DNA from: Lepidostoma basale
Lineage: Eukaryota; Arthropoda; Insecta; Trichoptera; Lepidostomatidae
Length of the DNA stretch: 64,000 nucleotides
Direction of reading: 5' to 3'
Assembly (NCBI GenBank): GCA_022606425.2
Contig: JAHDVF020000164.1
Location: 310,001 to 374,000, forward strand
Of the stretch, positions 1 to 64,000 are shown piece after piece (within the stretch, counting starts at the first letter, position 1; the number at the start of each line of letters is the position of its first letter). Both the position numbers and the translations under genes were made by a program. Under the pieces are notes generated by a model. The model had not been told where the DNA came from and made no database searches. It saw nothing but the letters and a program-made list of their open reading frames with translations.

Positions 1-168
1 ATTACAGTTGGTGGCTCAATCTAGAGAAATAAGTCGGATCTCAAAAGAACGGATGTAAAACTCTTAGAAGATCAAGGAAAATCAATCCGTTGAGATTGGA
101 TTCAATAAAATAAAAAATATATCAGCCCAAAGCAGTGCCAAACGTGAAGGAATCAAATTCTATAAGAT

Positions 169-266
169 TGCAAAGAACCGAAATATCTTTGAATAACTCC
201 TTATGTACAAAAGAAAATAATATTAAATTATTAATATTTCTTGATTTATAGGTACTCTACAAACTA
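169..266. repeat. 97-bp direct repeat, left copy
   Basis: This segment recurs at 581-680 with scattered mismatches. The two copies exactly bracket the GTTA-LINE fragment 267-578. It contains GAAATATC where hammerhead-type units have GAAACATGTC, so it may be the end of such a unit. It could be a very long target-site duplication or a pair of pre-existing units with a LINE inserted between them. Confidence 0.7.
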
Positions 267-578
267 ACTAACTAACTAACTAACCATCACGCCGTCTCTC
301 CGGAGGGGTAGGCAGAAAGAATGGAACGCCACACTGTTCTGTCCTGACATACTTCTCTCGCTTCCTCTACATTCATACATCTTGTCATGCACGCAAGTCG
401 ATTTCTCCGACTCCTCACGTGACCGACATTCAATATTTGATTGATTTGATCGTGCCACGTTTTCCTCGGCCTTCCTCTATTTCTAGCTCCGTTCACGCCG
501 TTTAAATATACCTTCTTTACCATTCTGTCTTCACTCATTCTTTCCATGTGTCCAAACCATCTTAATGACCCTTTCCTT
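267..578 (-). pseudogene. GTTA-LINE reverse transcriptase, C-terminal fragment
   Basis: The minus strand encodes the last ~90 codons of a LINE ORF2-type protein: an HMERM block, a RNRGRPRKTWHDQINQIL block and a final MTRCMNVEEAREVCQDR block, ending in SAYPSGETA. This C-terminal region follows the RT domain in RTE-like elements. No RT catalytic motif is included, because the copy is 5'-truncated near 578. The 3' end carries the family's tail, four GTTA units at 268-285. It is flanked on both sides by a 97-bp direct repeat. It is a dead copy; family assignment beyond non-LTR retrotransposon is inference. Confidence 0.85.
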
Positions 579-580
579 AA

Positions 581-680
581 AAGTTTTCAAAGAACCGAAA
601 TGTCTTTGAATACCTCCTTATGTACAAAAGAAAATAATGTTAAATTAAAAAAATTTCTCGATTTATAGGTACTCTACAAA
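581..680. repeat. 97-bp direct repeat, right copy
   Basis: Right-hand copy of the repeat at 169-266; both copies end in GGTACTCTACAAA. It begins immediately where the truncated LINE ends. Confidence 0.7.
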
Positions 681-711
681 TACTTTTATTATAATGTATA
701 ATACAAGTTAA

Positions 712-1335
712 AATTAAAGTTGTTATCGCAAACAAAAACCTATTCAAACAGCTAGAATGGCAGTGCACAATGGTGTTCTTCTACCGACCCTTATGTATGA
801 AAGCGAAGCATGGAACTGGCAAAAGAAAGATGAAAATAGAATAAATGCAGTAGAAATAAGATCTCTTAGACGAATGTGTCGATACTCTGTGTATGATAGA
901 GTGTCGAATGAAAATATAAAAAAGTGAATGCGGTGCGAATGATGGTGTCATGAACAAAATAATGAAAGGATCATTAAGATGACTTGTAAATATGAAAATA
1001 ATGAATGAAGAAAGAATGGTAAAAAAAAAGTATATGTTAACGATGTAAATGGAACTGGAGGAACTATCATACACAGAGTATCTACACATTCATCTGTGAG
1101 ATCTCATTTCTACTGCATTTATTCTATTTTCATCCTTCTTTTGACAGTTATATGCTTCGCTTCCATACAAAATATAAATTAAATATTGAATATCGGCCAT
1201 GTGAGGAGTCAGAGAAATCGAAGCTCGTGCATGACACGATGTATGAATGTTGAGGAATCGAGAAAAATATGTCAGGAAAGAAAAGTGTGGCGGTGCATTC
1301 TTTCTGCCTACCCGTTCGGGGAGACGGCGTGATGA
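712..1335 (+). pseudogene. GTTA-LINE C-terminal fragment with an inverted internal segment
   Basis: Plus-strand copy starting around the family block VIANKNLSKKARMAV, then LMYGSEAWNWQKKDE, RRMC and MNKIMKGSLR, with frameshifts. From about 1063 to 1170 the sequence switches strand: it is the reverse complement of 796-903 (the SEAW to YDR block). It then resumes in plus orientation with the NVGHVRSQRN and MTRCMNVEE blocks and ends at the GGGGAGACGGCGTGATG terminus, with only a remnant of the GTTA tail. The result is an internal inverted repeat of about 105 bp with a ~160-bp spacer. Non-functional. Confidence 0.8.
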
Positions 1336-1570
1336 TTAGCACAATATAACTGTTTCATCAAGAGGTCTATTTAAGCAATTTAACAAACGTACAAATATTA
1401 TGAATCCCTATTATCTTTTAACACAAGTGGATAAAAAAAAATACTCAAAAGCGTTTTTAATCATGAAAAATCCATAAAATTAACTTCAGATTGGGATACA
1501 TTTTAGAAAATAAATTAGTGCACTTATACAATTTTATATAAATTACTTTATTTTGTTTTTTTTTAAACTA

Positions 1571-1612
1571 CTTACCGGTTTCGTTCCAACTGAAATTTTT
1601 ATCAGGGTAAAT
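1571..1612 (-). repeat. degenerate H1 hammerhead-like unit
   Basis: On the minus strand: CUGAUAA (one change from CUGAUGA), an imperfect hairpin, then GAAACCGGUA. It resembles the two better copies just downstream and a further degenerate copy at 57481-57525. Confidence 0.45.
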
Positions 1613-1720
1613 AAAAACAATCTAAATATTTATCAACGTAAACATATATTTACTGTTAATAAAGATCCAAATAAGGTAGGCTACAAGAATGTGTATTCGT
1701 ATCTAAATCAATTTATTTAT

Positions 1721-1765
1721 TAACACCAACCGGTTTCGCTCCCTCCGGGGCTTCGTCAGGGTGAG
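1721..1765 (-). ncRNA. hammerhead-ribozyme-like motif, H1 left arm
   Basis: Minus strand: CACC, CUGACGA, one extra A, helix II hairpin GCCCC/GGAGC-type with one mismatch, GAAA, helix III ACCGGU, cleavage-position U, then GGUG pairing with CACC as helix I. All core boxes are present. Caveats: the extra A after CUGACGA, and a short helix III. Activity is not shown. Confidence 0.55.
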
Positions 1766-1800
1766 AATATAAACTGATAATTAATAAACAGTTATTTCTC

Positions 1801-1845
1801 ATACCCTGAAAAAGCTCCGGCGGGAGCGAAACCGGTTGGTGTTAA
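1801..1845 (+). ncRNA. hammerhead-ribozyme-like motif, H1 right arm
   Basis: Plus strand: CUGAAAA (G8 changed to A), extra A, perfect helix II GCUCC-GGCG-GGAGC, GAAA, ACCGGU, U, GGU. Helix I is ACC/GGU. The core substitution probably inactivates it. Confidence 0.4.
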
Positions 1846-1860
1846 CAAATAAAGTGTTTA

Positions 1861-2746
1861 AGATACAACGGTAAAGCTAAAATGAATTCTACCCGTAGCA
1901 CATTATTTCTTCCTTTTCATAAACATCTATATAATTTTATATACAGAAGATCATACAACGAATGTCTACATAAAATATAATACTATACATTCACCATTTG
2001 GTGAATAAGATTTCTTTTTTCTCGAGATGAAATGAAAAATATATAATGGTATGCCCTAAGAGGAAACCTTAGACTTGATAACAAAAAAAAATTAAACACC
2101 ACTGCCTAGAGGCATCTGAAGAAGTTTCGTCACACGGAAAGAGTCTATTATGAAAAGATCCAGAATAAAATCTACGCTCTATTGTACGGTGTTTCGTTAT
2201 TGAGATTAAAATCAAAGTTTGGAAGATTCTGGGAAATGGAGAAAGGAAAAGTCATTTGTTTCCACGTGTGACTTAAGCTGGGCTCACAATAAAATGAACG
2301 TGTTCTAAAATAAAATTATCAAGTGTTTTTTTTCGTTTTTATTATAATTAAGACGGTGTGATATAAATCGTTTCATTATTGTTGGCTATATTAAATAAAA
2401 CAGATTCATATATTAATATATACATAAATGAAAAAAAAAACAATTTCTTACATTTTCATACCCATTTCAACTAAATCGTATCTTTAGTACAAATATGTTT
2501 TTAGTAATTAATTGTCATGTAAACGGTTAAAATATATAAAAAATTCGTTAGATGTAGGTTATCTTATAGAGTGTTTAATGAAAAAAACTAGAAACGAAAA
2601 ATATTTAGTTTTAGAACGATTAAATAATCTGTAATCCTAATTTTATTTATAATAGTTTACCGATGAAGACGTGTGGAATTTTTTTGTAATGAGTTTGTTT
2701 ATTTACTAAAATGTAATGTTTTGTTTCAATTACCATAAAAAAAAAT
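1861..2746. other. no recognisable feature
   Basis: AT-rich sequence with homopolymer runs. No convincing ORF, inverted repeat or known element end seen. Confidence 0.5.
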
Positions 2747-2835
2747 TATTACAATACTTAGCATATAATTATTGTAATATGCTAAGTATTACAATACTTA
2801 GCATATTACAATACTTAGCATATAATACTTAATAC
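2747..2835. repeat. short palindromic tandem repeat
   Basis: Three direct copies of a TACAATACTTAGCATAT unit plus one inverted copy, giving a locally self-complementary tract. Probably simple-sequence expansion. Confidence 0.7.
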
Positions 2836-2982
2836 ATATTTATGGAAAAATAAAGTAGATGGAATACGGAATGACTCATGGAATAACTATTAATCTTTGG
2901 TGTTTAGGTCTTGAGGTACTGCTTTCTTGGAGATCTTAACATACCCCTTTTTTAATTTTATTTAGTAGTAAGATATTATTAA

Positions 2983-3747
2983 CCCTTAACGTACCGTGTT
3001 CAAAACAAAACGCTCGCTCCCATGTGGTAAGTTCAGTTTACCGCTAACTTTATCTAAATATCAAGCATATGACTAGATGAATCAAAATTAAATTTATGTC
3101 ATCTTGTAGGGAATTTCATTAGGAATAGATCGATATCTATAACATACATGGATTATTTGAAAAACATATCATTATTAATTTTTTTCTGGAACCATGCGAT
3201 TTCTGATATGTAATGCGTCATAGCATACGGGCGACTGGAGATACGGGTATAAACTTGTCTGCGCGCAGCGGCCGGCGGGGCGACGATAAAGGCACCTAGG
3301 CAAAATGTATAGTACGTTCAAGACAACGAGTACGTATTTATATTTGTCCCTTTTGGTAAAGTGTTAATATTTTCACAGTTCTGATATTATTAAGTTGCGT
3401 CCTGCGTTTCCGTCCACAGTGGTATTATTACGTACATATTGAAAAGGTCAAAGATATAATTTATAATACGTTCAAAACAGCGAGTAAGTATTTGTCACTT
3501 TTGATAAAGTTGTAAATATTAGCAAAACAAATTCTACCTTAACACGAATGAAGGTGAGGGCAGTCTTAGAAAATATTTTTTTTTGGGATGAAGGAAGTAA
3601 TTTTTTGCTTTTTTTTTATTACGAAATATTGAGAACACTTCAATGGAGGATTACAATTTTTTTTATAATATTAGGGTCCATAGGTTTTAAGAAAATCAAC
3701 TTTAAATTGGCAGTGGAAACTCAATTTACCACATGGCAACGCGACGG
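2983..3747. mobile_element. piggyBac-like non-autonomous element, copy 1
   Basis: A 765-bp unit flanked by TTAA at 2979-2982 and 3748-3751, the duplication typical of piggyBac elements. The ends begin CCCTTAACGTACCG and, on the other strand, CCGTCGCGTTGCC. A subterminal CCATGTGGTAA is present in inverted orientation at both ends. A second copy lies at 36882-37651, near-identical except for a GC-rich centre. No transposase is encoded; the 67-codon ORF at its right end looks fortuitous. It would depend on a transposase supplied elsewhere. Confidence 0.75.
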
Positions 3748-3751
3748 TTAA

Positions 3752-4194
3752 ATACAGACATTACAAAGTTCCTGAAAATTTTAGATATACACAGTTTTTA
3801 TTCGATGACGATGATAATGTTAACAAATTGACACATAAGCGAGTACCACTAAAAATCATATTTGTTGTCTTGGCTTCCGTGTACCGAATAATGTGTACCA
3901 AAATAAATCCGAAACGAACTTCTTCTGAATTAATATTCTTTTCATTTCATTATCAATAAGATCATTTTCTTTATAGAACATTTTGTGGGTAAAAATAACA
4001 TGTTTCAATAAGACGATGGTAAAAATCAGGTGAAAATATTATTATTCAATCAAATTAAACAATAAAATATAATAATAAGAGCCTTATCTATTTTTAATAG
4101 CACGTTCTGCAGTTCCAGAGTTTTAGAAACGAATTCAAATAATAAAACCCTTGATTTTTTGTTATATCCGTGTAATTGCAGTCTCCTTCTTGAG
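3752..4194. other. no recognisable feature
   Basis: AT-rich spacer between the piggyBac-like element and a SINE remnant. Nothing identifiable. Confidence 0.5.
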
Positions 4195-4325
4195 GGTAGT
4201 TATATATGTCATTGGTATGGTGCAGAATTCACGGGACAATAGAATGGCGATAGATAAGCTACGTGTCAATATGATATCTATATCCTTTACATCAATTCGG
4301 TTCGCGCGTTTGTAATAATAATAAT
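4195..4325 (+). mobile_element. tRNA-Ser-like SINE, body fragment
   Basis: Body and tail of the SINE family seen complete at 19508-19775 and 35427-35610: GGTATGGTGCAGAATTCACG, a diverged TCGGTTCGCGCG block and a (TAA)n tail. The tRNA-like head is missing. Confidence 0.6.
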
Positions 4326-4348
4326 AGTAATTATATGTAGTGGGAAAC

Positions 4349-4632
4349 AACACAACAACAACAAACCATCAGGACGTTTCTCTGAAAGGGTAGGAATGGA
4401 GAATGGACCGCCACAATACTTTATTCGGACACATGTCTCTAGCTTCCCTAACATTCATATAGCTAGTCATACACACACGTCAATTCTTTTGACTGCTTAC
4501 ATGGCCGACCTTTAAAATTTGATAAGTTTGGTCATGTCAAGTTTTCCTTAACTCCATTTACACCGTGAACGTACATTTTATTCGTAAAAACCAACGCAGT
4601 GGTCCTTTCATTATTTTGTTCATAATATTTTA
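4349..4632 (-). pseudogene. GTTA-LINE relative with (TTG)n tail, C-terminal fragment
   Basis: Minus-strand, frameshifted copy of the same C-terminal blocks (MTSYMNVREARD-like and WFGH-like regions) as the GTTA-LINE, but the 3' tail is TTG repeats (complement at 4350-4366). The copy at 33290-33475 has the same tail, so this is a distinct subfamily. More diverged than most copies. Confidence 0.65.
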
Positions 4633-4804
4633 TTCCGCTCTACATTACGTTCTACATTCGCTTTATCTCTATCTCATCTGTGGTAGCTAATGTATTCTTA
4701 ATTCCTTCTAACTTGAACTGTGTCATCGGTAGTATTAAGCCAATTTATATATTCCTACCAAATTCGAAAAACTACGTAATTAGCATTTTTTAAATGGGAT
4801 CTCT

Positions 4805-5068
4805 TGTATCATACCGATATAGGGATACGCATTGCGAGGATGAAGTGGAAATGGGCTGGATATGTGTGCTGCCGGAATGATGGAGCTAGAGAGTTACTGA
4901 ATAGAGGCCAAGGTTGTCCCGGAAAAGTGTCGGGAGACAGCCCACCAGGTAGAGCAAAGATGTTGTGCGGACGGCATGAATGACCTGGAGAACATTAGCG
5001 AGAGACCGATAGGGATGGCGTAGGGGTGAAAAAGCTTACTTCCAGCAGAAGATGGAGACAACTTGACG
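4805..5068 (+). pseudogene. RTE-like LINE, C-terminal fragment
   Basis: Broken plus-strand reading giving RIARMKWKWAGYV, a GRAKMLCGRHE region and a final AYFQQKMET, matching the order of the RTE-type C-terminus (RxKWxWAGH, RPxxRWxDD, EAYxQQ). Related to 31785-32022 and 32187-32880. Several frameshifts. Confidence 0.6.
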
Positions 5069-6108
5069 AAAAAATCTCTTGTAGCCCATACAATCGACTG
5101 AGCAGCTCAAATCTATAAGCTTAAACAAGTCTGTAAGGGGTGCATGCCCATAAAAGGTTTTATAAACTCATAAACTAAAGATTTTCTTTTCGTTTTTTTG
5201 CCTCTCTTTAAGATAGTCGATTCACGACAAAGGACGTATTGTGATATCATCGAGATTTTAGTGCGTGGCCGGCTTTAGGATTTCTACAGAAGCGTATACT
5301 TATGCTCTGGGAAATCATCATGGTTTTGCTATTCAAACCTTACTTAGCAAATGTCACAATTTGTATGTATAAGAACTCGCATAATGCCTATTCTGTGTTA
5401 CAGAATTTTTTCTCTCCGTATATTTGGGCGTCCGCCAAAAAACTTATATTTTCAACACAAAAAGTTGACGTAAAACTGACAAAAATATTTTCATTAATTT
5501 TGTCAGTAAATTGGGTTATGTTTGGAGGAAAAATAAAACGTTAGATAACAACTTAAGTGACAGCTTTTCAGATTTCAGACGAAGGTAAATTATTTATCAT
5601 CTGGGAAAAATCTTGCCGGGAGTTAATAGGTAAATTAAATTGAATGAAATTCTTTTAATTTCATTTTTTTGATATTTCAGAGGATTTATTTTGCGAAATT
5701 AGAACGGAAAAATACGTGACGTAAAAAGGCGGTTTTTTAAAAGCAAACAATTCTCAATTCAAAGGATGTTTAATAAAAAAAATATGAAAGGTTTTTTTCA
5801 CATTTAATTGTATAAGAAATTTAATAAATTTTAATTACCTTTAATTCAAAAACAATATTAAATATACCACCTTTGAAATATTTTTTGGTTCCTTGGAATT
5901 AGGCAAATTTTTTTCGATGTTGAAGTATGAGGTTTTTATATCAGTTGTTTCGGAAAGTTCGGTCCGTTTTAAAACAGAGTGCTCTGACTGTTTCAAGTCT
6001 TCAAGTCTGGCCGCCATTTTTTTTAGCAAGCCTGAGCATCTGTCAATTAAGTTCAATTCGTAAATGTTGGTCATTCTCACAACAACATTTGTTTTATCGC
6101 CCCTTAAA
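5069..6108. other. no recognisable feature
   Basis: About 1 kb without identifiable genes. A plus-strand ORF of 80 codons (5302-5544) and a minus-strand ORF of 107 codons (5841-6164, antisense to the mariner start) show no recognisable domain. The last ~50 bp probably belong to the mariner 5' untranslated region. Confidence 0.45.
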
Positions 6109-6664
6109 ATGTCGACTTTCGTGGTAAATAAGAAGCATTTGTGGGAAGTTCTGCTGAGGTTCATAAAATGGTTGTGGAACTTTATGGTGATTATGCCTCA
6201 TCCGATAAATCATGCAGAGTATGGTCAAGACGCTTCAAAGCTGGTGATTTTAGTGCTGGTGGGTATGATCGCCCTAAAAGACCAAAAAAAATTGACTTGG
6301 GCAAGTCTACCGACGACAACTAATGCGGTTAAAGCAGACACTGGCTAAAAACGACCGAAATGGGGCAACAAGCACAGCAAGCTGATTCTTCAACACGACA
6401 ATGCTCGACCTCACATCGCACTCTCAGTCAAAAACTACATACAAAATGTGGGTTGGGATATTATACCGCACCCGTCTTATTTACCAGACGTGGCACCATC
6501 GGACTACCACATGTTCAGATCCATGATGCATGCCTTAGATGAGCAGCACTTCCATTCATATGCAGATGTCAAGAATTGGGTCGATGCCTGGATTGCCTCA
6601 AAAGACGAGGCGTTTCGACGACGGATTCATCTACATATTGCCAGAAAGATAGGAAAATATTGTG
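6109..6664 (+). pseudogene. mariner transposase pseudogene, internally deleted
   Basis: Starts at ATG 6109 (MSTFVV), followed after a frameshift by the mariner N-terminal helix-turn-helix region (VELYGDYASSD...WSRRFKAGDF). The central part, including the first catalytic Asp (TCDEKW block), is deleted. The C-terminal part resumes around 6360 with LQHDNARPH and VAPSDYHMF, whose two Asp residues are separated by 34 residues as in D,D34D mariners, then WIASKDEAF. Frames are broken at least twice. No inverted ends could be placed with confidence. Different subfamily from the mariner at 44772-45922. Confidence 0.85.
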
Positions 6665-6949
6665 ATATATGTGTTTTTTATTTAACGTCAGACTTCAGTA
6701 TTGGGTATTTTGTTCCTCATACTTATGCCAAGCATTTGTCTTTCCATAGACCGTTGTGCACATTCCATTGTACATTTCACACCTTATACGTTGTTTGTAT
6801 GTGGTCTTGGTATTGAACACCACAGTTTAGAATACCAATTGATCACCAGTCCATACGGTATTCGATTGGTTAATACATAATCACTGGGAGAAATAATGCC
6901 TCTCATACCATTTTTTGAGGTTCATTGGAATGTCTTCGGCCTAACGCAA

Positions 6950-7275
6950 AGAGAAGAAAGCAAGCTAGCAATTTTGAAAGGAAGATTTCGAGGAAAAGAT
7001 TAGGACCCACGCTAGAGGACGGAATATTTACAAATGGATACTAACATAATCCAAAAAAATCTTGAGCTAGAAGTACCAATTGACCAGGAAAACTTAGAGT
7101 TGGAGGTGAATAATACTGGAGGCTAAGGCTCGATATGAGCTGTAGAGTCATCGAAAAACAATGAAAAGATGGGTGGATTCGCGAAAGAGAACTGGAGGAG
7201 TCTAGAATGTCTTGGGTAATGAAGAGAGGTGGCTAGGACAGGAGCCAGTGGAGGAGGCCAAATTCAACATTGTGT
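6950..7275 (+). pseudogene. LINE C-terminal fragment (KFGPTLEDG type)
   Basis: Plus strand reads NFERKISRKRLGPTLEDGIF, then a poorly conserved stretch, then KRWVDSRKREL and a WRR block near the end. This order matches the post-RT region of RTE-like LINEs (FERKILRKxxGP..., GRPRKRWxDxV, DRxxWRxxV). Badly degraded. Confidence 0.5.
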
Positions 7276-7684
7276 AGAAAAAGCGCCAGTAAGAAAAAAC
7301 TTTCGCGCTCTGTCATTAAAACGAATTTATTTCGTGACGTTCCTGCACGTTAACAGGACAAGTGTAAAGTGAACATAACATTTTACAGCTCTAATGGGAG
7401 TTGCTGCACCTAGCACTATTTTTAGTCCGCGGTGTTTGCTTCCGTCCGCGCAAATGTTTACCGTGCACTCCTCTTTGCCACTCCAAGCAATAAATTAATC
7501 TGTACGCTTTATGCAGAAAGGCCTATAAAACTCGGGCCACTGTCAAACAGATGCACATTACAACATAAAAAGTTTCATTCAGCTTGCTTATTTAATTATA
7601 TATACATTGTTTATTGTTTTTTAAACAATGGTGTAAAATTCAAATATAAAATTAATAGATATATACAAATAAAATTAACATTTT
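7276..7684. other. no recognisable feature
   Basis: Unassigned sequence; a 90-codon ORF here (7432-7704) shows no domain and runs into the H2 palindrome. Confidence 0.45.
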
Positions 7685-7689
7685 GTTTT

Positions 7690-7880
7690 ATAAATAATAA
7701 TTAAATAAAACGATGTTTTTTTAACTACTTCCACTTTTGTCTTTATTTCGACAGCGACCGGTTTCGCCAGGCTCGCTGGCATCGTTCAACAGACTGGTCT
7801 TTCCAGAAGACAATAAACCAGTCTGTCGATGCCAAGAAGTTAAAAAACATAGTTTAATCAATTATTATTTAAAATGAACT
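7690..7880. repeat. H2 palindromic element, internally deleted
   Basis: Left arm (AAACGATGTTTTTTTAACTA... GACAGCGACCGGTTTCGCC) is nearly the same as the arms of the palindrome at 17489-17892. The right arm has CCAGTCTGTCGATGCCA then jumps to AGTTAAAAAACAT, deleting the GAAACCGGTC half. A hammerhead-like variant remains only on the minus strand (about 7750-7792). Confidence 0.7.
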
Positions 7881-7928
7881 TCCATCAAGAGATTTCAGTA
7901 AAATAATTTGATTATCTTTGTTAATAAT

Positions 7929-8260
7929 CTTATTCTTCTTCTAAGTCGTTTTGCACATGATTGAGGGTCGTGTCCATCCTGTAAACTATTGACCATGATA
8001 CGCCATGCGCTCCTATCACCCGTCAGTCTCCAGGCTACAGCTAATGAGAGACCAGTCAGAGTCCTGATTTGATCGGACCTACGGCTTGGTGGTCGTCTTT
8101 GTGGTCGCTTTCCTCTACTTTGCTTATGATGATGAGCTTTTCAAGGATGTCCTGATTCCTACGGGTTATGTGTCCAAAATACTTAAACACTCTCTAAGAA
8201 CACATCCGCGAGAGTCTTGGTCTTATACCCAGGTGGTCAATGATCGACTTGTTTGTTCTT
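7929..8260 (-). pseudogene. LINE C-terminal fragment (DGHDPQSC type)
   Basis: The minus strand, read across frames, gives an R/K-rich HITRRNQDIL region, then AWRMMVNSLQDGHDPQSC and a CTTCTT-complement tail. This is a characteristic LINE C-terminus (DRxxWRxxVxxL). Frames are interrupted. A family distinct from GTTA-LINE. Confidence 0.6.
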
Positions 8261-8536
8261 CATGATGCCAATATAGATATAATAACAAATTCATATTTAG
8301 TATTCACGGACAAAACCTCTATATGTCGTACATTTTATTATTCAAAGAATTTGATTACTTCTTCATTGCAGGTAATAAGCTAATTAAGACACTTCAATTA
8401 CTTTATTCCACTTCCTCAAATCATCACCCTTAATAGAAATATTAAAAATTCTCGGACGCGGACCTTGTCATTAATTTTTATTTATAGAATATGTAGCTAA
8501 ACGTTCTTGTTGAAGAAACCAGAACTATTTTAAAAG
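8261..8536. other. no recognisable feature
   Basis: Unassigned AT-rich sequence. Confidence 0.4.
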
Positions 8537-8780
8537 TAACATACTTAGAAAATTGAAAACAACTTTGTTTAATCCACAAAATATTAAAAAACACGACATG
8601 TTTCGAAGGATACCTCCACTTTCAGGTGTAAAAATATATGTAATTATTATTATCCTCCGAATTATCCTCCGAAACACGTAGTGTTTTTAAATATTTTGTG
8701 GATTAAACAAAGTTATTTTCATCTTTGTTTTTAACAGTTTAAAGTTATTTTCAATTTCTTATGTATATTACTATGGAATT
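8537..8780. repeat. H4 palindromic element
   Basis: Inverted repeat: ACTTTGTTTAATCCACAAAA and an ACACGACATGTTTCG block on the left; the complementary GTGTTTTTAAATATTTTGTGG and AAACAAAGTTATTTTCAA on the right. On the minus strand the left arm has ACAC, CUGAAAG, hairpin, GAAACAUGUC, GUGU, a hammerhead layout with two core changes but a perfect 4-bp helix I. The right arm is further decayed. Related units lie at 25976-26040 and 44690-44770. Confidence 0.7.
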
Positions 8781-8830
8781 CCACAGTGTTAATGCCTTAG
8801 CGCTCAATATTTTAAAAGTGTTGACTTTTT

Positions 8831-9480
8831 TAATTAGTCGAATAAATCCGCCCACTCAACTACTCAGGATAATTCGAAGAAGTTGGTTTAAAAAAATCAT
8901 GCCTACATACTTTAGCGAACTCGAGTAATAAATTCACAGGGAGTTTTCTGTTTTTTTTTTTTAGTAAGGAAGACCCCCGTCGAAAGCCCCTTGTTGAAAC
9001 TTCCTAAGAATCCTGAAGCATTTAGTATGGTGACTTTAAGTGTCCTTTTCAACTTGAATTGGAATTCCTCGAATGACAAAGCGTGCAAGATTCTTTAGAA
9101 AACTAAGAGATTTCTAACATTTTCTTGCAATTCTTTTTTTAGCTCAGGCAACCCTAAATTTTGTGGGGTAGATGGAAAATAATGTTTTTAAAATGAAATT
9201 TGTATTTCGGATTGGCTCTCTTAAAATTCATGAAGGTGAATAATCTTTTACATCTAACGTAACACTGTATTCCATCAAAACGAACGGGAAACATGGGTAC
9301 CCACACTCTGATTTCCAGAAATACTTCTCCGGGGTCCTTTGCATACTCAGAGAATGATATTCATGCTTAGTGATTTTTCCGACTCTTAAAAGGCTGTTTT
9401 TTGTTTTATTTTAATATAATAATTATTTTTTATTTTATAGTTCAAATTTATAACACAGTTATATTACCAATTTTTTTTTA
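8831..9480. other. no recognisable feature
   Basis: Unassigned sequence; no ORF above background and no repeat recognised. Confidence 0.45.
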
Positions 9481-9486
9481 TTTCCT

Positions 9487-9757
9487 GAGAATGTCACGAC
9501 AGCTGTTTCGCCAACCGATGTTGGGATCATCAGGTGTTACAAAAAACTAATGTAACAAATAAATAGACTTATATTTATAGGGCAAACGTATTAGTATCTT
9601 TAGTCATAGATAAAATTTAGTATGCGAAATCTGTTGACAATTTTACAAACAAATATAACGAGGGTGGGAAAAAACAGTGTTATTAATTTTAACAGTAATA
9701 ATGTTGAAGTATCATAGTGTTTCGGCCAAAATAATGGACTATTTTATTTTACACTTT
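9487..9757. repeat. H3 element
   Basis: Starts with a hammerhead-like unit (next entry) and ends with the family's TGTTTCGGCCAAAATAATGGA block at about 9716-9740, which recurs at 23840, 31290, 38010, 40615, 44535 and 50505 in one or other orientation. The middle is unassigned. Confidence 0.65.
9490..9540 (-). ncRNA. hammerhead-ribozyme-like motif, H3
   Basis: Minus strand: CAC, CUGAUGA, extra U, helix II CCAAC-AUCG-GUUGG, then C, GAAA, self-complementary ACAGCUGU as helix III, C, then GUG pairing with CAC (helix I). The core is unmodified. Helix III has no loop, which in known minimal hammerheads favours pairing between two molecules. Confidence 0.6.
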
Positions 9758-9982
9758 CATAGAAAATTATTTCGTGGTATAAAAGTTTTGGTTTATTGTT
9801 ACACATTTAAGTAAAAAGTATAAAACAACTACTTAAAAGGTCAGGTTTGAAAAGGAAAATTATTATATTTAGAAACATATATATGTGTTATGTACATAAT
9901 GTTTGTGCGAAAAAAAAACAAGCAAAATGACTCAAAAATTAATTTATAATATAAAGTAGAGATATTACTATAATATTACATT

Positions 9983-10290
9983 ATAAATAAGAGAAAATTA
10001 GTTAAGGAGATAATTACAAGTTTTGATTGTGATGATATATTATAACACATTAACAGTGAATTTTAGATAAACTCAGTTAGTTATAATTTTGGTAAGTTTA
10101 TATTCCTTCGCCTTGGAAACATGTCAAAAAAAATAAACTCAAAAGTGGAATTTTTTTTTAAATTTATAAAAAAAATTGAAATTAATAGTGATTAAAAAAA
10201 TGATTTAGTTATGTCTTTTTATAACTTTTTTATTTGAATTTTGTGCCCCACTCATATAAATAATGTTTATTTTCTTTATTATTATATTAC
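9983..10290. repeat. ~300-bp direct repeat, left copy (H5-related)
   Basis: Recurs at 10975-11575 and, with it, exactly brackets the LINE fragment 10293-10970. It includes GGAAACATGTCAAAA and AAACTCAAAAGTGGAA, as in the H5 palindrome at 49685-49905. Divergence between the two copies is considerable. Confidence 0.75.
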
Positions 10291-10292
10291 AA

Positions 10293-10970
10293 ACTAATTA
10301 AGTAATTAACCATCACGTCGTCTCCCCGAAGGGGTAGGCATTTTTCTCGCTTCCTCAACATTCATACATCGTGTCATGCACGCGCGTCGATTTCTCTGAT
10401 TCCTCACATGACCGACATTCAATTTTTGATGTATTTGATCGTGCCACGTTTTCCTCGGTCTTCCTCTATTTCTGGTTCCATTTACATAGTTAACATATAG
10501 TTTTTTTTTACCATTCTTTCTTCATTAATTATTTCCATATGTCCAAACCATCTTAAGGATCCTTTCATTATTGTGTTCATAACACCATCATTCGCACCGC
10601 ATTCACCTCATATATTTTCATTCGAAACTCTATCATACACAGAGTATTCACACATTCGTCTAAGAGATCACATTTCTACTGCATTTATTCTACATTCATC
10701 CTTTTTTTGCCAGTTCCATGCTTCGCTTCCATACATAAGGGTCGGTAGAAGAACACCATTGGGCACTGCCATTCTAGCTTTTTTGGATAGGTTTTTGTTT
10801 GCGATGAGAACTTTAAGTGCACCATTCACTTTGTTGCCTGCCCCAACCCTTCTTTTAATATCCCTCTCCACTCGCCCATCTCTTGTAAACATACTACCTA
10901 AATACACGAACTCGACTACTTGGTCCAAATTTTCACCATTCAGGCTAATGTTGCAGACTGTCATTAGATT
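10293..10970 (-). pseudogene. GTTA-LINE fragment with pre-C-terminal region
   Basis: The longest upstream reach of this family in the window. The minus strand encodes MTVCNISLNGENLDQ, FVYLGSMFTRDGR, DIKRRVGAGNKVNGALKVL and LMYGSEAWNWQKKDE in a 98-codon open stretch (10668-10964), followed after a frameshift by the WFGH, GRPRKTW-type and MTRCMNVEE blocks. FVYLGS/DIKRR is the standard motif after the RT thumb in RTE-type LINEs. The 3' tail has decayed to TTAATTACTTAATTAG. Flanked by ~300-bp direct repeats. Confidence 0.85.
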
Positions 10971-10974
10971 ATAA

Positions 10975-11575
10975 CTGAGAGAAAATTATTTAAGGAGATA
11001 ATCACAAGTTTTGATTGAATACACATTAATAGTGAATTTTAGGTAAAGTCAGTTTGTAATAATTTTGGTAAGTTAATATCATTTTCTCGACGATAATAGG
11101 CGGGCCACACTGTGATAAACAAGCTGGTTTAAACCAAAATTTGTATACTGAATGTTATTACTCAAACTTAAACCATGTTCTAGACGTAGTAAAAACGTCG
11201 ATTTTAGTAAACCATGAGTTAAACCGCGGATGTTTCTGCATACGGTTATCCTTTCAACAAACATGGTACGTATATCTCTTTTCCTCGCATTTTACCCGGC
11301 GTAGAATGAGATAGAAGCCCTATACAAGACAAATTTTATGTTTGAAACCGATGTTTATCACAGTGTGACCCGCCTTTAAAGGTGTAAGTTTTCGAAATAT
11401 GTAGAAAATAATTAACTCAAAAGTGGAAAAAAAAAGTTTTTTAATTCATAAAAAAAATCGACATTTATAGTGATTACGAAAATGATTTGGTTTTGTGTTT
11501 TATGACTTTTTTTATCTGAATTTTGTGCCCCATTCATATAATTAATGTATATTTTCTTTATTATTATATTATACT
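10975..11575. repeat. ~300-bp direct repeat, right copy, interrupted by a MITE
   Basis: Same start (GAGAAAATTA) and end (TTTTGTGCCCC... TTATTATATTA) as the left copy at 9983-10290. It is split by the MITE at 11098-11376. Confidence 0.75.
11098..11376. mobile_element. MITE with ~36-bp terminal inverted repeats
   Basis: About 279 bp bounded by AGGCGGGCCACACTGTGATA and its near-perfect complement ending CACAGTGTGACCCGCCT; similarity continues inward through a GGTTT(A/C)AA block. No coding capacity. The target duplication is unclear, so the superfamily is not assigned. It is inserted in the right-hand H5-related repeat. Confidence 0.8.
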
Positions 11576-11576
11576 G

Positions 11577-12390
11577 GTTCTAAATGCAACGTGATGCAAT
11601 AAACTATAATGATTAACAAACTTTTACATTATCCAATACGAAACGTCTTAGTTCTCAGTGGCGAATTTCTAAAAAGCTTCTTATTTTCCACTGTTCAGAA
11701 TTTGAGTGGATCCGGAAGAAGAGTTCAAGGAAGTCGGCACTTAGCCCAGCGCTATGCACTTCCGGCTTACTTCAAACAAACATCATACTTCCGGTACAGC
11801 GAGCTTTGCTTTAAGGGAAGTAAAATAAATGCTTAAGAGCAGCACATATCTTTTTGTTTACGTATGTAAATAGGAAACATTGTGATGTCTCTACATTTTT
11901 ATTATGCAGCCTGGCTTGCGCTTTAGTCTACGATGCGAGTTTAAATTATTCAAACTAAAAATAAACTTGCATAGCGCGTTTGCGTTCCTGCTTCATGACA
12001 ACTTCTAACGTTTGCTTATATAAAAACTTAGACTAATGGAGAATCCCTGGAATTGAGATAACTTCTTGAATTAGTAAAATAATAAAACAATGAATGTAAA
12101 AAGGGCTTTGATTTTTTAAAATATTATAACAAAGTTTTTAAATTTTTATATGTATTAAATTAGGTACATGATATTTATTTTGGTAATGGAAGTTTCACAT
12201 TTTTTTAAAGGAAATAAATATGACCATTTTTAACCTCATCATGTTAAAATACGATAAATATAAGGCTACTCTTTGATTCCCAAATTATCTTATAGCAAAA
12301 TAGCTTATTTTTCTTTCCATGGTTGAGTTATAATTGTTGTCTATACATATTTCGAAGGTTAGCTAATTAATCGTCGGGGAAACTAATAAA
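11577..12390. other. no recognisable feature
   Basis: About 800 bp. A 75-codon ORF (11609-11836) in a locally less AT-rich patch has no recognisable domain. No repeats matched elsewhere. Confidence 0.4.
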
Positions 12391-12394
12391 TAAT

Positions 12395-12755
12395 CTGATA
12401 ATAATTTATAAAGATCTTCTGCTTAGTGCTTAATCCAATCTTAATAGATGGCGCTAGTGTGGATTGAACTAAAATGTGAAGTGTGGTGTTACATTGTAGC
12501 ATATATACAACTTCCAAAAATTCGACAGACATGGCGGTCGTAAGAAGGGCGGAATGGGGAATGTTGTATAACATATAGCGGGCGCTTAACCCAACCAATG
12601 ACAGGTCATAAGTCCTGTAAGCGCCTCGACCACCATATTCTGTTTCCAATTTGCATCTTCGTCTCTATTGAGATACAATTAATCCTTAAAAATGATAACT
12701 CGCAATGGGTGAAATCCAGTATTCGTCTACAAGTATTTGTATACATTCAAAATGT
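12395..12755 (+). repeat. element Q, copy 1
   Basis: A ~350-bp repeat containing GATGGCGCTAGTGTGGATTG, CGCTTAACCCAACCAATGAC, GTTTCCAATTTGCATCTTCG and a terminal GTATTTGTATACATTCAAAA. Copies at 33777-34264 and 36523-37795. No protein is encoded; it is probably a non-autonomous DNA element. Confidence 0.7.
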
Positions 12756-14100
12756 AATTTAATCATAATCAATTAATTTCTATAATTTTCCCGATGATGA
12801 AAAAGGTTTATATTTTATTACTTCAGAACATGTTTAGAAAAATATACTTAACTCATAAAATAGTATTTTAATTCATATGTCAAGTTTAACTTTCCGATCG
12901 TTAATTCGAGATTTCTATTTGCAAAATCTTACTCATTGTAACAAAAAAAAAATACTGTTGTCACTCTTCCGATGATGTCGGACACTAATGTTCTGGTTCT
13001 CATAGTGGTGTTTCTCATCAGGTTTACTCAACTGATCCCCAAAATTAATCTTATTGGGGCTTTTTGAAGAATTCTTAATTTATTACCGCTTTTCTGAGAT
13101 AATACAATATAATCTTTTCAAACTCAAAAGGTAACACCGCTGAAACGCAATTCTTCTTTTAAATCCTTTATTACATCTTCAATTTGAACAATAAATTATT
13201 TCATAAATTAGGAAAAAACTTGAGAGTATTGGTCACTATGATCATTGACCAAGACTGGATGATTTTAATATAGATTACTAACTAAAAATAAATCTCATTA
13301 ATATCTTATAACTACAGAGAGAGAGAGAGTACTAGAAATAAAAACCGGTATTTTAAAAATTAGCTCATGTTTAATAAAATCATATTTAAAGAACTCATGT
13401 TTAAAAAAATAATATACTTGTTTCCATAACCCAGCTTTTAAATTCAAAGAGCTTCTTTTAAAAGAGCGAAAAAACTTTTGTTTAGTGTAAAATAATAATC
13501 CTTCCTTTGTTTCTCCAGAGCCCAGCTGTATATTAGAAGAGTTTCGTGTTTCGGTTAATTATAACTTTGGACAATGAGGTAATAACGCTGTTTTCGGGGA
13601 GGAAAGAATATATACGTACATAATGATGGGGCCTTTGTCTCAGATTCTTTATGTTATGTAAGGGGAATAATATTCCATTGTGGCGATCTTCCTGCCTTGC
13701 ACGCTTCAAAGATGGCTACAAAGTGATCATCGGATAAAATAACAAATGCAGATTTTTAATAAATCCGCTGCTTTGTAATTCTCACTTATTATCCCAAGTG
13801 TTTTACATAATTGAACCATTCGTATCCACGCATTATTACATACAACAGTGTTTTAATTTATAAAAGTCATAATATTGAAATTTTACAGTGTTAACCTCAT
13901 TTTTATTTTCCTTGAAGATTTGCCTTATTGAACATAGAATATAGATTCTACAATTTATTTTATACATCTTAAATCTGCTGCTAGCTTACTAATACAACTT
14001 CTAGAAAACATTTGTTTTCATTCGTATAAATAAATTGTTACAGGTTTGAGGTACTGTTTGAAATATAGTTATGTGTGTAATAAATAAAATCTACTCGTAC
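12756..14100. other. no recognisable gene
   Basis: About 1.3 kb with only a (GA)n run at 13316-13328 and a remnant of an H7-type end (TTCTAGAAAA and TTTTCATTCGTA) near 14000-14030. Confidence 0.45.
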
Positions 14101-14102
14101 AA

Positions 14103-14225
14103 TGAGAGAGGTCCCTCATGGTATCAACGATGAGAGACCTCTTACGAAGCTCTCATACTAAATCACTGTTTATTGAATTTATTTATCTCGCCATGTTTCG
14201 AAGACAGCGTACCCTTATCATCGAA
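14103..14225. repeat. small hairpin and degenerate H5-like unit
   Basis: 14103-14148 is an imperfect hairpin (AGAGGTCCCTCAT against ATGAGAGACCTCT). At 14190-14225 the minus strand reads CGAUGAU, a hairpin and GAAACAUGGC, a worn hammerhead-like unit closest to H5. Confidence 0.45.
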
Positions 14226-14487
14226 AATAAATAAATTGATCCGTTTAAATGTTTCTTCTGAAGATGAAAGTATCTACAAAACACACCACAATAAATCAAC
14301 TCAAAATAGTGGAACAAACAACTTTTTTTTATATAAAAAATTGTTAAATGTCAATATGTTGATGTCGATGTTTCTACATAGATATAATAAAATATCTAGA
14401 AAAATATGGAAATGATTTGTTTTACCTTACTACGGCACTGCATTCATTCACTGCAAATATAAATGTATCCACTATACAGTACACAAT

Positions 14488-14877
14488 GGAGTTCTAGTGT
14501 CATTCCTAATTTATGGAAGTTAAGCATGGAATTTGCAAAGAATGATGAAAATATGATAAATTCCGTAGAAATGGGATCACTGAGAAGAAAACGACGAAAT
14601 ACGTCAAATTAAAAAATGATCACTTAGATGGCTAAAAATGTGTATACAAGTGAAGTGTGAATAGGAAAAGAAGCTGAAAATGACCGAGGAAAACATGGCA
14701 TGACCATATTATTCAATTCCTGAAAGACGGGCACATTCGAAGTCGGAAAAATCGACGAGCGTCCATGTTACGATGTATGAATGAGGTAGTTAGAGAAGTA
14801 TTTCAGGATAGAGTAGTATGGCGGTTCATTCTCTCTGGGAAACGGCATGATGTTTACTTAGTTGGTGAGTTAGTTAA
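14488..14877 (+). pseudogene. GTTA-LINE C-terminal fragment, diverged
   Basis: Plus strand with the LIYGS, NSVEMGSL-type, HDHIIQFLKDGHIRS and SMLRCMNEV blocks in broken frames, ending GGAAACGGCATGATG followed by loose GTTA/GTTG units. Strongly decayed. Confidence 0.65.
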
Positions 14878-15571
14878 TATTTCTACACATTTAAGAGAAA
14901 CTTTTTCATTTCTATGGTATTTATCGTACTTTTAAAAAATATTTATTATTTCCTGTGGAGTTTTATTTCACTGTTTGAGTTTATAGCATCATCAATGTGA
15001 ATGAGTCTTTAGATATGCTTAGAACTTTATATATTTATTTATTGTAGAATCTAAGACTTCAAACATGTAGGTATTCATATTTGAAAAGCCGTATCCGCTC
15101 ACATGATTATTTTATTCATGACATTATACACTCTTTAATATTACTGAAAAGAAAGTCTGTACTTGCTAGCAACACTGGTAGCATCCTGTTTTCCCAGTGA
15201 AAACAGTTTTCGGAATTCCGTTACGCGAACAAATACCAAGAGTCCGAATGGAGCAACTAAGGCAGGAGTTAGTATCCAAATAACCTAAAATGTAGTCGCA
15301 GAAGGAATGTATAGATTGCGAAGGCGTAGGTTAAGTTTTACTTAGAATAACTTCTTGGTCTTTGGAACTCCTGGCACATTCGTGCTTTCAGCGTACTGGA
15401 AATAGCGAAAAATGAAGCCAAAAGGATAACTATCTTATGTTAACATATTTCCTGTTTAGAATCAAATGTTTAAAGATTTAAAGTAAAACTTTTTGGACTC
15501 TTAAGAAGTGTTGCGTGAAAAGGTTATGTAAAATGTAAAAACATGTTCAAAGAGATAAAGTCTATCAAAGG
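14878..15571. other. no recognisable feature
   Basis: Unassigned sequence of about 690 bp. Confidence 0.4.
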
Positions 15572-15860
15572 AAGCTAATATGGCAGTGCAAAATTGTGTT
15601 TTTGTGCCAACCCTTATGTATGGAAGTTCAGCATGGAACTGATAAAAGATGGATGAGAGTAAAATAAATTAATTAGAAATAAAATTTCTCAGACGAATGT
15701 GTTCAAATCTGTATATGATAGAGTGTCAAATGAAAATATTTATAAGAAATGACCGTGCCACGTTTTTCTCTGTCTTTCTCTTATGTTTGTTCCGTTTACG
15801 TCGTTTACATATATTATATTCCATTAAATATTTTTTCTTCATTCGTTAAACTATAAATAT
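15572..15860. pseudogene. GTTA-LINE fragment switching strand
   Basis: 15572-15752 is plus-strand (MAVQNCVFVPTLMYGSSAWN, then RRMC-like). At about 15753 it flips to minus strand (complement of GRPRKTW-like and VNGT blocks) up to ~15860. It is a second example of an inversion breakpoint inside this LINE family. Confidence 0.65.
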
Positions 15861-15952
15861 GTTTAGATATCTATTAAGGAAATTAAATAAACACTTAATA
15901 ATTTATACGAATGAAAACATCTGTTTTCTAAAAAGTTTTATCAAATTTTAGG

Positions 15953-16200
15953 GGATGGCATGTTCGCAAGGTGGAAGACGGAACAGACAACGCAGAAGAC
16001 ACTGAAATATGCACGTGCAGAGGATGGATCCCTCCCTCCAAAATTTCACACGTTGTAGTCCATCAGATTACTATTAGCTACCGTCCCCCCGGAAGACCGC
16101 CAAAGAGATGAAGGCATAGCTGGGTACAACATTCCAAGAGGGGCCAGCCAGATTACAGAAACAGGCCAAAGGTCTATAAGGAGAAGAAGAAGAAGAATAA
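15953..16200 (+). pseudogene. LINE C-terminal fragment with (GAA)n tail
   Basis: Plus strand gives RPPKR, HSWVQHSKRGQPDYRNRPK and ends in a GAAGAAGAAGAAGAA tail at 16182-16198. Short, degraded RTE-like C-terminus. Confidence 0.55.
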
Positions 16201-16239
16201 GGTATTATATATTCGCCTATCTATGGCATTATCAAATGT

Positions 16240-16335
16240 ATTATTATATTTTATGATGCCTTAGAAAGGCGAAACATGTCATTTCAATAAAATGTTATAA
16301 AACTTCTAATAAACAGAGGTTTTTATTCGTATTAA
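16240..16335 (+). repeat. H7 unit (half)
   Basis: UUUAUGA, U, perfect helix II GCCUU-AGA-AAGGC, GAAACAUGUC, then AUUUCAATAAAA and the H7 end ACTTCTAATAAACAGAGG. Hammerhead layout, but the CUGANGA box is altered. Other H7 units lie at 22874-22935, 24175-24300, 52884-52990 and 61115-61310. Confidence 0.55.
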
Positions 16336-17119
16336 TTATAGAGTTTAGCATCATTTTTTTAAACAACAAGAAATAGTATAAAGACACTCTTTGAAAGGAA
16401 TAGCGAATTCAAAAAACTTGAACACGTATACTGCGGATGGCTATATTTGCAGTCCAAAAATTAGTTTTAACCACCGGAGACTACATTTGAAGCAAATAAT
16501 GGAATGTATCTTATAAATTTTGTTTCTTTATTTCCTTACTACTAAATTGTATGCAATATTATAATGAACTGGAACTATCTACATGAGCTGTAAATGTAGT
16601 TAGCCGCACTTCGACATATATATTTTTTTTTTACTAAAAATGAAACCATTCCGCACAATATGGTTTAAGAACCACTGGAGTTTGTTACAGAATGCCTTAA
16701 ATATATAAACTAAGCGTGTTTTTAGTTAATTTAGTAATTTCAAGGGTCAATAGAGGGAGGTTTATTTTGTATTGACAGAGGAGCTAAGTAGGTACTCTAA
16801 ATGAATGAATAACAAGCGGTTAAATCTTACTCCGGGGCGGTGGTGGGGGGAGAGGATCCCATTTCCCGGGAGGGGTACTTTTCATAAATTATGAAGATAA
16901 CATCGCTTTATGCGTACGTTTCATTAATGTTTATTGTCTGCAACAGAAACATAAGAAACTAAGAAATTCGAGTATTCATTTGTCCTCCGTGGTCCTTATT
17001 TGTAAATAGACCATCCATCGCTTTATCTGTGCTCATTTATTTATTCCAATACAACATAAAATCTCAACAAATATATTTAAAAACATAATTAATAAAAATA
17101 TTAAAAAACATAAATAGCT
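16336..17119. other. no recognisable feature
   Basis: Unassigned; a G-rich patch at 16834-16880 stands out from the AT-rich background. Confidence 0.4.
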
Positions 17120-17425
17120 AACTAACTAACTATCACGATGTCTCTCAGAAGGAGTAGGCAGGATCACCACATTGTTCATTCCTGACATACTTCTGACGAT
17201 TACTCAATATTTACTATGTACAACGGGTCATGCACGCACGTCGATTTCTCCGTCTCCTCACGTGGTCGACATTTCATATTTGATTTACTGGATCGTATCA
17301 CGTTTTCCTCGGTCGTCCTCTTTTTCTACGTTCTATTCTTTCTTCTTTCATGTGTTCAAATCATCTAAATGATCTTTTCATTATTTTGTTCAAAACATAC
17401 TCATTCCCACTTCATTCGTTATTTA
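17120..17425 (-). pseudogene. GTTA-LINE C-terminal fragment
   Basis: Minus strand: RGRPRKT-like, DQSSKSNMKCRP-like and RACMTRC-type blocks with frameshifts; tail complement CTAACTAACTAACTA at 17121-17135. Confidence 0.7.
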
Positions 17426-17540
17426 TATTTTAATTCAATACTCAAATGATTTTACTGAAATCTCTTGATGGAAGTTCATTTTAAATAATAATTAAATAAA
17501 ACGATGTTTTTTAACTACTTCCACTTTTGTCTTTATTTAG

Positions 17541-17583
17541 ACAGCGACCGGTTTCGCCAGGCTCGCTGGCATCGACAGACTGG
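17541..17583 (-). ncRNA. hammerhead-like variant, H2 left arm
   Basis: Minus strand: CAGU, CUGUCGA, extra U, helix II GCCAG-CGAGC-CUGGC, GAAA, ACCGGU, C, GCUG; helix I CAGU/GCUG pairs. The only core departure is A6 to U in the first box, shared by every H2 copy. Confidence 0.45.
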
Positions 17584-17797
17584 TAACACTATTGTAAACT
17601 TAGTCCTTTATATACATACAGATCAGAGGTGGTAAACATGAATCTATACAAAAAAAAAAAATTACATAAATATTTGAAGATTATTTTTGTATAAAAAAAA
17701 AAATTACATAAATATTTGAAGATTATTTTTGTATAGAATCATGTATACCACCCCTGATCTGTATGTATATAAAGGACTAAGTTTACAATAGTGTTAC

Positions 17798-17840
17798 CAG
17801 TCTGTCGATGCCAGCGAGCCTGGCGAAACCGGTCGCTGTC
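17798..17840 (+). ncRNA. hammerhead-like variant, H2 right arm
   Basis: Same sequence as the left-arm motif, on the plus strand, with CUGUCGA, helix II GCCAG/CUGGC, GAAACCGGUC and helix I CAGU/GCUG. Confidence 0.45.
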
Positions 17841-17895
17841 TAAATAAAGACAAAAGTGGAAGTAGTTAAAAAACATCGTTTTATTTAATTATAAT

Positions 17896-18602
17896 TCAAT
17901 ACTGTCTAATACGCAGATTTTCATACCCAGTTCAATGTTTTACTGCCGTACCTCAATTTCCAGTATTTTTTTATAAATATAGGATTGATTATGATCTAAA
18001 ACTGTGCGATCTAATTATATAATGTGAATTTTAATATCAAAAAAACTGATTACTTATAATTGAATTTTAATTGTTTTGATTTGAATATTCGCTACCTTTT
18101 AAAATTTCATTTTTTGTCATGTGGAAATCAATAGAAAACAAACACATTAAAGGCTCACGTAGCAAATTGATAAAAATAAAAGCGTTATTTATTTAAAAAA
18201 TTTACTACACATTATATATATGCACCAAATCATCCATCATTTCGTTAAATATTATTTTAAACTGTTTGTCTATGACACTCATTATTTTTCATTATCCATG
18301 TAGGTACCTGGTTTGAAGAATGCTGTTTTTAAGGTAGTATTCATCTTCTTTTTTACCTGAAACAAAGAAAAAACAGTTTTAAACGTATGCAGTATTATAC
18401 CTATAAATGAAATTATGCATGGATGCTTTTTAAATCTTACATATGATACATTAAAACATCAAGTAGAAATTAATTTGAATTTATAAAATAAGATTGAAAT
18501 AATTTTGATAAAACCCTAAGTGCATATTATATACTATTATTATGGGTTTCATCAGTGTTGATAACGGAGACAGAAAGTGTTAAAATATCAAACTTGTCTC
18601 AT
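17896..18602. other. no recognisable feature
   Basis: AT-rich, unassigned, about 700 bp. Confidence 0.4.
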
Positions 18603-18626
18603 TATTAATAAAGTTATAAAATCTTC

Positions 18627-18965
18627 TTATTCTTCTTCGATGGCCCTAAAGCCTATATCGAGCCTTAGCCTCCAGGATTCTTCGACTCCAACTCCTCCTG
18701 TCCTCCGCTTCGACCCTCCAAGTAACAATTTCGCTCCATCTCTCCCAACTACATCCTCCAATCGCAGCCTTGGTCGTCCAATTGGTCTTCTACCACCTGA
18801 GTGCCACTCCAGCATTATTTTTGGGGTTCGCGATGACGGCATCCTCCGCACGTGACCGGCCCATCTCAGTATATTCAGTCTGACCTGTGTGGAGAGACTG
18901 GGAACTTATTGTACAGCTCGTATTTGTATTGCACTCTCCAGCCTTCACCGTAATTCACAGGTCTA
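18627..18965 (-). pseudogene. LINE C-terminal fragment (LEWHSGGRRPIGRP type)
   Basis: A 74-codon minus-strand stretch encodes RTPKIMLEWHSGGRRPIGRP, LRLEDVV and a final GFRAIEEE; further upstream codons are frameshifted. It is the post-RT tail of an RTE-like LINE with a GAAGAA tail (complement at 18623-18640). A second copy lies at 38826-39050. Confidence 0.75.
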
Positions 18966-19334
18966 AGGATTCTACGCAGCACGCTTATAGTTATAGTTAC
19001 GAAATTGTATTATAATTTATATATTTAATGATTAACATCTTCTTAGAAAATGCAAGTAAAATATTACGTTTCTAATATAAATTCGTTTAATTTTCAGATT
19101 ATATTAAGTTCAGTCATGGATCGTAAGCTTCCCTATTATCAAACTTCGAAAGCTTGGTCTGCGGAGCAAAACCATGAACAATAACAAGATTTGCATAATA
19201 ATGGAGAGACACCATTTAAAATGTTTAATTTTCTAACTTATTATTATATACCACGTAATATTATTAAAATATACTGTATAACAATCTAAGCATACGTATA
19301 AAAAAATCAATTTATGTTTTAATATGACATGAAT

Positions 19335-19500
19335 GGTTTTACTAAAGTCTCTTCAGGGAAGTTTATTTTGAATAACAGTTAAATAAAACAATTTTTTACT
19401 TATTTACCAGCTAGTTGATGCCAGCTAGCCTGGTGAAACCTGTCGAAACGTATTAAAATAAAGACAAAGTGGAAGTAATTATTATAAAAAAAAACATAGT
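19335..19500 (+). repeat. H2 unit, decayed
   Basis: Contains the family left end (TTTTACTAAAGTCTCTTCAG), then CUAGUUGA, GCCAG-CUAGC-CUGGU, GAAACCUGUC and the end TAAAGACAAAGTGGAAGTAA. Hammerhead layout with a damaged first box (19406-19445). Confidence 0.6.
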
Positions 19501-19507
19501 TTTTTTA

Positions 19508-19775
19508 TAATATTATTATTATTAGTATTATTATTATTGTGATGAATCGCTCTTTACATCATTACAGCGCAAGCCAAATCGATGTTAAGGGTAAAGTAAT
19601 CATTTTGATTCTCATGATATGTGATAGGTAGCCAATCTATCGCCGTTTTATTGTCACGTGAATTTTGCACCAAACCAAAGGCAGTGTGACAATTACATTG
19701 CCATCGCCGGGAATCGAACTCGGGACCTTCAGGGTGGCAGTCAAAGCACTTACCACTCGGCCACGAAGTTCGTCT
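19508..19775 (-). mobile_element. tRNA-Ser-like SINE, essentially full length
   Basis: Minus strand: head with A box TGGCCGAGTGG (complement at 19753-19763) and B box AGTTCGATTCC (complement at 19710-19720), resembling the 5' part of a tRNA-Ser. A ~150-bp body follows, with TGCCTTTGGTTTGGTGCAAA, CACGTGACAATAAAACGG, GATTGGCTACCTATCACATA and CGATTTGGCTTGCGC, and an AATAATAAT tail. RNA polymerase III transcription is inferred from the two boxes. Relatives: 4195-4325, 35427-35610, 40335-40559, 43930-44115 and 46203-46838. Confidence 0.85.
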
Positions 19776-19847
19776 ACTACGTTTTATTAACGAATAAAGC
19801 TTTTAGTTAAAAAATATGGTTATTTTTTAGAAGGATATTTTTGATAA

Positions 19848-19875
19848 TGAGTCAGAGAAATCGAAGTATGTGCAT
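19848..19875 (+). pseudogene. GTTA-LINE fragment, left part of interrupted copy
   Basis: GAGTCAGAGAAATCGAAGTA and then GTGCAT, the family's RSQRNRxxCM block, broken off at 19875 by the LINE insertion. It continues at 22416. Confidence 0.75.
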
Positions 19876-22415
19876 TTTTTATTTTATTTTATTTATTGTT
19901 ATAAACGGAATAAATTCCAATACATAATTTTCTTACAGACAATTTACTTAAATCTATGAACATTTTAAGAGCAACGGTAAAAATTAAGCCTAAGACGAGT
20001 TAAGTCTGTGCGTCTATGCAGGTAAGTATTGTAATAGGTTTTTGATGAAAAAAGGACACTATTATAAATGAGAATACAGGTATTAAAGATAGGACATAGT
20101 TAAAATTAAGAATACAGGTATAAGATTATAAACGGAGAAGTACAATTATAAAACTAAGACTACAGGTAGGTATATAGATTATTTAAGGACTACAAAAAGA
20201 TTACAAAGGACTCATTCAAATCGACAAAGAAACAGAAGGTTCGAAAAATCGCGTTCATTAATACTATGAACTAGTTTAAAAATAAAAATAAATTAGGGGT
20301 TTGGTAGAGGTCGATACTTTTTAAGTGAAGAAATAAAGGAATTTAGATTTATTCAAAAAAAATCTAAGTCATGACAAGAATTTGCCAGTCTAGTCATTCT
20401 CGGTATAGGTGCATTATATCCATAGTTGGTTTTATGTAGATTTTCGCGGAAAAGTTTAAAATTCCTTAAATTTCGGGTTGGTATATTAAATTTTATACTG
20501 TCGAGTAGACAGGGTGCATCAAAGTGTGAGTTTATAATTTTGAAAAAGGAGATTAAGTCATAATTACTTCTGCGATTAACTAGTGGTGAAATATTCAGTA
20601 GTCTTTCCAGGTCGGAGTAGGAATAGTCTTCTCTATCAAGTCTTAGCATTCGACCAATTTTCCTAAGAAAACGATGCTGTACGGACTCAATATTGGAGAT
20701 GTGGATTTCATAGTATGGAGACCAGACTACTGATGCATATTCTAAGTGAGGACGAACTAAGGCACAATAGAGTGATTTAAGAGTGGATATGTTTTTGAAG
20801 TCGGAAGAAATTCTATTAATAAAGCCAAGAAGTTTATAGGATTTGTTGACAGCTAACTCAATATGTGCGGTGAAAGATAATTTGGAGTCTAGTGTAATTC
20901 CTAGGTCGCGTATGCAGGTTTCACTTGAGAGCTGTATATTGTCAATGCTGTAAGGGTAGTTAATTGGAACATTTTTCCGAAAAAATCTCATAATTTTACA
21001 TTTGCTTGTGTTTAATTTCAGGTCATTATGTACACACCACTCATAAAATGAGATTAAGTCAGCTTGAAGAAGTAGACAATCTTCGGAAGTATTTATGACT
21101 TTAAGAATTTTGTTGTCATCCGCAAATAACCAGAATGAGGAATTATTAATTGACTCATGTACATCATTAATAAATAGATTAAATAGTAAGGGAGCAAGGT
21201 GGGCTCCTTGAGGTACGCCAGAAGTTACAATTATAGGATTAGACAGGAAGTTGTTGATTCGTACAATTTGTTTTCTGTTGTTGAGGTAAGATTTGATAAG
21301 TGAAAGAAATGGGTCTCTTATACCGAGTGCATGTAATTTAGAGAGAAGAATATGGTGATTGACTCTATCGAAGGCCTTGGAAAAGTCAGTGTAAATTACA
21401 TCAAGTTGTTGACTTTGTTCAAGACCTTTTACGATATTATCAGTAAAAGAAAGAAGATTTGTTGTTGTCGATTTCTTGGATCTGAAGCCGTGTTGTTGAT
21501 TGATAAGAATTTGAGTGAAAAGTGGTGTTATTTTGGCCGTTACAATAGATTCAAATAATTTCGGGAAATGTGACAAGATAGAAATAGGTCGATAGTTTTG
21601 GATATCCGCTTTGTTGCCAGTTTTGAATATGGGTTGAATATAAGATAGCTTTCATTTTTCGGGAAATGTTCCGCTTGTGAGAGAGTAATTGAACAAAGTA
21701 CAGAGAGGTTTACATAGAGTGCTTTTACATTTTTTGAGAATTATTTCGGGAATCAAATCCGGTCCTGAGCAGGATTTACCTTTGAGTGAGTTTAATTTGA
21801 TGAGAACATCAGAGGGTTGTAACTGAAGGTGGTTTAAGTCAACTGTTTTATTATAGTTTATTACACGGTTATGGTTGTTTAAATTGATGGAATACACAGA
21901 AGAAAAATGAGATGCAAGAAGGTTGGATATATCTTGACCATTGGATGCTTTAGTATCATTAAGAAACATATTTGAGGGTAGATTACTGTCGGTTCTTTTT
22001 TCGACAACATAGTGCCAAAACTTTTTAGGATTAGAGTTTAATGTTTTTTCTGTTTCCTCTATATAGGAATTATGACATAACATGGATTCAATTTTACATT
22101 GCGATCGAAGATGAGAAAATTGTTTATAATAAGTTAAACGGCCAGTAGATTTGTACAATTTGTGGACTTTTTTTTTCTCGAATATTAATGTTTTAAGTTT
22201 TGAATTGAACCATTTGGGAAATTTAGGTGGAGAGAAAATCCTAGTAGGAATAAATTTTTCAATAGCCTGGGTGAGGATAGAATTAAAATATAGAAGGCTT
22301 TCATTAATATCATCTGTTTTGAAGTGGGAATTCCACTCTACTTGTTCGAGGAACTTATTCATTTCGAAATAATTACCATCGGTATATTTTTTATAAGAAG
22401 TGTTTTTTGAGCTAA
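19876..22415 (-). mobile_element. 5'-truncated LINE nested in an older LINE
   Basis: A minus-strand non-LTR element. Its 3' end at the left is an AT-rich tail (AATAAATAAAATAAAATAAA complement), followed by ~450 bp of untranslated sequence, then the RT ORF, truncated at about 22415. It is flanked by GTGCAT at 19870-19875 and 22416-22421, the target duplication, inside a GTTA-LINE copy that reads continuously once the insert is removed. Hence it is younger than that GTTA-LINE copy. Confidence 0.85.
20353..22411 (-). pseudogene. LINE reverse transcriptase, one in-frame stop
   Basis: Reading from 22411 leftward: the linker between endonuclease and RT (PKWFNSKLK, LYKSTGRLTYYKQF), LNSLKGKSCSGPDLIPE, then a TGA at 21652-21654 in place of the conserved Trp of FPEKW, then in the same frame RPISILSHFP, IYTDFSKAFDRVNH with the motif A Asp, GVPQGAHLAPLLFNLFINDV, and FADD (21115-21126) as the motif C pair. 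The C-terminal tail (RRSNYDLISFFKIIN, LRNFKLF, PIPRMTRLAN) ends in a stop at 20353. A single nonsense change separates two open halves of 407 and about 250 codons, so the copy died recently. Jockey/CR1-like by layout; the endonuclease is absent through truncation. Confidence 0.9.
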
Positions 22416-22535
22416 GTGCATGACACAATGTATGAATGTTGAGGAAGCAAGAGAAATATGCCAACGGAAAAATGTGGCAATCCATTATTTCTGCTTATCC
22501 TTTAAGTGACGGTGTGATGGTTAGTTAGTTTAGTC
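22416..22535 (+). pseudogene. GTTA-LINE fragment, right part of interrupted copy
   Basis: CATGACACAATGTATGAATG through the 3' terminus GACGGTGTGATGGTTAGTTA: the last ~35 codons and tail. It joins 19848-19875 across the nested LINE. Confidence 0.8.
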
Positions 22536-22603
22536 ATATTGGTGATCACATATTGATTGTTTTTTTTATAAATGATAATGTATTATTGCTGAAAAAAAAA
22601 TCT

Positions 22604-22873
22604 GCATCTGGTGACACCGGTGGGAAGAGCAATTAGTCTGCTGAACGCGGTCTCCTCGGAGATCGACGTCTTTCATATTAGTGAAGGTATTCAGGAGACA
22701 AATTGGAGAAAGTAACTTATCTTCCTAATTTCGAACCATCGCTAATGCGTTCCTGGTACTGTGTTGCATGTATTTTTATAATATTTTATCTATACTCAAT
22801 AGATGCCTTAAACATTTTCCTGTTTGTGATGCCTTTTAAGTTAATAAACTGATTTGATTTGATTTGATTTGAC
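22604..22873 (+). pseudogene. GATTT-tailed LINE, 3' end
   Basis: Plus strand: VTPVGRAISLLNAVSSEIDVF and HISEG, then a ~170-bp 3' untranslated region and an AATAAACTGATTTGATTT tail (three GATTT units). This is the C-terminal end of a jockey/CR1-type LINE also seen at 39207-39755 and 60246-60473. Confidence 0.8.
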
Positions 22874-22935
22874 CATTTGATATTGCCGTAAAAAGGCGAA
22901 ACATTTCGTTAGCATTAAATATCATAAAACTTAAA
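22874..22935 (+). repeat. H7 half-unit
   Basis: AUUUGAUAUUGCC, hairpin GCC-GUAAAAA-GGC, GAAACAUUUC and an AAACTTAAAACCTACG end. Decayed hammerhead-like H7 copy directly after the LINE tail. Confidence 0.5.
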
Positions 22936-23620
22936 ACCTACGTTTTAATTTTTGTAGATTATTAATATGAAGTTTTACAACATGATCAAATTTATATAAT
23001 CTAGTGAATATAAGGATCATATAATCAAACGAAATTTTAATTCCAAGGGTCGTAAAAAGTGAGAAATGCTCTTAAGTCACAATTTGTTTTAAAAGGCAGG
23101 GAACAAATTTCTGACAGTTCAATTAGAATTATCTTCGGATCGAAAAACATTCTTTGTCGCCATTCGCCATCTTGTTTGTAAACTTTTCATCCACATCTCA
23201 TCTCCGTCCTGGGCGCGGTAAGTCCAGGACCGGCTTCACCCCAGCTTTAAGTTATTCGAAACGTACTAAGCGCTTAATAAATGATTTCACAAATGAATGA
23301 TAAAACAAGCAATACATTAATTCTGAAATAAAAATAACCTTTGGCGTTTAGAAATGTTCAACTCCATTTGAAAATCGGATTGTGGAAACATCACATTTCT
23401 TGCAAAAAATATTTTTAAAGTAGTGTCTCGATAAAAACTACGTTGAAGAAGCTATTTGCAATATATTTTATTTGTAAGAAACGTTCAATTTTAATCATTA
23501 ACATCGCGTTTTGTGCAAGAACCACATTTCTTTATTGGTAAAATGTTTGTGTAGTTTGCCGATATAAACGGCGCAGAAGGAATTGCAAGTCCTTACTTGC
23601 AAAACATGATACTAAAAAAA
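22936..23620. other. no recognisable feature
   Basis: Unassigned sequence, about 690 bp. Confidence 0.4.
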
Positions 23621-23674
23621 ATTATATAACTGTTAATGAAAAAAAAAAATTGTATCACAATTTATTGTGTTTTA

Positions 23675-23722
23675 TTTTACGACAGCTGTTTCATCAACCA
23701 GTGTTGACATCATCAGGTGTAA
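23675..23722 (-). ncRNA. hammerhead-ribozyme-like motif, H3 left arm
   Basis: Minus strand: CUGAUGA, extra U, helix II GUCAAC-ACUG-GUUGAU (one G:U), GAAA, helix III ACAGCUGU, C. Helix I is weak unless AC is bulged (UUAC/GUAA). Core boxes are all intact. Confidence 0.6.
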
Positions 23723-23768
23723 CTCCTGATGATGTCAACATTGGTTGATGAAACAGCTGTCGTAAAGT
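23720..23768 (+). ncRNA. hammerhead-ribozyme-like motif, H3 right arm
   Basis: Plus strand: CUGAUGA, extra U, helix II GUCAAC-AUUG-GUUGAU, GAAA, ACAGCUGU, C, GUAAAG. The core is intact and helix I is short. Confidence 0.6.
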
Positions 23769-23866
23769 AAAATACAATTGTGATACAAAAACAAACTTTT
23801 TTCATTAACAGTTATAAAATGTAAAAGTATTATAGTGTTTCGGCCAAATCATGGACTATTTTAAAA

Positions 23867-24050
23867 ATATTAACTAACACATAGTATTAACAACTTTATT
23901 TGAGTAAGCAGTGCCAGGCGGTTTCACTATATAGCGAGTTTGTGTATAGCCCAAAAGAAGTTTCCTACAAAATAAAAACGGTTGGCACTACTTACTCAAA
24001 TAAAGTGGCTTATACTATGTGATAAAGTGTTAATTTTTTTTAAATATATC
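23867..24050. repeat. palindromic element with GAAACCG/CGGTTT arms
   Basis: Inverted repeat: AACACATAGTATTAACAAC, TTATTTGAGTAAGCAGTGCC on the left, GGCACTACTTACTCAAATAA and TTATACTATGTGATAAAGTG on the right. On the minus strand the left arm has GCUAUAUAGU then GAAACCGCC; no CUGANGA box is visible. Same architecture as the H families, but not callable as a hammerhead. Confidence 0.6.
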
Positions 24051-25339
24051 AAATCACCAAATGATGGCTTCGTATCAAAGTTTAAATATAGTTTTATTAA
24101 TTGTTTATTTGACAATCTATAAAACTCAATATTAAATAATTCATACTAATAAAGACGTCTGGTTTCTCGATATATTATTTTATTTGATGGTAAATACATG
24201 TTTCACCCTACAAAGGCATTACCAAACTTGTGATAATACCCAAGCAAAGCAAAATATGTCACTCCCAATTAACATTTTAAAACTTCCATAAAAAGACATA
24301 TGTATTCATATATGTGTTTTTGTTTTATTACAGTTTTTATAACGTATATAAATCCTGAGATAGACTTCCACAACTTGATTATTGAAATAAAAACATTTTA
24401 ATAAAACTTTAAATAAATCTTTTGTATTAATCAAGATTATTTCATTTACAAAGAAAATACTGTAGTGACAAATCACCTTTTTTAAAAATAAACTCTTCAT
24501 TCTAGAACTAAATTTTATTTGTTTTTAGAGTGTATATGCAATAAAATATAACCTATTCAACCTGTATCTGAAAAAGGGACTATGTGGTGTCTATTTTAAT
24601 ACTCGTATATATTAAAACGAAATGATGATTGTCATTTATTTCTGCGATTCTGTATCTTGCATATCTTGCAAAACATTACCTTTTTCGGTCATTCAATTTC
24701 GTGGACATTTTGACATCCGTCCACACGAGATTAACCGAACCCGACAGTTTGACATGTTCCACATTCGAGCGATTAAAGATAGTCAAAATGACAGAAAAAA
24801 ACGTCAAAATAACAGAAAAAACGTCATAATGACGAATTTCAATAAACATGGGTAGGAGTGCCGGTAAACCTAGTGTTAATTATTAGGAGCCGGCCCTGGA
24901 CAAGAGTAACGAATTTCTTTACGATAGAGTATGAGGTAAAAGGCGACACCCCATAATATAACAGGATTTGAAAACATGTTTTTAAAGCCAGAGATGCCAT
25001 TTCGTTTTAAGCGAGGGTGATTTATGCTTGACGCTATAACTTAAAATATCGGTTTAAATAGCTCTCAACGTCCTCTCCTTTCCTGGCATAACTCAAAATA
25101 AATATTATGTTATTGTCGGGATTCGAAAACGAAGAAAACGTATTAATATCCAACCACTTATGCTCTTACTATATTGATGTTGTTTCATTTTTAAGTGACA
25201 TGCTTTGGAATATTATTATATCAAATATTATCAGAGGTTCCCAAACTTTTTTCCGAATTTTCTCCCGAGACCTTTTTTATTTTTGCCTACCAAATATCGC
25301 ATTTTTCTCAACCCATTAATCGCACATGTGTTTTACGTA
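24051..25339. other. mostly unassigned; H7 remnant and short tandem repeat
   Basis: 24175-24300 is a decayed H7 palindrome (ACATGTTTCACCCTACAAAG, AAAATATGTCACTCCC). 24783-24835 has three ~21-bp units of GTCAAAATGACAGAAAAAA type. Overlapping 66-77-codon ORFs show no domain. Confidence 0.5.
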
Positions 25340-25448
25340 GCTTATCCATCTTCTTCTTCTCCTCGGCACACCATGATTAAGGACTTGACCTCCTCCACAA
25401 CATTCCTCCACTGGTTTCTGTCCCAGACCATCTCTCTCCATTTTCTAT
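25340..25448 (-). pseudogene. LINE C-terminal end
   Basis: Minus strand: ENGERWSGTETSGGMLWRRS and WCAEEKKKM, the terminal piece of an RTE-like LINE with a (GAA)n tail (complement at 25351-25360). It is abutted by a MITE at 25449. Confidence 0.55.
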
Positions 25449-25688
25449 ATATCGCCTCTTTGCGAGAATAACGTGTTATCTCGAAAAATTGTAAAATTAA
25501 AAAAAGAAGCTAGATACCCGTCTGAAAGAGACAACGTGACAACACAATATACCACTGTTGTATTGTCTTTTTCGCTCATAAATTCTCTGTTTTTCACTTT
25601 AAAAATACCATGTTTTTGTAGAAAATAAAGTTGAACACGGCGGATTTGATTTTCGAAATGTCACGTTATTCTCGCAAAGAGGCGATAT
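25449..25688. mobile_element. 240-bp MITE
   Basis: Perfect 27-bp terminal inverted repeats, beginning ATATCGCCTCTTTGCGAGAA and ending with the complement; weaker complementarity continues inward (TCGAAAA / TTTTCGA). No ORF. The target duplication is ambiguous (AT/TA). Confidence 0.8.
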
Positions 25689-25975
25689 GTGTTTATTTCT
25701 CCACGAATCTGAAACATTATTACTTATTTAAACAGTCGGAAAAGCTTTAGTCGAAACAAGTATAGATACGTAGTATTGATGTTGATATGAAAACATTCAT
25801 TTCAATTAAAACTAATTAGCATTCATTCCAATTAAAAAGTTTTATCGCATAAATCTGTAGTTCTTTTAAAGTAGTTATTTTTATGTGTATGTATTTACAG
25901 GCAAAAATTAAAATTAGAAAGCTTACAAATTTAACGATTAAAACATATACTTAGAAAATGAAAATAACTTAATCC

Positions 25976-26040
25976 ACTTATTATTAAAAAAAAAACACGA
26001 CATGTTTCGGAGGATACTTCCATCTTCAGGCTGCGTAGGC
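25976..26040 (-). repeat. H4 unit
   Basis: CACTTATTATTAAAAAAA, ACACGACATGTTTCGGAGGA and the CATCTTCAGG block; the single left half of an H4 element, as at 8537-8640. Confidence 0.65.
25995..26035 (-). ncRNA. hammerhead-ribozyme-like motif, H4
   Basis: Minus strand: CUGAAGA, extra U, helix II GGA...UCC, GAAA, self-complementary ACAUGU, C, then GUGU. The core is intact. Helix II is only 3 bp here, whereas the related copy at 8590-8631 shows GGAGG-UAU-CCUUC. Helix I is mostly lost upstream (GC/GU). Confidence 0.55.
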
Positions 26041-26384
26041 TGATTCGTCAAGCTATGTTACATCATCAATAATACAAGTCGTTCATGTTGCATCATCAAT
26101 TTCTCGTATCTTTATGTGTATTTGTTCCTATGTCATTGTATTTGAATAATTTCTTTGATATAATTTTTAAGTTCTTGCTGGAGTTTAGTTAGGTACCCAA
26201 ATATTTTATTTAAAAAAACGATTAGTTATTATTTACAGGAGAAAATATTAAAGGTGGAAAATATAGAAATAAAAATAAAATTATAATAATAAAAACAGTA
26301 ATTAGAAGGAACAACTATACATAATATAGAGTCAAATACACATAAAGATACTAAAAATCATAAAAATTTGACATTTGCTATATT
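26041..26384. other. no recognisable feature
   Basis: Unassigned AT-rich spacer. Confidence 0.4.
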
Positions 26385-26390
26385 ATTGTA

Positions 26391-26436
26391 ATACCTGATG
26401 ATGTCAACATTGGTTGATGAAACAGCTGTTGCTGAC
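26391..26436 (+). ncRNA. hammerhead-ribozyme-like motif, H3
   Basis: CUGAUGA, extra U, helix II GUCAAC-AUUG-GUUGAU, GAAA, ACAGCUGU, U (GUU cleavage triplet), G. Core intact; helix I poor. Confidence 0.5.
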
Positions 26437-26487
26437 GTAACGTCAATAAATGTTGACATCATCAGGTGTAACAATATACAATATACA

Positions 26488-26535
26488 CAATACACCTGAT
26501 GGATGTCAACATAGGTTTATGAAACAGCTGTCGTA
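26488..26535 (+). ncRNA. hammerhead-like motif with insertion, H3
   Basis: CUGAUGGA (one G inserted in the first box), helix II GUCAAC-AUAG-GUUUAU, GAAA, ACAGCUGU, C, GUAAAA. Probably inactive. Confidence 0.35.
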
Positions 26536-26660
26536 AAATAAAATACTTTTGTGATACAAAAAACAAAGTTTTTTCATTAACTGTTATAAAAAGTTGTTTT
26601 CAATTTCCTTAGTATATTACTATGTCATTCTACAGTGTGAATGCCTTAGCGTTCAATAAG

Positions 26661-27239
26661 TTGATCAAAATATAGTACAATTCCAAGTTTTTCTCGAAAC
26701 ATTTTTGCATGTCAGCAATATTCTTAATTTCACTTAAAATATGGATGAAAAGGTCAATTTTGCAGTATCTTCGTGTGATTTATTTTATCTTAATCTAAAG
26801 ATTTCCCCCTAAGCAGGAGAAAAGGAATCCGGATTCTGCATTAAATTAAAAGTCTGAAAACGCTGAATTAGACCAAAAGTTGTCAGGGATTTGACTCTTA
26901 AGTGGGCAACTAACTTACAATGCCTTGTGATAAAATAGAGTCATTTCATCCATTAAATTAATGTACTTTTCTTCAAAAGTAATAAGGGTTAATTTAAGAA
27001 GAACTTCAAAGTTCATTTTGAGTTTTTATGCTTATTATATTATTATTGGGGAAATTATGTTGTTATTTTAATTATTATTTTAATCGAAGTACTACATAAA
27101 AACCATGCAGCGAAACAATTTTGTTTTAATATTAAATTTTACTTTTATTGTAAATAAATTGTTGTTGAAGGAGAACTACTTGACTAATGTAATATAAAAT
27201 AATATCCTTCATCGGTGGGAGTTTATTATAAATTAATAA
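26661..27239. other. no recognisable feature
   Basis: Unassigned sequence, about 580 bp. Confidence 0.4.
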
Positions 27240-27735
27240 ACAGGTGTTCTTCTACCGACCCTAATGTATGGAAGCGAAGCATGGAACTGGCAAAAGAAGG
27301 ATGAAAGTAGAATAAATGCAGTTGAAATGAGATCTCTAAGACGAATGTGCGGATACTCTGGGTATGATAGAGTGTCGAATGAAAATATAAGAAGTGAATG
27401 CGGTACGAATGATGGTGTTATGAACAAAATAATGAAAGGATCATTAAGATGGTTTGGACATATGGAAAGAATAAATGAAGAAAGAATGGTAAAAAAATTA
27501 TATGTTGATGGTGTAAATGGAACCAGAAATAGAGGAAGACCGAGGAAAACGTGGCACGATCAAATTAATAAAATATTGAATGTCGGCCATGTGAGGAGTC
27601 AGAGAAATCGACGCGCGTGCATGACACGATGTATGAATGTTGAGGAAGCAGAGAAATATGTCAGGAAAGAAAAGTGTGGCAGTCCATTATTTCTGCCTAC
27701 CGCTTCGTGGAGACGGCGTGATTGTTAGTTAGTTA
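27240..27735 (+). pseudogene. GTTA-LINE C-terminal fragment, longest open copy
   Basis: A 154-codon uninterrupted stretch (27264-27728): MYGSEAWNWQKKDESRINAV, RSLRRMCGYSGYDRV, KIMKGSLRWFGHMERI, RNRGRPRKTWHDQINKIL, RACMTRCMNVEEA. Truncated at the 5' end within the LLPTLMYG block, so no RT catalytic site. 3' tail GTTAGTTAGTTA. The lack of stops suggests it is among the younger copies. Confidence 0.85.
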
Positions 27736-27867
27736 ACATGAAAAAATATTTAAATATGACTTAACAAATAAATCATACAATACATTTTAATTCAGAATTA
27801 TTAACGTATTTGATGTCATATACTATTATACTCCACGCTCGTAAATAATCAATTTATTCGTTTATAT

Positions 27868-28033
27868 CTTCTTTTTCTTCAAGTGCCCTATCGGGTCCCC
27901 CCAACGTTGGCGATCACCTCGCCGAACCTGTCCCTGTGCTGCGCCGCTCGGAACAGCTCCTCCACACTTCGGATGCCGGTCCACTCCCTCACGTTTCGCA
28001 GCCAGGACATTTGTCTTCTTCCGGGCCCTCGGG
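27868..28033 (-). pseudogene. LINE C-terminal end (MSWLRNVREWTG type)
   Basis: Minus strand: RGPGRRQMSWLRNVREWTG, IRSVEELFRAA, DRFGEVIANV, then a GAAGAAAAAGAA tail. A common LINE terminus; related copies at 30963-31140 and 51776-51955. Only ~50 codons remain. Confidence 0.75.
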
Positions 28034-28404
28034 TTCGTATATATAATATTAAACAATATAATTAATATATATTTATTGTTTGAAAAGGGGAAAATAATAT
28101 AAATATATTAAGTTTTATAAGTCAAAAACACAAAATTTTTCCACGAAAATTAATATGAAAATATTATTCACATTAAATAGCATTTCTACTCGTAAAATAT
28201 TAATATGTCGAAATTTGACACGTGTGTTTTGAAAGGCTTTTTATCCAATTATCTTCAACGTGGGAATTGAAAATGAATACTTTCGTAGGGGCTTCGGTGC
28301 GGAACCTTTTAACTTCCGACTTTTGGTTCTATCTCTCTGGTAAGGTATTCCTGACATCAAGCCACTATGTGTGCTTTATTTTTAAAATCATTTGTGTATA
28401 TTGG
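28034..28404. other. no recognisable feature
   Basis: Unassigned; an ORF of 71 codons (28222-28437) has no recognisable domain. Confidence 0.4.
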
Positions 28405-29208
28405 AGTTTTAGTAACAACCCTTATGTATATGAGTAAATCTTGTAGCTAGCAAGAGAAGGGTAGAATTAGAATAAATGCTGAAAAAAGAGATCACTAAGA
28501 AGAAGGATCATAAAAACACAATTTTTCAAAATATAACATAAAATAAAAACAAATATTTTCTGATTGCTGATGTCAGATGCAGGTCTCATGACTAGAAACA
28601 TTGTCAAAGCGCCCTTGAGGTGAGCCTAATTATTATTATTATTAATGTGCGGATAAACAATGTAAGATAAAATACCGAACGAAGAAATAAGAAAGAAATT
28701 CGTGCAGGTGATTGCCTTATAAGTTAAATTAGAAAAATGTTCCTGAAATGTTTTTTTTTTTAAAAGGATTTAAATCAATGATATTAGTATTTATTTTACA
28801 ATCTTTAATGTTAGCAGAAAATAGCTCATTATTATGAAGAAGGAATCTGGTCGTGTCCAGGCTTGAACCCAAGTCCCCTGGATCAGGAGCCAAGCGTTCT
28901 ATCCCCTAGACCACCACCCGATTATGGAACATTATGGTTTGGACATATGGAACCAATGGATCAGAGACTAACGTTAAAAAGATGTGTAAAAGCAGTGTGA
29001 AAGGAAAAAGAAACCGAGTACGGCCGAAGAAAACGTGGCATAACCGAATTAATCAAATTCTAAAAGATGACCACATTCGGACCGTGCGTGTTACGATGTA
29101 TGAATGTAGAGAATGCTCAAGAAGTATGTCAGAACGGAGCAGTGTGGCTGTCCATCCTCTCTGCCTACCTCTCCGAAATAACGGCGTGGTGGATTTTTAG
29201 TTAGTTAC
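28405..29208 (+). pseudogene. GTTA-LINE fragment with two insertions
   Basis: Three collinear plus-strand pieces: 28405-28503 (LMYMS..., INAEKRDH-like), 28641-28749 (MCG, DKIPNEEIRKKF) and 28927-29208 (MVWTYGTNGS, RPKKTWHNRINQILKDDHIR, MYECRECSRSM), ending in TTTTAGTTAGTTA. The first gap (28504-28640) ends in ATTATTATTATT and may be a SINE remnant; the second holds a tRNA-headed SINE. Confidence 0.7.
28749..28926 (-). mobile_element. tRNA-headed SINE with poly(A) tail
   Basis: Minus strand: a ~73-nt tRNA-like head (28850-28924) with an A-box-like GGTCTAGGGG, an anticodon-like stem CTTGG/CCAGG and a B box GGTTCAAGCC; ends GGTGGTG and CACGACC pair at 6 of 7 positions. A ~90-bp AT-rich body and an A11-A12 tail (complement at 28751-28761) follow. 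The loop has 8 nt, so it is not a functional tRNA. A deleted relative sits at 34998-35062. Confidence 0.65.
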
Positions 29209-29295
29209 TAGAAAATAAATGCTTAGTTCAATCAAAATATTTTGGTTAAGTTAAATTTTAATATTTGCATTTCATTTAATGTATTTTTTTAATTG

Positions 29296-29460
29296 TTTGT
29301 CACACCTGATGATACCATAATAGGATGGCAAAACGGCTGTTGCAACAAACTCATTAATATAATTTGTGATAAGTACAAATAACAATGTTTCAAAATTAAA
29401 CATTTAATAAGTTATCATAGTGCTTCGATGAAAACAATGGATTATCTAAAAATAAGTTAC
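29296..29460 (+). repeat. H3 unit, decayed
   Basis: CAC, CUGAUGA, then a CCAU/AUGG hairpin, AAAACGGCUGUU, and the H3 end ATCATAGTGCTTCG... AACAATGGATTAT. GAAA has become AAAA. Confidence 0.55.
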
Positions 29461-29604
29461 ATTTAGTGATTCGTTATCACATCATGCTGCTTAAGGTACA
29501 CTAGCTTTATTAATGAATTAGGAAAATGATAAACATGGTTCCAATTTAAAAAAAACTCATTCGATACAAAATTTAATTACGTTATTGTCAGTAAAAATAT
29601 TTTT

Positions 29605-30340
29605 GATAATCCATTGTTTTGGCCGAAATACTTATTATTATTATTTTTTTTTTTTTTCAAATTCGAAACACTGTTATTATAAGTAATCCAATTTGGTGTT
29701 ATGAGATTGACGCTCCAACTGTTCCGTCAACATATGTTGAAATCATCATTTGTAACAAACAACATGTTATTTGTAACACCTAATGATGGCAATGGTTGGA
29801 AAACAGCTGTCGCGATCTTCTTCTTCTTCTTCCTCAGCCTATTCTCGTACACTCCTGAACAAAGGCCTCCTCCATTCGTTTCCTTGTCACTCTGTCATAT
29901 GCAGAGTGAATCCAGGTTATTCCGACGTGTCTGTTCAGATCATCCTTTCACCGTAGTTGCGTTCGCCTGTTCTTCTCTTTGCCGTCCACGGTCTCCAAGT
30001 CAGTAGTCTTCTTGTCCACATTTCATTTGAGCTCCTGGCTACGTGACCTGCCCATTGTCGTGACCTGCCAATTTTAAAGTCGCCACCCGGTGGATGATGT
30101 CAGTGACCTTTGTTTTTTCTCTCACTGTATCGTTTTTGACTCTGTATCTTAGGCTTATTCCTAATATGGCTCCTTCCATGGCTCTTTGGGTCACTCGGAG
30201 TTTCTCGGCACTTTGTTTGGACAATGTAACAGTTTCAAGACCATAAGGACCAAGAGCAGCTGTCGCGATAATCCCATTAAAATAAATTGTGATACGTATA
30301 ATAACAGTGTTAGAAATTGAAACATATATTATATTTTGGA
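29605..30340. repeat. H3 element interrupted by a LINE end
   Basis: Begins ATCCATTGTTTTGGCCGAAA, contains two decayed hammerhead-like units near 29715-29745 (minus) and 29780-29816 (plus; ACAGCTGTC retained), and resumes after the insertion with CAGCTGTCGCGAT and ATTGTGATACGTATAATAAC. Confidence 0.75.
29817..30256 (-). pseudogene. RTE-like LINE C-terminal fragment with 13-bp target duplication
   Basis: Minus strand: AEKLRVTQRAMEGAILGISL, RYRVKNDTVREKTKVTDI, then a KLAGHDNGQ region and, across frameshifts, the terminal ~60 codons, with a (GAA)n tail at the left (CTTCTTCTTCTTCTTC complement at 29817-29832). Flanked by CAGCTGTCGCGAT at 29804-29816 and 30257-30269. It is 5'-truncated and sits inside an H3 element. 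Same family as 32187-32880. Confidence 0.85.
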
Positions 30341-30962
30341 TTAATTTGTGAAACGTAATCCGCTGATTTTATTGATAATTTGAATAAATTTCAATCGATT
30401 ATTTAAAACATGGAATTTCACACCAAGATAAATGTGCCCCATAACTTTTCCACGCATAACCTTTTTTCCCCGAAATTGTTTTCACAGGGATCAATTTGGT
30501 CAGGAAATGAAAAATGCTCGAATTTTTCACATCTCTAAATGGGATATTTAATTTGAAATTGAGAAAGAATTTCAAATATCTCATTTTTCAGCGTTTGAAG
30601 TACAAACATCCAGGTAGGAAAATATTTGTGTTATTTTACAGAAGATTTAATATAAATAGAGTACCTACTGATCTGGATTTATAAAAAAATTGTTTTAATT
30701 TGGATTCTTGCAAAGGAAAGAAGGTTACGAGAAACGTATAGTCCAATTCCAATTTTGAAATTAGTTGAATGAATTCTTTTTTGGTACATATTTTGCTTCA
30801 GAAACTTTTCTATTTTTTTTTCTTTTATCTTTGTTGGGAAAAAGAACTCCGATTCACGTATATATTTGAAATAAGTGTAAGAATAATTGTTTTAACAAGA
30901 TTCGTTAAATATTTTTGTGAATTTGATAGAAGTCAAGCAACCCTAATAATTAATTTATTGGG
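30341..30962. other. no recognisable feature
   Basis: Unassigned sequence, about 620 bp. ORFs of 61 (minus) and 143 (plus, running into the next LINE) codons show no domain. Confidence 0.4.
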
Positions 30963-31140
30963 TATCTTCTTCTTCTTCGAGTACCCTGTCGGGTCCTCTC
31001 AACGTTGGCGATCACCTCGGCGAACCTGCGCTGTCCTGCGCCGCTTAGAACACCTCCTCCACACTTCGGATGCCGGTCCAAAACTTCACGTTTCGCTGCC
31101 AGGACATCTGTGTCCTACCGGGCCCTCGGCGTCCCTCAAT
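30963..31140 (-). pseudogene. LINE C-terminal end (MSW.RN type)
   Basis: Minus strand: RARKTQMSWQRNVKFWTGIR, SVEEVF, a stop, AAQDRR, FAEVIANVERTR, (GAA)n tail. Same family as 27868-28033. Confidence 0.7.
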
Positions 31141-31207
31141 TTTACGCCTCCAATATCAGTTGGAGAAGGTGGTACTTTTCCCCAGATGACCCAGATGTGA
31201 ACGTTGA

Positions 31208-31330
31208 TACGTTGAACGCTGTCGCGTAAAATAAAATACAATTGTCATACAAAATAAAAGTTTAATTTAACAGTTTAAAATGTTAAGGTATCATAGTGTT
31301 TCGGCCAAAACAATGTACTTAAGTTATATA
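31208..31330 (+). repeat. H3 3' half
   Basis: ACGCTGTCGCGTAAAATAAA, then the family end ATGTTAAGGTATCATAGTG and TTTCGGCCAAAACAATG. The CUGANGA part is missing, replaced by the LINE end just upstream. Confidence 0.65.
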
Positions 31331-31784
31331 ATTTAACAGTTTTTAAAATGTTAAAGTTATATAGTGAATATTTAATTATTTTTTTAATTTTGAATGTAGT
31401 GACTAGCAGTTAGCACAGCGGCAGATAGCTCTGACAATCTCCAGTAACTAATGCGCCAGACGGACAGAAGACCGAGGATTTGCGAGTGATTTATTCCCGT
31501 CTGACTGTACGGAACGGCCGACCGCGGCTCAATTAGGTATTATTAATATTAAGCTTAATTGAAGGATCCGAGGTCCTGGCAATTATTCAGAGTGTTTTAT
31601 CAGATGGAAATACAATCCCGCCCCTGAATTCCTAATAAAGACATTTTATATACAAAGTATACATTAAATACAAGGCGATACAAAACCTTAGCGAATTGAT
31701 TATGACCCATTAGTAATCTTAAACATTAAAATACAGAAATAAAATAATATTATTCTTTCTTCGTTTCCTCATTCCTGGGAGTCA
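31331..31784. other. no recognisable feature
   Basis: A locally less AT-rich stretch (31390-31620) with no ORF and no repeat match in the window. Confidence 0.4.
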
Positions 31785-32022
31785 TGTGGTGAAACAAAAT
31801 GAGGATAGATGGACCCAGAAAATAATAAAGTGGAGCCCATGGGAAAATAGGAGAAGCGTCGGCAGGCCGCAAAAAAGGTGAGCCGACGACATTGCTGCCG
31901 TGGGGGGAGGGGGGGGGGGATGTGGCTGCAGCTGGCAGAAAATAGAGACGAGTGGAAAGGAAGGGAAGAGGCCTATGTCCAGCAGCGGATCGATGAAGGC
32001 TGACGAAGAAGAAGAAGAGGGT
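31785..32022 (+). pseudogene. RTE-like LINE C-terminal end, plus strand
   Basis: Broken plus-strand frames give RRQAAKKVSRRH-like sequence, a poly(G) tract (31896-31919), MWLQLAENRDEWKGREEAYV and QQRIDEG, then a GAAGAAGAAGAAG tail. Same family as 32187-32880, lying tail-to-tail with it. Confidence 0.7.
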
Positions 32023-32186
32023 CATAATTCATGCAGCTGCCCGTAGCTTAAACAAAACGACTCCAATCCTTTCTGTTCTCTGCAGTCCGCACCGCCGAGT
32101 AGAGTTCTTCTCCAGTCTCCTTAATCTGATCACAACATAGAGCAGGAGATCTGCGTCTGCTATTTTTTTTCTTTAGCAATGTAACT

Positions 32187-32880
32187 TATTTTTCTTATTC
32201 CTCAGCCTATTTCCGTCCACTCCTGGACAAAGGCCTTCTCCATTCGCTACTTTGTCACTCTGTCCTGTGCAGACTGCATCCGGGTAATTCCGACGTGTCT
32301 GTTCAGATCATCCTTCCACCGTAATTGCTTTTTTTGCCGTCCACGGTCTCCAAGTCAGCAGTCTTCTTGTCCACTTTTCGTCGGAGCTTCTGGCTACGTG
32401 ACTTTCCCATTGCCATTTTTGAGTCGCCACACGGTAGACAATGTCAGTGACCTTTGTGTTTTCTCTCACCGTATCGTTTCTGACTCTGTCTCTTAGGTTT
32501 ATTCTTAACATATCTCTTTCCATGGCTCTTTGGGTCACTCGTAAATTTTTCGGCACTTTGTTTGGACAGTGTAACAGCTATAAATACTAACTGGCAGAAC
32601 GCAGGCTTTATTGACTTTTCGTTTCAGATTGATCGGTATTTTGTGATTTTTAAAGATGTAACTCATGTTTCCGAAAGCTGCCCAGCTTAGTCCGATTCTT
32701 TTTTTTTAGATCTGCGGTTTGGTTATCTCGGCCCAATCGAATATTGTGTCCCAAGTATGTATATTCTTAGACATTCTCAATTCTGTTGCCGTCCACGTTG
32801 ATTTCAAGCCTTTCCGTGCCCATCACCTTGGTCTTTGCCAGGTTCATATTCAAACCTACAGAATGTACGCAATGTATCTA
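32187..32880 (-). pseudogene. RTE-like LINE, thumb and C-terminal region
   Basis: The longest copy of its family. Minus strand, upstream to downstream with frameshifts: MNLAKTKVMGTERLEINVDG, NRIENV, YLGHNI, RIGLSWAAFGNMSYI, KIPINLKRKVN, then RAMERDMLRINLRDRVRNDT, KVTDIVYRVA, KWQWESHVARSSDEKWTRRL. These follow the RT active site in RTE-type elements. The YADD block itself is not included. Confidence 0.8.
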
Positions 32881-33013
32881 GATTTTTAATAATATTTTTT
32901 TACTAATTTTTCTTTTACTTCCAACCGACTTCATACAGTTTCGTCGATTGGAGTGAACTGATGGGAGTTAAAACAACTGTTATATTTTTATATTCTTAAA
33001 CAGGTCAGTTAGA

Positions 33014-33285
33014 GCCTTGATTTGAATTTGTGTATTTTTTCGTATCATCATGATATTGCCTTAATTCACCTGATTTGTGTATTTTTCTCCATATTTTGCT
33101 ATTGTCCTATATTACCTGATTTTTGCTTTTTTTCTTCACATTATGCCATTAACTTATTTCACCTTATTTTCTTGATTTGTATATTTTTTCTTTGTCTCGT
33201 GCTTTTGTCTTATTTTGCCTGATTTGCGTTCCTTTTTTATCTGCTGATATTGCCTTATATTACTTGATTTGTATATGTTTCTTTG
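33014..33285. repeat. minisatellite, period about 46-57 bp
   Basis: Five to six degenerate units beginning (C/T)(C/T)TGATTTG at about 33014, 33069, 33115, 33172, 33217 and 33263, each with a pyrimidine run and an ATTGCC(T)TA-type segment. It directly precedes the LINE end at 33290. Confidence 0.75.
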
Positions 33286-33289
33286 CAAC

Positions 33290-33475
33290 AACACAACAAC
33301 AAACCATTACGACGTTTTCCCGTAGGAATGGGCAAAGAGAAAGGACCGCCACACTACTATATCATGTCACAAGTCTCTAGCTTCCTCCACATTCATACAG
33401 CGAGTAATTCACGTATGTCGATTCTTCCAACTTTTTAACATGGCCGACCTTTAATATTTGATTAATCAATTTTGA
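33290..33475 (-). pseudogene. GTTA-LINE relative with (TTG)n tail
   Basis: Minus strand carries the last ~55 codons in broken frame (KGRPCxx, LCMNVEEARDL-like); 3' tail complement CAACAACACAACAACAAACC. Same subfamily as 4349-4632. Confidence 0.65.
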
Positions 33476-33776
33476 AAAAAACCTTTTACAATTTTAATAA
33501 CGGCATTTCATAGTCATTACCGATGTTAATATTGTATTCATAAATTTAATTAACTAGTTCCAGGTAATACTTTCCGGTATTCTGGGGATTATCCCTTAAT
33601 TGTTTTAAACAATGCATTGGGCTGCTTCAGTTACCTTAATTACCGCATTTAAGTACTTCAAATATCTTAATTACCGTAATTAGATATTTTAACTCGTGTA
33701 TATAAACATCAGCGAATTGGTTTTTCGCTACATTTGATAATAGATTAGACACGCAAAACATATCATTCACACAACT

Positions 33777-34264
33777 TACAGTATTTGTATACATTCAAAA
33801 TGTTGTAAAAACAAAAACTGGTCCAAATTATAGCATATAAATTGGAGTGACATCTCCAGGCGTTATCTAGTAATACGATAAAGGTGGTAGGTAGCCTTTC
33901 ACATTGCGTTAAAAAGATCTTCTGCTTAATGCTTAAAATACAATCTCCATAGATGGCGCTAGTGTGTAGATTGAAACTACCATGTAAAGGGTGGTGTTAC
34001 AGATTAACATATATACAACTTCCAAAATTTTTTAGACATGGTGGCCATAAGAAAAGGTGGAAAAGGGAATGTTGTATTACATGAAGCGTGCGCTTAACTC
34101 AACCAATGACAAGTCAAAAGTCCTGTAAACACCTCGATCACCATATTCTGTTTCCAATTTGCATCTTCGTCTCTATTGAGATTCAAGTAATCCTTGAATT
34201 GATAACCCGCAATGAGTAAAATACACTATTTGTCTACACGTATTTGTATACATCCAAAATGTTG
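33777..34264 (+). repeat. element Q, copy 2
   Basis: Shares with copy 1 the GATGGCGCTAGTGTG, CTCAACCAATGACA and CACCATATTCTGTTTCC blocks. GTATTTGTATACAT(T/C)CAAAA occurs at both ends (33783 and 34241), in the same direction. Confidence 0.65.
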
Positions 34265-34817
34265 TACATATAATATAACATGAGTATAACAGACCTTTTA
34301 ATTCGTATTCATTATTTAATATGGAGCTTAACATTATTTTTTAAATCGCCCAAGAACATCCCTTCTGTCCCCGCTTAAGTGTGTACGCAGCTTAAAGTGA
34401 GCGTATATTTAAATAGAAGGGATGTTTCTAATGTTGTAACTCAAGACGTCAAGAATTCGCTTAACATCATTGTCAAAAACGTCTCTTTGGAGGAATAAAT
34501 ACACACTTTTTAGAGTGTTTTTCGTTTTGATGTCTTTTACTGTTCGCTTTTCCGTTTTTTTAAGTTTGTCCGAAATGGAAATTTTCACTGCGTACTTCGC
34601 GTTTAACTACGCTTTGACAGGGGACTAGTGCCGTTTTAAAAAAGTCTGAAATAAAATGGAAGATGATTTAATTTCGTGCAAGGTGATTTGATAAAGCCTT
34701 AGTCTTAAGACTGATCTCTTGGTTATTAAAATGAAAGCTTATTCTCTGTTGTATTTTTTGCGAGATACTTATCTGCCTAATATATTTTAAAAAATTCTCA
34801 TTATTCTAAAGTAAAAC
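34265..34817. other. unassigned; short inverted repeat
   Basis: 34353-34421 is bounded by ACATCCCTTCT and AGAAGGGATGT. Otherwise nothing recognised. Confidence 0.4.
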
Positions 34818-35295
34818 ATACTAACTAACTTACCATCACGCAGAAAGAGTAGACTGCCACACATTTCTTTCCTGACATATTTCTCTAGCTTCCTCAACAT
34901 TCATACATCGTGTCATGCACGCGCGTCGATTTCTCTGACTCCTCACATGGCCGACATTCAATATTTGATTTATTTGTATATTAATATTTGATATATTGAA
35001 GAAGGAATCTGGTCGTGTCCAGGCCGAGCCAAGCATTTTATCCCCTAGACCACCACCCGATTAATGATCCTTAATAATCCTTTCATTATTTTGTTCATGA
35101 CACCATCATTCGCACCGCATTCACTTCTTATATTTTCATTCGACACTATCATACACTTAGTTTCCATACATTCGTCTAAGAGATCTCATTTCTACTGCAT
35201 TTATTCTACTTTCATCCTTTATTTGCCAGTTCCATGCTTTGCTTTCATACATAAGGGTCGGTAGAAGAACACCATTGTGCACTGCCATTCTAGAT
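34818..35295 (-). pseudogene. GTTA-LINE fragment with SINE remnant inside
   Basis: Minus strand: VRSQRNRRACMTRCMNVEEA and CQERNVWQSTLSA near the 3' end, and further upstream the MYGSEAWN-, RSLRRM- and VMNKIMK-type blocks. Between them (34998-35062) is a deleted tRNA-headed SINE (CTGGTCGTGTCCAGGC then ACCACCACCCGA), replacing part of the ORF. Confidence 0.75.
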
Positions 35296-35426
35296 TATTT
35301 TGATATATTTTTAAAAGAACTTACGTATTATATAACTTCTGAAACTAAATAACAATTATTGGGTCTTTGATTAATTAATTAAAATACATGATATAATTAT
35401 GAAACACTGTTCCTACTCGACGACCG

Positions 35427-35610
35427 TCGACTCGATGGCCGAGTGGCAAGAGATATGACTGTCACACCGAAGGTTCTCGGTTCGATTCCCAGCAATGGCA
35501 GTGTGATTGTCATACTGCCTTTGGTATGGTGTAGAATTAACGTGACAACAAAATCTTTGACACGATTTGGCTCGCGCAATATTGATGTAATGAACGGTTC
35601 AACAAAATAT
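35427..35610 (+). mobile_element. tRNA-Ser-like SINE with intact promoter boxes
   Basis: Plus strand: A box TGGCCGAGTGG at 35436-35446 and B box GGTTCGATTCC at 35479-35489, both matching the RNA polymerase III consensus; body with ACTGCCTTTGGTATGGTGTA, a shortened central part and GGCTCGCGC; AT-rich tail. Internally deleted relative to 19508-19775. Confidence 0.8.
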
Positions 35611-36520
35611 TGATAATAACAATAATTATAATATATGGCAGCATAAGAAATCAAAAAGAAAAATCCCCTGCCGATATTATCCATTTGGAAGATCAGCTAA
35701 GAGATGGAGAGACAGTTGGACCTCATCATCTCTGGAGACATAATTTCTGTGGCACAAATCGTCAGATGTAACGAAAAAGAAGACCATTTCTACTACGTTA
35801 TATTTTTTTAATGAACTATTTACATAATTGTAATATAAAAATCAAAAATTCTGTTACAAAGCAAAGGTTCCATTTTCCTAGAAAAAAATATTATTGGTTT
35901 ATAATAGGCCAAAGAAGCGGCAGAACATTATCAAAGAAGTTAAAGAAAAATACATATTTCATCTCGTATAATATTTATCCGGAGCACGAAAATTAGAAAA
36001 ACCTCTTAACTAAGCAGGGGGATGAAAACACGAATCCATTCTCGCGTAGTTTTCCTAAGTGATTTTCCAAAACACCCATCCATACGTCATTGTTATCATT
36101 AAATCTGCCCCAGCGCCAGAATGACAAAAGCTCCGATCTTATTGAGTTAGCCTTCGGGGAACTTTCCGTGTAAAAAGCTTCCAGTGTGTTTCCCCAGTCA
36201 TAAATACACATTATCGACAAACATGTGTGCGGAATACAAAAGCTCCTCGCGAGCTTTAAGCTTTCGCCTTTTATCGCATTCCCGAATAACACTGATTTAT
36301 AGTTTACGGAACAAAAACGGTACAATCGGTGACTATTTCAATATTAGCACACGTGTTCCTTCACTACGCTCTGTTCGCATTATATCGCTGATTAAAGGAT
36401 TGTGTCACCTGCAGCACGTTAATTAATAACCAATGTTAATGCTTTACCACGCCAAATATATATAAATCTATTTTTTATAATATAATTTAAAAAAAATCAC
36501 AAAAAGTATATTTTGGATAA
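35611..36520. other. no recognisable feature
   Basis: Unassigned. Overlapping ORFs on both strands at 35993-36426 (80-110 codons) lie in a less AT-rich patch but have no identifiable domain; none is called as a gene. Confidence 0.4.
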
Positions 36521-36522
36521 CA

Positions 36523-37795
36523 TTTTGAATGTATACAAATACTTGTAGACAAATACTGGATTTAACCCATTGCGTGTTAGTCATTTTTAAGGATTAATTT
36601 TATCTCAATAGAGACGAAGATCATATCTTGCTATTGTATCTAAGTTATCTAAGTTATAAATCTAAGTTATCTAGCAATGTAAGATTGAAATTGCGTAGCC
36701 TATCACATTGCATTAATAAAGATTTTCTGTTAAATTCTTACACCTAATTTTAATAGATGGCGCTAATGTAGATTGAACAAAAATATGTGAAGTGTTCCTA
36801 AACATATTAGCATATATACATCTTCCAAAAAATTGTCAGACGTGGTGGTCGTAAGAAGGTCGGAATAGGGAATGCTGTTAACCCTTAACGTACCGTGTTC
36901 AAAACAAAACGCTTGCTCCCATGTGGTAAGTTCAGTTTACCGCTAACTTTATCTAAATATCAAGCATATGACTAGATGAATCAAAATTTAATTTATGTCA
37001 TCTTGTAGGGAATTTCATTAGGAATAGATCGATATCTATAACATACATGGATTATTTGAAAAACATATCATTATTAATTTTTTTCTGGAACCATGCGATT
37101 TCTGATATGGAATGCGTCATAGCATACGAATAACTGCGCCGCGCCGGCCGCGCGGCGGCCGGCGCGGCTAGACTTTACGAGATTTTACGTATGATAAAGG
37201 CACCTAGACAAAATGTATAGTACGTTCAAGACAACGAGTACGTATTAATATTTGTCCCTTTTGGTAAAGTGTTAATATTTTCACAGTTCTGATATTATTA
37301 AGTTGCGTCCTGCGTTTTCGTCTACAGTCGGTATTATTACGTACATATTGAAAAAGCCAAAGATATAATTTATAATACGTTCAACAGCGAGTAAGTATTT
37401 GTCACTTTTGATAAAGTTGTAAATATTAGCAAAACAAATTCTACCTTAACACGAATGAAGGTGAGGGCAGTCTTAGAAAATATTTTTTTTGGGATGAAGG
37501 AAGTAATTTTTTGCTTTTTTTATTACGAAATATTGAGAACACTTCAATGGAGGATTACAATTTTTTTTATAATATTAGGGTCCATAGGTTTTAAGAAAAT
37601 CAACTTTAAATTGGCAGTGGAAACTCAATTTACCACATGGCAACGCGACGGTTAATATAAAACAATCGCTTAACCCAACCAATGACAGGTCATAAGTCCT
37701 GTAAGCGCCTCGACCACCATATTCTGTTTCCAAAAAAAAAACAATTAACATCTTCGTCTCTATTGAGATAAAATTAATCCTTATATTTTTTATGG
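36523..37795. repeat. element Q, copy 3, interrupted
   Basis: Left end (36523-36630) is the reverse complement of the right end of copy 1 (ATTTTGAATGTATACAAATA, CTCAATAGAGACGAAGAT). After the centre (GATGGCGCTAATG), the copy is broken at 36878 by a piggyBac-like element and resumes at 37652 with CGCTTAACCCAACCAATGAC and TCTTCGTCTCTATTGAGATA. It implies that Q has long inverted ends. Confidence 0.75.
36882..37651. mobile_element. piggyBac-like non-autonomous element, copy 2
   Basis: 770 bp, TTAA at 36878-36881 and 37652-37655, same ends and near-identical to 2983-3747 except the centre: 37137-37168 is a GC-only palindromic block (GCCGCGCCGGCCGCG and complement) absent from copy 1. It is inserted in element Q, which defines the insertion exactly. 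Confidence 0.85.
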
Positions 37796-38099
37796 TTATC
37801 ATCCTTCATTTGTGTATTTTTTACTGCAAGTATTATATTATGTGTTCTTCATTAAAAGTATATTTTAGAAACTTGTAAGTACTCTTAAGAATTAGTTTCA
37901 AATCAATATTGAATTATATTTAAATAAACTATAAACTTTCGTATGAAGCATTTAATTTGTAGTATGATATTATAATATTAAATTAAATAATAATACAATT
38001 AAGTAGTCCATTGTTTTGGCCGAATCACTATGATACCTTAACATTTTAAACTCTTAAATTGAATAACTTTGTTTTTTGCATCACAATTGTATTTTATTT

Positions 38100-38145
38100 T
38101 ACGCGACAGCTGTTTCATCAACCTATGTTGACCTCATCATTGTAA
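38100..38145 (-). ncRNA. hammerhead-like motif, H3 left arm
   Basis: Minus strand: AUGAUGA (C3 changed to A), extra G, helix II GUCAAC-AUAG-GUUGAU, GAAA, ACAGCUGU, C, GCGUAA. The first-box change probably inactivates it. Confidence 0.4.
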
Positions 38146-38150
38146 CTTAC

Positions 38151-38199
38151 TGTACACCTGATGATATCAACATAGGTTGATGAAACAGCTGTTGCGTAA
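38151..38199 (+). ncRNA. hammerhead-ribozyme-like motif, H3 right arm
   Basis: Plus strand: UACAC, CUGAUGA, extra U, perfect 6-bp helix II AUCAAC-AUAG-GUUGAU, GAAA, ACAGCUGU, U, GCGUA. Helix I UACAC/GCGUA pairs with one A.C mismatch. Core intact. Confidence 0.6.
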
Positions 38200-38289
38200 A
38201 ATAAAATACAATTGTGTTACAAAAAACAAAGTTGTAACATTTAACAGTTTAAAATAATTCAATTGTAATATTTGTGTATAAACCACTTT

Positions 38290-38480
38290 TTTGAACCCCA
38301 AACGGTTTTCTCCCGGAGTCTCGTCAAGATGAGAAAATAAACAGTTTGTTCTCTTATTTTATTAAATAAACAATGTTTTTAAATATTACTTGCACTAGTT
38401 TCTTTATTTCGACAAGAACCGGTTAAACAAGGCTAGCTCGCATCGAAAGTCTGTCGAAACCGGTCGCTCTTTAAATTAAG
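38290..38480. repeat. decayed H1 and H2 units
   Basis: 38290-38335 minus: UUGACGA, GACUCC hairpin, AAAACCG (H1-like). 38380-38480: CTTTATTTCGACAAGAACCGG and CTGTCGAAACCGGTCGCTC (H2-like, both arms damaged). Confidence 0.5.
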
Positions 38481-38550
38481 AAAACAAAATTGAAAATGAG
38501 CTTCTGTTTTAGATTCTTAACAAAAGTAAATATTAATAATCAATATTTTT

Positions 38551-38815
38551 TAATGAAAGGATCATTGTGTTGGTTTTGTCATATGGAATGCATGGATAAA
38601 GAAAGTATACATTAACGATGTAAATAGAGTACGGACTCAAATTACATAAGACCGAGGAAGACATGGCATGACAAAATTAATAAAATTTTAATGATGGGAG
38701 AAGTCAGAAATATCGACGTGGGTGTATGTCTCGCTGTATAAAAAATATGGTGGAAGCTTGAGAGGTGTATCAGAATAGAGGTGTAGTAGTCTATTCCCTT
38801 TGCCTACCGTTTTTG
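38551..38815 (+). pseudogene. GTTA-LINE C-terminal fragment
   Basis: Plus strand, several frameshifts: MKGSLCWFCHMECM-like, the PRKTWHDKINKIL-like block and a CIKNMVEA-like block, ending in CTTTGCCTACCG without a GTTA tail; the next LINE begins within 10 bp. Confidence 0.65.
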
Positions 38816-38825
38816 TTGTAAAATG

Positions 38826-39050
38826 CGTCTTTCTTCTTTCTTCGATGGCCCTACAGCCCATATCGAGCCTTAGCCTCCAGTATTATTTGCCTCCAACTCC
38901 TCCTGTCCTCCGCTTCGACCCTCAAATCTGACATTCATAACAATCTTGCCCCATCTCTCCCAACTCCATCCTCCCATCGCAGCTTTGGTCGTCCATTTGG
39001 TCTTCTACCATCTGGGTGCCACTCCAGCAATCTTTTTGGGGTTAATATGG
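38826..39050 (-). pseudogene. LINE C-terminal fragment (LEWHSGG type)
   Basis: Minus strand: PKKIAGVAPRW-like in one frame, with the LEWHPDGRRPNGRPKLRWED-type block and a terminal LRLDMGCRAIEE-like end; the complement of a GAAGAAAGAAG tail is at 38829-38841. Second copy of 18627-18965. Confidence 0.7.
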
Positions 39051-39206
39051 GGGTAAAATGCGTCTAACTTTACAAAAATATACCTTCCTCTTCCGGTGTC
39101 ATGTCAGATTTCCCTGAAATTGGCTATCACTCGAGAGTAGGTGTATATATCTCTGAAGCTCAAATAGCTCCTAAACGCTACAGGAGGTTCGCCTACTGCC
39201 AACACC

Positions 39207-39755
39207 TTGTCGAAAATTACAAAAATATATACACTATGTAATAACATGAGGGAGTATGGTAGTTGTCCGTGGCTCTATCCCACGGCATTTCTTTTAGGAA
39301 TGTTTGGAACCAATTCTTTACAACTTCGAAGAGATGGGCATCTCATAAGCCATTTCTTTAAATTAATCAATGGATATTTCGAGAACTCGGCCGTGCTAGA
39401 GGGTGTAGGTCTTTTTGTCCCTGATAGATTTCTCCGACAGCGACAGCACATATTGTTTTACCAACCAGCCACCAGAACCAATCTGCCTCAGGTAACACTG
39501 GTGGGAAGAGCAATTAGTCTGCTGAACGCGGTCTCCTCGGAGATCCACTTCTTTTATATTAGTGAAGGTACGTTCAGGGGATAAATACTCTTGACTTTAG
39601 AAAGTATCTTGTCTTCCTAAAGTCGAACCATCTCTAATGCGTTCCTGGTACTTTGTTGTATTTTTATAATATTTTACCTGTACTTAATAGATGCCTTAAA
39701 CATTTTCCTGTTTGTAATGTCTTTTGAGTTAATAAACTGATTTGATTTGATAACA
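39207..39755 (+). pseudogene. GATTT-tailed LINE, C-terminal 110 codons and 3' UTR
   Basis: Open stretch to 39584: LYPTAFLLGMFGTNSLQLRR, LISHFFKLINGYFENSAVLE, FVPDRFLRQRQHILF and LVGRAISLLNAVSSEI. This is the usual jockey/CR1-type C-terminus. The 3' UTR ends GTTAATAAACTGATTTGAT. The first ~28 codons of the stretch are not recognisable and may lie outside the element. Confidence 0.8.
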
Positions 39756-40334
39756 CAATATAACATACAATGTTTTTATTTCAAATAAATTATATTCCAT
39801 TCGAATACCTCCAGAACAAAATATTTACGTTCCTGTTGCTACAAAATCGTTCGCTTACTAAAATATGTTAATTCAAATTTAATTATACCATGAAGCTTTT
39901 ACGTTTGTACTGAGACCCAATTATCGTATCCAAAGCTCGTGTTTTGAAAATTATCCATAATAGGTCTTTTAAAACTAGTGAAATAGTTGCCTTATTATTT
40001 TAAGAGCTACCGAAGCTATTTAATAAAGAGAAAAACAAGATAACGAATAAAATTTTAACAATCAAAATTAAATTTGGCCATCAGACTGGTTCTGTATTAT
40101 GTTTCTCTGTAATTACAGAAGTAGTTCAAATAGTAATAACGTGAATAAAGGAAAATAATAATCTCAAAACGAGCACCAAAAAACAGAACACTCTGGCTAG
40201 TAAATAATTAAAAAAAAAAATCTATTATTATATATATTCGCCTTGAATTTAATTCGTCAATAATTATTAGAATATTATTGAAATAAACTTTTCGGTTATA
40301 AAAACTTAGCTTATTTAATTTATTTTTTCTTCTA
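39756..40334. other. no recognisable feature
   Basis: Unassigned AT-rich sequence. Confidence 0.4.
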
Positions 40335-40559
40335 TACAACAGGTCGTTTGAATTTAATTACTGTAAACAATTTGTTTTAGCTATTTTATTGATTCTTATG
40401 ACATGTGATAGGTAGCCAATCTATCGCCATTTTATTGTCACGTGAATTCTACACCAGACCAAAGACAGTGTGACAATCACACTGCCATCATCGGGAATCA
40501 AACTCAGGACCTTCAGTATGGAAGTCATAGTCCTTGCCACTCTGCCACGAAGGTCGACA
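40335..40559 (-). mobile_element. tRNA-Ser-like SINE
   Basis: Minus strand: GTGGCAGAGTGG (A box, one change), a B-box relic, body with CACGTGACAATAAAATGG and CTACCTATCACATGTC, then a 3' segment CTAAAACAAATTGTTTACAG shared with 46203-46253. Ends near 40335. Confidence 0.75.
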
Positions 40560-40611
40560 TAAATGATAAAACTCGCTTTGGATGGGTACAATTCTTTTAA
40601 TTAAATAATAT

Positions 40612-40800
40612 AAAGTCCATTGTTTTGGCCGAAACACTATGATACTTCAATATTATTAACACAATTATTTTTTTTTGCATCTGCTGTTTCGTCGATCTAT
40701 GTTGATATCATAAGGTATTGTAATAACTTATCAAGAAAAATAAATAAAATATAAAAATAGTGATACATAAACAAGGTTTAGTAATTTGACAGTTAATAAA
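40612..40800 (-). repeat. H3 unit, decayed
   Basis: AGTCCATTGTTTTGGCCGAA then, on the minus strand, CUUAUGA, hairpin, GAAACAGCAG. Hammerhead-like core lost (40678-40722). Confidence 0.55.
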
Positions 40801-41936
40801 ATTAGGCATATTTCCATTAAAAAAATGTGACTAAAAATAGTACCCGTAAAAAGTTTTTATTTTTATTTTTTATAAATAAATTACAAATTATTAATGTTGT
40901 TGATTGAAATTTATTGGTAGAAGTTCATTGCAAATAATGAAAAAAATAAAATAAAATTAAAACAAATTACACCCAGTACATTTAAAATATTTTTATGTCA
41001 ATAAATCCCATGACCGGACTGAGGACGGACCTCTTAAAAGCGTTAATAACAAAATTTCTAGCTTTTTAGATAAGCTGCTTGAAACGGACTGCAGAGAACA
41101 GCTTGAAGTAACGTCATCAATGAGGCTCTAACTCTTCAAGAGAGTTATAGGACCGTCTAAAATAATTATATAAAATTATTCCACTTTTATATTACATAAA
41201 AGTGGAATAAAAACAGTGTTGTTAATTTTATTCCAAATTGCAAAGGATTTCTCCAGTGTAAAGTAAAATTAAATTACAATGAAACATTAATTTAAAACTT
41301 GAAAATATTGGTAAAGAACGATGTTTTCTGCAAGTTTTGGTATATTTTAGAGAGTTACATGTTTCATCCTAGGATATTGTCAAATGCATCCAGAAAACAG
41401 ACGTCTTTGTTAATAAAAAATATATAGTTTGTATCGTTTTTCCGATAAACCTGTTTATTATATATTCCGGTGTATAACTTTCGTAACAGTAGAAAGTAAA
41501 CTTAAAATCGTTAAAAACAGGGTTTTAATTTACGCCAAAATATTTTCAAAGAAATAAATATTTCAAACTCAATTTTATTATATTCATAATAAATATTTTT
41601 TTGGGTTGTCATATTTAGCGTAGTTGAAAGAATACGAAAGTTATATTCTAAAATTCGTTACCATCATTATACACTTGTAGAAAAAACAGGCTTTTCTATG
41701 TAACAAAACCAATAATCAATGCTTACAAAAGTTGCCCTTGAGATCTCATCAGCGATGGGAGAAATAAATAATAATTAAGACAATATCTCTCATGTAATAA
41801 AATAACGCCAAGCAGAATATATACTTCAGAGAAAAGGGGTGTCTTTGTGAGCGAAATGATAATTATTTTTCCCTCAGTGGCGTATTAAAAAAACACATTT
41901 TTTTACCATAATGATTTTACTGGAATCTCTCGATGG
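40801..41936. other. mostly unassigned; H-family ends
   Basis: 40900-40981 matches an H-family end (GGTAGAAGTTCATTGCAAAT). 41176-41210 is a perfect 15-bp-arm palindrome (TTATTCCACTTTTAT). 41362-41395 minus has an AUCC/GGAU hairpin and GAAACAUGUA, a decayed H7-like unit. 41910-41936 is an H2 left end cut by the next LINE. Confidence 0.5.
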
Positions 41937-42430
41937 AAGTGCCAACCCTCATGTATGGAAGTGAAGCTTGGAGCTGGCAAAAGAAGGATGAAAGCAGGAT
42001 AAACGCCGTAGAAATGAGATCACTAAGAAGAATGTGCGGGAAAACGTTGTATGATAGAATACCGAACGATGAAATAAAAAAGAAATGTAAGGCAGATGAC
42101 TGCATCATGAATAAAATTAAAAAAGGATCCCTGAGATGGTTCGGACATATGGAACGAATGGATGAGAGTAGAATGGTTAAAAAGTTGTACACAAGCAGCG
42201 TGAGCGGGAAAAGAAGCCGAGGACGACCGAGCAAAACATGGCATGACCAAATTAATCAATTACTAAAGGCGGCCACATTCGAAGTCGGAATAATCGACGT
42301 GCGTGCATGGTACGATGTATGAATGTAGAGGAATCCCGAGAGGTATGCCAGGACAGGTCAGTGTGGCGATCCATCCTCTCTGCCTACTCCTCCGGGGAAA
42401 TGGTGTGATGGTTAGTTGGTAGTTAGTTTT
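41937..42430 (+). pseudogene. GTTA-LINE C-terminal fragment, 129-codon open stretch
   Basis: Plus strand: PTLMYGSEAWSWQKKDESRI, RSLRRMCGKTLYDRIPNDEI, DDCIMNKIKKGSLRWFGHME, RSRGRPSKTWHDQINQLL, then a frameshift near 42305 before the MNVEESREVCQDR block. Tail TTAGTTGGTAGTTAGTT. It is inserted in an H2 element (left part GATTTTACTGGAATCTCTCG, right part at 42431). Confidence 0.85.
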
Positions 42431-42570
42431 TAAATACTACTTTCACCTTTTATCTTTATTTTGGCAGCGGTCGGTTTCATGGGCTGGCTGGCATCGAAGG
42501 TGGAAGTAGTTAGATAATCCATTGTTTTAGTGGAAAAACTTTGATATTTATTGATACACTTTGATATTAT
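42431..42570. repeat. H2 and H3 ends
   Basis: H2 remnant with GGCAGCGGTCGGTTTCATGG and GGCTGGCTGGCATCG (minus hairpin GCCAG...; GAAACCGACC), followed by an H3 end (AATCCATTGTTTTAGTGGAA). Confidence 0.5.
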
Positions 42571-43929
42571 ATACTTTAATATACTAGTATATATTTTAAC
42601 ATCTTACTTATTACACGTTCAATATTTAGAAAAATGTCGGTTGTTTGAAAATTAAAAAATATTTAATTTAACACGTGTTGTCTCTGATTGTAATTTTTAT
42701 TGTGTTTTGACGTAAATGTATGTTTTAGTAGATTATAAATTTAATTTTTTTTTTTTTTTAATTGTTGTTGTCTTTCTTTAAAATATTGATGTTGCTATTT
42801 GAAATTTCTTAATAGAAACTCATTGTAAATAATGAGAATAAAACAATAAAATATTATATAATTGAGTACATATTTAGTTAAATTAATCTTAGGTTTATGA
42901 GATCGACCGGTTTAAGCAGGCCAAAGCCATAAAGCCTGAATCCAGCAACTAAAACCGAAAAAGTGGAATATACTAAAAAGGCAATGTGAAGTTTTTTTTT
43001 TTTATTTTGATTATTTTGCATTTCTTCGATTTTATTTCTATTTTTCTTTTTTATACACTTTGCATATACAACACTTTTATTCCTTCCAGTCCTTTTTCAG
43101 TAAAGATACATATTTATAAAAATATTATAAAATTGTTGCTGTTAACATGATCTGAGAGATGTTATAAAATTTATTTTGGAACGTTTATGCTTTTGTTGTA
43201 ACAATTATTATGATTCAATTTAAATTTTAAAATAATAATTTAAAGTTATTATTGGGGTTCAGGTAATTACTTACAACAAAGAAAATATATCAATGATTGG
43301 ACTTGGCGTTAAATTTATTTGATTATTTATATTATTTTCTTTATTTTTAATAGCTTTTTTAAATATTTAAAAATAAACCATAATAACAACACAAAGTATG
43401 GCGTATATGTAATAAATTATTTAGTTTCAGTTTAGTTATCATTACGCCGTAAAATGAAAGAGGTCACCTCTGTAACATTACGTATAATATATGTTTATTT
43501 GTTAAAATCTACTTCATGACTTAAATATAATCAATAAAATAGAAAAAATAGAGTTAATAATTGTCTCCTAAATTGATATTAAATTTCCACAGTGTTAACG
43601 CCTTAACCTTCAATAAAGTATTAGACAATTATTAAGGAGAGAAAACAACACCGGTAGAACCTCGAACCGCCTATGATTTTCCTCTGATTGAGCGCCTACC
43701 CTTTACAGCTTCCAATATTAATAATGGAGCGTCAATCAGTGTTTCAATAACAATGACAGGTCTGTTATCTATCGAGAACAGGAAGGATGTCTTTGAAATT
43801 CACACAAAGAAATAAAATATCCGTTAACCTTGCGTTCCAAGTGATAAACTTCTGAGGTGTTATTTTATTAATAGCCATTACAAATAAATAACAAAATATC
43901 GAAGATATCTATCTGGAACACATGCTAGG
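42571..43929. other. mostly unassigned; decayed H2 and H6 units
   Basis: 42775-42860 is an H-family end (AATAGAAACTCATTGTAAAT). 42895-42960 keeps ATCGACCGGTTT and the AAAAGTGGAA end of H2. 43050-43180 is a decayed H6 half (TATACAACACTTTTATTCC, CAGTCCTTTTTCAGTAAAGA). 43640-43800 is less AT-rich, unassigned. Confidence 0.5.
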
Positions 43930-44115
43930 CATACAAAGACCTTTGTTGCAGAGGTATATGACCACCGCATCGAATGTCCTAGGTTCGTTTCCCGGAAATA
44001 ATAGTGAGAAAAAGTTCTCACCCTGTCTTTGTTCTGGTAAAATTCACGTTACAATAAAAATGGGGATAGACTAGTTACCTATCACGTGTCATGAGAATAA
44101 ATAAATAGCTGAAAA
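43930..44115 (+). mobile_element. tRNA-Ser-like SINE, diverged
   Basis: Plus strand: B box GGTTCGTTTCC at 43982-43992; A box eroded; body TCACCCTGTCTTTGTTCTGG, CACGTTACAATAAAAATGG, CTAGTTACCTATCACGTGTC, ending GAATAAATAAATAGCT. Confidence 0.65.
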
Positions 44116-44349
44116 ATATAATGGTATAAAGTTATTGAATTTAAATAAACTGTTGCATGGAAAAATGTGGAAGGCATCGGGAAACTACCACATCTTTTTA
44201 TGATTTAAAAAAATACGCTCCAGTGGGCATCCCAACTACCGACAAAGATGTAAAAAGATCGAACGCTATGGCATTAACACTGTAGAATTCCATAGTAATA
44301 TACTTAGGAAATTGAAAATAGCTTTGTTTATTACACAAACTATTAAAGA

Positions 44350-44560
44350 GATAATTATTAATTTAAACTGTTTATGAAAAAACTTTGTTTTTGTATCACA
44401 ATTGTATTTTATTTTACGCGACAGCTGTTTCATCAACCAATGGTGACATTATCAAGTGTCAAAATTGGTTGTTCAACATCAATAAAAAAACAAAGTTTAT
44501 TCATTAACAGTTTAAAATGTTAAGGTATCACAGTGTTTCGGCCAAAACAATGGACTATTA
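44350..44560. repeat. H3 element
   Basis: Left: AACTTTGTTTTTGTATCAC and a minus-strand motif with CUUGAUAAU, GUCACC... hairpin, GAAACAGCUGUC (first box damaged; 44418-44460). Right: TTCATTAACAGTTTAAAATG through TTTCGGCCAAAACAATGGAC. Confidence 0.65.
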
Positions 44561-44689
44561 AGATAAATATTAGTACTTATAAGAAATAGCCCAGGTTAAT
44601 TTCTAAATTTAAATTATTGTATCGAATTAAACATGTTTTTTATTTAATAGTCTTTATTTGTTTAGTTTTTATTCTATTATTATCCTCCG

Positions 44690-44771
44690 CTACATGTCGT
44701 GTTTTTTATTTTTAATATGTATTTTTTAGTAATTTGTGGATTAAACAAAGTTATTTTCAATTTCCTAAGTA
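44690..44771 (+). repeat. H4 end interrupted by mariner
   Basis: CTACATGTCGTGTTTTTTAT and GGATTAAACAAAGTTATTTT, then TTTCCTAAGTA where the mariner entered at TA (44770-44771). Confidence 0.65.
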
Positions 44772-45922
44772 TTAGGTCCTTACATATGAAATTGGCATTT
44801 TGTATGGGAGGAACATAAAGTTGGTGTTTTTTTAATATAATATATTTATTTAATCAAAGTATGTACCATTGCTATCCATGCACTTTTGCCATCTCATAGG
44901 TAGTTCATCGATCCCTTTACTAAAAAAAACATTCGGACGGGAATCAATAAAATCTTTGAAGTCGGTTTGGGCTGCCCCATCGGAGTTGAATTTTTTCCCT
45001 TGCAAGAAATTATCCAAATTTGGGAAAAAATAGTAATATGTTGGGGCAAGGTCCGGAGAGTACGGTGGATGTCTTAGACATTCCAATTGAAGCTCTTCTA
45101 ATTCGGTAGCCGTCTGTTGTGCAGTGTGTGGTCTAGCGTTATCATGAAGCAGCAGTGGCCTAGAGCGATTAACCAGCCTCGGTTGTTTAGTAGCTAGCTT
45201 TTCCATCATGGTTTGCAGTTGCTGACAATAGACATCTGCCGTTATCGTCTGGCCAGGATTATCATACAGGATCCATTTTTCATCACAGGTAATGATTCGA
45301 TTCAAAATCCCTTCATTATTGTGCCGGTTGAGTAATGCAACGCAGCAGTCAACGCGCGTTTGTTGATTTGCTTCACTCAATTCGTGAGGTTCCCACCTTT
45401 CAAGCTTTTTCACCTTCCCAATTTGCTTCAAGTGGATTAAAACAGTTGTATCACTAACACCGCAGCCTGCAGCTAACTCGGACGTGGTTTGCGACGGATC
45501 CGCTTCCACAATAGCCTTCAATTCTTCATTATCAACTTTGATCTCCGGCCGTCCACGGGGCTTGTTCTGCAGGTCGAAATTTCCAGAACGAAAACGTTGG
45601 AACCAAAAACGCACTGTGTTTTCTTTTGCGGCACCGTCGCTATACACATCATTAATCCTTCGAGCCGTTTCTGCAGCACTGGTGCCACGGTGGAACTCGT
45701 ACTCGGAAATAACGCGATATTTCAAGTTTTCCATTTTGTAAACTGAGTGACGCAAAGAAAAAAACAATTGAGGAAAAAACAAATGAATTATAATTTTCGT
45801 AACACAAATACTTGAGTAAATAGCTGTATAAATTTGAATTTGGAATTCTTAACCAAAGGGAATATATTTGAGATCAAACTTGCCAGTACGGCAAAACGCC
45901 AATTTCATATGTAAGGACCTAA
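44772..45922 (-). mobile_element. mariner element with 31-bp inverted ends
   Basis: 1151 bp with terminal inverted repeats beginning TTAGGTCCTTACATATGAAA (31 bp, one mismatch) and TA duplications at 44770-44771 and 45923-45924. The structure is complete end to end. The transposase gene is on the minus strand and defective. With matching ends it could still be moved by a related transposase. Confidence 0.95.
44850..45734 (-). pseudogene. mariner transposase, deleted and lacking third catalytic Asp
   Basis: An open frame of 294 codons from ATG 45734 (MENLKYRVISEYEFHRGTSA) with the N-terminal paired helix-turn-helix region (RFWFQRFRSGNFD, DPSQTTSELAAGCGVS). The catalytic domain has TCDEKW (first Asp) and LLLHDNARPH (second Asp), but the third Asp of the D,D34D triad is Tyr: the APTYYYFF codon at 45036-45038 is TAT where mariners have GAT. 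About 50 residues are missing after WILYDN compared with the usual ~345. Both defects should abolish cutting. The chosen start lies 48 nt inside the longest open frame, because mariner proteins begin at this motif. Internal-deletion derivatives of mariners are common. Confidence 0.93.
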
Positions 45923-45924
45923 TA

Positions 45925-46202
45925 TATGTAAAATATTTATGCAAAATAATTCTTAAAAATGAAACGCAAAAAAATGTAATATATATAAAGCAATATACCA
46001 CATAAATCATCTCCTCTTAAAGAGATAAAAAAAATCTATTCAAATCGAAATGATCTGATTTCTCATCTCACTACCATTACAGATGCCAGGTAGGTTCATG
46101 TTTTCTCAATGCGCTACTTCAATACATGACATCACACAATTCGACTTACACATACATAGGATTGCAAGATAGAGAATAGCCAATTGTGTTTTTTTCCCTT
46201 GT
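45925..46202. other. no recognisable feature
   Basis: Unassigned spacer. Confidence 0.4.
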
Positions 46203-46838
46203 ACACAACAGGTCGTTTGAACTCAATTACTGCATACAATTTGTTTTAGCTATTATCTTCTTCTTCTTCTTTTTGTCCTGTCACACCTCCGTGGTGCATA
46301 GGGCCTCAAGGAACCTTCTCCACCCGACTCTATCGCATGCCTGATGCCTAACATCATCCTAAGTGAGGCCTGCCGCCTTAACCCCGTCCTGCAGGGTTCT
46401 TCTCCAGGTGGCTCTAGGTCTGCCTCGCTTTCTCTTTCCCCCCACAGGGGACCAGTCTAGTACACCCTGAGCGATGCAAGCTGGGTTCCGTCTCAGAGTG
46501 TGACCGATCCACTGCCATTTGCGTCTAGCGACCTGTTCCCTAATTAGCTTTTCGCCTGCCATAGTCCAGAGAGCGGCATTTCACACTGTTTGGGGCCAAT
46601 AGATTTTAAGTATTGAGCGAAGGCACCTATTTATAAACACCTGGAGTTTACCAATAACGTCCGCCAACACGACAACACACAACATGATATGTGATTGGTA
46701 ACATGACATGTGATTGGTAGCCAGTCTATCGCCATTTTATTGTCACGTGAATTCTACATCAGACCAAAGAAAGTGTGACAATCAAAATGCCGTCGCCGGG
46801 AAACTAGCCCGGGACCTTCAGTATGGAAGTCAATGAGT
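46203..46838 (-). mobile_element. tRNA-Ser-like SINE interrupted by a LINE end
   Basis: 46203-46253 (AACAGGTCGTTTGAACTCAA... TTTTAGCTATT) and 46687-46838 (TGTGATTGGTAGCCAGTCTA, CACGTGAATTCTACATCAGA, CGTCGCCGGGAAACTAGCC) are adjacent in the SINE at 40335-40559 but are separated here by a LINE end. Confidence 0.7.
46254..46660 (-). pseudogene. LINE C-terminal fragment (WQWIGHTLRR type)
   Basis: Minus strand: INKIYWPQTVW-like and a stop-containing stretch, then MAGEKLIREQVARRKWQWIG, HTLRRNPACIAQGVLDWSPV, GGKRKRGRPRATWRRTLQDG, VKAAGLT, then broken frames to GGACAAAAAGAAGAAGAAG. A well-known LINE terminus order (WxWIGHTLR, KRxRGRPxxTWRR). Inserted in a SINE. Another copy at 54132-54405. Confidence 0.8.
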
Positions 46839-46839
46839 G

Positions 46840-47239
46840 CTGATATAAGCTTGATCTCTTCCGTGTTATATTAGAGCTATTGGTAGATGGTCTTATAAAT
46901 AATAAGGTGTAAAAAATAAATGAGAATATGAGTAAGGGTTGTGTTTTACGTGAAAAAAATCTTAATATTTCAATGTTAATAAACAAAACTCACATAAAAG
47001 AAATATTATTTTGGAATAAATAACAAAATATTATAGGAGGGCTGCTTTATTGTGAGGGAGTACCATTTCGTATACAAATCATATATAAATGCTTATTCCA
47101 CTTAAAGAATATCCTGTACCATTGAAAGCTTTAGCAATATGAAATACGAGCTTATTGAAGTCGAGGAAATAAAGTTTCTCGCTTTTCCCGAAATTAAATT
47201 ATGTCCACGGCTTACGTGGACCGCATTGTACTAAAATAA
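46840..47239. other. no recognisable feature
   Basis: Unassigned, about 400 bp. Confidence 0.4.
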
Positions 47240-47787
47240 TAACTAACTAACTAACTAATTAACTATCACGCCGTCTCCCCGAAGGGGTAGGCAGAAAGAA
47301 TGGACTGCCACACTTTTCTTTCCTGACATATTTCTCTCGCTTCCTCAACATTCATACACCGTGTCATGCACGCGCGTCGATTTCTCTGACTCCTCACATG
47401 GCCGACATTCAATATTTGATTTATTTGATCGTGCCACGTTTTCCTCGGTCTTCCTCTATTTCTGGTTTCATTTACAACATTAATATATATTTTTTTACCA
47501 TTCTTTCTTCATTCATTCTTTCCATATGTCCAAACCATCTTAATGATCCTTTCATTATTTCGTTCATGACACCATCATTTGCACCGCATTCACTTCTTAT
47601 ATTTTCATTCGACACTCTATCATACACAGAGTATCCACACATTCATCTAAGAGATCTCATTTCTACTGCATTTATTCTACTTTCATCCTTCTTTTGCCAG
47701 TTCCATGCTTCGCTTCCATACACAAGGGTCGGTAGAAGAACACTGTCGTGCACTGCCATTCTAGCTTTTTTGGATAGGTTTTTGTAA
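47240..47787 (-). pseudogene. GTTA-LINE C-terminal fragment
   Basis: Minus strand from the KNLSKKARMAVH-like block at the right through LVYGSEAWNWQKKDESRINA, RSLRRM, SLRWFGHMERM, RNRGRPRKTWHDQIN-type and MTRCMNVEEAREICQ-type blocks to the GACGGCGTGATAGTTAATTA terminus and GTTAGTTAGTTA tail. Few frameshifts; AAAATAATA may be its target duplication. Confidence 0.8.
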
Positions 47788-49375
47788 TAAAATAATAATA
47801 CATACTGTATTCTTTATTTAACATACGGGAATCTATGCGCTTATTTTTATGTAAAGCAATTTTATTTTGATTATTGAAAGAAATATTGAAAATAGTGAAA
47901 AACATTTTTAATACATATATTTAGTTTAATTTTACTCATAAAAAACATAAATATTAGGTAGAACAAGACAAACAAACATTATACAGAAAAAAACATGTTC
48001 GAAAAATTGCAATGCAGCAGATATACCTACACGCTTTTTGATATAATTTTCTGAAACCACTAAGGAATTATGGATATGTAGAATAAATAGATGAAGAAAA
48101 AAATTTGACTAAGTTAAAAAAATGTTATTTGAAATTTTATTTTTAAAAGTTCATTGTAAAAAATTAACAAATATTTATTTAAATATAAAATTAGTTCCAA
48201 TCCACTAATGTTTATAGCTTCGACCGGTTTCGCCAGCTCACTCTGGTTAAGTGGAATAAATTAAATATATATTATAATGGGGTTTCTTTTTTATTTATTT
48301 TCATCTTCATTATTAACAAAGAAGTTCTTGAAATAAATTAATAATAAAGAATAGTATATAATCCATTATTTTGGCGGAAGCACTTTCATATTTCAACACT
48401 ATAAACTGTGTAATCAAAACCTTGTTATGATAAATAACAATTGATTATATTTCTTTCGAAATTGAAGAAAAGAAGAATTGTTAGAATAGAACAATGAATG
48501 TTCTTCAAACTTATTATTTAATAAGTAGTTTAGTTGATACTAAATGTTATATTATTGGGATAAGATAACTTTTTTTTATAATCATATTATTTGTTTAAAA
48601 AAATATTTGTTTAGTTTTAAAAATGTTTTCAAAATAGTTTTCATAATTCATGTGAAATCGAACTGGAATTATACCTTATTAAATATTTTAAAAAGTACAT
48701 AAAATCCGGGAATTAATGCTTAAGAAAACAATCCCGCGAACCCAAAATAACAGCTTTATATAATGGTAAATAATGTTTTTAATCTATCACCCACCGTTCC
48801 AGATTTCTTATAAAAATTTGAGAACGCCAGTTTCCACGAAGCAAAGGCTTTAACAATTTTTCATAAAATGAGAAAATTCTACATCCTTTTTAAATCTTCA
48901 ATTATAATATGAGAGCAGTGGCGGGTGGAAACGTATTTGAAAATATTAAAAAAATTTCCTATCACCATAATATGCAAATCAAAGAACACAATAAAGTTAA
49001 CGTGTATTTTTCTTATATTGTTATCGGCGCAGATTGGTTATCTATACGGATTTTTATCATTTCTAGGGATTCTAAATCAATTTAATGCATAATGAAACTG
49101 AATTGAATAAAATTGATTGACAGTATTTTTTTAAAGAATTCTTTATTTTATAATTGAAGGACCATAAGACTTCTTCTGTATAAGTTTTATTTTGAGGTAC
49201 TGGCATATTTTGCTTTTTACATAAATACCCAAATACAAATGATCATGTCATCATATAAAACCCTAGGAAATTACATTTCACCCATTTTACATGAAAAAAA
49301 AAGTTAAAATGTAGATTTTTATTAATACCAAACACTAAATGGTCAGTTTAACGTTTATTTTCCGCTATACACTAA
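47788..49375. other. mostly unassigned; H2/H3 ends
   Basis: 48127-48250: H-family end with AAAAGTTCATTGTAAA and CTTCGACCGGTTTCGCCAGC (H2 remnant). 48355-48420: H3 end (AATCCATTATTTTGGCGGAA). The remaining ~1.3 kb shows nothing. Confidence 0.5.
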
Positions 49376-49612
49376 CTAACTAACTAAACATCATGCCGTT
49401 TCCCCGAAAAGATAGGCAGAAAAGATTGGACTGCCAAACTTTAACCAATGCGGCATTCCATCCTTCTCTTTTCGCCCCGCGAGAGATGGGGTGTGATGGG
49501 TTGCGAACTTCATCGCCACCAATAGGCATCTCCCGCGCACACTTCGATCGTTCAACGTCCACAAAATAAATATAAAGCAAATTATATAAAATACAATGTT
49601 ATAAATATGATG
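49376..49612 (-). mobile_element. SINE-like element sharing the GTTA-LINE 3' end, copy 1
   Basis: Minus strand: ATTTATTTTGTGGACGTTGA, ACGATCGAAGTGTGCGCGGG, AGATGCCTATTGGTGGCGAT, GTTCGCAACCC, then GGCAGTCCAATC... and the GTTA-LINE terminus GGGGAAACGGCATGATG with GTTAGTTAGTTAG. The 5' part has no match to the LINE ORF and recurs at 57945-58183. Origin of the head is unknown. Confidence 0.7.
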
Positions 49613-49740
49613 ATACAAAATTAAAATAATTTAACACTTAATTTTCTTTTAGATAAATTTAAGACGTAAACACTATGGAATTCCATAATGACGAATTTTT
49701 ATGCATTAAAACACTGTTTTTTCCACTTTTTAGTGTATTT

Positions 49741-49785
49741 TTCTCGATACGTTTCGAAGGCTTACACCTTCATCATCGGGAGATC
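49741..49785 (-). ncRNA. hammerhead-like motif, H5 left arm
   Basis: Minus strand: CUCC-type left side, CGAUGA (first box CCGAUGA), extra U, helix II GAAGG-UGUAAG-CCUUC, GAAA, CGUAUC. Both the first box and helix III are altered. Confidence 0.35.
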
Positions 49786-49809
49786 GATATAAACACGAAC
49801 AGTTTATAT

Positions 49810-49852
49810 CGTTCTCCCGATGATGAAGGTCTTCGAAACATGTCGAGAAAAA
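49810..49852 (+). ncRNA. hammerhead-like motif, H5 right arm
   Basis: Plus strand: UUCUC, CCGAUGA (U4 changed to C), extra U, helix II GAAG-GU-CUUC, GAAA, ACAUGU, C, GAGAA. Helix I UUCUC/GAGAA is a perfect 5 bp. One core change. Confidence 0.5.
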
Positions 49853-49905
49853 TAAACTCAAAAGTGGAAAAAACAGTGTTTTAATTCATAAAAATTCGAC
49901 TTCAT

Positions 49906-50500
49906 TTTCTTTTAGCTATACACAATTCTGTGAAACTCTATAATAAATATACAATATTAATTAAATCGTCTTTATAATCGTCTGTGACAAGATGTTTTAT
50001 TTAATGTGAATGACACTTTTCACCTTGACAAGGAATTGTCAAATTACTTGTCTTAATCCATTATCAGGGATCTTATAAGGATTTTATCCGGGAAAAAATA
50101 TATATTAAGATATCTTGTTGAAGCAACAAAAATATATCTTAATGTCACTATAATACGAGTACATTGTCTCTTATAGCGGAGAAGATTGACCGCCAGACAC
50201 TTGACACTAGGTGAAATTTATTGATATAAACCCTGAGACCCGTAGTACCACGTCTTAAAACTTGACCCCCTTTTTGTTTTTGATTTATTTTGTTGTTTCA
50301 CCCAGCCTTCCTCGAATTAAACTAACATTTCCGCATTACTATACAACATTTTAATCATTTTCCTTAATCTATTCATTCAATTCATTCACGTATCAACAAT
50401 AAATTAGTGATTCAATTTATTGTTTCTTCAACAATGATGTGAATCTTCATATTAAATAACTAATACGAATGAAAACTCTGTTTCTAAAAGTTTTATTAAA
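49906..50500. other. no recognisable feature
   Basis: Unassigned, about 600 bp. Confidence 0.4.
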
Positions 50501-50501
50501 A

Positions 50502-50620
50502 ATGGTCCATTGTTTTGGCCGAAACACTTTGATACTTTAACATTATAAACTGTCAAACAATTTATGTTTTTAATTGAAAATTCTTGTTAGAAGTTCATTT
50601 TAAATAATGAAAACAAAAAA
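50502..50620. repeat. H3 end
   Basis: GGTCCATTGTTTTGGCCGAA, ACACTTTGATACTTTAACAT, AAACTGTCAAAC, then GTTAGAAGTTCATTTTAAAT. Confidence 0.6.
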
Positions 50621-50920
50621 AAATATTCAAATTTTCTGTATTGTAAAAGATCACTCGTTTGGTAAAAAAAACGGCGTTGAAGTTTTGCATGTAAGTAATA
50701 GAAACGTAACTTTAAATGATCTTGAAATCTTAGACATAAAAAAGGCGATTAAAATAAAGAAGAAATTATAAATAATCAAATTAATTTAACTTCCAGTCCG
50801 ATATTAGATTTATTTCCCCATTAACACTGCGTCTTGGAATCATCCCCACCCCTCCTTTGCTGTTTTAATTTTATTTAGTAAATAAGTAACGATTTTGTCC
50901 CATTGAGCTGTTAAAATTTT

Positions 50921-50975
50921 ATGCGCTGAAGAAGGGCCTTCTGTGTCCCGAAACATGTCTGTGAACAATTTAAGA
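50921..50975 (+). ncRNA. hammerhead-ribozyme-like motif, H6
   Basis: Plus strand: UGCG, CUGAAGA, extra A, helix II GGG...CCC (3 bp), GAAA, self-complementary ACAUGU, C, UGUG. Helix I UGCG/UGUG pairs with G:U wobbles. Core intact. Confidence 0.6.
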
Positions 50976-51177
50976 AAGTGTTGTGATAATACAAATTTAT
51001 CAAAAAGTAATTCAAATTGAAAATATTTCCGTATAATATTGAACATATTCTTTCTGCACATTAAAATGAGATCATTTCTAAAATATAATATTTTCATTAA
51101 ATAGATCTTAATAATATCTGTCAAAATTGATCATATTTGTAAACATTTTATAATATTTTAAATATGTATCTTTATAA

Positions 51178-51228
51178 TATGTATCACTGAAGAAGGACTG
51201 GTTGTCCGAAACATGTCTGATATGTAAT
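51178..51228 (+). ncRNA. best hammerhead-ribozyme-like motif, H6
   Basis: CUGAAGA at 51187-51193, extra A 51194, helix II GGAC (51195-51198), loop UGGUU, GUCC (51204-51207), GAAA (51208-51211), helix III ACAUGU (51211-51216), C at 51217 as the predicted cleavage residue, and helix I of 9 bp between UAUGUAUCA before the core and UGAUAUGUA (51218-51226) after it, with two wobbles. Every conserved hammerhead position is present. The one departure is the additional A before helix II. Confidence 0.7.
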
Positions 51229-51290
51229 TTAAGTAGTGTTGTACGAGTATATAAAAAGTACATAAAAAACGAAAAAAACAAATATAATAT

Positions 51291-51775
51291 TTTAATTTTT
51301 ATCCATCTTCAACCCCCTTAATGCTTCATCACATATATTTGTTGGTACTAGAACTCCATATTTGTATCATTCGATTAGTTGTGATACTCGTATATCGATG
51401 TTTTTTGTTAATTTGATTATGTATTATGATTACTTATTACGCCACTGGTAACGCCACTGGTAATTTTTTCCACCGCCTTTGAGCAAAAGTGCCATGTAAC
51501 GTATTTAAATTGAAGCAATTATTCTCAAGTAATACTTAGGCATGGATATGTGGAAAAATCTTATCGCGCAATTACAGCAAGTACACCTGAATCCGCGGTG
51601 AAAATTGCCTTTGCAGCCGAGAAATCTGGCAATAACTGTTTTTACTGCCTTAGCACGCAGGCTCGGTAGAAAACAGCTTGGCGCCCAGATTAAACCAAAA
51701 TTAACATCTGTGATGGCACTTTTTTAATGGAGGATTTCATTTGGTTTAAATAAATAATTATTTGATTTTAATTAT
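51291..51775. other. no recognisable feature
   Basis: Unassigned; a 14-bp tandem duplication (ACGCCACTGGTA twice) at about 51440-51465. Confidence 0.4.
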
Positions 51776-51955
51776 TCTTCTTCTTTCCGTATTCTGTCAG
51801 GTCTCCCTTACGTTGACTATCACCCTTGAGTAGGCCTCCCCGTCCTGGGCAGCTCGGAACAGCTCCCCCACGGTCCCAGCCCCGTCCACTCTCGGATGTT
51901 CCTCAGCCAGGAAACCCGCCTTCTCCAAACACCTCGTCGACCCTCAATCTTACTC
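51776..51955 (-). pseudogene. LINE C-terminal end (SWLRN.REWTG type)
   Basis: Minus strand: KIEGRRG, RRRVSWLRNIREWTG in one frame, then LFRAAQDGEAYS and VIVNVRET-like in another, and a GAAGAAGAA-type tail. Family of 27868-28033. Confidence 0.7.
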
Positions 51956-52883
51956 GTAATATAAATAATATAAATACTTGACATTAGAAAGTGTATTATT
52001 ATTATTACTTATTGATGAAACTGATATTTTCTTGAAGTCTTAATTCCTTGCACGAATATGACATATTTTATCTTGCTATATCATTTTTGAATATTTAATA
52101 ATGCTTGACAAATGATGTCGCGCATTTACTTATTATAATATTACTTATTTATCCCCTTTTTATGTAATAATCAAAAGATATTGCTTCATTATCAAAGCAG
52201 TTTAAAATATACGTATTTTGAACGAGGCTTTTTAAATATAAATAAATAAAAATTAGCGGTTTTCGGTAAAGCTCTAACACCAAGGTCCCCGGTTCGTGGT
52301 GTTGTTGTGATGCTTGGTCATGGATCTTTTAGCATACAAAGATTCGGCTCTAATGGCTCTTCCTATGATCCATGCCTGTTCTTAAAAATCTGATTTGGTG
52401 GTTGTTTTTTATGGAGTTAGGTGTGCGGCCCAGAGCTCTCCTTCGAAAGGGGGCTATGGAAGATTAAGGGTTTTCTAAAAGTTTTATCGTGTATTATATA
52501 GTGAAATACTTAGCTTTTTAATGACAAAACTATGTGATTGATAAAACTCTAGCTAATTGAAGGAAATTAAAGGTTATTTAACATTAGTTTACAATAAAAG
52601 ATATATAAAACATCGTTTTATTTAATTATTATTTAAAGATATATACATTAATATAGATTTTGATTTCTTGTGCTTTAAGTATACTTTTGGGATCTTGGTA
52701 AAATCCATGTAAAGTATACTATATTTATTTATTGTTTCTTGAACAATGAGGTAAGACTCCATATTAAGTCATATTTTCCAATGAAAACGTATGTTTTCTG
52801 GAAGAAGCCACATCAATTTTTGACAATTACCATATTTTGCTCCATTTACAAGTGTATACGAGTATAAACAGCAATGAGCTGAA
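51956..52883. other. no recognisable feature
   Basis: Unassigned, about 930 bp; a short H2 end (AAACATCGTTTTATTTAATT) at 52608-52637. Confidence 0.45.
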
Positions 52884-52990
52884 TTTTTGCTACATTTGAT
52901 AATGCCTTAGAAGGGCGAAACAGGTCATTCTCATAAAATATAATAAAACCTATAGAAAACTGACGTTTTCATTCGTATTATTTATATAAT
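52884..52990 (+). repeat. H7 half-unit
   Basis: UUUGAUAAU, helix II GCCUU-AGA-AGGGC, GAAACAGGUC, AUUCUC, then the H7 end AAACCTATAGAAAACTGACG and TTTTCATTCGTATTA. First box altered. Confidence 0.55.
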
Positions 52991-53522
52991 ATGCTTGTTT
53001 CTGACAACCGTTTAATATGCCTCGGCAACTACAAATCTATTGTAGCTGTGGTCCTACCGGCCCTGGCGGCATTCTAAGTGTATTGGAAAAGCTAGGAGGT
53101 CTTTTACTTGCGAAGATTAATCGTTCCGAGGGAAAAAAAAATATTTGCTAGAGTAAGTGTAATTATTTATTGGGATTCCAAGCTTTTTAAAATACCTTTC
53201 GGGGTGTTTTTGTTCGCTGAAAGAGAAGAATTGAAAATCGATATCTACCTGATAAATAAGAGACACCGTTACGCCTGATTGAAGTTTTTTTAAAGGCAAG
53301 CTGGCCAAGATATTTATAAATATATACATATTTACCATACTGGCTGCCGGATAAATATTCTATTATGTATATAAAAGATCGATTTTTTGCCTTTTTAAAT
53401 CTTTTCTCTCTCTATTTCCTTTTTATGACTAAGATTCAAAGATAGGGATTGATGATATTCTTGGATATTATTGAGAGTATGCTTGTTAAATGAAAAATCA
53501 GTACGTTTAATAATATCAAATT
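52991..53522. other. no recognisable feature
   Basis: Unassigned, about 530 bp. Confidence 0.4.
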
Positions 53523-53865
53523 CTCTTTTTCTTTTTTTATACATTTTGTTTATACAACACTTACATTAAAAAAATTCAAATTACATAGACATATTTCGGA
53601 CAACCAGTCCTTCTTCAGTGATATATATTAAAAAGATACATATTTAAAATATTATAAAATTGTTTACATGATCTGACAGATATTATAAAGCAACATCTTT
53701 CAGATCATGTAAACAATTGTATAATATTTTAAATATGTATAATATGTTTCTATATGAAGAAGGTCCGGTTGTCCGAAATATGTCTATGTAATTAATTTTT
53801 TTTTTGTCTAAGTGTTGCATAAAAGAAGTGTATAAAAAAAAAGAGAAATAAAGCAATTGCAACAC
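53523..53865. repeat. H6 palindromic element
   Basis: Inverted repeat with arms of about 165 bp: TCTTTTTCTTTTTTTATACA, TACAACACTTACATT, ACATAGACATATTTCGGACA, CTTCTTCAGTG, ATACATATTTAAAATATTAT and TTGTTTACATGATCTGA on the left, mirrored on the right. The mirror point is near 53690. Related single units at 50921-51290 and 43050-43180. Confidence 0.9.
53583..53630 (-). ncRNA. hammerhead-ribozyme-like motif, H6 left arm
   Basis: Minus strand: UAUCA, CUGAAGA, extra A, helix II GGAC-UGGUU-GUCC, GAAA, UAUGUC. Helix III is AUAUGU (A:U, U:G, A:U). Compared with 51178-51228, the UGA that paired with UCA in helix I is deleted. The right-arm motif (53745-53795, plus) has AUGAAGA instead of CUGAAGA. Confidence 0.5.
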
Positions 53866-54131
53866 AAAGTATGGCGAATATAGAAGAAATATCAAATTCT
53901 TTTAATGTTTATGAAATATGTAACTTATTTGTAAGTATCCCCGAAAGCAAATTTTCCAAATTCCATTTTTTTGTATTTATTGTATTTATTTACTTGTTTG
54001 AATCTAAATAATCTTCAATTTTGATTAACTAGTATGTGCTGTTAATTTTTCTTATCATTTACACTTGTGGTAACATGTAATTTACCTTATTATATTGTTT
54101 CTATGTGTTTTATTTGTGTACTTTAATCGCT

Positions 54132-54405
54132 GTATGTTCTTCTTCTGCTTCTTTTTGTCCTGTCACATCTTCGTGGTGCATAGGGCCTCAAGGAACCTAA
54201 TCCACACGACACACATGCCTGATGCTTAACATCATCCCAAGTGAGGCCTGCTGCCTTAACCTCGTCCTGCAGAGCTCTTCTCCAGATGCCTCTAAGTCTG
54301 CCTCGCTTCCTCTTTCCCCCCATCGGGGACCAGTCTAGTGCGCCCTGAGCGATGCAGACTGGGTTCCGTCTCAGAGTGTGACCGATCCACTGCCATTTGC
54401 GTCTT
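54132..54405 (-). pseudogene. LINE C-terminal fragment (GGKRKRGR..TWRR type)
   Basis: Minus strand: MGGKRKRGRLRGIWRRALQD, EVKAAGLTWDDVKHQA, upstream partial HTLRRNP and ALDWSP blocks, and a GAAGCAGAAGAAGAAC tail. Second copy of 46254-46660. Confidence 0.8.
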
Positions 54406-54925
54406 AATAAATGAATAAATAAATAAAAAAATTCAACAATATATATTTTTTTTATATTGTAGATTTATTTTGCTCAAATATTTTCAAATACAGTGCATAA
54501 TTTGAACACCCTTAAAATACGCAGTAATTGATAAGATACCAAAATAAATACTCTTTGGAATTTAGTGTCATTATTTTGAAAGCTTTAATGTGGAAGCCGG
54601 GTTATAGAAAGTAATGGGCTATTTATTTGATCAAAATATGAGCAAACAAAAATATATTCGAAGGGTAATACTGGAAGGGAAGCAGAAAAATAGCAAAATT
54701 TATTTTTATTACACGTACAAAACCAACGTGAAATAAATGAAGTCATTGTCTCGGAAAATTGAACATGTCTTTTAAATGATGGTAGCGATTTTGCATCGCT
54801 CTCCCGGGTACACAGGGAGCTTTAAATATTCAGAGTTGCCCTTAACCCTCGAGTATCTGACATTTTAGAAAACCGACAAAAAACTACTTTATTGCGATTT
54901 TCAGTCAATTTGTTTTGTGCATTTT
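54406..54925. other. no recognisable feature
   Basis: Unassigned, about 520 bp. Confidence 0.4.
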
Positions 54926-54931
54926 AAAATG

Positions 54932-54985
54932 CTAACCTAACCTAACCTGACCTAACCTCACCTAACTTAACCTAACCTAACCTAC
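54932..54985. repeat. CCTAA (insect telomere-type) tract
   Basis: About ten imperfect CCTAA units (TAACCTAACCTAACCTGACC and on). It forms the 3' tail of the minus-strand LINE fragment next to it and lies inside that LINE's target duplication. Confidence 0.8.
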
Positions 54986-55138
54986 TCACTAACATAACCA
55001 TTGGCCCGTCACATTGTACCTTCCTGGCATAGTTTTCTTGCTTTATCTTTATTCATACATCATGACATACAGGCACGTCAATTTCTCTGACTCGCGTTAC
55101 CGACGTTTAATATTTGATTGATTTCATCGTGCACGTTC
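54937..55138 (-). pseudogene. GTTA-LINE fragment with telomere-like tail
   Basis: Minus strand: MTRCMNKDKAR-like and CARSNQSNIKRR-like readings of the C-terminus in broken frame, followed by GGTTATGTTAGTGAGTAGG and (GGTTA)n rather than (GTTA)n. Flanked by AAAATGCTAAC at 54926-54936 and 55139-55149, an 11-bp target duplication. Confidence 0.75.
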
Positions 55139-55204
55139 AAAATGCTAACAAGCGTGCTTCAATCAAAAAAAATATTTCGTACATTGTTACATCTTCGCAA
55201 TTGG

Positions 55205-55460
55205 TTAATTATTTAAAAATTATGATGGTTTGGACACATGAAAAGTATGAATGTAGAAAGGATAGTAAAAAATTATATATAAACAATGCAAACGGATTTA
55301 GAGGAAAGACCAAGGAAAACGTGGCACGATCAAATGAATCAACAAAATATTTTTTTACTGCGTGAGGAGTCAGAGAAATCGATACGATGCAAGAGAGAAT
55401 AGTGTGATGGTCCATTATTTCTGTCTATCCCTTAGGTGCATAGATAGTGTGATGATTAGA
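55205..55460 (+). pseudogene. GTTA-LINE fragment, plus strand
   Basis: Broken frames: MMVWTHEKYECRK, DSKKLYINNANGF, RPRKTWHDQMNQQ-like, VRSQRNRYDA-like; 3' end GATAGTGTGATGATTAG. It lies head-to-head with the fragment at 54937-55138. Confidence 0.65.
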
Positions 55461-55850
55461 AAATAAACTGCATTCTGTGTGCACCCTTATCATCCTACCA
55501 GTTTACTATTGCATTCAACCCTCTGGAACACGGAATGTGCCGATTATTTTTATCAAATGATTTTTTATTAATAAGTGATAATGTTTATTAATTATAGAAA
55601 AAAAAAAATTAAAACTTCATATGAAAAATATTGTACAAATTAAAATCTTTGATTCCTAGAAAATTAATTATATTTCAAGGGAGGGATACGTTTTACTTTA
55701 TAAAGGCATTATCAAATGTCAAATAATACCTGAGCAAGGCGAATTATGTATTCCAATTAAATGTAATAAAATTAAGAAAAGAGACGTTATCATTTGTATT
55801 AGATATTTAATATTGAGTTTTAAATCATTTTTCCAGAAACATTCAATAAA
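55461..55850. other. unassigned with H7 remnant
   Basis: 55685-55800 resembles a decayed H7 palindrome (GTTTTACTTTATAAAGGCAT, GGCGAATTATGTATTCC). The rest is unassigned. Confidence 0.45.
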
Positions 55851-56180
55851 CTAACTAACTAACCATCACGCCGTCTCCCCGAAGGAGTAGGCAGAAAGAA
55901 TGGACTGCCACACTTTTCTTCCCTGACATATTTCTTCCGCTTCCTCAACATTCATACATCGTGTCATGCACGCGCGTCGATTTCTCTAACTCCTCACATG
56001 GCCGACATTCAATATTTGATTTATTTGATCGTGCCACGTTTTCCTCGATCTTCCTCTATTTCTGGTTCCATTTACATCATTAACACATAATTTTTTTACC
56101 ATTCTTTCTTTATTCATTCTTTCCATATGTCCAAACCATATTAAGGATCCTTTCATTATTTTGTTCATGACACCATCATT
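55851..56180 (-). pseudogene. GTTA-LINE C-terminal fragment
   Basis: Minus strand, nearly open: MNKIMKGSLIWFGHMERMNK, RNRGRSRKTWHDQINQIL, NVGHVRS, then a stop-bearing MTRCMNVEEAEEI-type end and a GTTAGTTAGTTTATT tail. Confidence 0.8.
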
Positions 56181-57110
56181 AAATAAGATTAAATAACCTT
56201 ATAATATTTGAAATACTCATATTTAAAAAAATATTCCAGCGTTGTTTTAAAATAAGTTCATGCACACGAGGGTTAAAAATTCAGAGTTTAAGAAAAATCT
56301 CTTGAATTTTTGATACACTCACATCGCCCTGGCGTTGACAAATTACAGTGTGTCATCTGCCTCAGTCGGGAATATCATATATCAGCTCCCAGGGCCAGGG
56401 AGATTACCCGAACCGGGGAAATGAATTTATATGGCTTAAGTGCAAAAATAGACGGGAAGTGGCATTCGTGCCATGGGTAGGCACATTAGCATGGAGGTGC
56501 GCTCAATGGCCCTTTCTGGAATGGAGACGTATGCGTGAACTTCACTTATGGAATTCCACTTTATCATAATTCCTCTTGTCAAAAAATAATATTGTCAGAA
56601 ATCCTGAATTTACCCTCTTGACACGTCAATTTTTTCAGTGATATTTTAAAAATAAATTTCATTTTTATTTTAGCACTATGCAATGTGTCCTAAATTTGTC
56701 GTAGGTTAAATAAATAATAACAGAGTGAGATTGATATTTTTAACGAAGTATCGGAAGAAGAAGAAAATCCTGACTAGAAAACCCTCGGAAATGGTTTAGT
56801 TGCCTCACGAAATCCCTGCTTAAGCTGCTGTATCACGGTGTTTTCCAGGATCCGATGGAAAAGGATCAAGACGAGGAATCGATATTTTTAGGTATTTCTT
56901 AAAATATCAATAATGCAAATAAAAATAGATTTAAAATATTTTTAAGCATTAGAATTATTCTGCTCAAATATGAAAGTGTTTTTTTACATACATTTTTAAT
57001 TACCAACCAATTACGTCCCACTGGTTTTAGGTTAGAAAAAAACAGCATTTAAAAAAATGCTTATTACACAAATTATGGTTGAACAATATTTTTAGATTTG
57101 TATTATTTCA
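56181..57110. other. no recognisable gene
   Basis: 56280-56570 is less AT-rich with a 73-codon ORF (56348-56569) but no domain or repeat. The rest is AT-rich and unassigned. Confidence 0.4.
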
Positions 57111-57114
57111 CAAC

Positions 57115-57400
57115 ACTATTTGGACATGTCTCGGATTGCATACGCCCTTCTTCAGTTAAAAATAAATAAATAAGTAATTATTTATTAAAATTTGTACACT
57201 TTTAGTTCCAAAGCAGTTTCACTTGTTTCCTGAACAACGATTCAAAACTCCATATATTTTTAATATTAAGTCTTATTACATTACATAACATGACATATTT
57301 TGTGATTTGGATAATGCTATTTGAACATGCCTTAGCATGGCGAAATATGTCATTCCCATTATATAAAATTGCTAGAAAATAGACCTCTTATTGGTATTAA
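57115..57400. repeat. decayed H6 and H7 units
   Basis: 57115-57165 minus: UUAA, CUGAAGA, GGGC...-type hairpin, GAGACAUGUC (GAAA to GAGA). 57310-57360 plus: UUUGAACAU, GCC...GGC hairpin, GAAAUAUGUC (H7-like). Confidence 0.5.
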
Positions 57401-57480
57401 AAAATGTGTATTAAATAATAACAAAAAAAATGAATTATTTTGCTATTTGTTTTTCAAGCATTTTATTTGTGTTTTTAGAT

Positions 57481-57595
57481 TCTACCGGTTTCTTTCCCAC
57501 TGCACTTTTGTCAGGGTAACAAAACAAACCAAATGTAATCCTGTTGTGACTCAGACCAAGCTCCGATGGGAGAGAAATACATTGGCTCTAATAAA
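57481..57595. repeat. decayed H1 palindrome
   Basis: Left minus: ACC, CUGACAA, hairpin, GAAACCGGUAG. Right plus: CAGACCAAGCTCCGATGGGAGA, GAAATACATTGGC. Compare with 1571-1612 and 1708-1853. Confidence 0.5.
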
Positions 57596-57944
57596 TAAAT
57601 AAACTTGCTAGATATAATTGTTATTGTAGCAACTAATGATATCAACATAGTTTGACGAAACAGATGAATAATTAATAAATAAATAATAATAAATGGTTAA
57701 GTGCCTACTTACAGCTAATTTAAAAAACGGTGGATACAATAAGTGAAACATAAATTAAATAAACACAAAAGTCCGGATCGTCCATGTCAACATGTGCAAC
57801 ATCGAAAAATATTATCATGTGTTATTACATTATGTGCTAAATTAAAAAATAACGGTGGATTCGTGGAACATAAATGAAATAGACAATATGTGCACCATCT
57901 AAAAAGAACAATTTGTGTTAAATTATTTTTATTTTGTTATTTTA
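57596..57944. other. no recognisable feature
   Basis: Unassigned; a short H3 fragment (CTAATGATATCAACATAG) at 57633-57650. Confidence 0.4.
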
Positions 57945-58183
57945 TTTTATATCATTGTATTTTATATGATTTGTTTTAGATTTATTTTCTGGGTGTTGCA
58001 CGATCGAAGTGTGCGCGGGAGATGCCTATTGGTGACGATGAGGTTCGCAACCCATCACACCGCGTCTCCCGCGGAGCGAAAAGAGAAGGATGGAGTGCCG
58101 CATCAGTAAAAGTGTGACAGTCCATTCTTTCTGCCTACCCTTTCAGGGAGATGGCGTGATGGTTAGTTAGTTAGTTAGTTAAA
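57945..58183 (+). mobile_element. SINE-like element sharing the GTTA-LINE 3' end, copy 2
   Basis: Plus strand: ATTTTATATCATTGTATTTT, TGCACGATCGAAGTGTGCGC, GATGCCTATTGGTGACGATG, GGTTCGCAACCCATCACAC, then GACAGTCCATTCTTTCTGCC and the LINE terminus GATGGCGTGATGGTTAG with four GTTA units. The LINE-like part is only the last ~75 bp. Confidence 0.75.
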
Positions 58184-58829
58184 TAATAATATTTAATTAA
58201 TAAAGTGTTGAAAAAACAAATCACAAATATTTTCAATAATGCTATACCACAAATACAGTATTTGTTTATTTTCAAAAGTCTATAATAATAAAAAACATAA
58301 ATAAATTATCAAATTTATGAATTATTATTAACGAAAAAAATAACAAGCATACATAAAATTTGTACAATATTTATAAAATATATGACACGACAATATCGCT
58401 AGAGTCGTATAATTTAGTTAGAATATACCCTCAACATATTAAAATTTATTCTATTGATGTTGTACCAATGCCGCGGTACAAAAGAACCCCGAATATAACA
58501 CCTTTTGATATAAATGCTCTTACGTAACCCGGGGCCGCATCCCGCGGCTTACGAACCCCCGGCCTGCGTAGGGGGAGCCAGTTTTACGATAGCGCGAATG
58601 TTCCATACATCATCAGATCTGCGCCGCGTATTTCCACATGCTAAATTATTCATTTCTTTACTTCCCTGATATCCTGTTTGCCGGAATTTACTAGTTCGCT
58701 TTACATTTCCCCGTGTGAACCGTAAAACAACGACATTGAAGGGAGTTAACCCCAAAGTATTAAAAGTTTATTTTGGGGTTCAAAAGACCCAGCAAATTTA
58801 AAACAAAGACTGTTAAAACACATCCGAGA
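58184..58829. other. no recognisable gene
   Basis: 58520-58600 is locally GC-rich. A 68-codon minus ORF (58549-58755) has no recognisable domain. Confidence 0.4.
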
Positions 58830-59215
58830 GTTGACCGGAACCCAGATAGTGGAACAATTTTCTGACTAGCACAGGGCAGAGAAGCGTACACCAGGAGCTC
58901 GCTATTATATTCTACTCAATGTCTGGGCGTGAGATGGATTGGTCATGTGTTACACACGAATGTTTCCTGCATAATATATTGGAGGGAATGGTCGAGGGAT
59001 CGATTGGCAGAAGACGACCTCGCCAAGAGTACCTAGACCAGATTTACCGAGATATGGGCTGCACCTCTTATGTGGAGTTGAAGAGAGTTGCCGAGGATCA
59101 AGCGGAGTGGAAGAGGAGGTGCGTCACCTTGCTGCAGACCAATCGATAGATTGAGACCGGAGAGAGAAAATGTCTGGGATAGACCATAAGATGGCAGCGA
59201 GTTGCCGAAATCAGT
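58830..59215 (+). pseudogene. LINE C-terminal fragment (WIGHVLRHE type)
   Basis: A 76-codon open stretch (58919-59149): HECFLHNILEGMVEGSIGRR, RPRQEYLDQIYRDMGCTSYV, ELKRVAEDQAEWKRR. The order (nearby WSCVTHECFLxNxLEG, GRRRPRxEYLxQI, SYxELKRxAEDxxxW) is a LINE terminus unlike the others here. Start and upstream part are frameshifted. Confidence 0.75.
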
Positions 59216-59270
59216 CGGAACATAAATAATACATGTCATAAAACATATAATTTATTTACCTATTTTTCTT

Positions 59271-59410
59271 ATTCTGCCTTCCTCTCTTCACTGCTGGATA
59301 TAGGCCTCTTACATTTTCCTCCACTCGTTCCTTTCTTCTCCCTTTCTCTCTGTCCTTTTTCATCCAAGCTCCAGCTATTCGGGCAACGTCGTCAGTCCAT
59401 CTTTGAAGTC
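59271..59410 (-). pseudogene. LINE C-terminal end
   Basis: Minus strand, broken: DDVARIAGAWMKKD, then REKKGTSGGKC-like and ISSSEERKAE-like readings. A short RTE-like terminus abutting the next fragment. Confidence 0.55.
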
Positions 59411-59412
59411 AT

Positions 59413-60060
59413 CGTCATCATCGGCTGTCCCTCGTATCCGAGGAAGACTGTCCTTCGCGGTTGTGGGTCCGCATGTGACTGAAGAGCCCGATCCCGGACC
59501 CAGATATTTTGGGGCATCTGGGGCAGGGGAAGGCGCCTGTAGTGGAGCCGTCACCGTCTCCCAGTGGTTTCTCCTTTCTCCTCCTCTCAGCGACGTCTCT
59601 GCGCTGTGCTTCAGAGTCTTGTGTGCCTTTATGTACTGCTATTCTCCACCTAGGTCTGTCCTCTGCAGTCTTTTCCCAGCAATTACAGTCGATGCCAGTC
59701 TTTTGTAGGTTTCCTCTGCACACCGTGTGAGCGTTTTCCTTGGGTAAGCTGAGAGTACATAATCTTCCTTGGGAGTCTTGCCTCAGGCATTCTAACGACG
59801 CGTCCAGCCCAGCGCAGTTGTTTTCTTCCAGCCTATCTTTCTTTCTCCACGGCCTCCATTGAAGTATTCTGGATGTTCCTCAGATACTGCCTTGTCTGAC
59901 TATATGTCCAGCCCACTGCCACTTCAATTTAGCAGTATAACTTGGGTTCGGCATTTTATATCTTCATTTCCTGTTTTGTCTCAAAGACTCACGCTGAGCG
60001 TGTGCCTCTTCATGGAGCGTTGTGGGCTTTTTAATTTGTGGATACTTTATGCTGTGAGGG
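59413..60060 (-). pseudogene. LINE C-terminal region with CCHH zinc finger
   Basis: Minus strand, upstream to downstream: PEARLPRKIMYSQLTQGKR-like and HGVQRKPTKD-like readings in broken frame, then a 101-codon open stretch (59418-59723) with RPRWRIAVHKGTQDSEAQRR, a charged AERRRKEK segment and CPRCPKISGSGIGLFSHMRTH (CX2CX12HX3H), a C2H2-type finger. A C-terminal finger after the RT tail is known from several animal LINE groups and is thought to aid nucleic-acid binding. The 3' end is CCGATGATGACGATGAC. Confidence 0.75.
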
Positions 60061-60245
60061 TTGTTTACTACAAATAATTTTTATTTTCATTATGTTTTTT
60101 ATTTTGACGACCTTATTTCCAATGTGTATTGAACCACTTTTGTACAAATAAGCATTATAATATATAAGATAATTTGAAGGCGTAAATACTCGTACAATAA
60201 TACATCAACATTATTAACTGTTTAATTGGGAGTACTGTTATAATA

Positions 60246-60473
60246 TGCGGTCTCCACGGAGATCGACGTCTTTCATATTAGAGAAAGTACGTTCAGAAGG
60301 AAAATAATCTTGACATTGGAGAGTATCTTGTTTTCCTAATTTCGAAATATCTGTCATGCGTTTCTTGTAGTTTACTTTATGTAATATTTTATTTTACCTG
60401 CTCTCAATAGATACCTTAAACCTTAATTTTGTAATGTTTATTGATGAAATAAACTGATTTGGTTCGATTGGAA
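60246..60473 (+). pseudogene. GATTT-tailed LINE, 3' end
   Basis: NAVSTEIDVFHIRESTF in plus frame, then the 3' UTR (GGAGAGTATCTTG, CTCAATAGATACC) and GAAATAAACTGATTTGGTT. Third copy of this family. Confidence 0.7.
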
Positions 60474-61114
60474 TATCACAATCAATTAAATTAAATTAAG
60501 TATTCAAAATTTCATTAGTATTTTGAAATGAATCCAACGTTGATAAGAGACAGGAATCGAGATTGTTTCTTATTTTAAATTAAATAAATTATAAAATTAT
60601 AACAGTGTTTCAAATAAAACAGTTAATAATATTATATAAGAAATAATGCGACAAATTATTTAAAACGAGATCTCTCGAACCCTACTTGGTAGAAGAGGGT
60701 TGAGAGTACGCCTAAAGGGGTGAGACAGGTAGTGCATGAATGTTGAAGATATGTACTTTATGTCAGGTTATATACATCACACTCTTCTCGACATATGTAC
60801 ATAATTTTCGTGCGAAGCTTTCGCACAATGGCAACAGTCCTTCATACTGTTAGAATTTAGTGCGGTTATGTGTAGTTGCTGATAACATATTATTAAATAA
60901 TTTATTTAAAAAATAACTGTATGCCATTTTTTGGTAATACGCCAAGACACAAAAATACAAAATTTGCGTACGAAGCATTCACTCTTTGTTTAGACATGTT
61001 AAACTTAAAATCAAATAATAAATCACTTTTTATTAAACAACTACACAATATAATAACAAAATTAATATTTATTATTTCTTGAACAATAATGTAAAACTTC
61101 ATATTAAATAATTA
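60474..61114. other. no recognisable feature
   Basis: Unassigned, about 640 bp. Confidence 0.4.
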
Positions 61115-61310
61115 ATACGAATGAAAACGTCAGTTTTCTAGAAGTTTTATTATATTTAATGGTAATGACATGTTTTGCCCTTCTAAGGCATTATCAAATG
61201 TTTAACAATTGAAATGCCTTAGAAGGGCGAAACATGTCATTTCCATAAAATATAATAAAACTTCTAGAAAACTGACATTTTCATTGTATTAATTACGAAA
61301 TTAATAATTT
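61115..61310. repeat. H7 palindromic element
   Basis: Inverted repeat, arms of about 90 bp: ATTAATACGAATGAAAACGT, TTTTCTAGAAGTTTTATTAT, ATGACATGTTTTGCCCTTCT on the left, mirrored on the right (GGCGAAACATGTCATTTCC). Helix II GCCUU-AGA-AGGGC is present in both arms, but the first box reads UUGAUAA (left) or UUGAAAU (right), so a working hammerhead core is doubtful. Confidence 0.85.
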
Positions 61311-61534
61311 ATTTTGATATTGTATATTGCCCTGATGAAACTTGGGTCCAAGCAAACTTAGTTGGCGTAAATTATAATAACCATAAAGTTTATAAATACG
61401 AGCAAAGTGAAACACAAAATTATAATAATTAAAAAACTTCAATATTTTTAAACATATATTTAGTTAAATTCCTATATTCTAAAATGAAGTTCCACAAAGT
61501 GTTTTATTTTTTATGTTTATAAACACAAAGGTTA
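61311..61534. other. unassigned flank of the LINE
   Basis: AT-rich sequence up to the poly(T) that marks the LINE 3' end. Confidence 0.4.
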
Positions 61535-61650
61535 TTTTTTTTTTTTTTTTTTTTTTTTTCTCTTTATTTTGTAAAGGAGTCTCGTGAGTGTTGTGAACAC
61601 TCATTTTTGAGATCCCAAAAATTGTTACATTGGATTTATAAAAATAATAC

Positions 61651-61915
61651 AAACATATTATAGCTTAAGGGAAAGAGCACATTATAAAGGTATATAAACA
61701 GTAGTATAAAAGAGAGACAAACACATTATCACCTAAGGGAAAAACACATCATAAATGTAAATAAAAGCAGTATGAGAGAATAACAAACATATTATATCTT
61801 AAGTAACATAGTAGACACATAGTATAAAATAAAAGAAAAAAACTAACACATTGGAACTTAAGGGAAAAAAGAAAAACACATCATAAAGGTAAATAAACAA
61901 TAATAATAATAATAA
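61651..61915 (-). repeat. tandem repeats in LINE 3' UTR
   Basis: Four degenerate 60-68-bp units starting near 61651, 61719, 61785 and 61845, each with AAACA(C/T)ATTA, CTTAAGGGAAA and CACATCATAAAGGTAAATAA motifs. Confidence 0.75.
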
Positions 61916-61982
61916 TATACAATAGGAAAATGAGGACACTGAAGTAAAATAATTACATAAATTATTGTTAGTGAAACGAAAC

Positions 61983-64000
61983 TTAGGAGGGATTATTGGA
62001 ATATAGTTGAGAGTAATATTTTTTTATTTTCATATTGGGAGCTAGTTTTAAATGTTCTGGTAAGTTATTTAAAGCATTGAAGGCTATATATTGTAAGGAT
62101 TTGATTCCGTATTTAGTGGTGTTAACTTTAGGGATATTTATATTTTTTGCTTGTCTTGTGTTGTGGTTATGAATATCATTATTAAGTTTAAAGGTTGTAT
62201 TATAATGGTAGGATTTATCAACGATTTGTTTTATTGTACAGGTTATTTCATATAAAGGAAGTATATTTATTGGTAAAATATTTGTCCTTTTATATATATC
62301 TTTAGTATGGGTATCAAGTGGTAGTTTAAGTAAATTTCTGATTGCTCTATTTTGTAAAACCTGTAATTGATTAATGTATTCTTTTGTAGCAAATCCCCAG
62401 ATACACGAGAGATACGATATGTGAGAGTGAACAAATGCATAATAGATTGCCAATAATGTATTTATATTTAATATTCCTTGGAATCTATACAGAATTCCAA
62501 TTACGGGTGAAATCTTTGAAATTATCTTTTCTATGTGTAGATTCCAGGATAATTTGTCATCGATTATAAGACCAAGGTATTTAGTAAAGTTTTGCTTGTG
62601 AAGAATATGTCCATTCATTTTAATTTCAATATTACAATTTGACTTATTATTAAAAATTAAGAAATGAGTTTTTTTTTCGTTTACTGTTAGTTTGTTTAGT
62701 CTAAGCCACTCTGTAAGTTTAGTCAGGTCATTCTGCATTTCCGTTTTCAGTTGTTGTAAACTTTTGTTGTGATAGAAGATAACCGTGTCATCGGCATAAA
62801 GCTGTATGGTACCATGTAACTTAAGATCGGTTATGTCATTTATATATATCAAAAAGAGTAGTGGACCTAGAACGGATCCTTGTGGAACACCACATGTAAT
62901 TGTTTGAGTTGTGCTTTGGTATTGGTCTATGTCGACTAATTGTTGTCTATTGGTTAAGTAGCTTCTAAAGAGATTTAGGTATTTGTCGGTTATTCCAATG
63001 TATTCAAGTTTTACGAGTAGTATTTTATGGTCAACTGTGTCAAAAGCTTTTTGCAAGTCAATAAAAATTGCAGATGTGAATTCCTTATTGTCTATTTGTC
63101 GTTGTAGTGAAGCTATTATATCGAAGGTTGCACTTTTTGTCGTGGATTTTTTCGTGAATCCGTATTGGGTTGTCGAAAGAAAGTTTATTTTGTCTAAGTA
63201 TTTTGTTAGTCTAATTTTCATAACATTTTCGAATATTTTTGAGATGACAGGGAGAACAGAAATGGGTCGGTAGTTTTGTATATTTTTTTTTGAGTCTGCT
63301 TTGTGAATTGGAGTAACTTTAGCTATTTTTAATTGGTCTGGAAAAATTCCAGAGAGTAAAGTATTATTAATTAATATGACGAGGTCATTAGTTACTTCAT
63401 CACTGCATGTCTTTAGTATCCGAGCTGATAGTTTATCAACACCAGGTGCGGCTTTTGTCTTTATTTTTGATATTATGTATTTTATTTCTTTTTTATTAGT
63501 GCGGGACATGTAGAGTGATTGCTGATTATTTTTAGAGTTAGATATAGAATTTGTATCTGTTATTTTCGACGGAATTTTAGAGGCAAGATTATGTCCAACT
63601 GAGGTAAAGTATGTATTGAAGGTATGTGCAATTTGTGTTTTATCATTAATTTCAATATCGTTAGATATTATAGATTCAATTTTTTCACGTTTATTATTAA
63701 CATTATTTTTAAGAACAGAGTTAATGTTAATCCAAGTTTTTCTAGAGTCATGTAGGCTTTCTTCAAAAATATTTGATAGATATTTTTTTTTGAGGCTTCT
63801 TCTGTAGTTAGTGACGGTGTTACGAGATTTATTTTTTAGTTGGAGATTTGTAGCGTTGGGGTTGTTTTTCCATTTTTGTACCCAGAATTGTCTAATTTTG
63901 ATTAATTCATTGAGTTTAGTATCGAACCACGGTGTATTACCAAATTTATTTTTATCTTTTCTTCTTGGTATGAATTCGTGCGTATTATTATCTATGATAT
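61983..64000 (-). CDS. LINE reverse transcriptase ORF, intact, 5' partial
   Basis: 671 codons are visible without a stop from 63998 to the stop at 61983; the frame continues upstream of the first Met at 63509 (codons ...SLY before MSR), so that Met is internal. Visible order: linker (PWFDTKLNELIKIRQFWVQK, SLKKKYLSNIFEESL), then AAPGVDKLSARILK, NYRPISVLPVISKIFE, FIDLQKAFDTVDH with the motif A Asp, GVPQGSVLGPLLFLIYINDI, LYADD at 62787-62801 (motif C), and the thumb and C-terminal tail (KYLGLIIDDKLSW, LNNLPEHLKLAPN). It would copy its own RNA at the target site. The apurinic-type endonuclease expected upstream is off the window. All RT residues checked are present, so the copy may be active. Confidence 0.95.
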   Translation of the reverse strand, partial: IIDNNTHEFIPRRKDKNKFGNTPWFDTKLNELIKIRQFWVQKWKNNPNATNLQLKNKSRNTVTNYRRSLKKKYLSNIFEESLHDSRKTWININSVLKNNVNNKREKIESIISNDIEINDKTQIAHTFNTYFTSVGHNLASKIPSKITDTNSISNSKNNQQSLYMSRTNKKEIKYIISKIKTKAAPGVDKLSARILKTCSDEVTNDLVILINNTLLSGIFPDQLKIAKVTPIHKADSKKNIQNYRPISVLPVISKIFENVMKIRLTKYLDKINFLSTTQYGFTKKSTTKSATFDIIASLQRQIDNKEFTSAIFIDLQKAFDTVDHKILLVKLEYIGITDKYLNLFRSYLTNRQQLVDIDQYQSTTQTITCGVPQGSVLGPLLFLIYINDITDLKLHGTIQLYADDTVIFYHNKSLQQLKTEMQNDLTKLTEWLRLNKLTVNEKKTHFLIFNNKSNCNIEIKMNGHILHKQNFTKYLGLIIDDKLSWNLHIEKIISKISPVIGILYRFQGILNINTLLAIYYAFVHSHISYLSCIWGFATKEYINQLQVLQNRAIRNLLKLPLDTHTKDIYKRTNILPINILPLYEITCTIKQIVDKSYHYNTTFKLNNDIHNHNTRQAKNINIPKVNTTKYGIKSLQYIAFNALNNLPEHLKLAPNMKIKKYYSQLYSNNPS

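Follow-up and report, generated by a model that had tools for sequence, protein, structure and literature searches.

The hammerhead-like units scattered through the window, by which we mean the whole 64-kb stretch of Lepidostoma basale DNA that was analyzed, are 3' termini, each a pseudo-LTR plus tail, from several diverged lineages of GIY-YIG Penelope-like retrotransposons (PLEs), and many of them were probably set in inverted pairs by two-ended priming. The component parts of this reading are already known. The sharper result is that the two arms of head-to-head pairs in one family, family E, carry opposite tails.

RESULTS

Hammerhead-like units in the window

We searched the window with a strict core pattern (CTGANGA, stem II, GAAA, and helix III), which gave 9 matches compared with 0 to 1 in ten Markov shuffles. 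A relaxed scan with one core mismatch and a 6-nt palindrome gave 16 matches (0 to 2 in shuffles), and looser settings were far less selective (21 versus 2 to 11, 35 versus 3 to 14, and 67 versus 25 to 43 in shuffles). A covariance model built from 23 units listed 30 units at E ≤ 0.013, comprising its own 23 training units and 7 further ones, in line with the estimate of about 30 made in a first-pass annotation of this DNA. The ten units cited in that annotation were all present and nine were recovered by the strict scan; the unit at 1721-1765, which has one stem II mismatch, was missed by that scan and is present in the alignment and in the model search. Families A to G were defined by comparing stem II, helix III, and flanking sequence, and the units are listed here with the evidence for each in brackets.

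1728-1759, minus: unit D with an intact core, forming the left arm of pair 1699-1866 (inverted pair, alignment, covariance model)
1806-1837, plus: unit D with a change at core G8, forming the right arm of pair 1699-1866 (inverted pair, core scan, alignment, covariance model)
7756-7792, minus: unit E, diverged, insertion in core (alignment, covariance model)
8595-8625, minus: unit B (core scan, covariance model)
9498-9533, minus: unit A, strict core (core scan, covariance model)
16204-16242, minus: weak G-like hammerhead-like unit (covariance model, E 0.013)
16250-16280, plus: unit G, two core changes (core scan, covariance model)
17546-17578, minus: unit E, CTGTCGA-T-stem II-GAAA-CCGG-T-C (core scan, alignment, covariance model)
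17802-17834, plus: unit E (core scan, alignment, covariance model)
23681-23716, minus: unit A with strict core, forming the left arm in a head-to-head pair (core scan, inverted pair)
23726-23761, plus: unit A with strict core, forming the right arm; its long tail has a degraded ORF start (core scan, inverted pair, start-peptide search)
24188-24232, minus: diverged G-like unit (covariance model, E 0.004)
25999-26029, minus: unit B, strict core (core scan, covariance model)
26395-26430, plus: unit A, strict core, helix I broken (core scan, alignment, covariance model)
26496-26532, plus: unit A, one core insertion (core scan, alignment, covariance model)
29299-29348, plus: diverged A-like unit (covariance model, E 0.003)
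38105-38140, minus: unit A, forming the left arm; its long tail encodes MLRYHSDSAKTMDY (inverted pair, covariance model, start-peptide search)
38158-38193, plus: unit A, strict core, right arm (core scan, inverted pair, covariance model)
44420-44455, minus: unit A, two core changes (core scan, covariance model)
49748-49779, minus: unit F (core scan, covariance model)
49817-49844, plus: unit F (core scan, covariance model)
50926-50959, plus: C-related unit, strict core (core scan, covariance model)
51187-51217, plus: unit C, strict core, 6-bp helix I (core scan, covariation test, covariance model)
52889-52939, plus: diverged G-like unit (covariance model, E 8e-4)
53588-53618, minus: unit C, strict core, helix I broken (core scan, covariation test, covariance model)
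53754-53784, plus: unit C, one core change (core scan, covariance model)
57116-57162, minus: diverged C-like unit (covariance model, E 3e-4)
57321-57351, plus: unit G, diverged (core scan, covariance model)

The Rfam hammerhead models gave no match in the window at gathering score or at E ≤ 10, and no hammerhead match when a 361-nt stretch was searched alone. A whole-genome search with RF00008 returned zero matches; the same model was also blank in 14 control genomes, so its genome-wide blank carries no information. Weak miRNA-, snoRNA-, and sRNA-like Rfam matches, all below gathering scores, were dismissed as chance, and several of the miRNA-like ones were rejected because they were placed on inverted repeats. 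RNA co-folding produced hammerhead-like folds for some families only and was kept out of the evidence.

Helices I and II covary between families

The first-pass annotation had suggested compensatory change in helices I and II. Both helices do covary across families, with 30/32 and 29/32 pairs formed (permutation p 5e-5 and 1e-4, respectively). In a second covariation test, 7 pairs were changed on both sides, a number reached in 89 of 500 shuffles, and four other measures lay above the shuffles; helix I was intact in only 68% of cells. An extra base separates the CUGANGA box from stem II. It is A or U in 16/16 units of the covariation test and in 22/23 alignment rows (G in unit 38105), and stem II forms 59/64 pairs in the register with this base versus 25 and 34 in the neighboring registers. 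Neither the extra base nor the head-to-head inverted pairing described below featured in the earlier annotation.

Helix III was perfectly palindromic in 87 of 110 units (ACATGT in 37, ACCGGT in 30, and ACAGCTGT in 20), a count taken from 123 units picked out of the rows of three covariance-model searches after dropping 13 without GAAA, and made with a search model that itself favors a palindromic helix III. The innermost helix III pair cannot form within one hairpin, yet it varies among A-T, C-G, and G-C. A CUGANGA...GAAA...NUH core with covarying helices I and II and a short palindromic helix III that permits dimers both characterize minimal type I hammerheads. Judged by their sequence, the units are minimal type I hammerheads and predicted ribozymes.

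Seven diverged families retain traces of a reading-frame start

BLAST among 15 units with their flanks gave two cross-family matches at E ≤ 1e-3, one between B and F at the start codon and one between E and F in the leader. The near-absence of shared sequence outside the motif noted earlier was thus borne out, and the families did not arise recently from a single sequence. They had also been called seven or more unrelated families: seven diverged lineages are present, and at least five of them are not unrelated, as they keep a recognizably related reading-frame start. Copies of 6/7 families have a start codon 3' of the predicted cut, mostly 48 to 97 nt away. With family patterns drawn from the tails themselves and overlapping loci counted twice, a start peptide was found downstream of the unit in 6/19 (A), 8/19 (B), 5/11 (C), 0/2 (D), 26/60 (E), 3/6 (F), and 5/20 (G) cases. 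When tail peptides were compared with the N-termini of 11 PLE proteins, those of A, B, E, F, and G beat all 20,000 random placements; for family C the fraction of random placements was 0.00075.

The family-E unit lies in the terminal repeats of a Penelope-like element

Elsewhere in the genome, outside the window, locus L021 contains a 747-aa frame that matches both RVT_1 (reverse transcriptase [RT], 1.2e-13) and GIY-YIG (4.8e-5), the combination in one frame that defines these PLEs. The frame is flanked by inverted 456-nt repeats, each carrying a family-E hammerhead unit (L021/L022). Hence, the search for a Penelope-type RT with the same terminal repeats, suggested earlier, was successful for family E. 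The PLE protein search scored 7,995 candidates, of which 1,870 proteins reached E ≤ 0.001, and the best named match was from the moth Phthorimaea. B-type units lie 357 to 591 nt downstream of GIY-YIG matches in four loci (L004, L016, L017, and L018). An intact reading frame was found for family E only, with A, C, D, F, and G showing no link to one.

Two other kinds of element were considered. Retrozymes, small non-autonomous type I hammerhead elements that spread via circular RNA, would fit the size of the window elements (a few hundred bases), and passages of PMC7229834 describe type I hammerheads in insect repeats. However, retrozymes are direct tandem repeats of about 150 to 450 bp, and TRF detected no tandem array of this size in the window. 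Direct pLTR repeats were also absent from the nine PLE loci tested (L021 to L029), and the units coincide with the ends of an RT-plus-endonuclease element and with its ORF start. Locus L020 has three family-E units in the same orientation. We rejected the retrozyme reading, which is highly improbable given the head-to-head inverted pairs and the lack of tandem arrays in the window; of the "retrozyme- or Penelope-derived" origin proposed in the first-pass annotation, the Penelope half stands, with RT and GIY-YIG inside the family-E repeats, and the retrozyme half is not supported. The second alternative is that the units belong to miniature elements of DNA transposons (MITEs), with terminal or subterminal inverted repeats that came to resemble hammerheads by convergence. 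The inverted-repeat layout and the target duplications would suit MITEs, but the long ends fall within the first part of a PLE reading frame, the arms are 5'-truncated at varying points, and the helices covary across families. For family E this reading is contradicted by the RT and GIY-YIG domains within the same repeats; we rejected it and give it next to no chance overall.

Scored family-E pairs have opposite tails, mostly within one target duplication

Many units form head-to-head inverted pairs with their 3' ends facing outward. Five such pairs in the window are as follows.

8538-8807: family B pair; minus arm with short tail, plus arm with long tail and ATGGAATTCCACAGTG start, plus unit degenerate; flanking string TATTTTAAAAGT at 8526-8537 and 8808-8819
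17443-17891: family E pair, representing a short PLE copy; the tail is long on the minus arm and short on the plus arm; duplication TAATTCAATACT at 17431-17442 and 17892-17903
49653-49903: family F pair; the minus arm has the long tail, with a MEFHSV start, and the plus arm the short one; flanking string ATTTTCTTTTAG at 49641-49652 and 49904-49915
53525-53887: family C pair; minus arm with short tail, plus arm with long tail (MANIEE start); flanking string AATATCAAATTCT at 53512-53524 and 53888-53900
61120-61285: family G pair, both units degenerate; the minus arm has a long tail with a MKFYIIVQE start

The arms of the family E pair are 97% complementary and have the same hammerhead as the RT-GIY-YIG element in L021. 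Most family-E copies examined consist of head-to-head, 5'-truncated arms within one target-site duplication. In 23/23 scored family-E pairs the tails were opposite, one arm ending at a proximal site and the other at a distal site. A tail that carries the ORF start and is optional at one end is a PLE trait. The short tail stops just before the start codon, and the long tail reaches about 40 nt into the frame. Of the more diverged family-E copies, which lay outside this scoring, the pair L020 321-973 looks long/short and L050 2012-2208 is ambiguous. The idea that the longer arm always has the long tail was dropped, being true in 13/23 E pairs.

Target-site duplications of about 8 to 15 bp, another PLE characteristic, accompany 18/23 E pairs and 4/8 window pairs. 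For the E pairs these are flanking strings of at least 11 bp common to both sides, compared with 0.2% of 506 mismatched flank pairs. The B, C, F, and E window pairs have 12- to 13-bp strings that lie 57 to 63 nt from one cut and 95 to 123 nt from the other, and B, C, and F repeat the family-E layout; the flanking match of the family B pair taken alone has a chance rate of 2.7%. A clear duplication was absent from the other four window pairs (A23, A38, D, and G). Seven family-E loci have a single arm with no partner detected (L012/L031, L013, L020, L032, L034, L035, and L041). Four of the five tested have a common 10- to 13-bp string around the arm, indicating that single-ended insertions also occur.

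Arms of one pair resemble each other

An alternative for these Penelope ends is self-priming, in which a hairpin on the antisense template or the first cDNA is extended back on itself, as proposed for Adineta vaga. Passages of PMC3846280 give head-to-head as the commonest inverted arrangement there and infer antisense self-priming from palindromes at the junctions. We compared arms within pairs, using the upstream region because the pLTR alone held too few variants to separate templates, and repeated the comparison with the ribozyme and the tail removed, since the arm ends had made some distances too large. As self-priming would predict, arms within a pair differed at 6/160 segregating-site comparisons versus 33% between elements, and the 1,133-nt arms of L027 scored 100% complementary with 1 nt between them. 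However, a copied-back arm should have the tail site of its template, and all of the scored E pairs show the opposite. The two arms of an E pair start at points a median of 625 nt apart, and up to 2,260 nt apart, which would require a long snap-back loop. The partner arm was the nearest relative in 5/7 pairs tested; in L030 and L049 another element was closer. We consider self-priming unlikely and favor priming from two ends.

DISCUSSION

Comparison with known elements

Minimal type I hammerheads of PLEs were described by Cervera and de la Pena (2014) and Lunse, Weinberg and Breaker (2017), as cited in passages of PMC7761336, PMC6466107, and PMC11167929, and the first two of these mention thousands of dispersed copies in animal genomes. 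The likeness to our units lies in the reduced palindromic helix III, the pseudo-LTR location, and the likely action as dimers (PMC7761336 and PMC6466107). Relative to those passages, the present units are set apart by cross-family covariation, perhaps by the extra base after A9, and by the coexistence of seven families within a single 64-kb window of an insect genome. Metazoan retrozymes share the type I motif and small size; according to passages of PMC7229834 they are repeated in direct tandem, and their canonical members make loop contacts. The tandem layout was not found in the window.

The Adineta vaga Penelope families, in the passages of PMC3846280, have inverted head-to-head pseudo-LTRs, a tail that is optional on one inverted pLTR, and an ORF start inside pLTR plus tail. 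Their duplications are 8 to 10 bp and lacking in some copies. In contrast to our reading, inversion is ascribed there to antisense self-priming, with no count of opposite tails in those passages, and partial direct tandems are also reported. Poseidon PAc from Anolis carolinensis likewise combines RT with GIY-YIG and has a tail bounded by two RT start sites (passages of PMC11167929, as for all statements on PAc here). Its ORF starts at hammerhead stem II with the cut 26 bp later, and in family E the cut is 27 nt from the corresponding ATG; unlike in PAc, this ATG runs into a stop after 11 codons, and the frame matching PLE proteins begins 66 nt past the predicted cut. PAc is arranged in tandem repeats and shows no strand difference in start site, whereas family E is head-to-head with opposite tails.

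Proposed insertion mechanism

We infer that both broken target ends may prime reverse transcription. The ribozyme would cut the transcript, probably as a dimer, and thereby set the mRNA 5' end, while RNA left uncut across the cleavage site would serve as template. The endonuclease would make a staggered break of about 12 bp, and reverse transcription would be primed from both target 3' ends, at a different start site for each. The first strands would then stop at different points and be joined mid-element to give an inverted pair. The Anolis protein cleaves and extends both target strands in vitro, with RT starting at internal sites (passages of PMC11167929). Two-ended priming of PLEs is not stated in the titles, abstract beginnings, and passages that we surveyed, which cover the subscription literature in part, and we make no claim of priority.

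A more specific and decidedly tentative version is asymmetric two-ended target-primed reverse transcription, with one break, two primers, and two RNA templates, most often of a single source locus, that are started proximally and distally; the palindromic hammerhead would hold the template RNAs as a dimer. If so, template pairing, no less than cleavage, would account for the odd minimal helix III. Several findings in passages of PMC11167929 count against the mechanism proposed above: hammerhead mutants insert normally in vitro, cleavage requires the protein, no RNA-seq reads start or end at the cut site, and top and bottom strands are alike in start site.

Implications

According to passages of PMC7761336, what the hammerhead does in Penelope elements is not known. 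Opposite tails within one target duplication offer a simple readout to tell two-ended priming from self-priming, applicable to any genome with such Penelope elements. Seven ribozyme families side by side provide natural covariation sets for a variant missed by the Rfam models here.

Hammerhead units in the window

We found all ten hammerhead-like units that the first-pass annotation had cited, nine by a strict scan and the tenth by alignment and model. The strict scan gave 9 units in the window versus 0 to 1 in Markov shuffles, and allowing one core mismatch with a 6-nt palindrome gave 16 versus 0 to 2; looser settings gave 21 versus 2 to 11, 35 versus 3 to 14, and 67 versus 25 to 43. A covariance model built from 23 units reported 30 at E ≤ 0.013, including its 23 training rows; family labels (A to G) of the diverged units are approximate. 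Outside its training set, the model also picked up a unit of a further family at genomic locus L019:

3037-3082 (-): CTGAGGA, stem II GCTC/GAGC, helix III ACCGGT, 3-bp helix I

The 768.8-Mb assembly (1572 contigs) contains the window, which looks like insect DNA from its mariner-like and LINE-like frames and its CTAAC array. TTAGG is the insect telomere repeat and CTAAC its complement. Judged from sequence where frames are named, the neighbouring features are:

20353-22485 (-) and 61983-63509 (-): frames of 407, 277 and 508 aa resembling LINE reverse transcriptases
44850-45782 (-): 310-aa frame like mariner transposase, near B-like and A-type units
54932-54984: interstitial CTAAC array, 10.6 copies

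Matches to the plant miRNA models MIR841 and MIR868 (17573-17806, 23624-23818) fall on inverted repeats, scored far under the cut-offs and were attributed to long hairpins.

Compensatory change and diverged lineages

In an alignment of 22 distinct rows, 84.8% of cells paired (65% when shuffled, 20 to 46% when slid) with a covariation score of 0.586 versus 0.222, a test biased in favour of the structure because it was derived from the same sequences. Both sides had changed in 7 pairs, a number that 89 of 500 shuffles also reached. We then ran through all 40,320 permutations of the 3' strands of eight hand-picked representatives (one per family plus the C-related unit 50926). The true arrangement formed 30 of 32 pairs in helix I, a total that no permutation exceeded (mean 14.9, p = 5e-5), and 29 of 32 in helix II (mean 17.0, p = 1e-4), bearing out the earlier proposal of compensatory change between families. 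All 16 units of the pairing test formed 51/64 helix I and 59/64 helix II pairs; helix I is disrupted in some copies, such as unit 53588. Of 23 rows, 16 have U, 6 have A and 1 has G as the extra base following A9, the last base of the CUGANGA box, and GAUG occurs at this position in 11 of 23.

Long copies run past the predicted cut (after GUC/GUU) into a reading frame.

Distance of the ATG past the predicted cut in long copies
Family A: 48-67 nt
Family B: 59-72 nt
Family C: 86-97 nt
Family E: 66 nt (one at 69)
Family F: 59 nt (192 nt in one match; another lacks the ATG)
Family G: 57-64 nt (109 nt in one case; another match lacks the ATG)
Family D: no start codon found past the predicted cut in the tail search

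Compared with the N-termini of 11 Penelope-like element (PLE) proteins, hand-picked from 120 listed and related to each other, the tail peptides of families A, B, E, F and G scored above all 20,000 random placements within the same proteins, and that of family C gave 0.00075. The families had been called unrelated, but these matches mark them as lineages whose frame start can still be recognised although their DNA has diverged beyond the reach of BLAST. The Anolis PLE frame is reported to start at stem II (PMC11167929), whereas the family-E ATG at stem II meets a stop after 11 codons and so might be either a leftover of such a start or a short upstream frame.

A Penelope-like element with family-E repeats

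The genome has at least 62 GIY-YIG matches (150 of 541 candidates scored). Our 52 loci were chosen through such matches, 8 of the 62 lying outside the sample, and short and old copies are therefore under-represented; three pairs of loci overlap (L006/L025, L012/L031, L019/L029), and L021/L022 appear to be a single insertion present on two contigs, since flanks and breakpoints are common to both. At L021, RVT_1 and GIY-YIG domains share a 747-aa frame flanked by inverted 456-nt repeats, both of which carry the window's family-E hammerhead, one copy with an altered helix III base; for family E, the Penelope-type reverse transcriptase with the same terminal repeats that the first-pass annotation had proposed to seek is thus present. 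The frame lacks the usual N-terminus, and relatives having one are mostly about 810-860 aa. Its top protein matches are mostly metagenomic, with locusts and beetles also among them; the best named relatives among the matches listed are the Lepidoptera Phthorimaea (probably P. operculella) and Euphydryas editha. Used as a DNA query, the window family-E arm gave at least 45 matches (40 of 90 candidates scored). Two arrangements of family-E copies were also seen:

L036 ~2457-2471 and L006 ~250-270: family-E duplication adjoining or falling in another family's GAAACATGT hammerhead end (nested insertions)
L020 870-2890: three units in one orientation within 2 kb, differing in age, possibly a partial tandem or separate insertions

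Paired family-E arms carry opposite tails

Many window units form head-to-head pairs, two inverted arms with their 3' ends outward. We scored 23 family-E pairs (22 in fetched loci, one in the window) with arms at least 92% identical to the L021 reference. In 23/23, one arm ended at reference position 2706-2726, just before the start codon, and the other at 2753-2765, about 40 nt inside the frame (probability 1.2e-7 were each tail drawn independently at even odds); these exclude the more diverged pairs L020 321-973, which looks long/short, and L050 2012-2208, which is ambiguous. A pattern search of the first 32 loci and the window gave the same tail result for pairs matched on both arms, and visual inspection likewise places the ORF start on one side of the window pairs A38, A23 and G. 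At seven other family-E loci an arm was seen for which no partner was detected. The paired family-E arms were 5'-truncated at different points (median difference 625 nt). Where the arms of the window family-E pair join, there is a further feature:

17651-17735: perfect 42-bp tandem duplication, perhaps filler DNA of the join

Common flanking strings of at least 11 bp surrounded 18 of 23 family-E pairs, versus 0.2% of 506 mismatched flank pairs; the other five had 9 (L009), 8 (L052), 7 (L039), 6 (L050) and 5 bp (L021, adjoining a TA repeat). Around five partnerless arms tested, the string was 10-13 bp in four and 5 bp in one. Window pairs B, C, E and F had 12-13-bp strings, which lay 57-63 nt from the nearer of the two cuts and 95-123 nt from the farther (chance rates 2.7%, 0.3%, 1.3% and 0.7%); the same flank test gave shorter strings for A23 and A38 (8 nt each), D (7 nt) and G (9 nt).

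Proposed insertion mechanism

A paired family-E insertion thus has two fixed 3' ends and a single duplication around the pair. The two arms usually have the same haplotype, since an arm differed from its partner in 6 of 160 segregating-site comparisons, versus 33% between elements; but among 7 pairs, only 5 had the partner as closest relative. The Anolis PLE protein is reported to cut and extend both strands and to start at two internal sites (PMC11167929). We propose that each broken target end would prime on its own RNA copy, or that the two ends would use separate units within a single long RNA, with one priming beginning from each of two start sites. Because both sites lie beyond the ribozyme cut, a cut RNA would be unusable as a template unless circularised, and cleavage would apportion transcripts between message and template. 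A ribozyme role in making message is disfavoured by the Anolis study, which reports no RNA-seq reads ending at the hammerhead cut site (PMC11167929). The innermost pair of the helix III palindrome needs two molecules to form, and it differs between families yet stays paired; we speculate that this helix would let two RNAs be held together.
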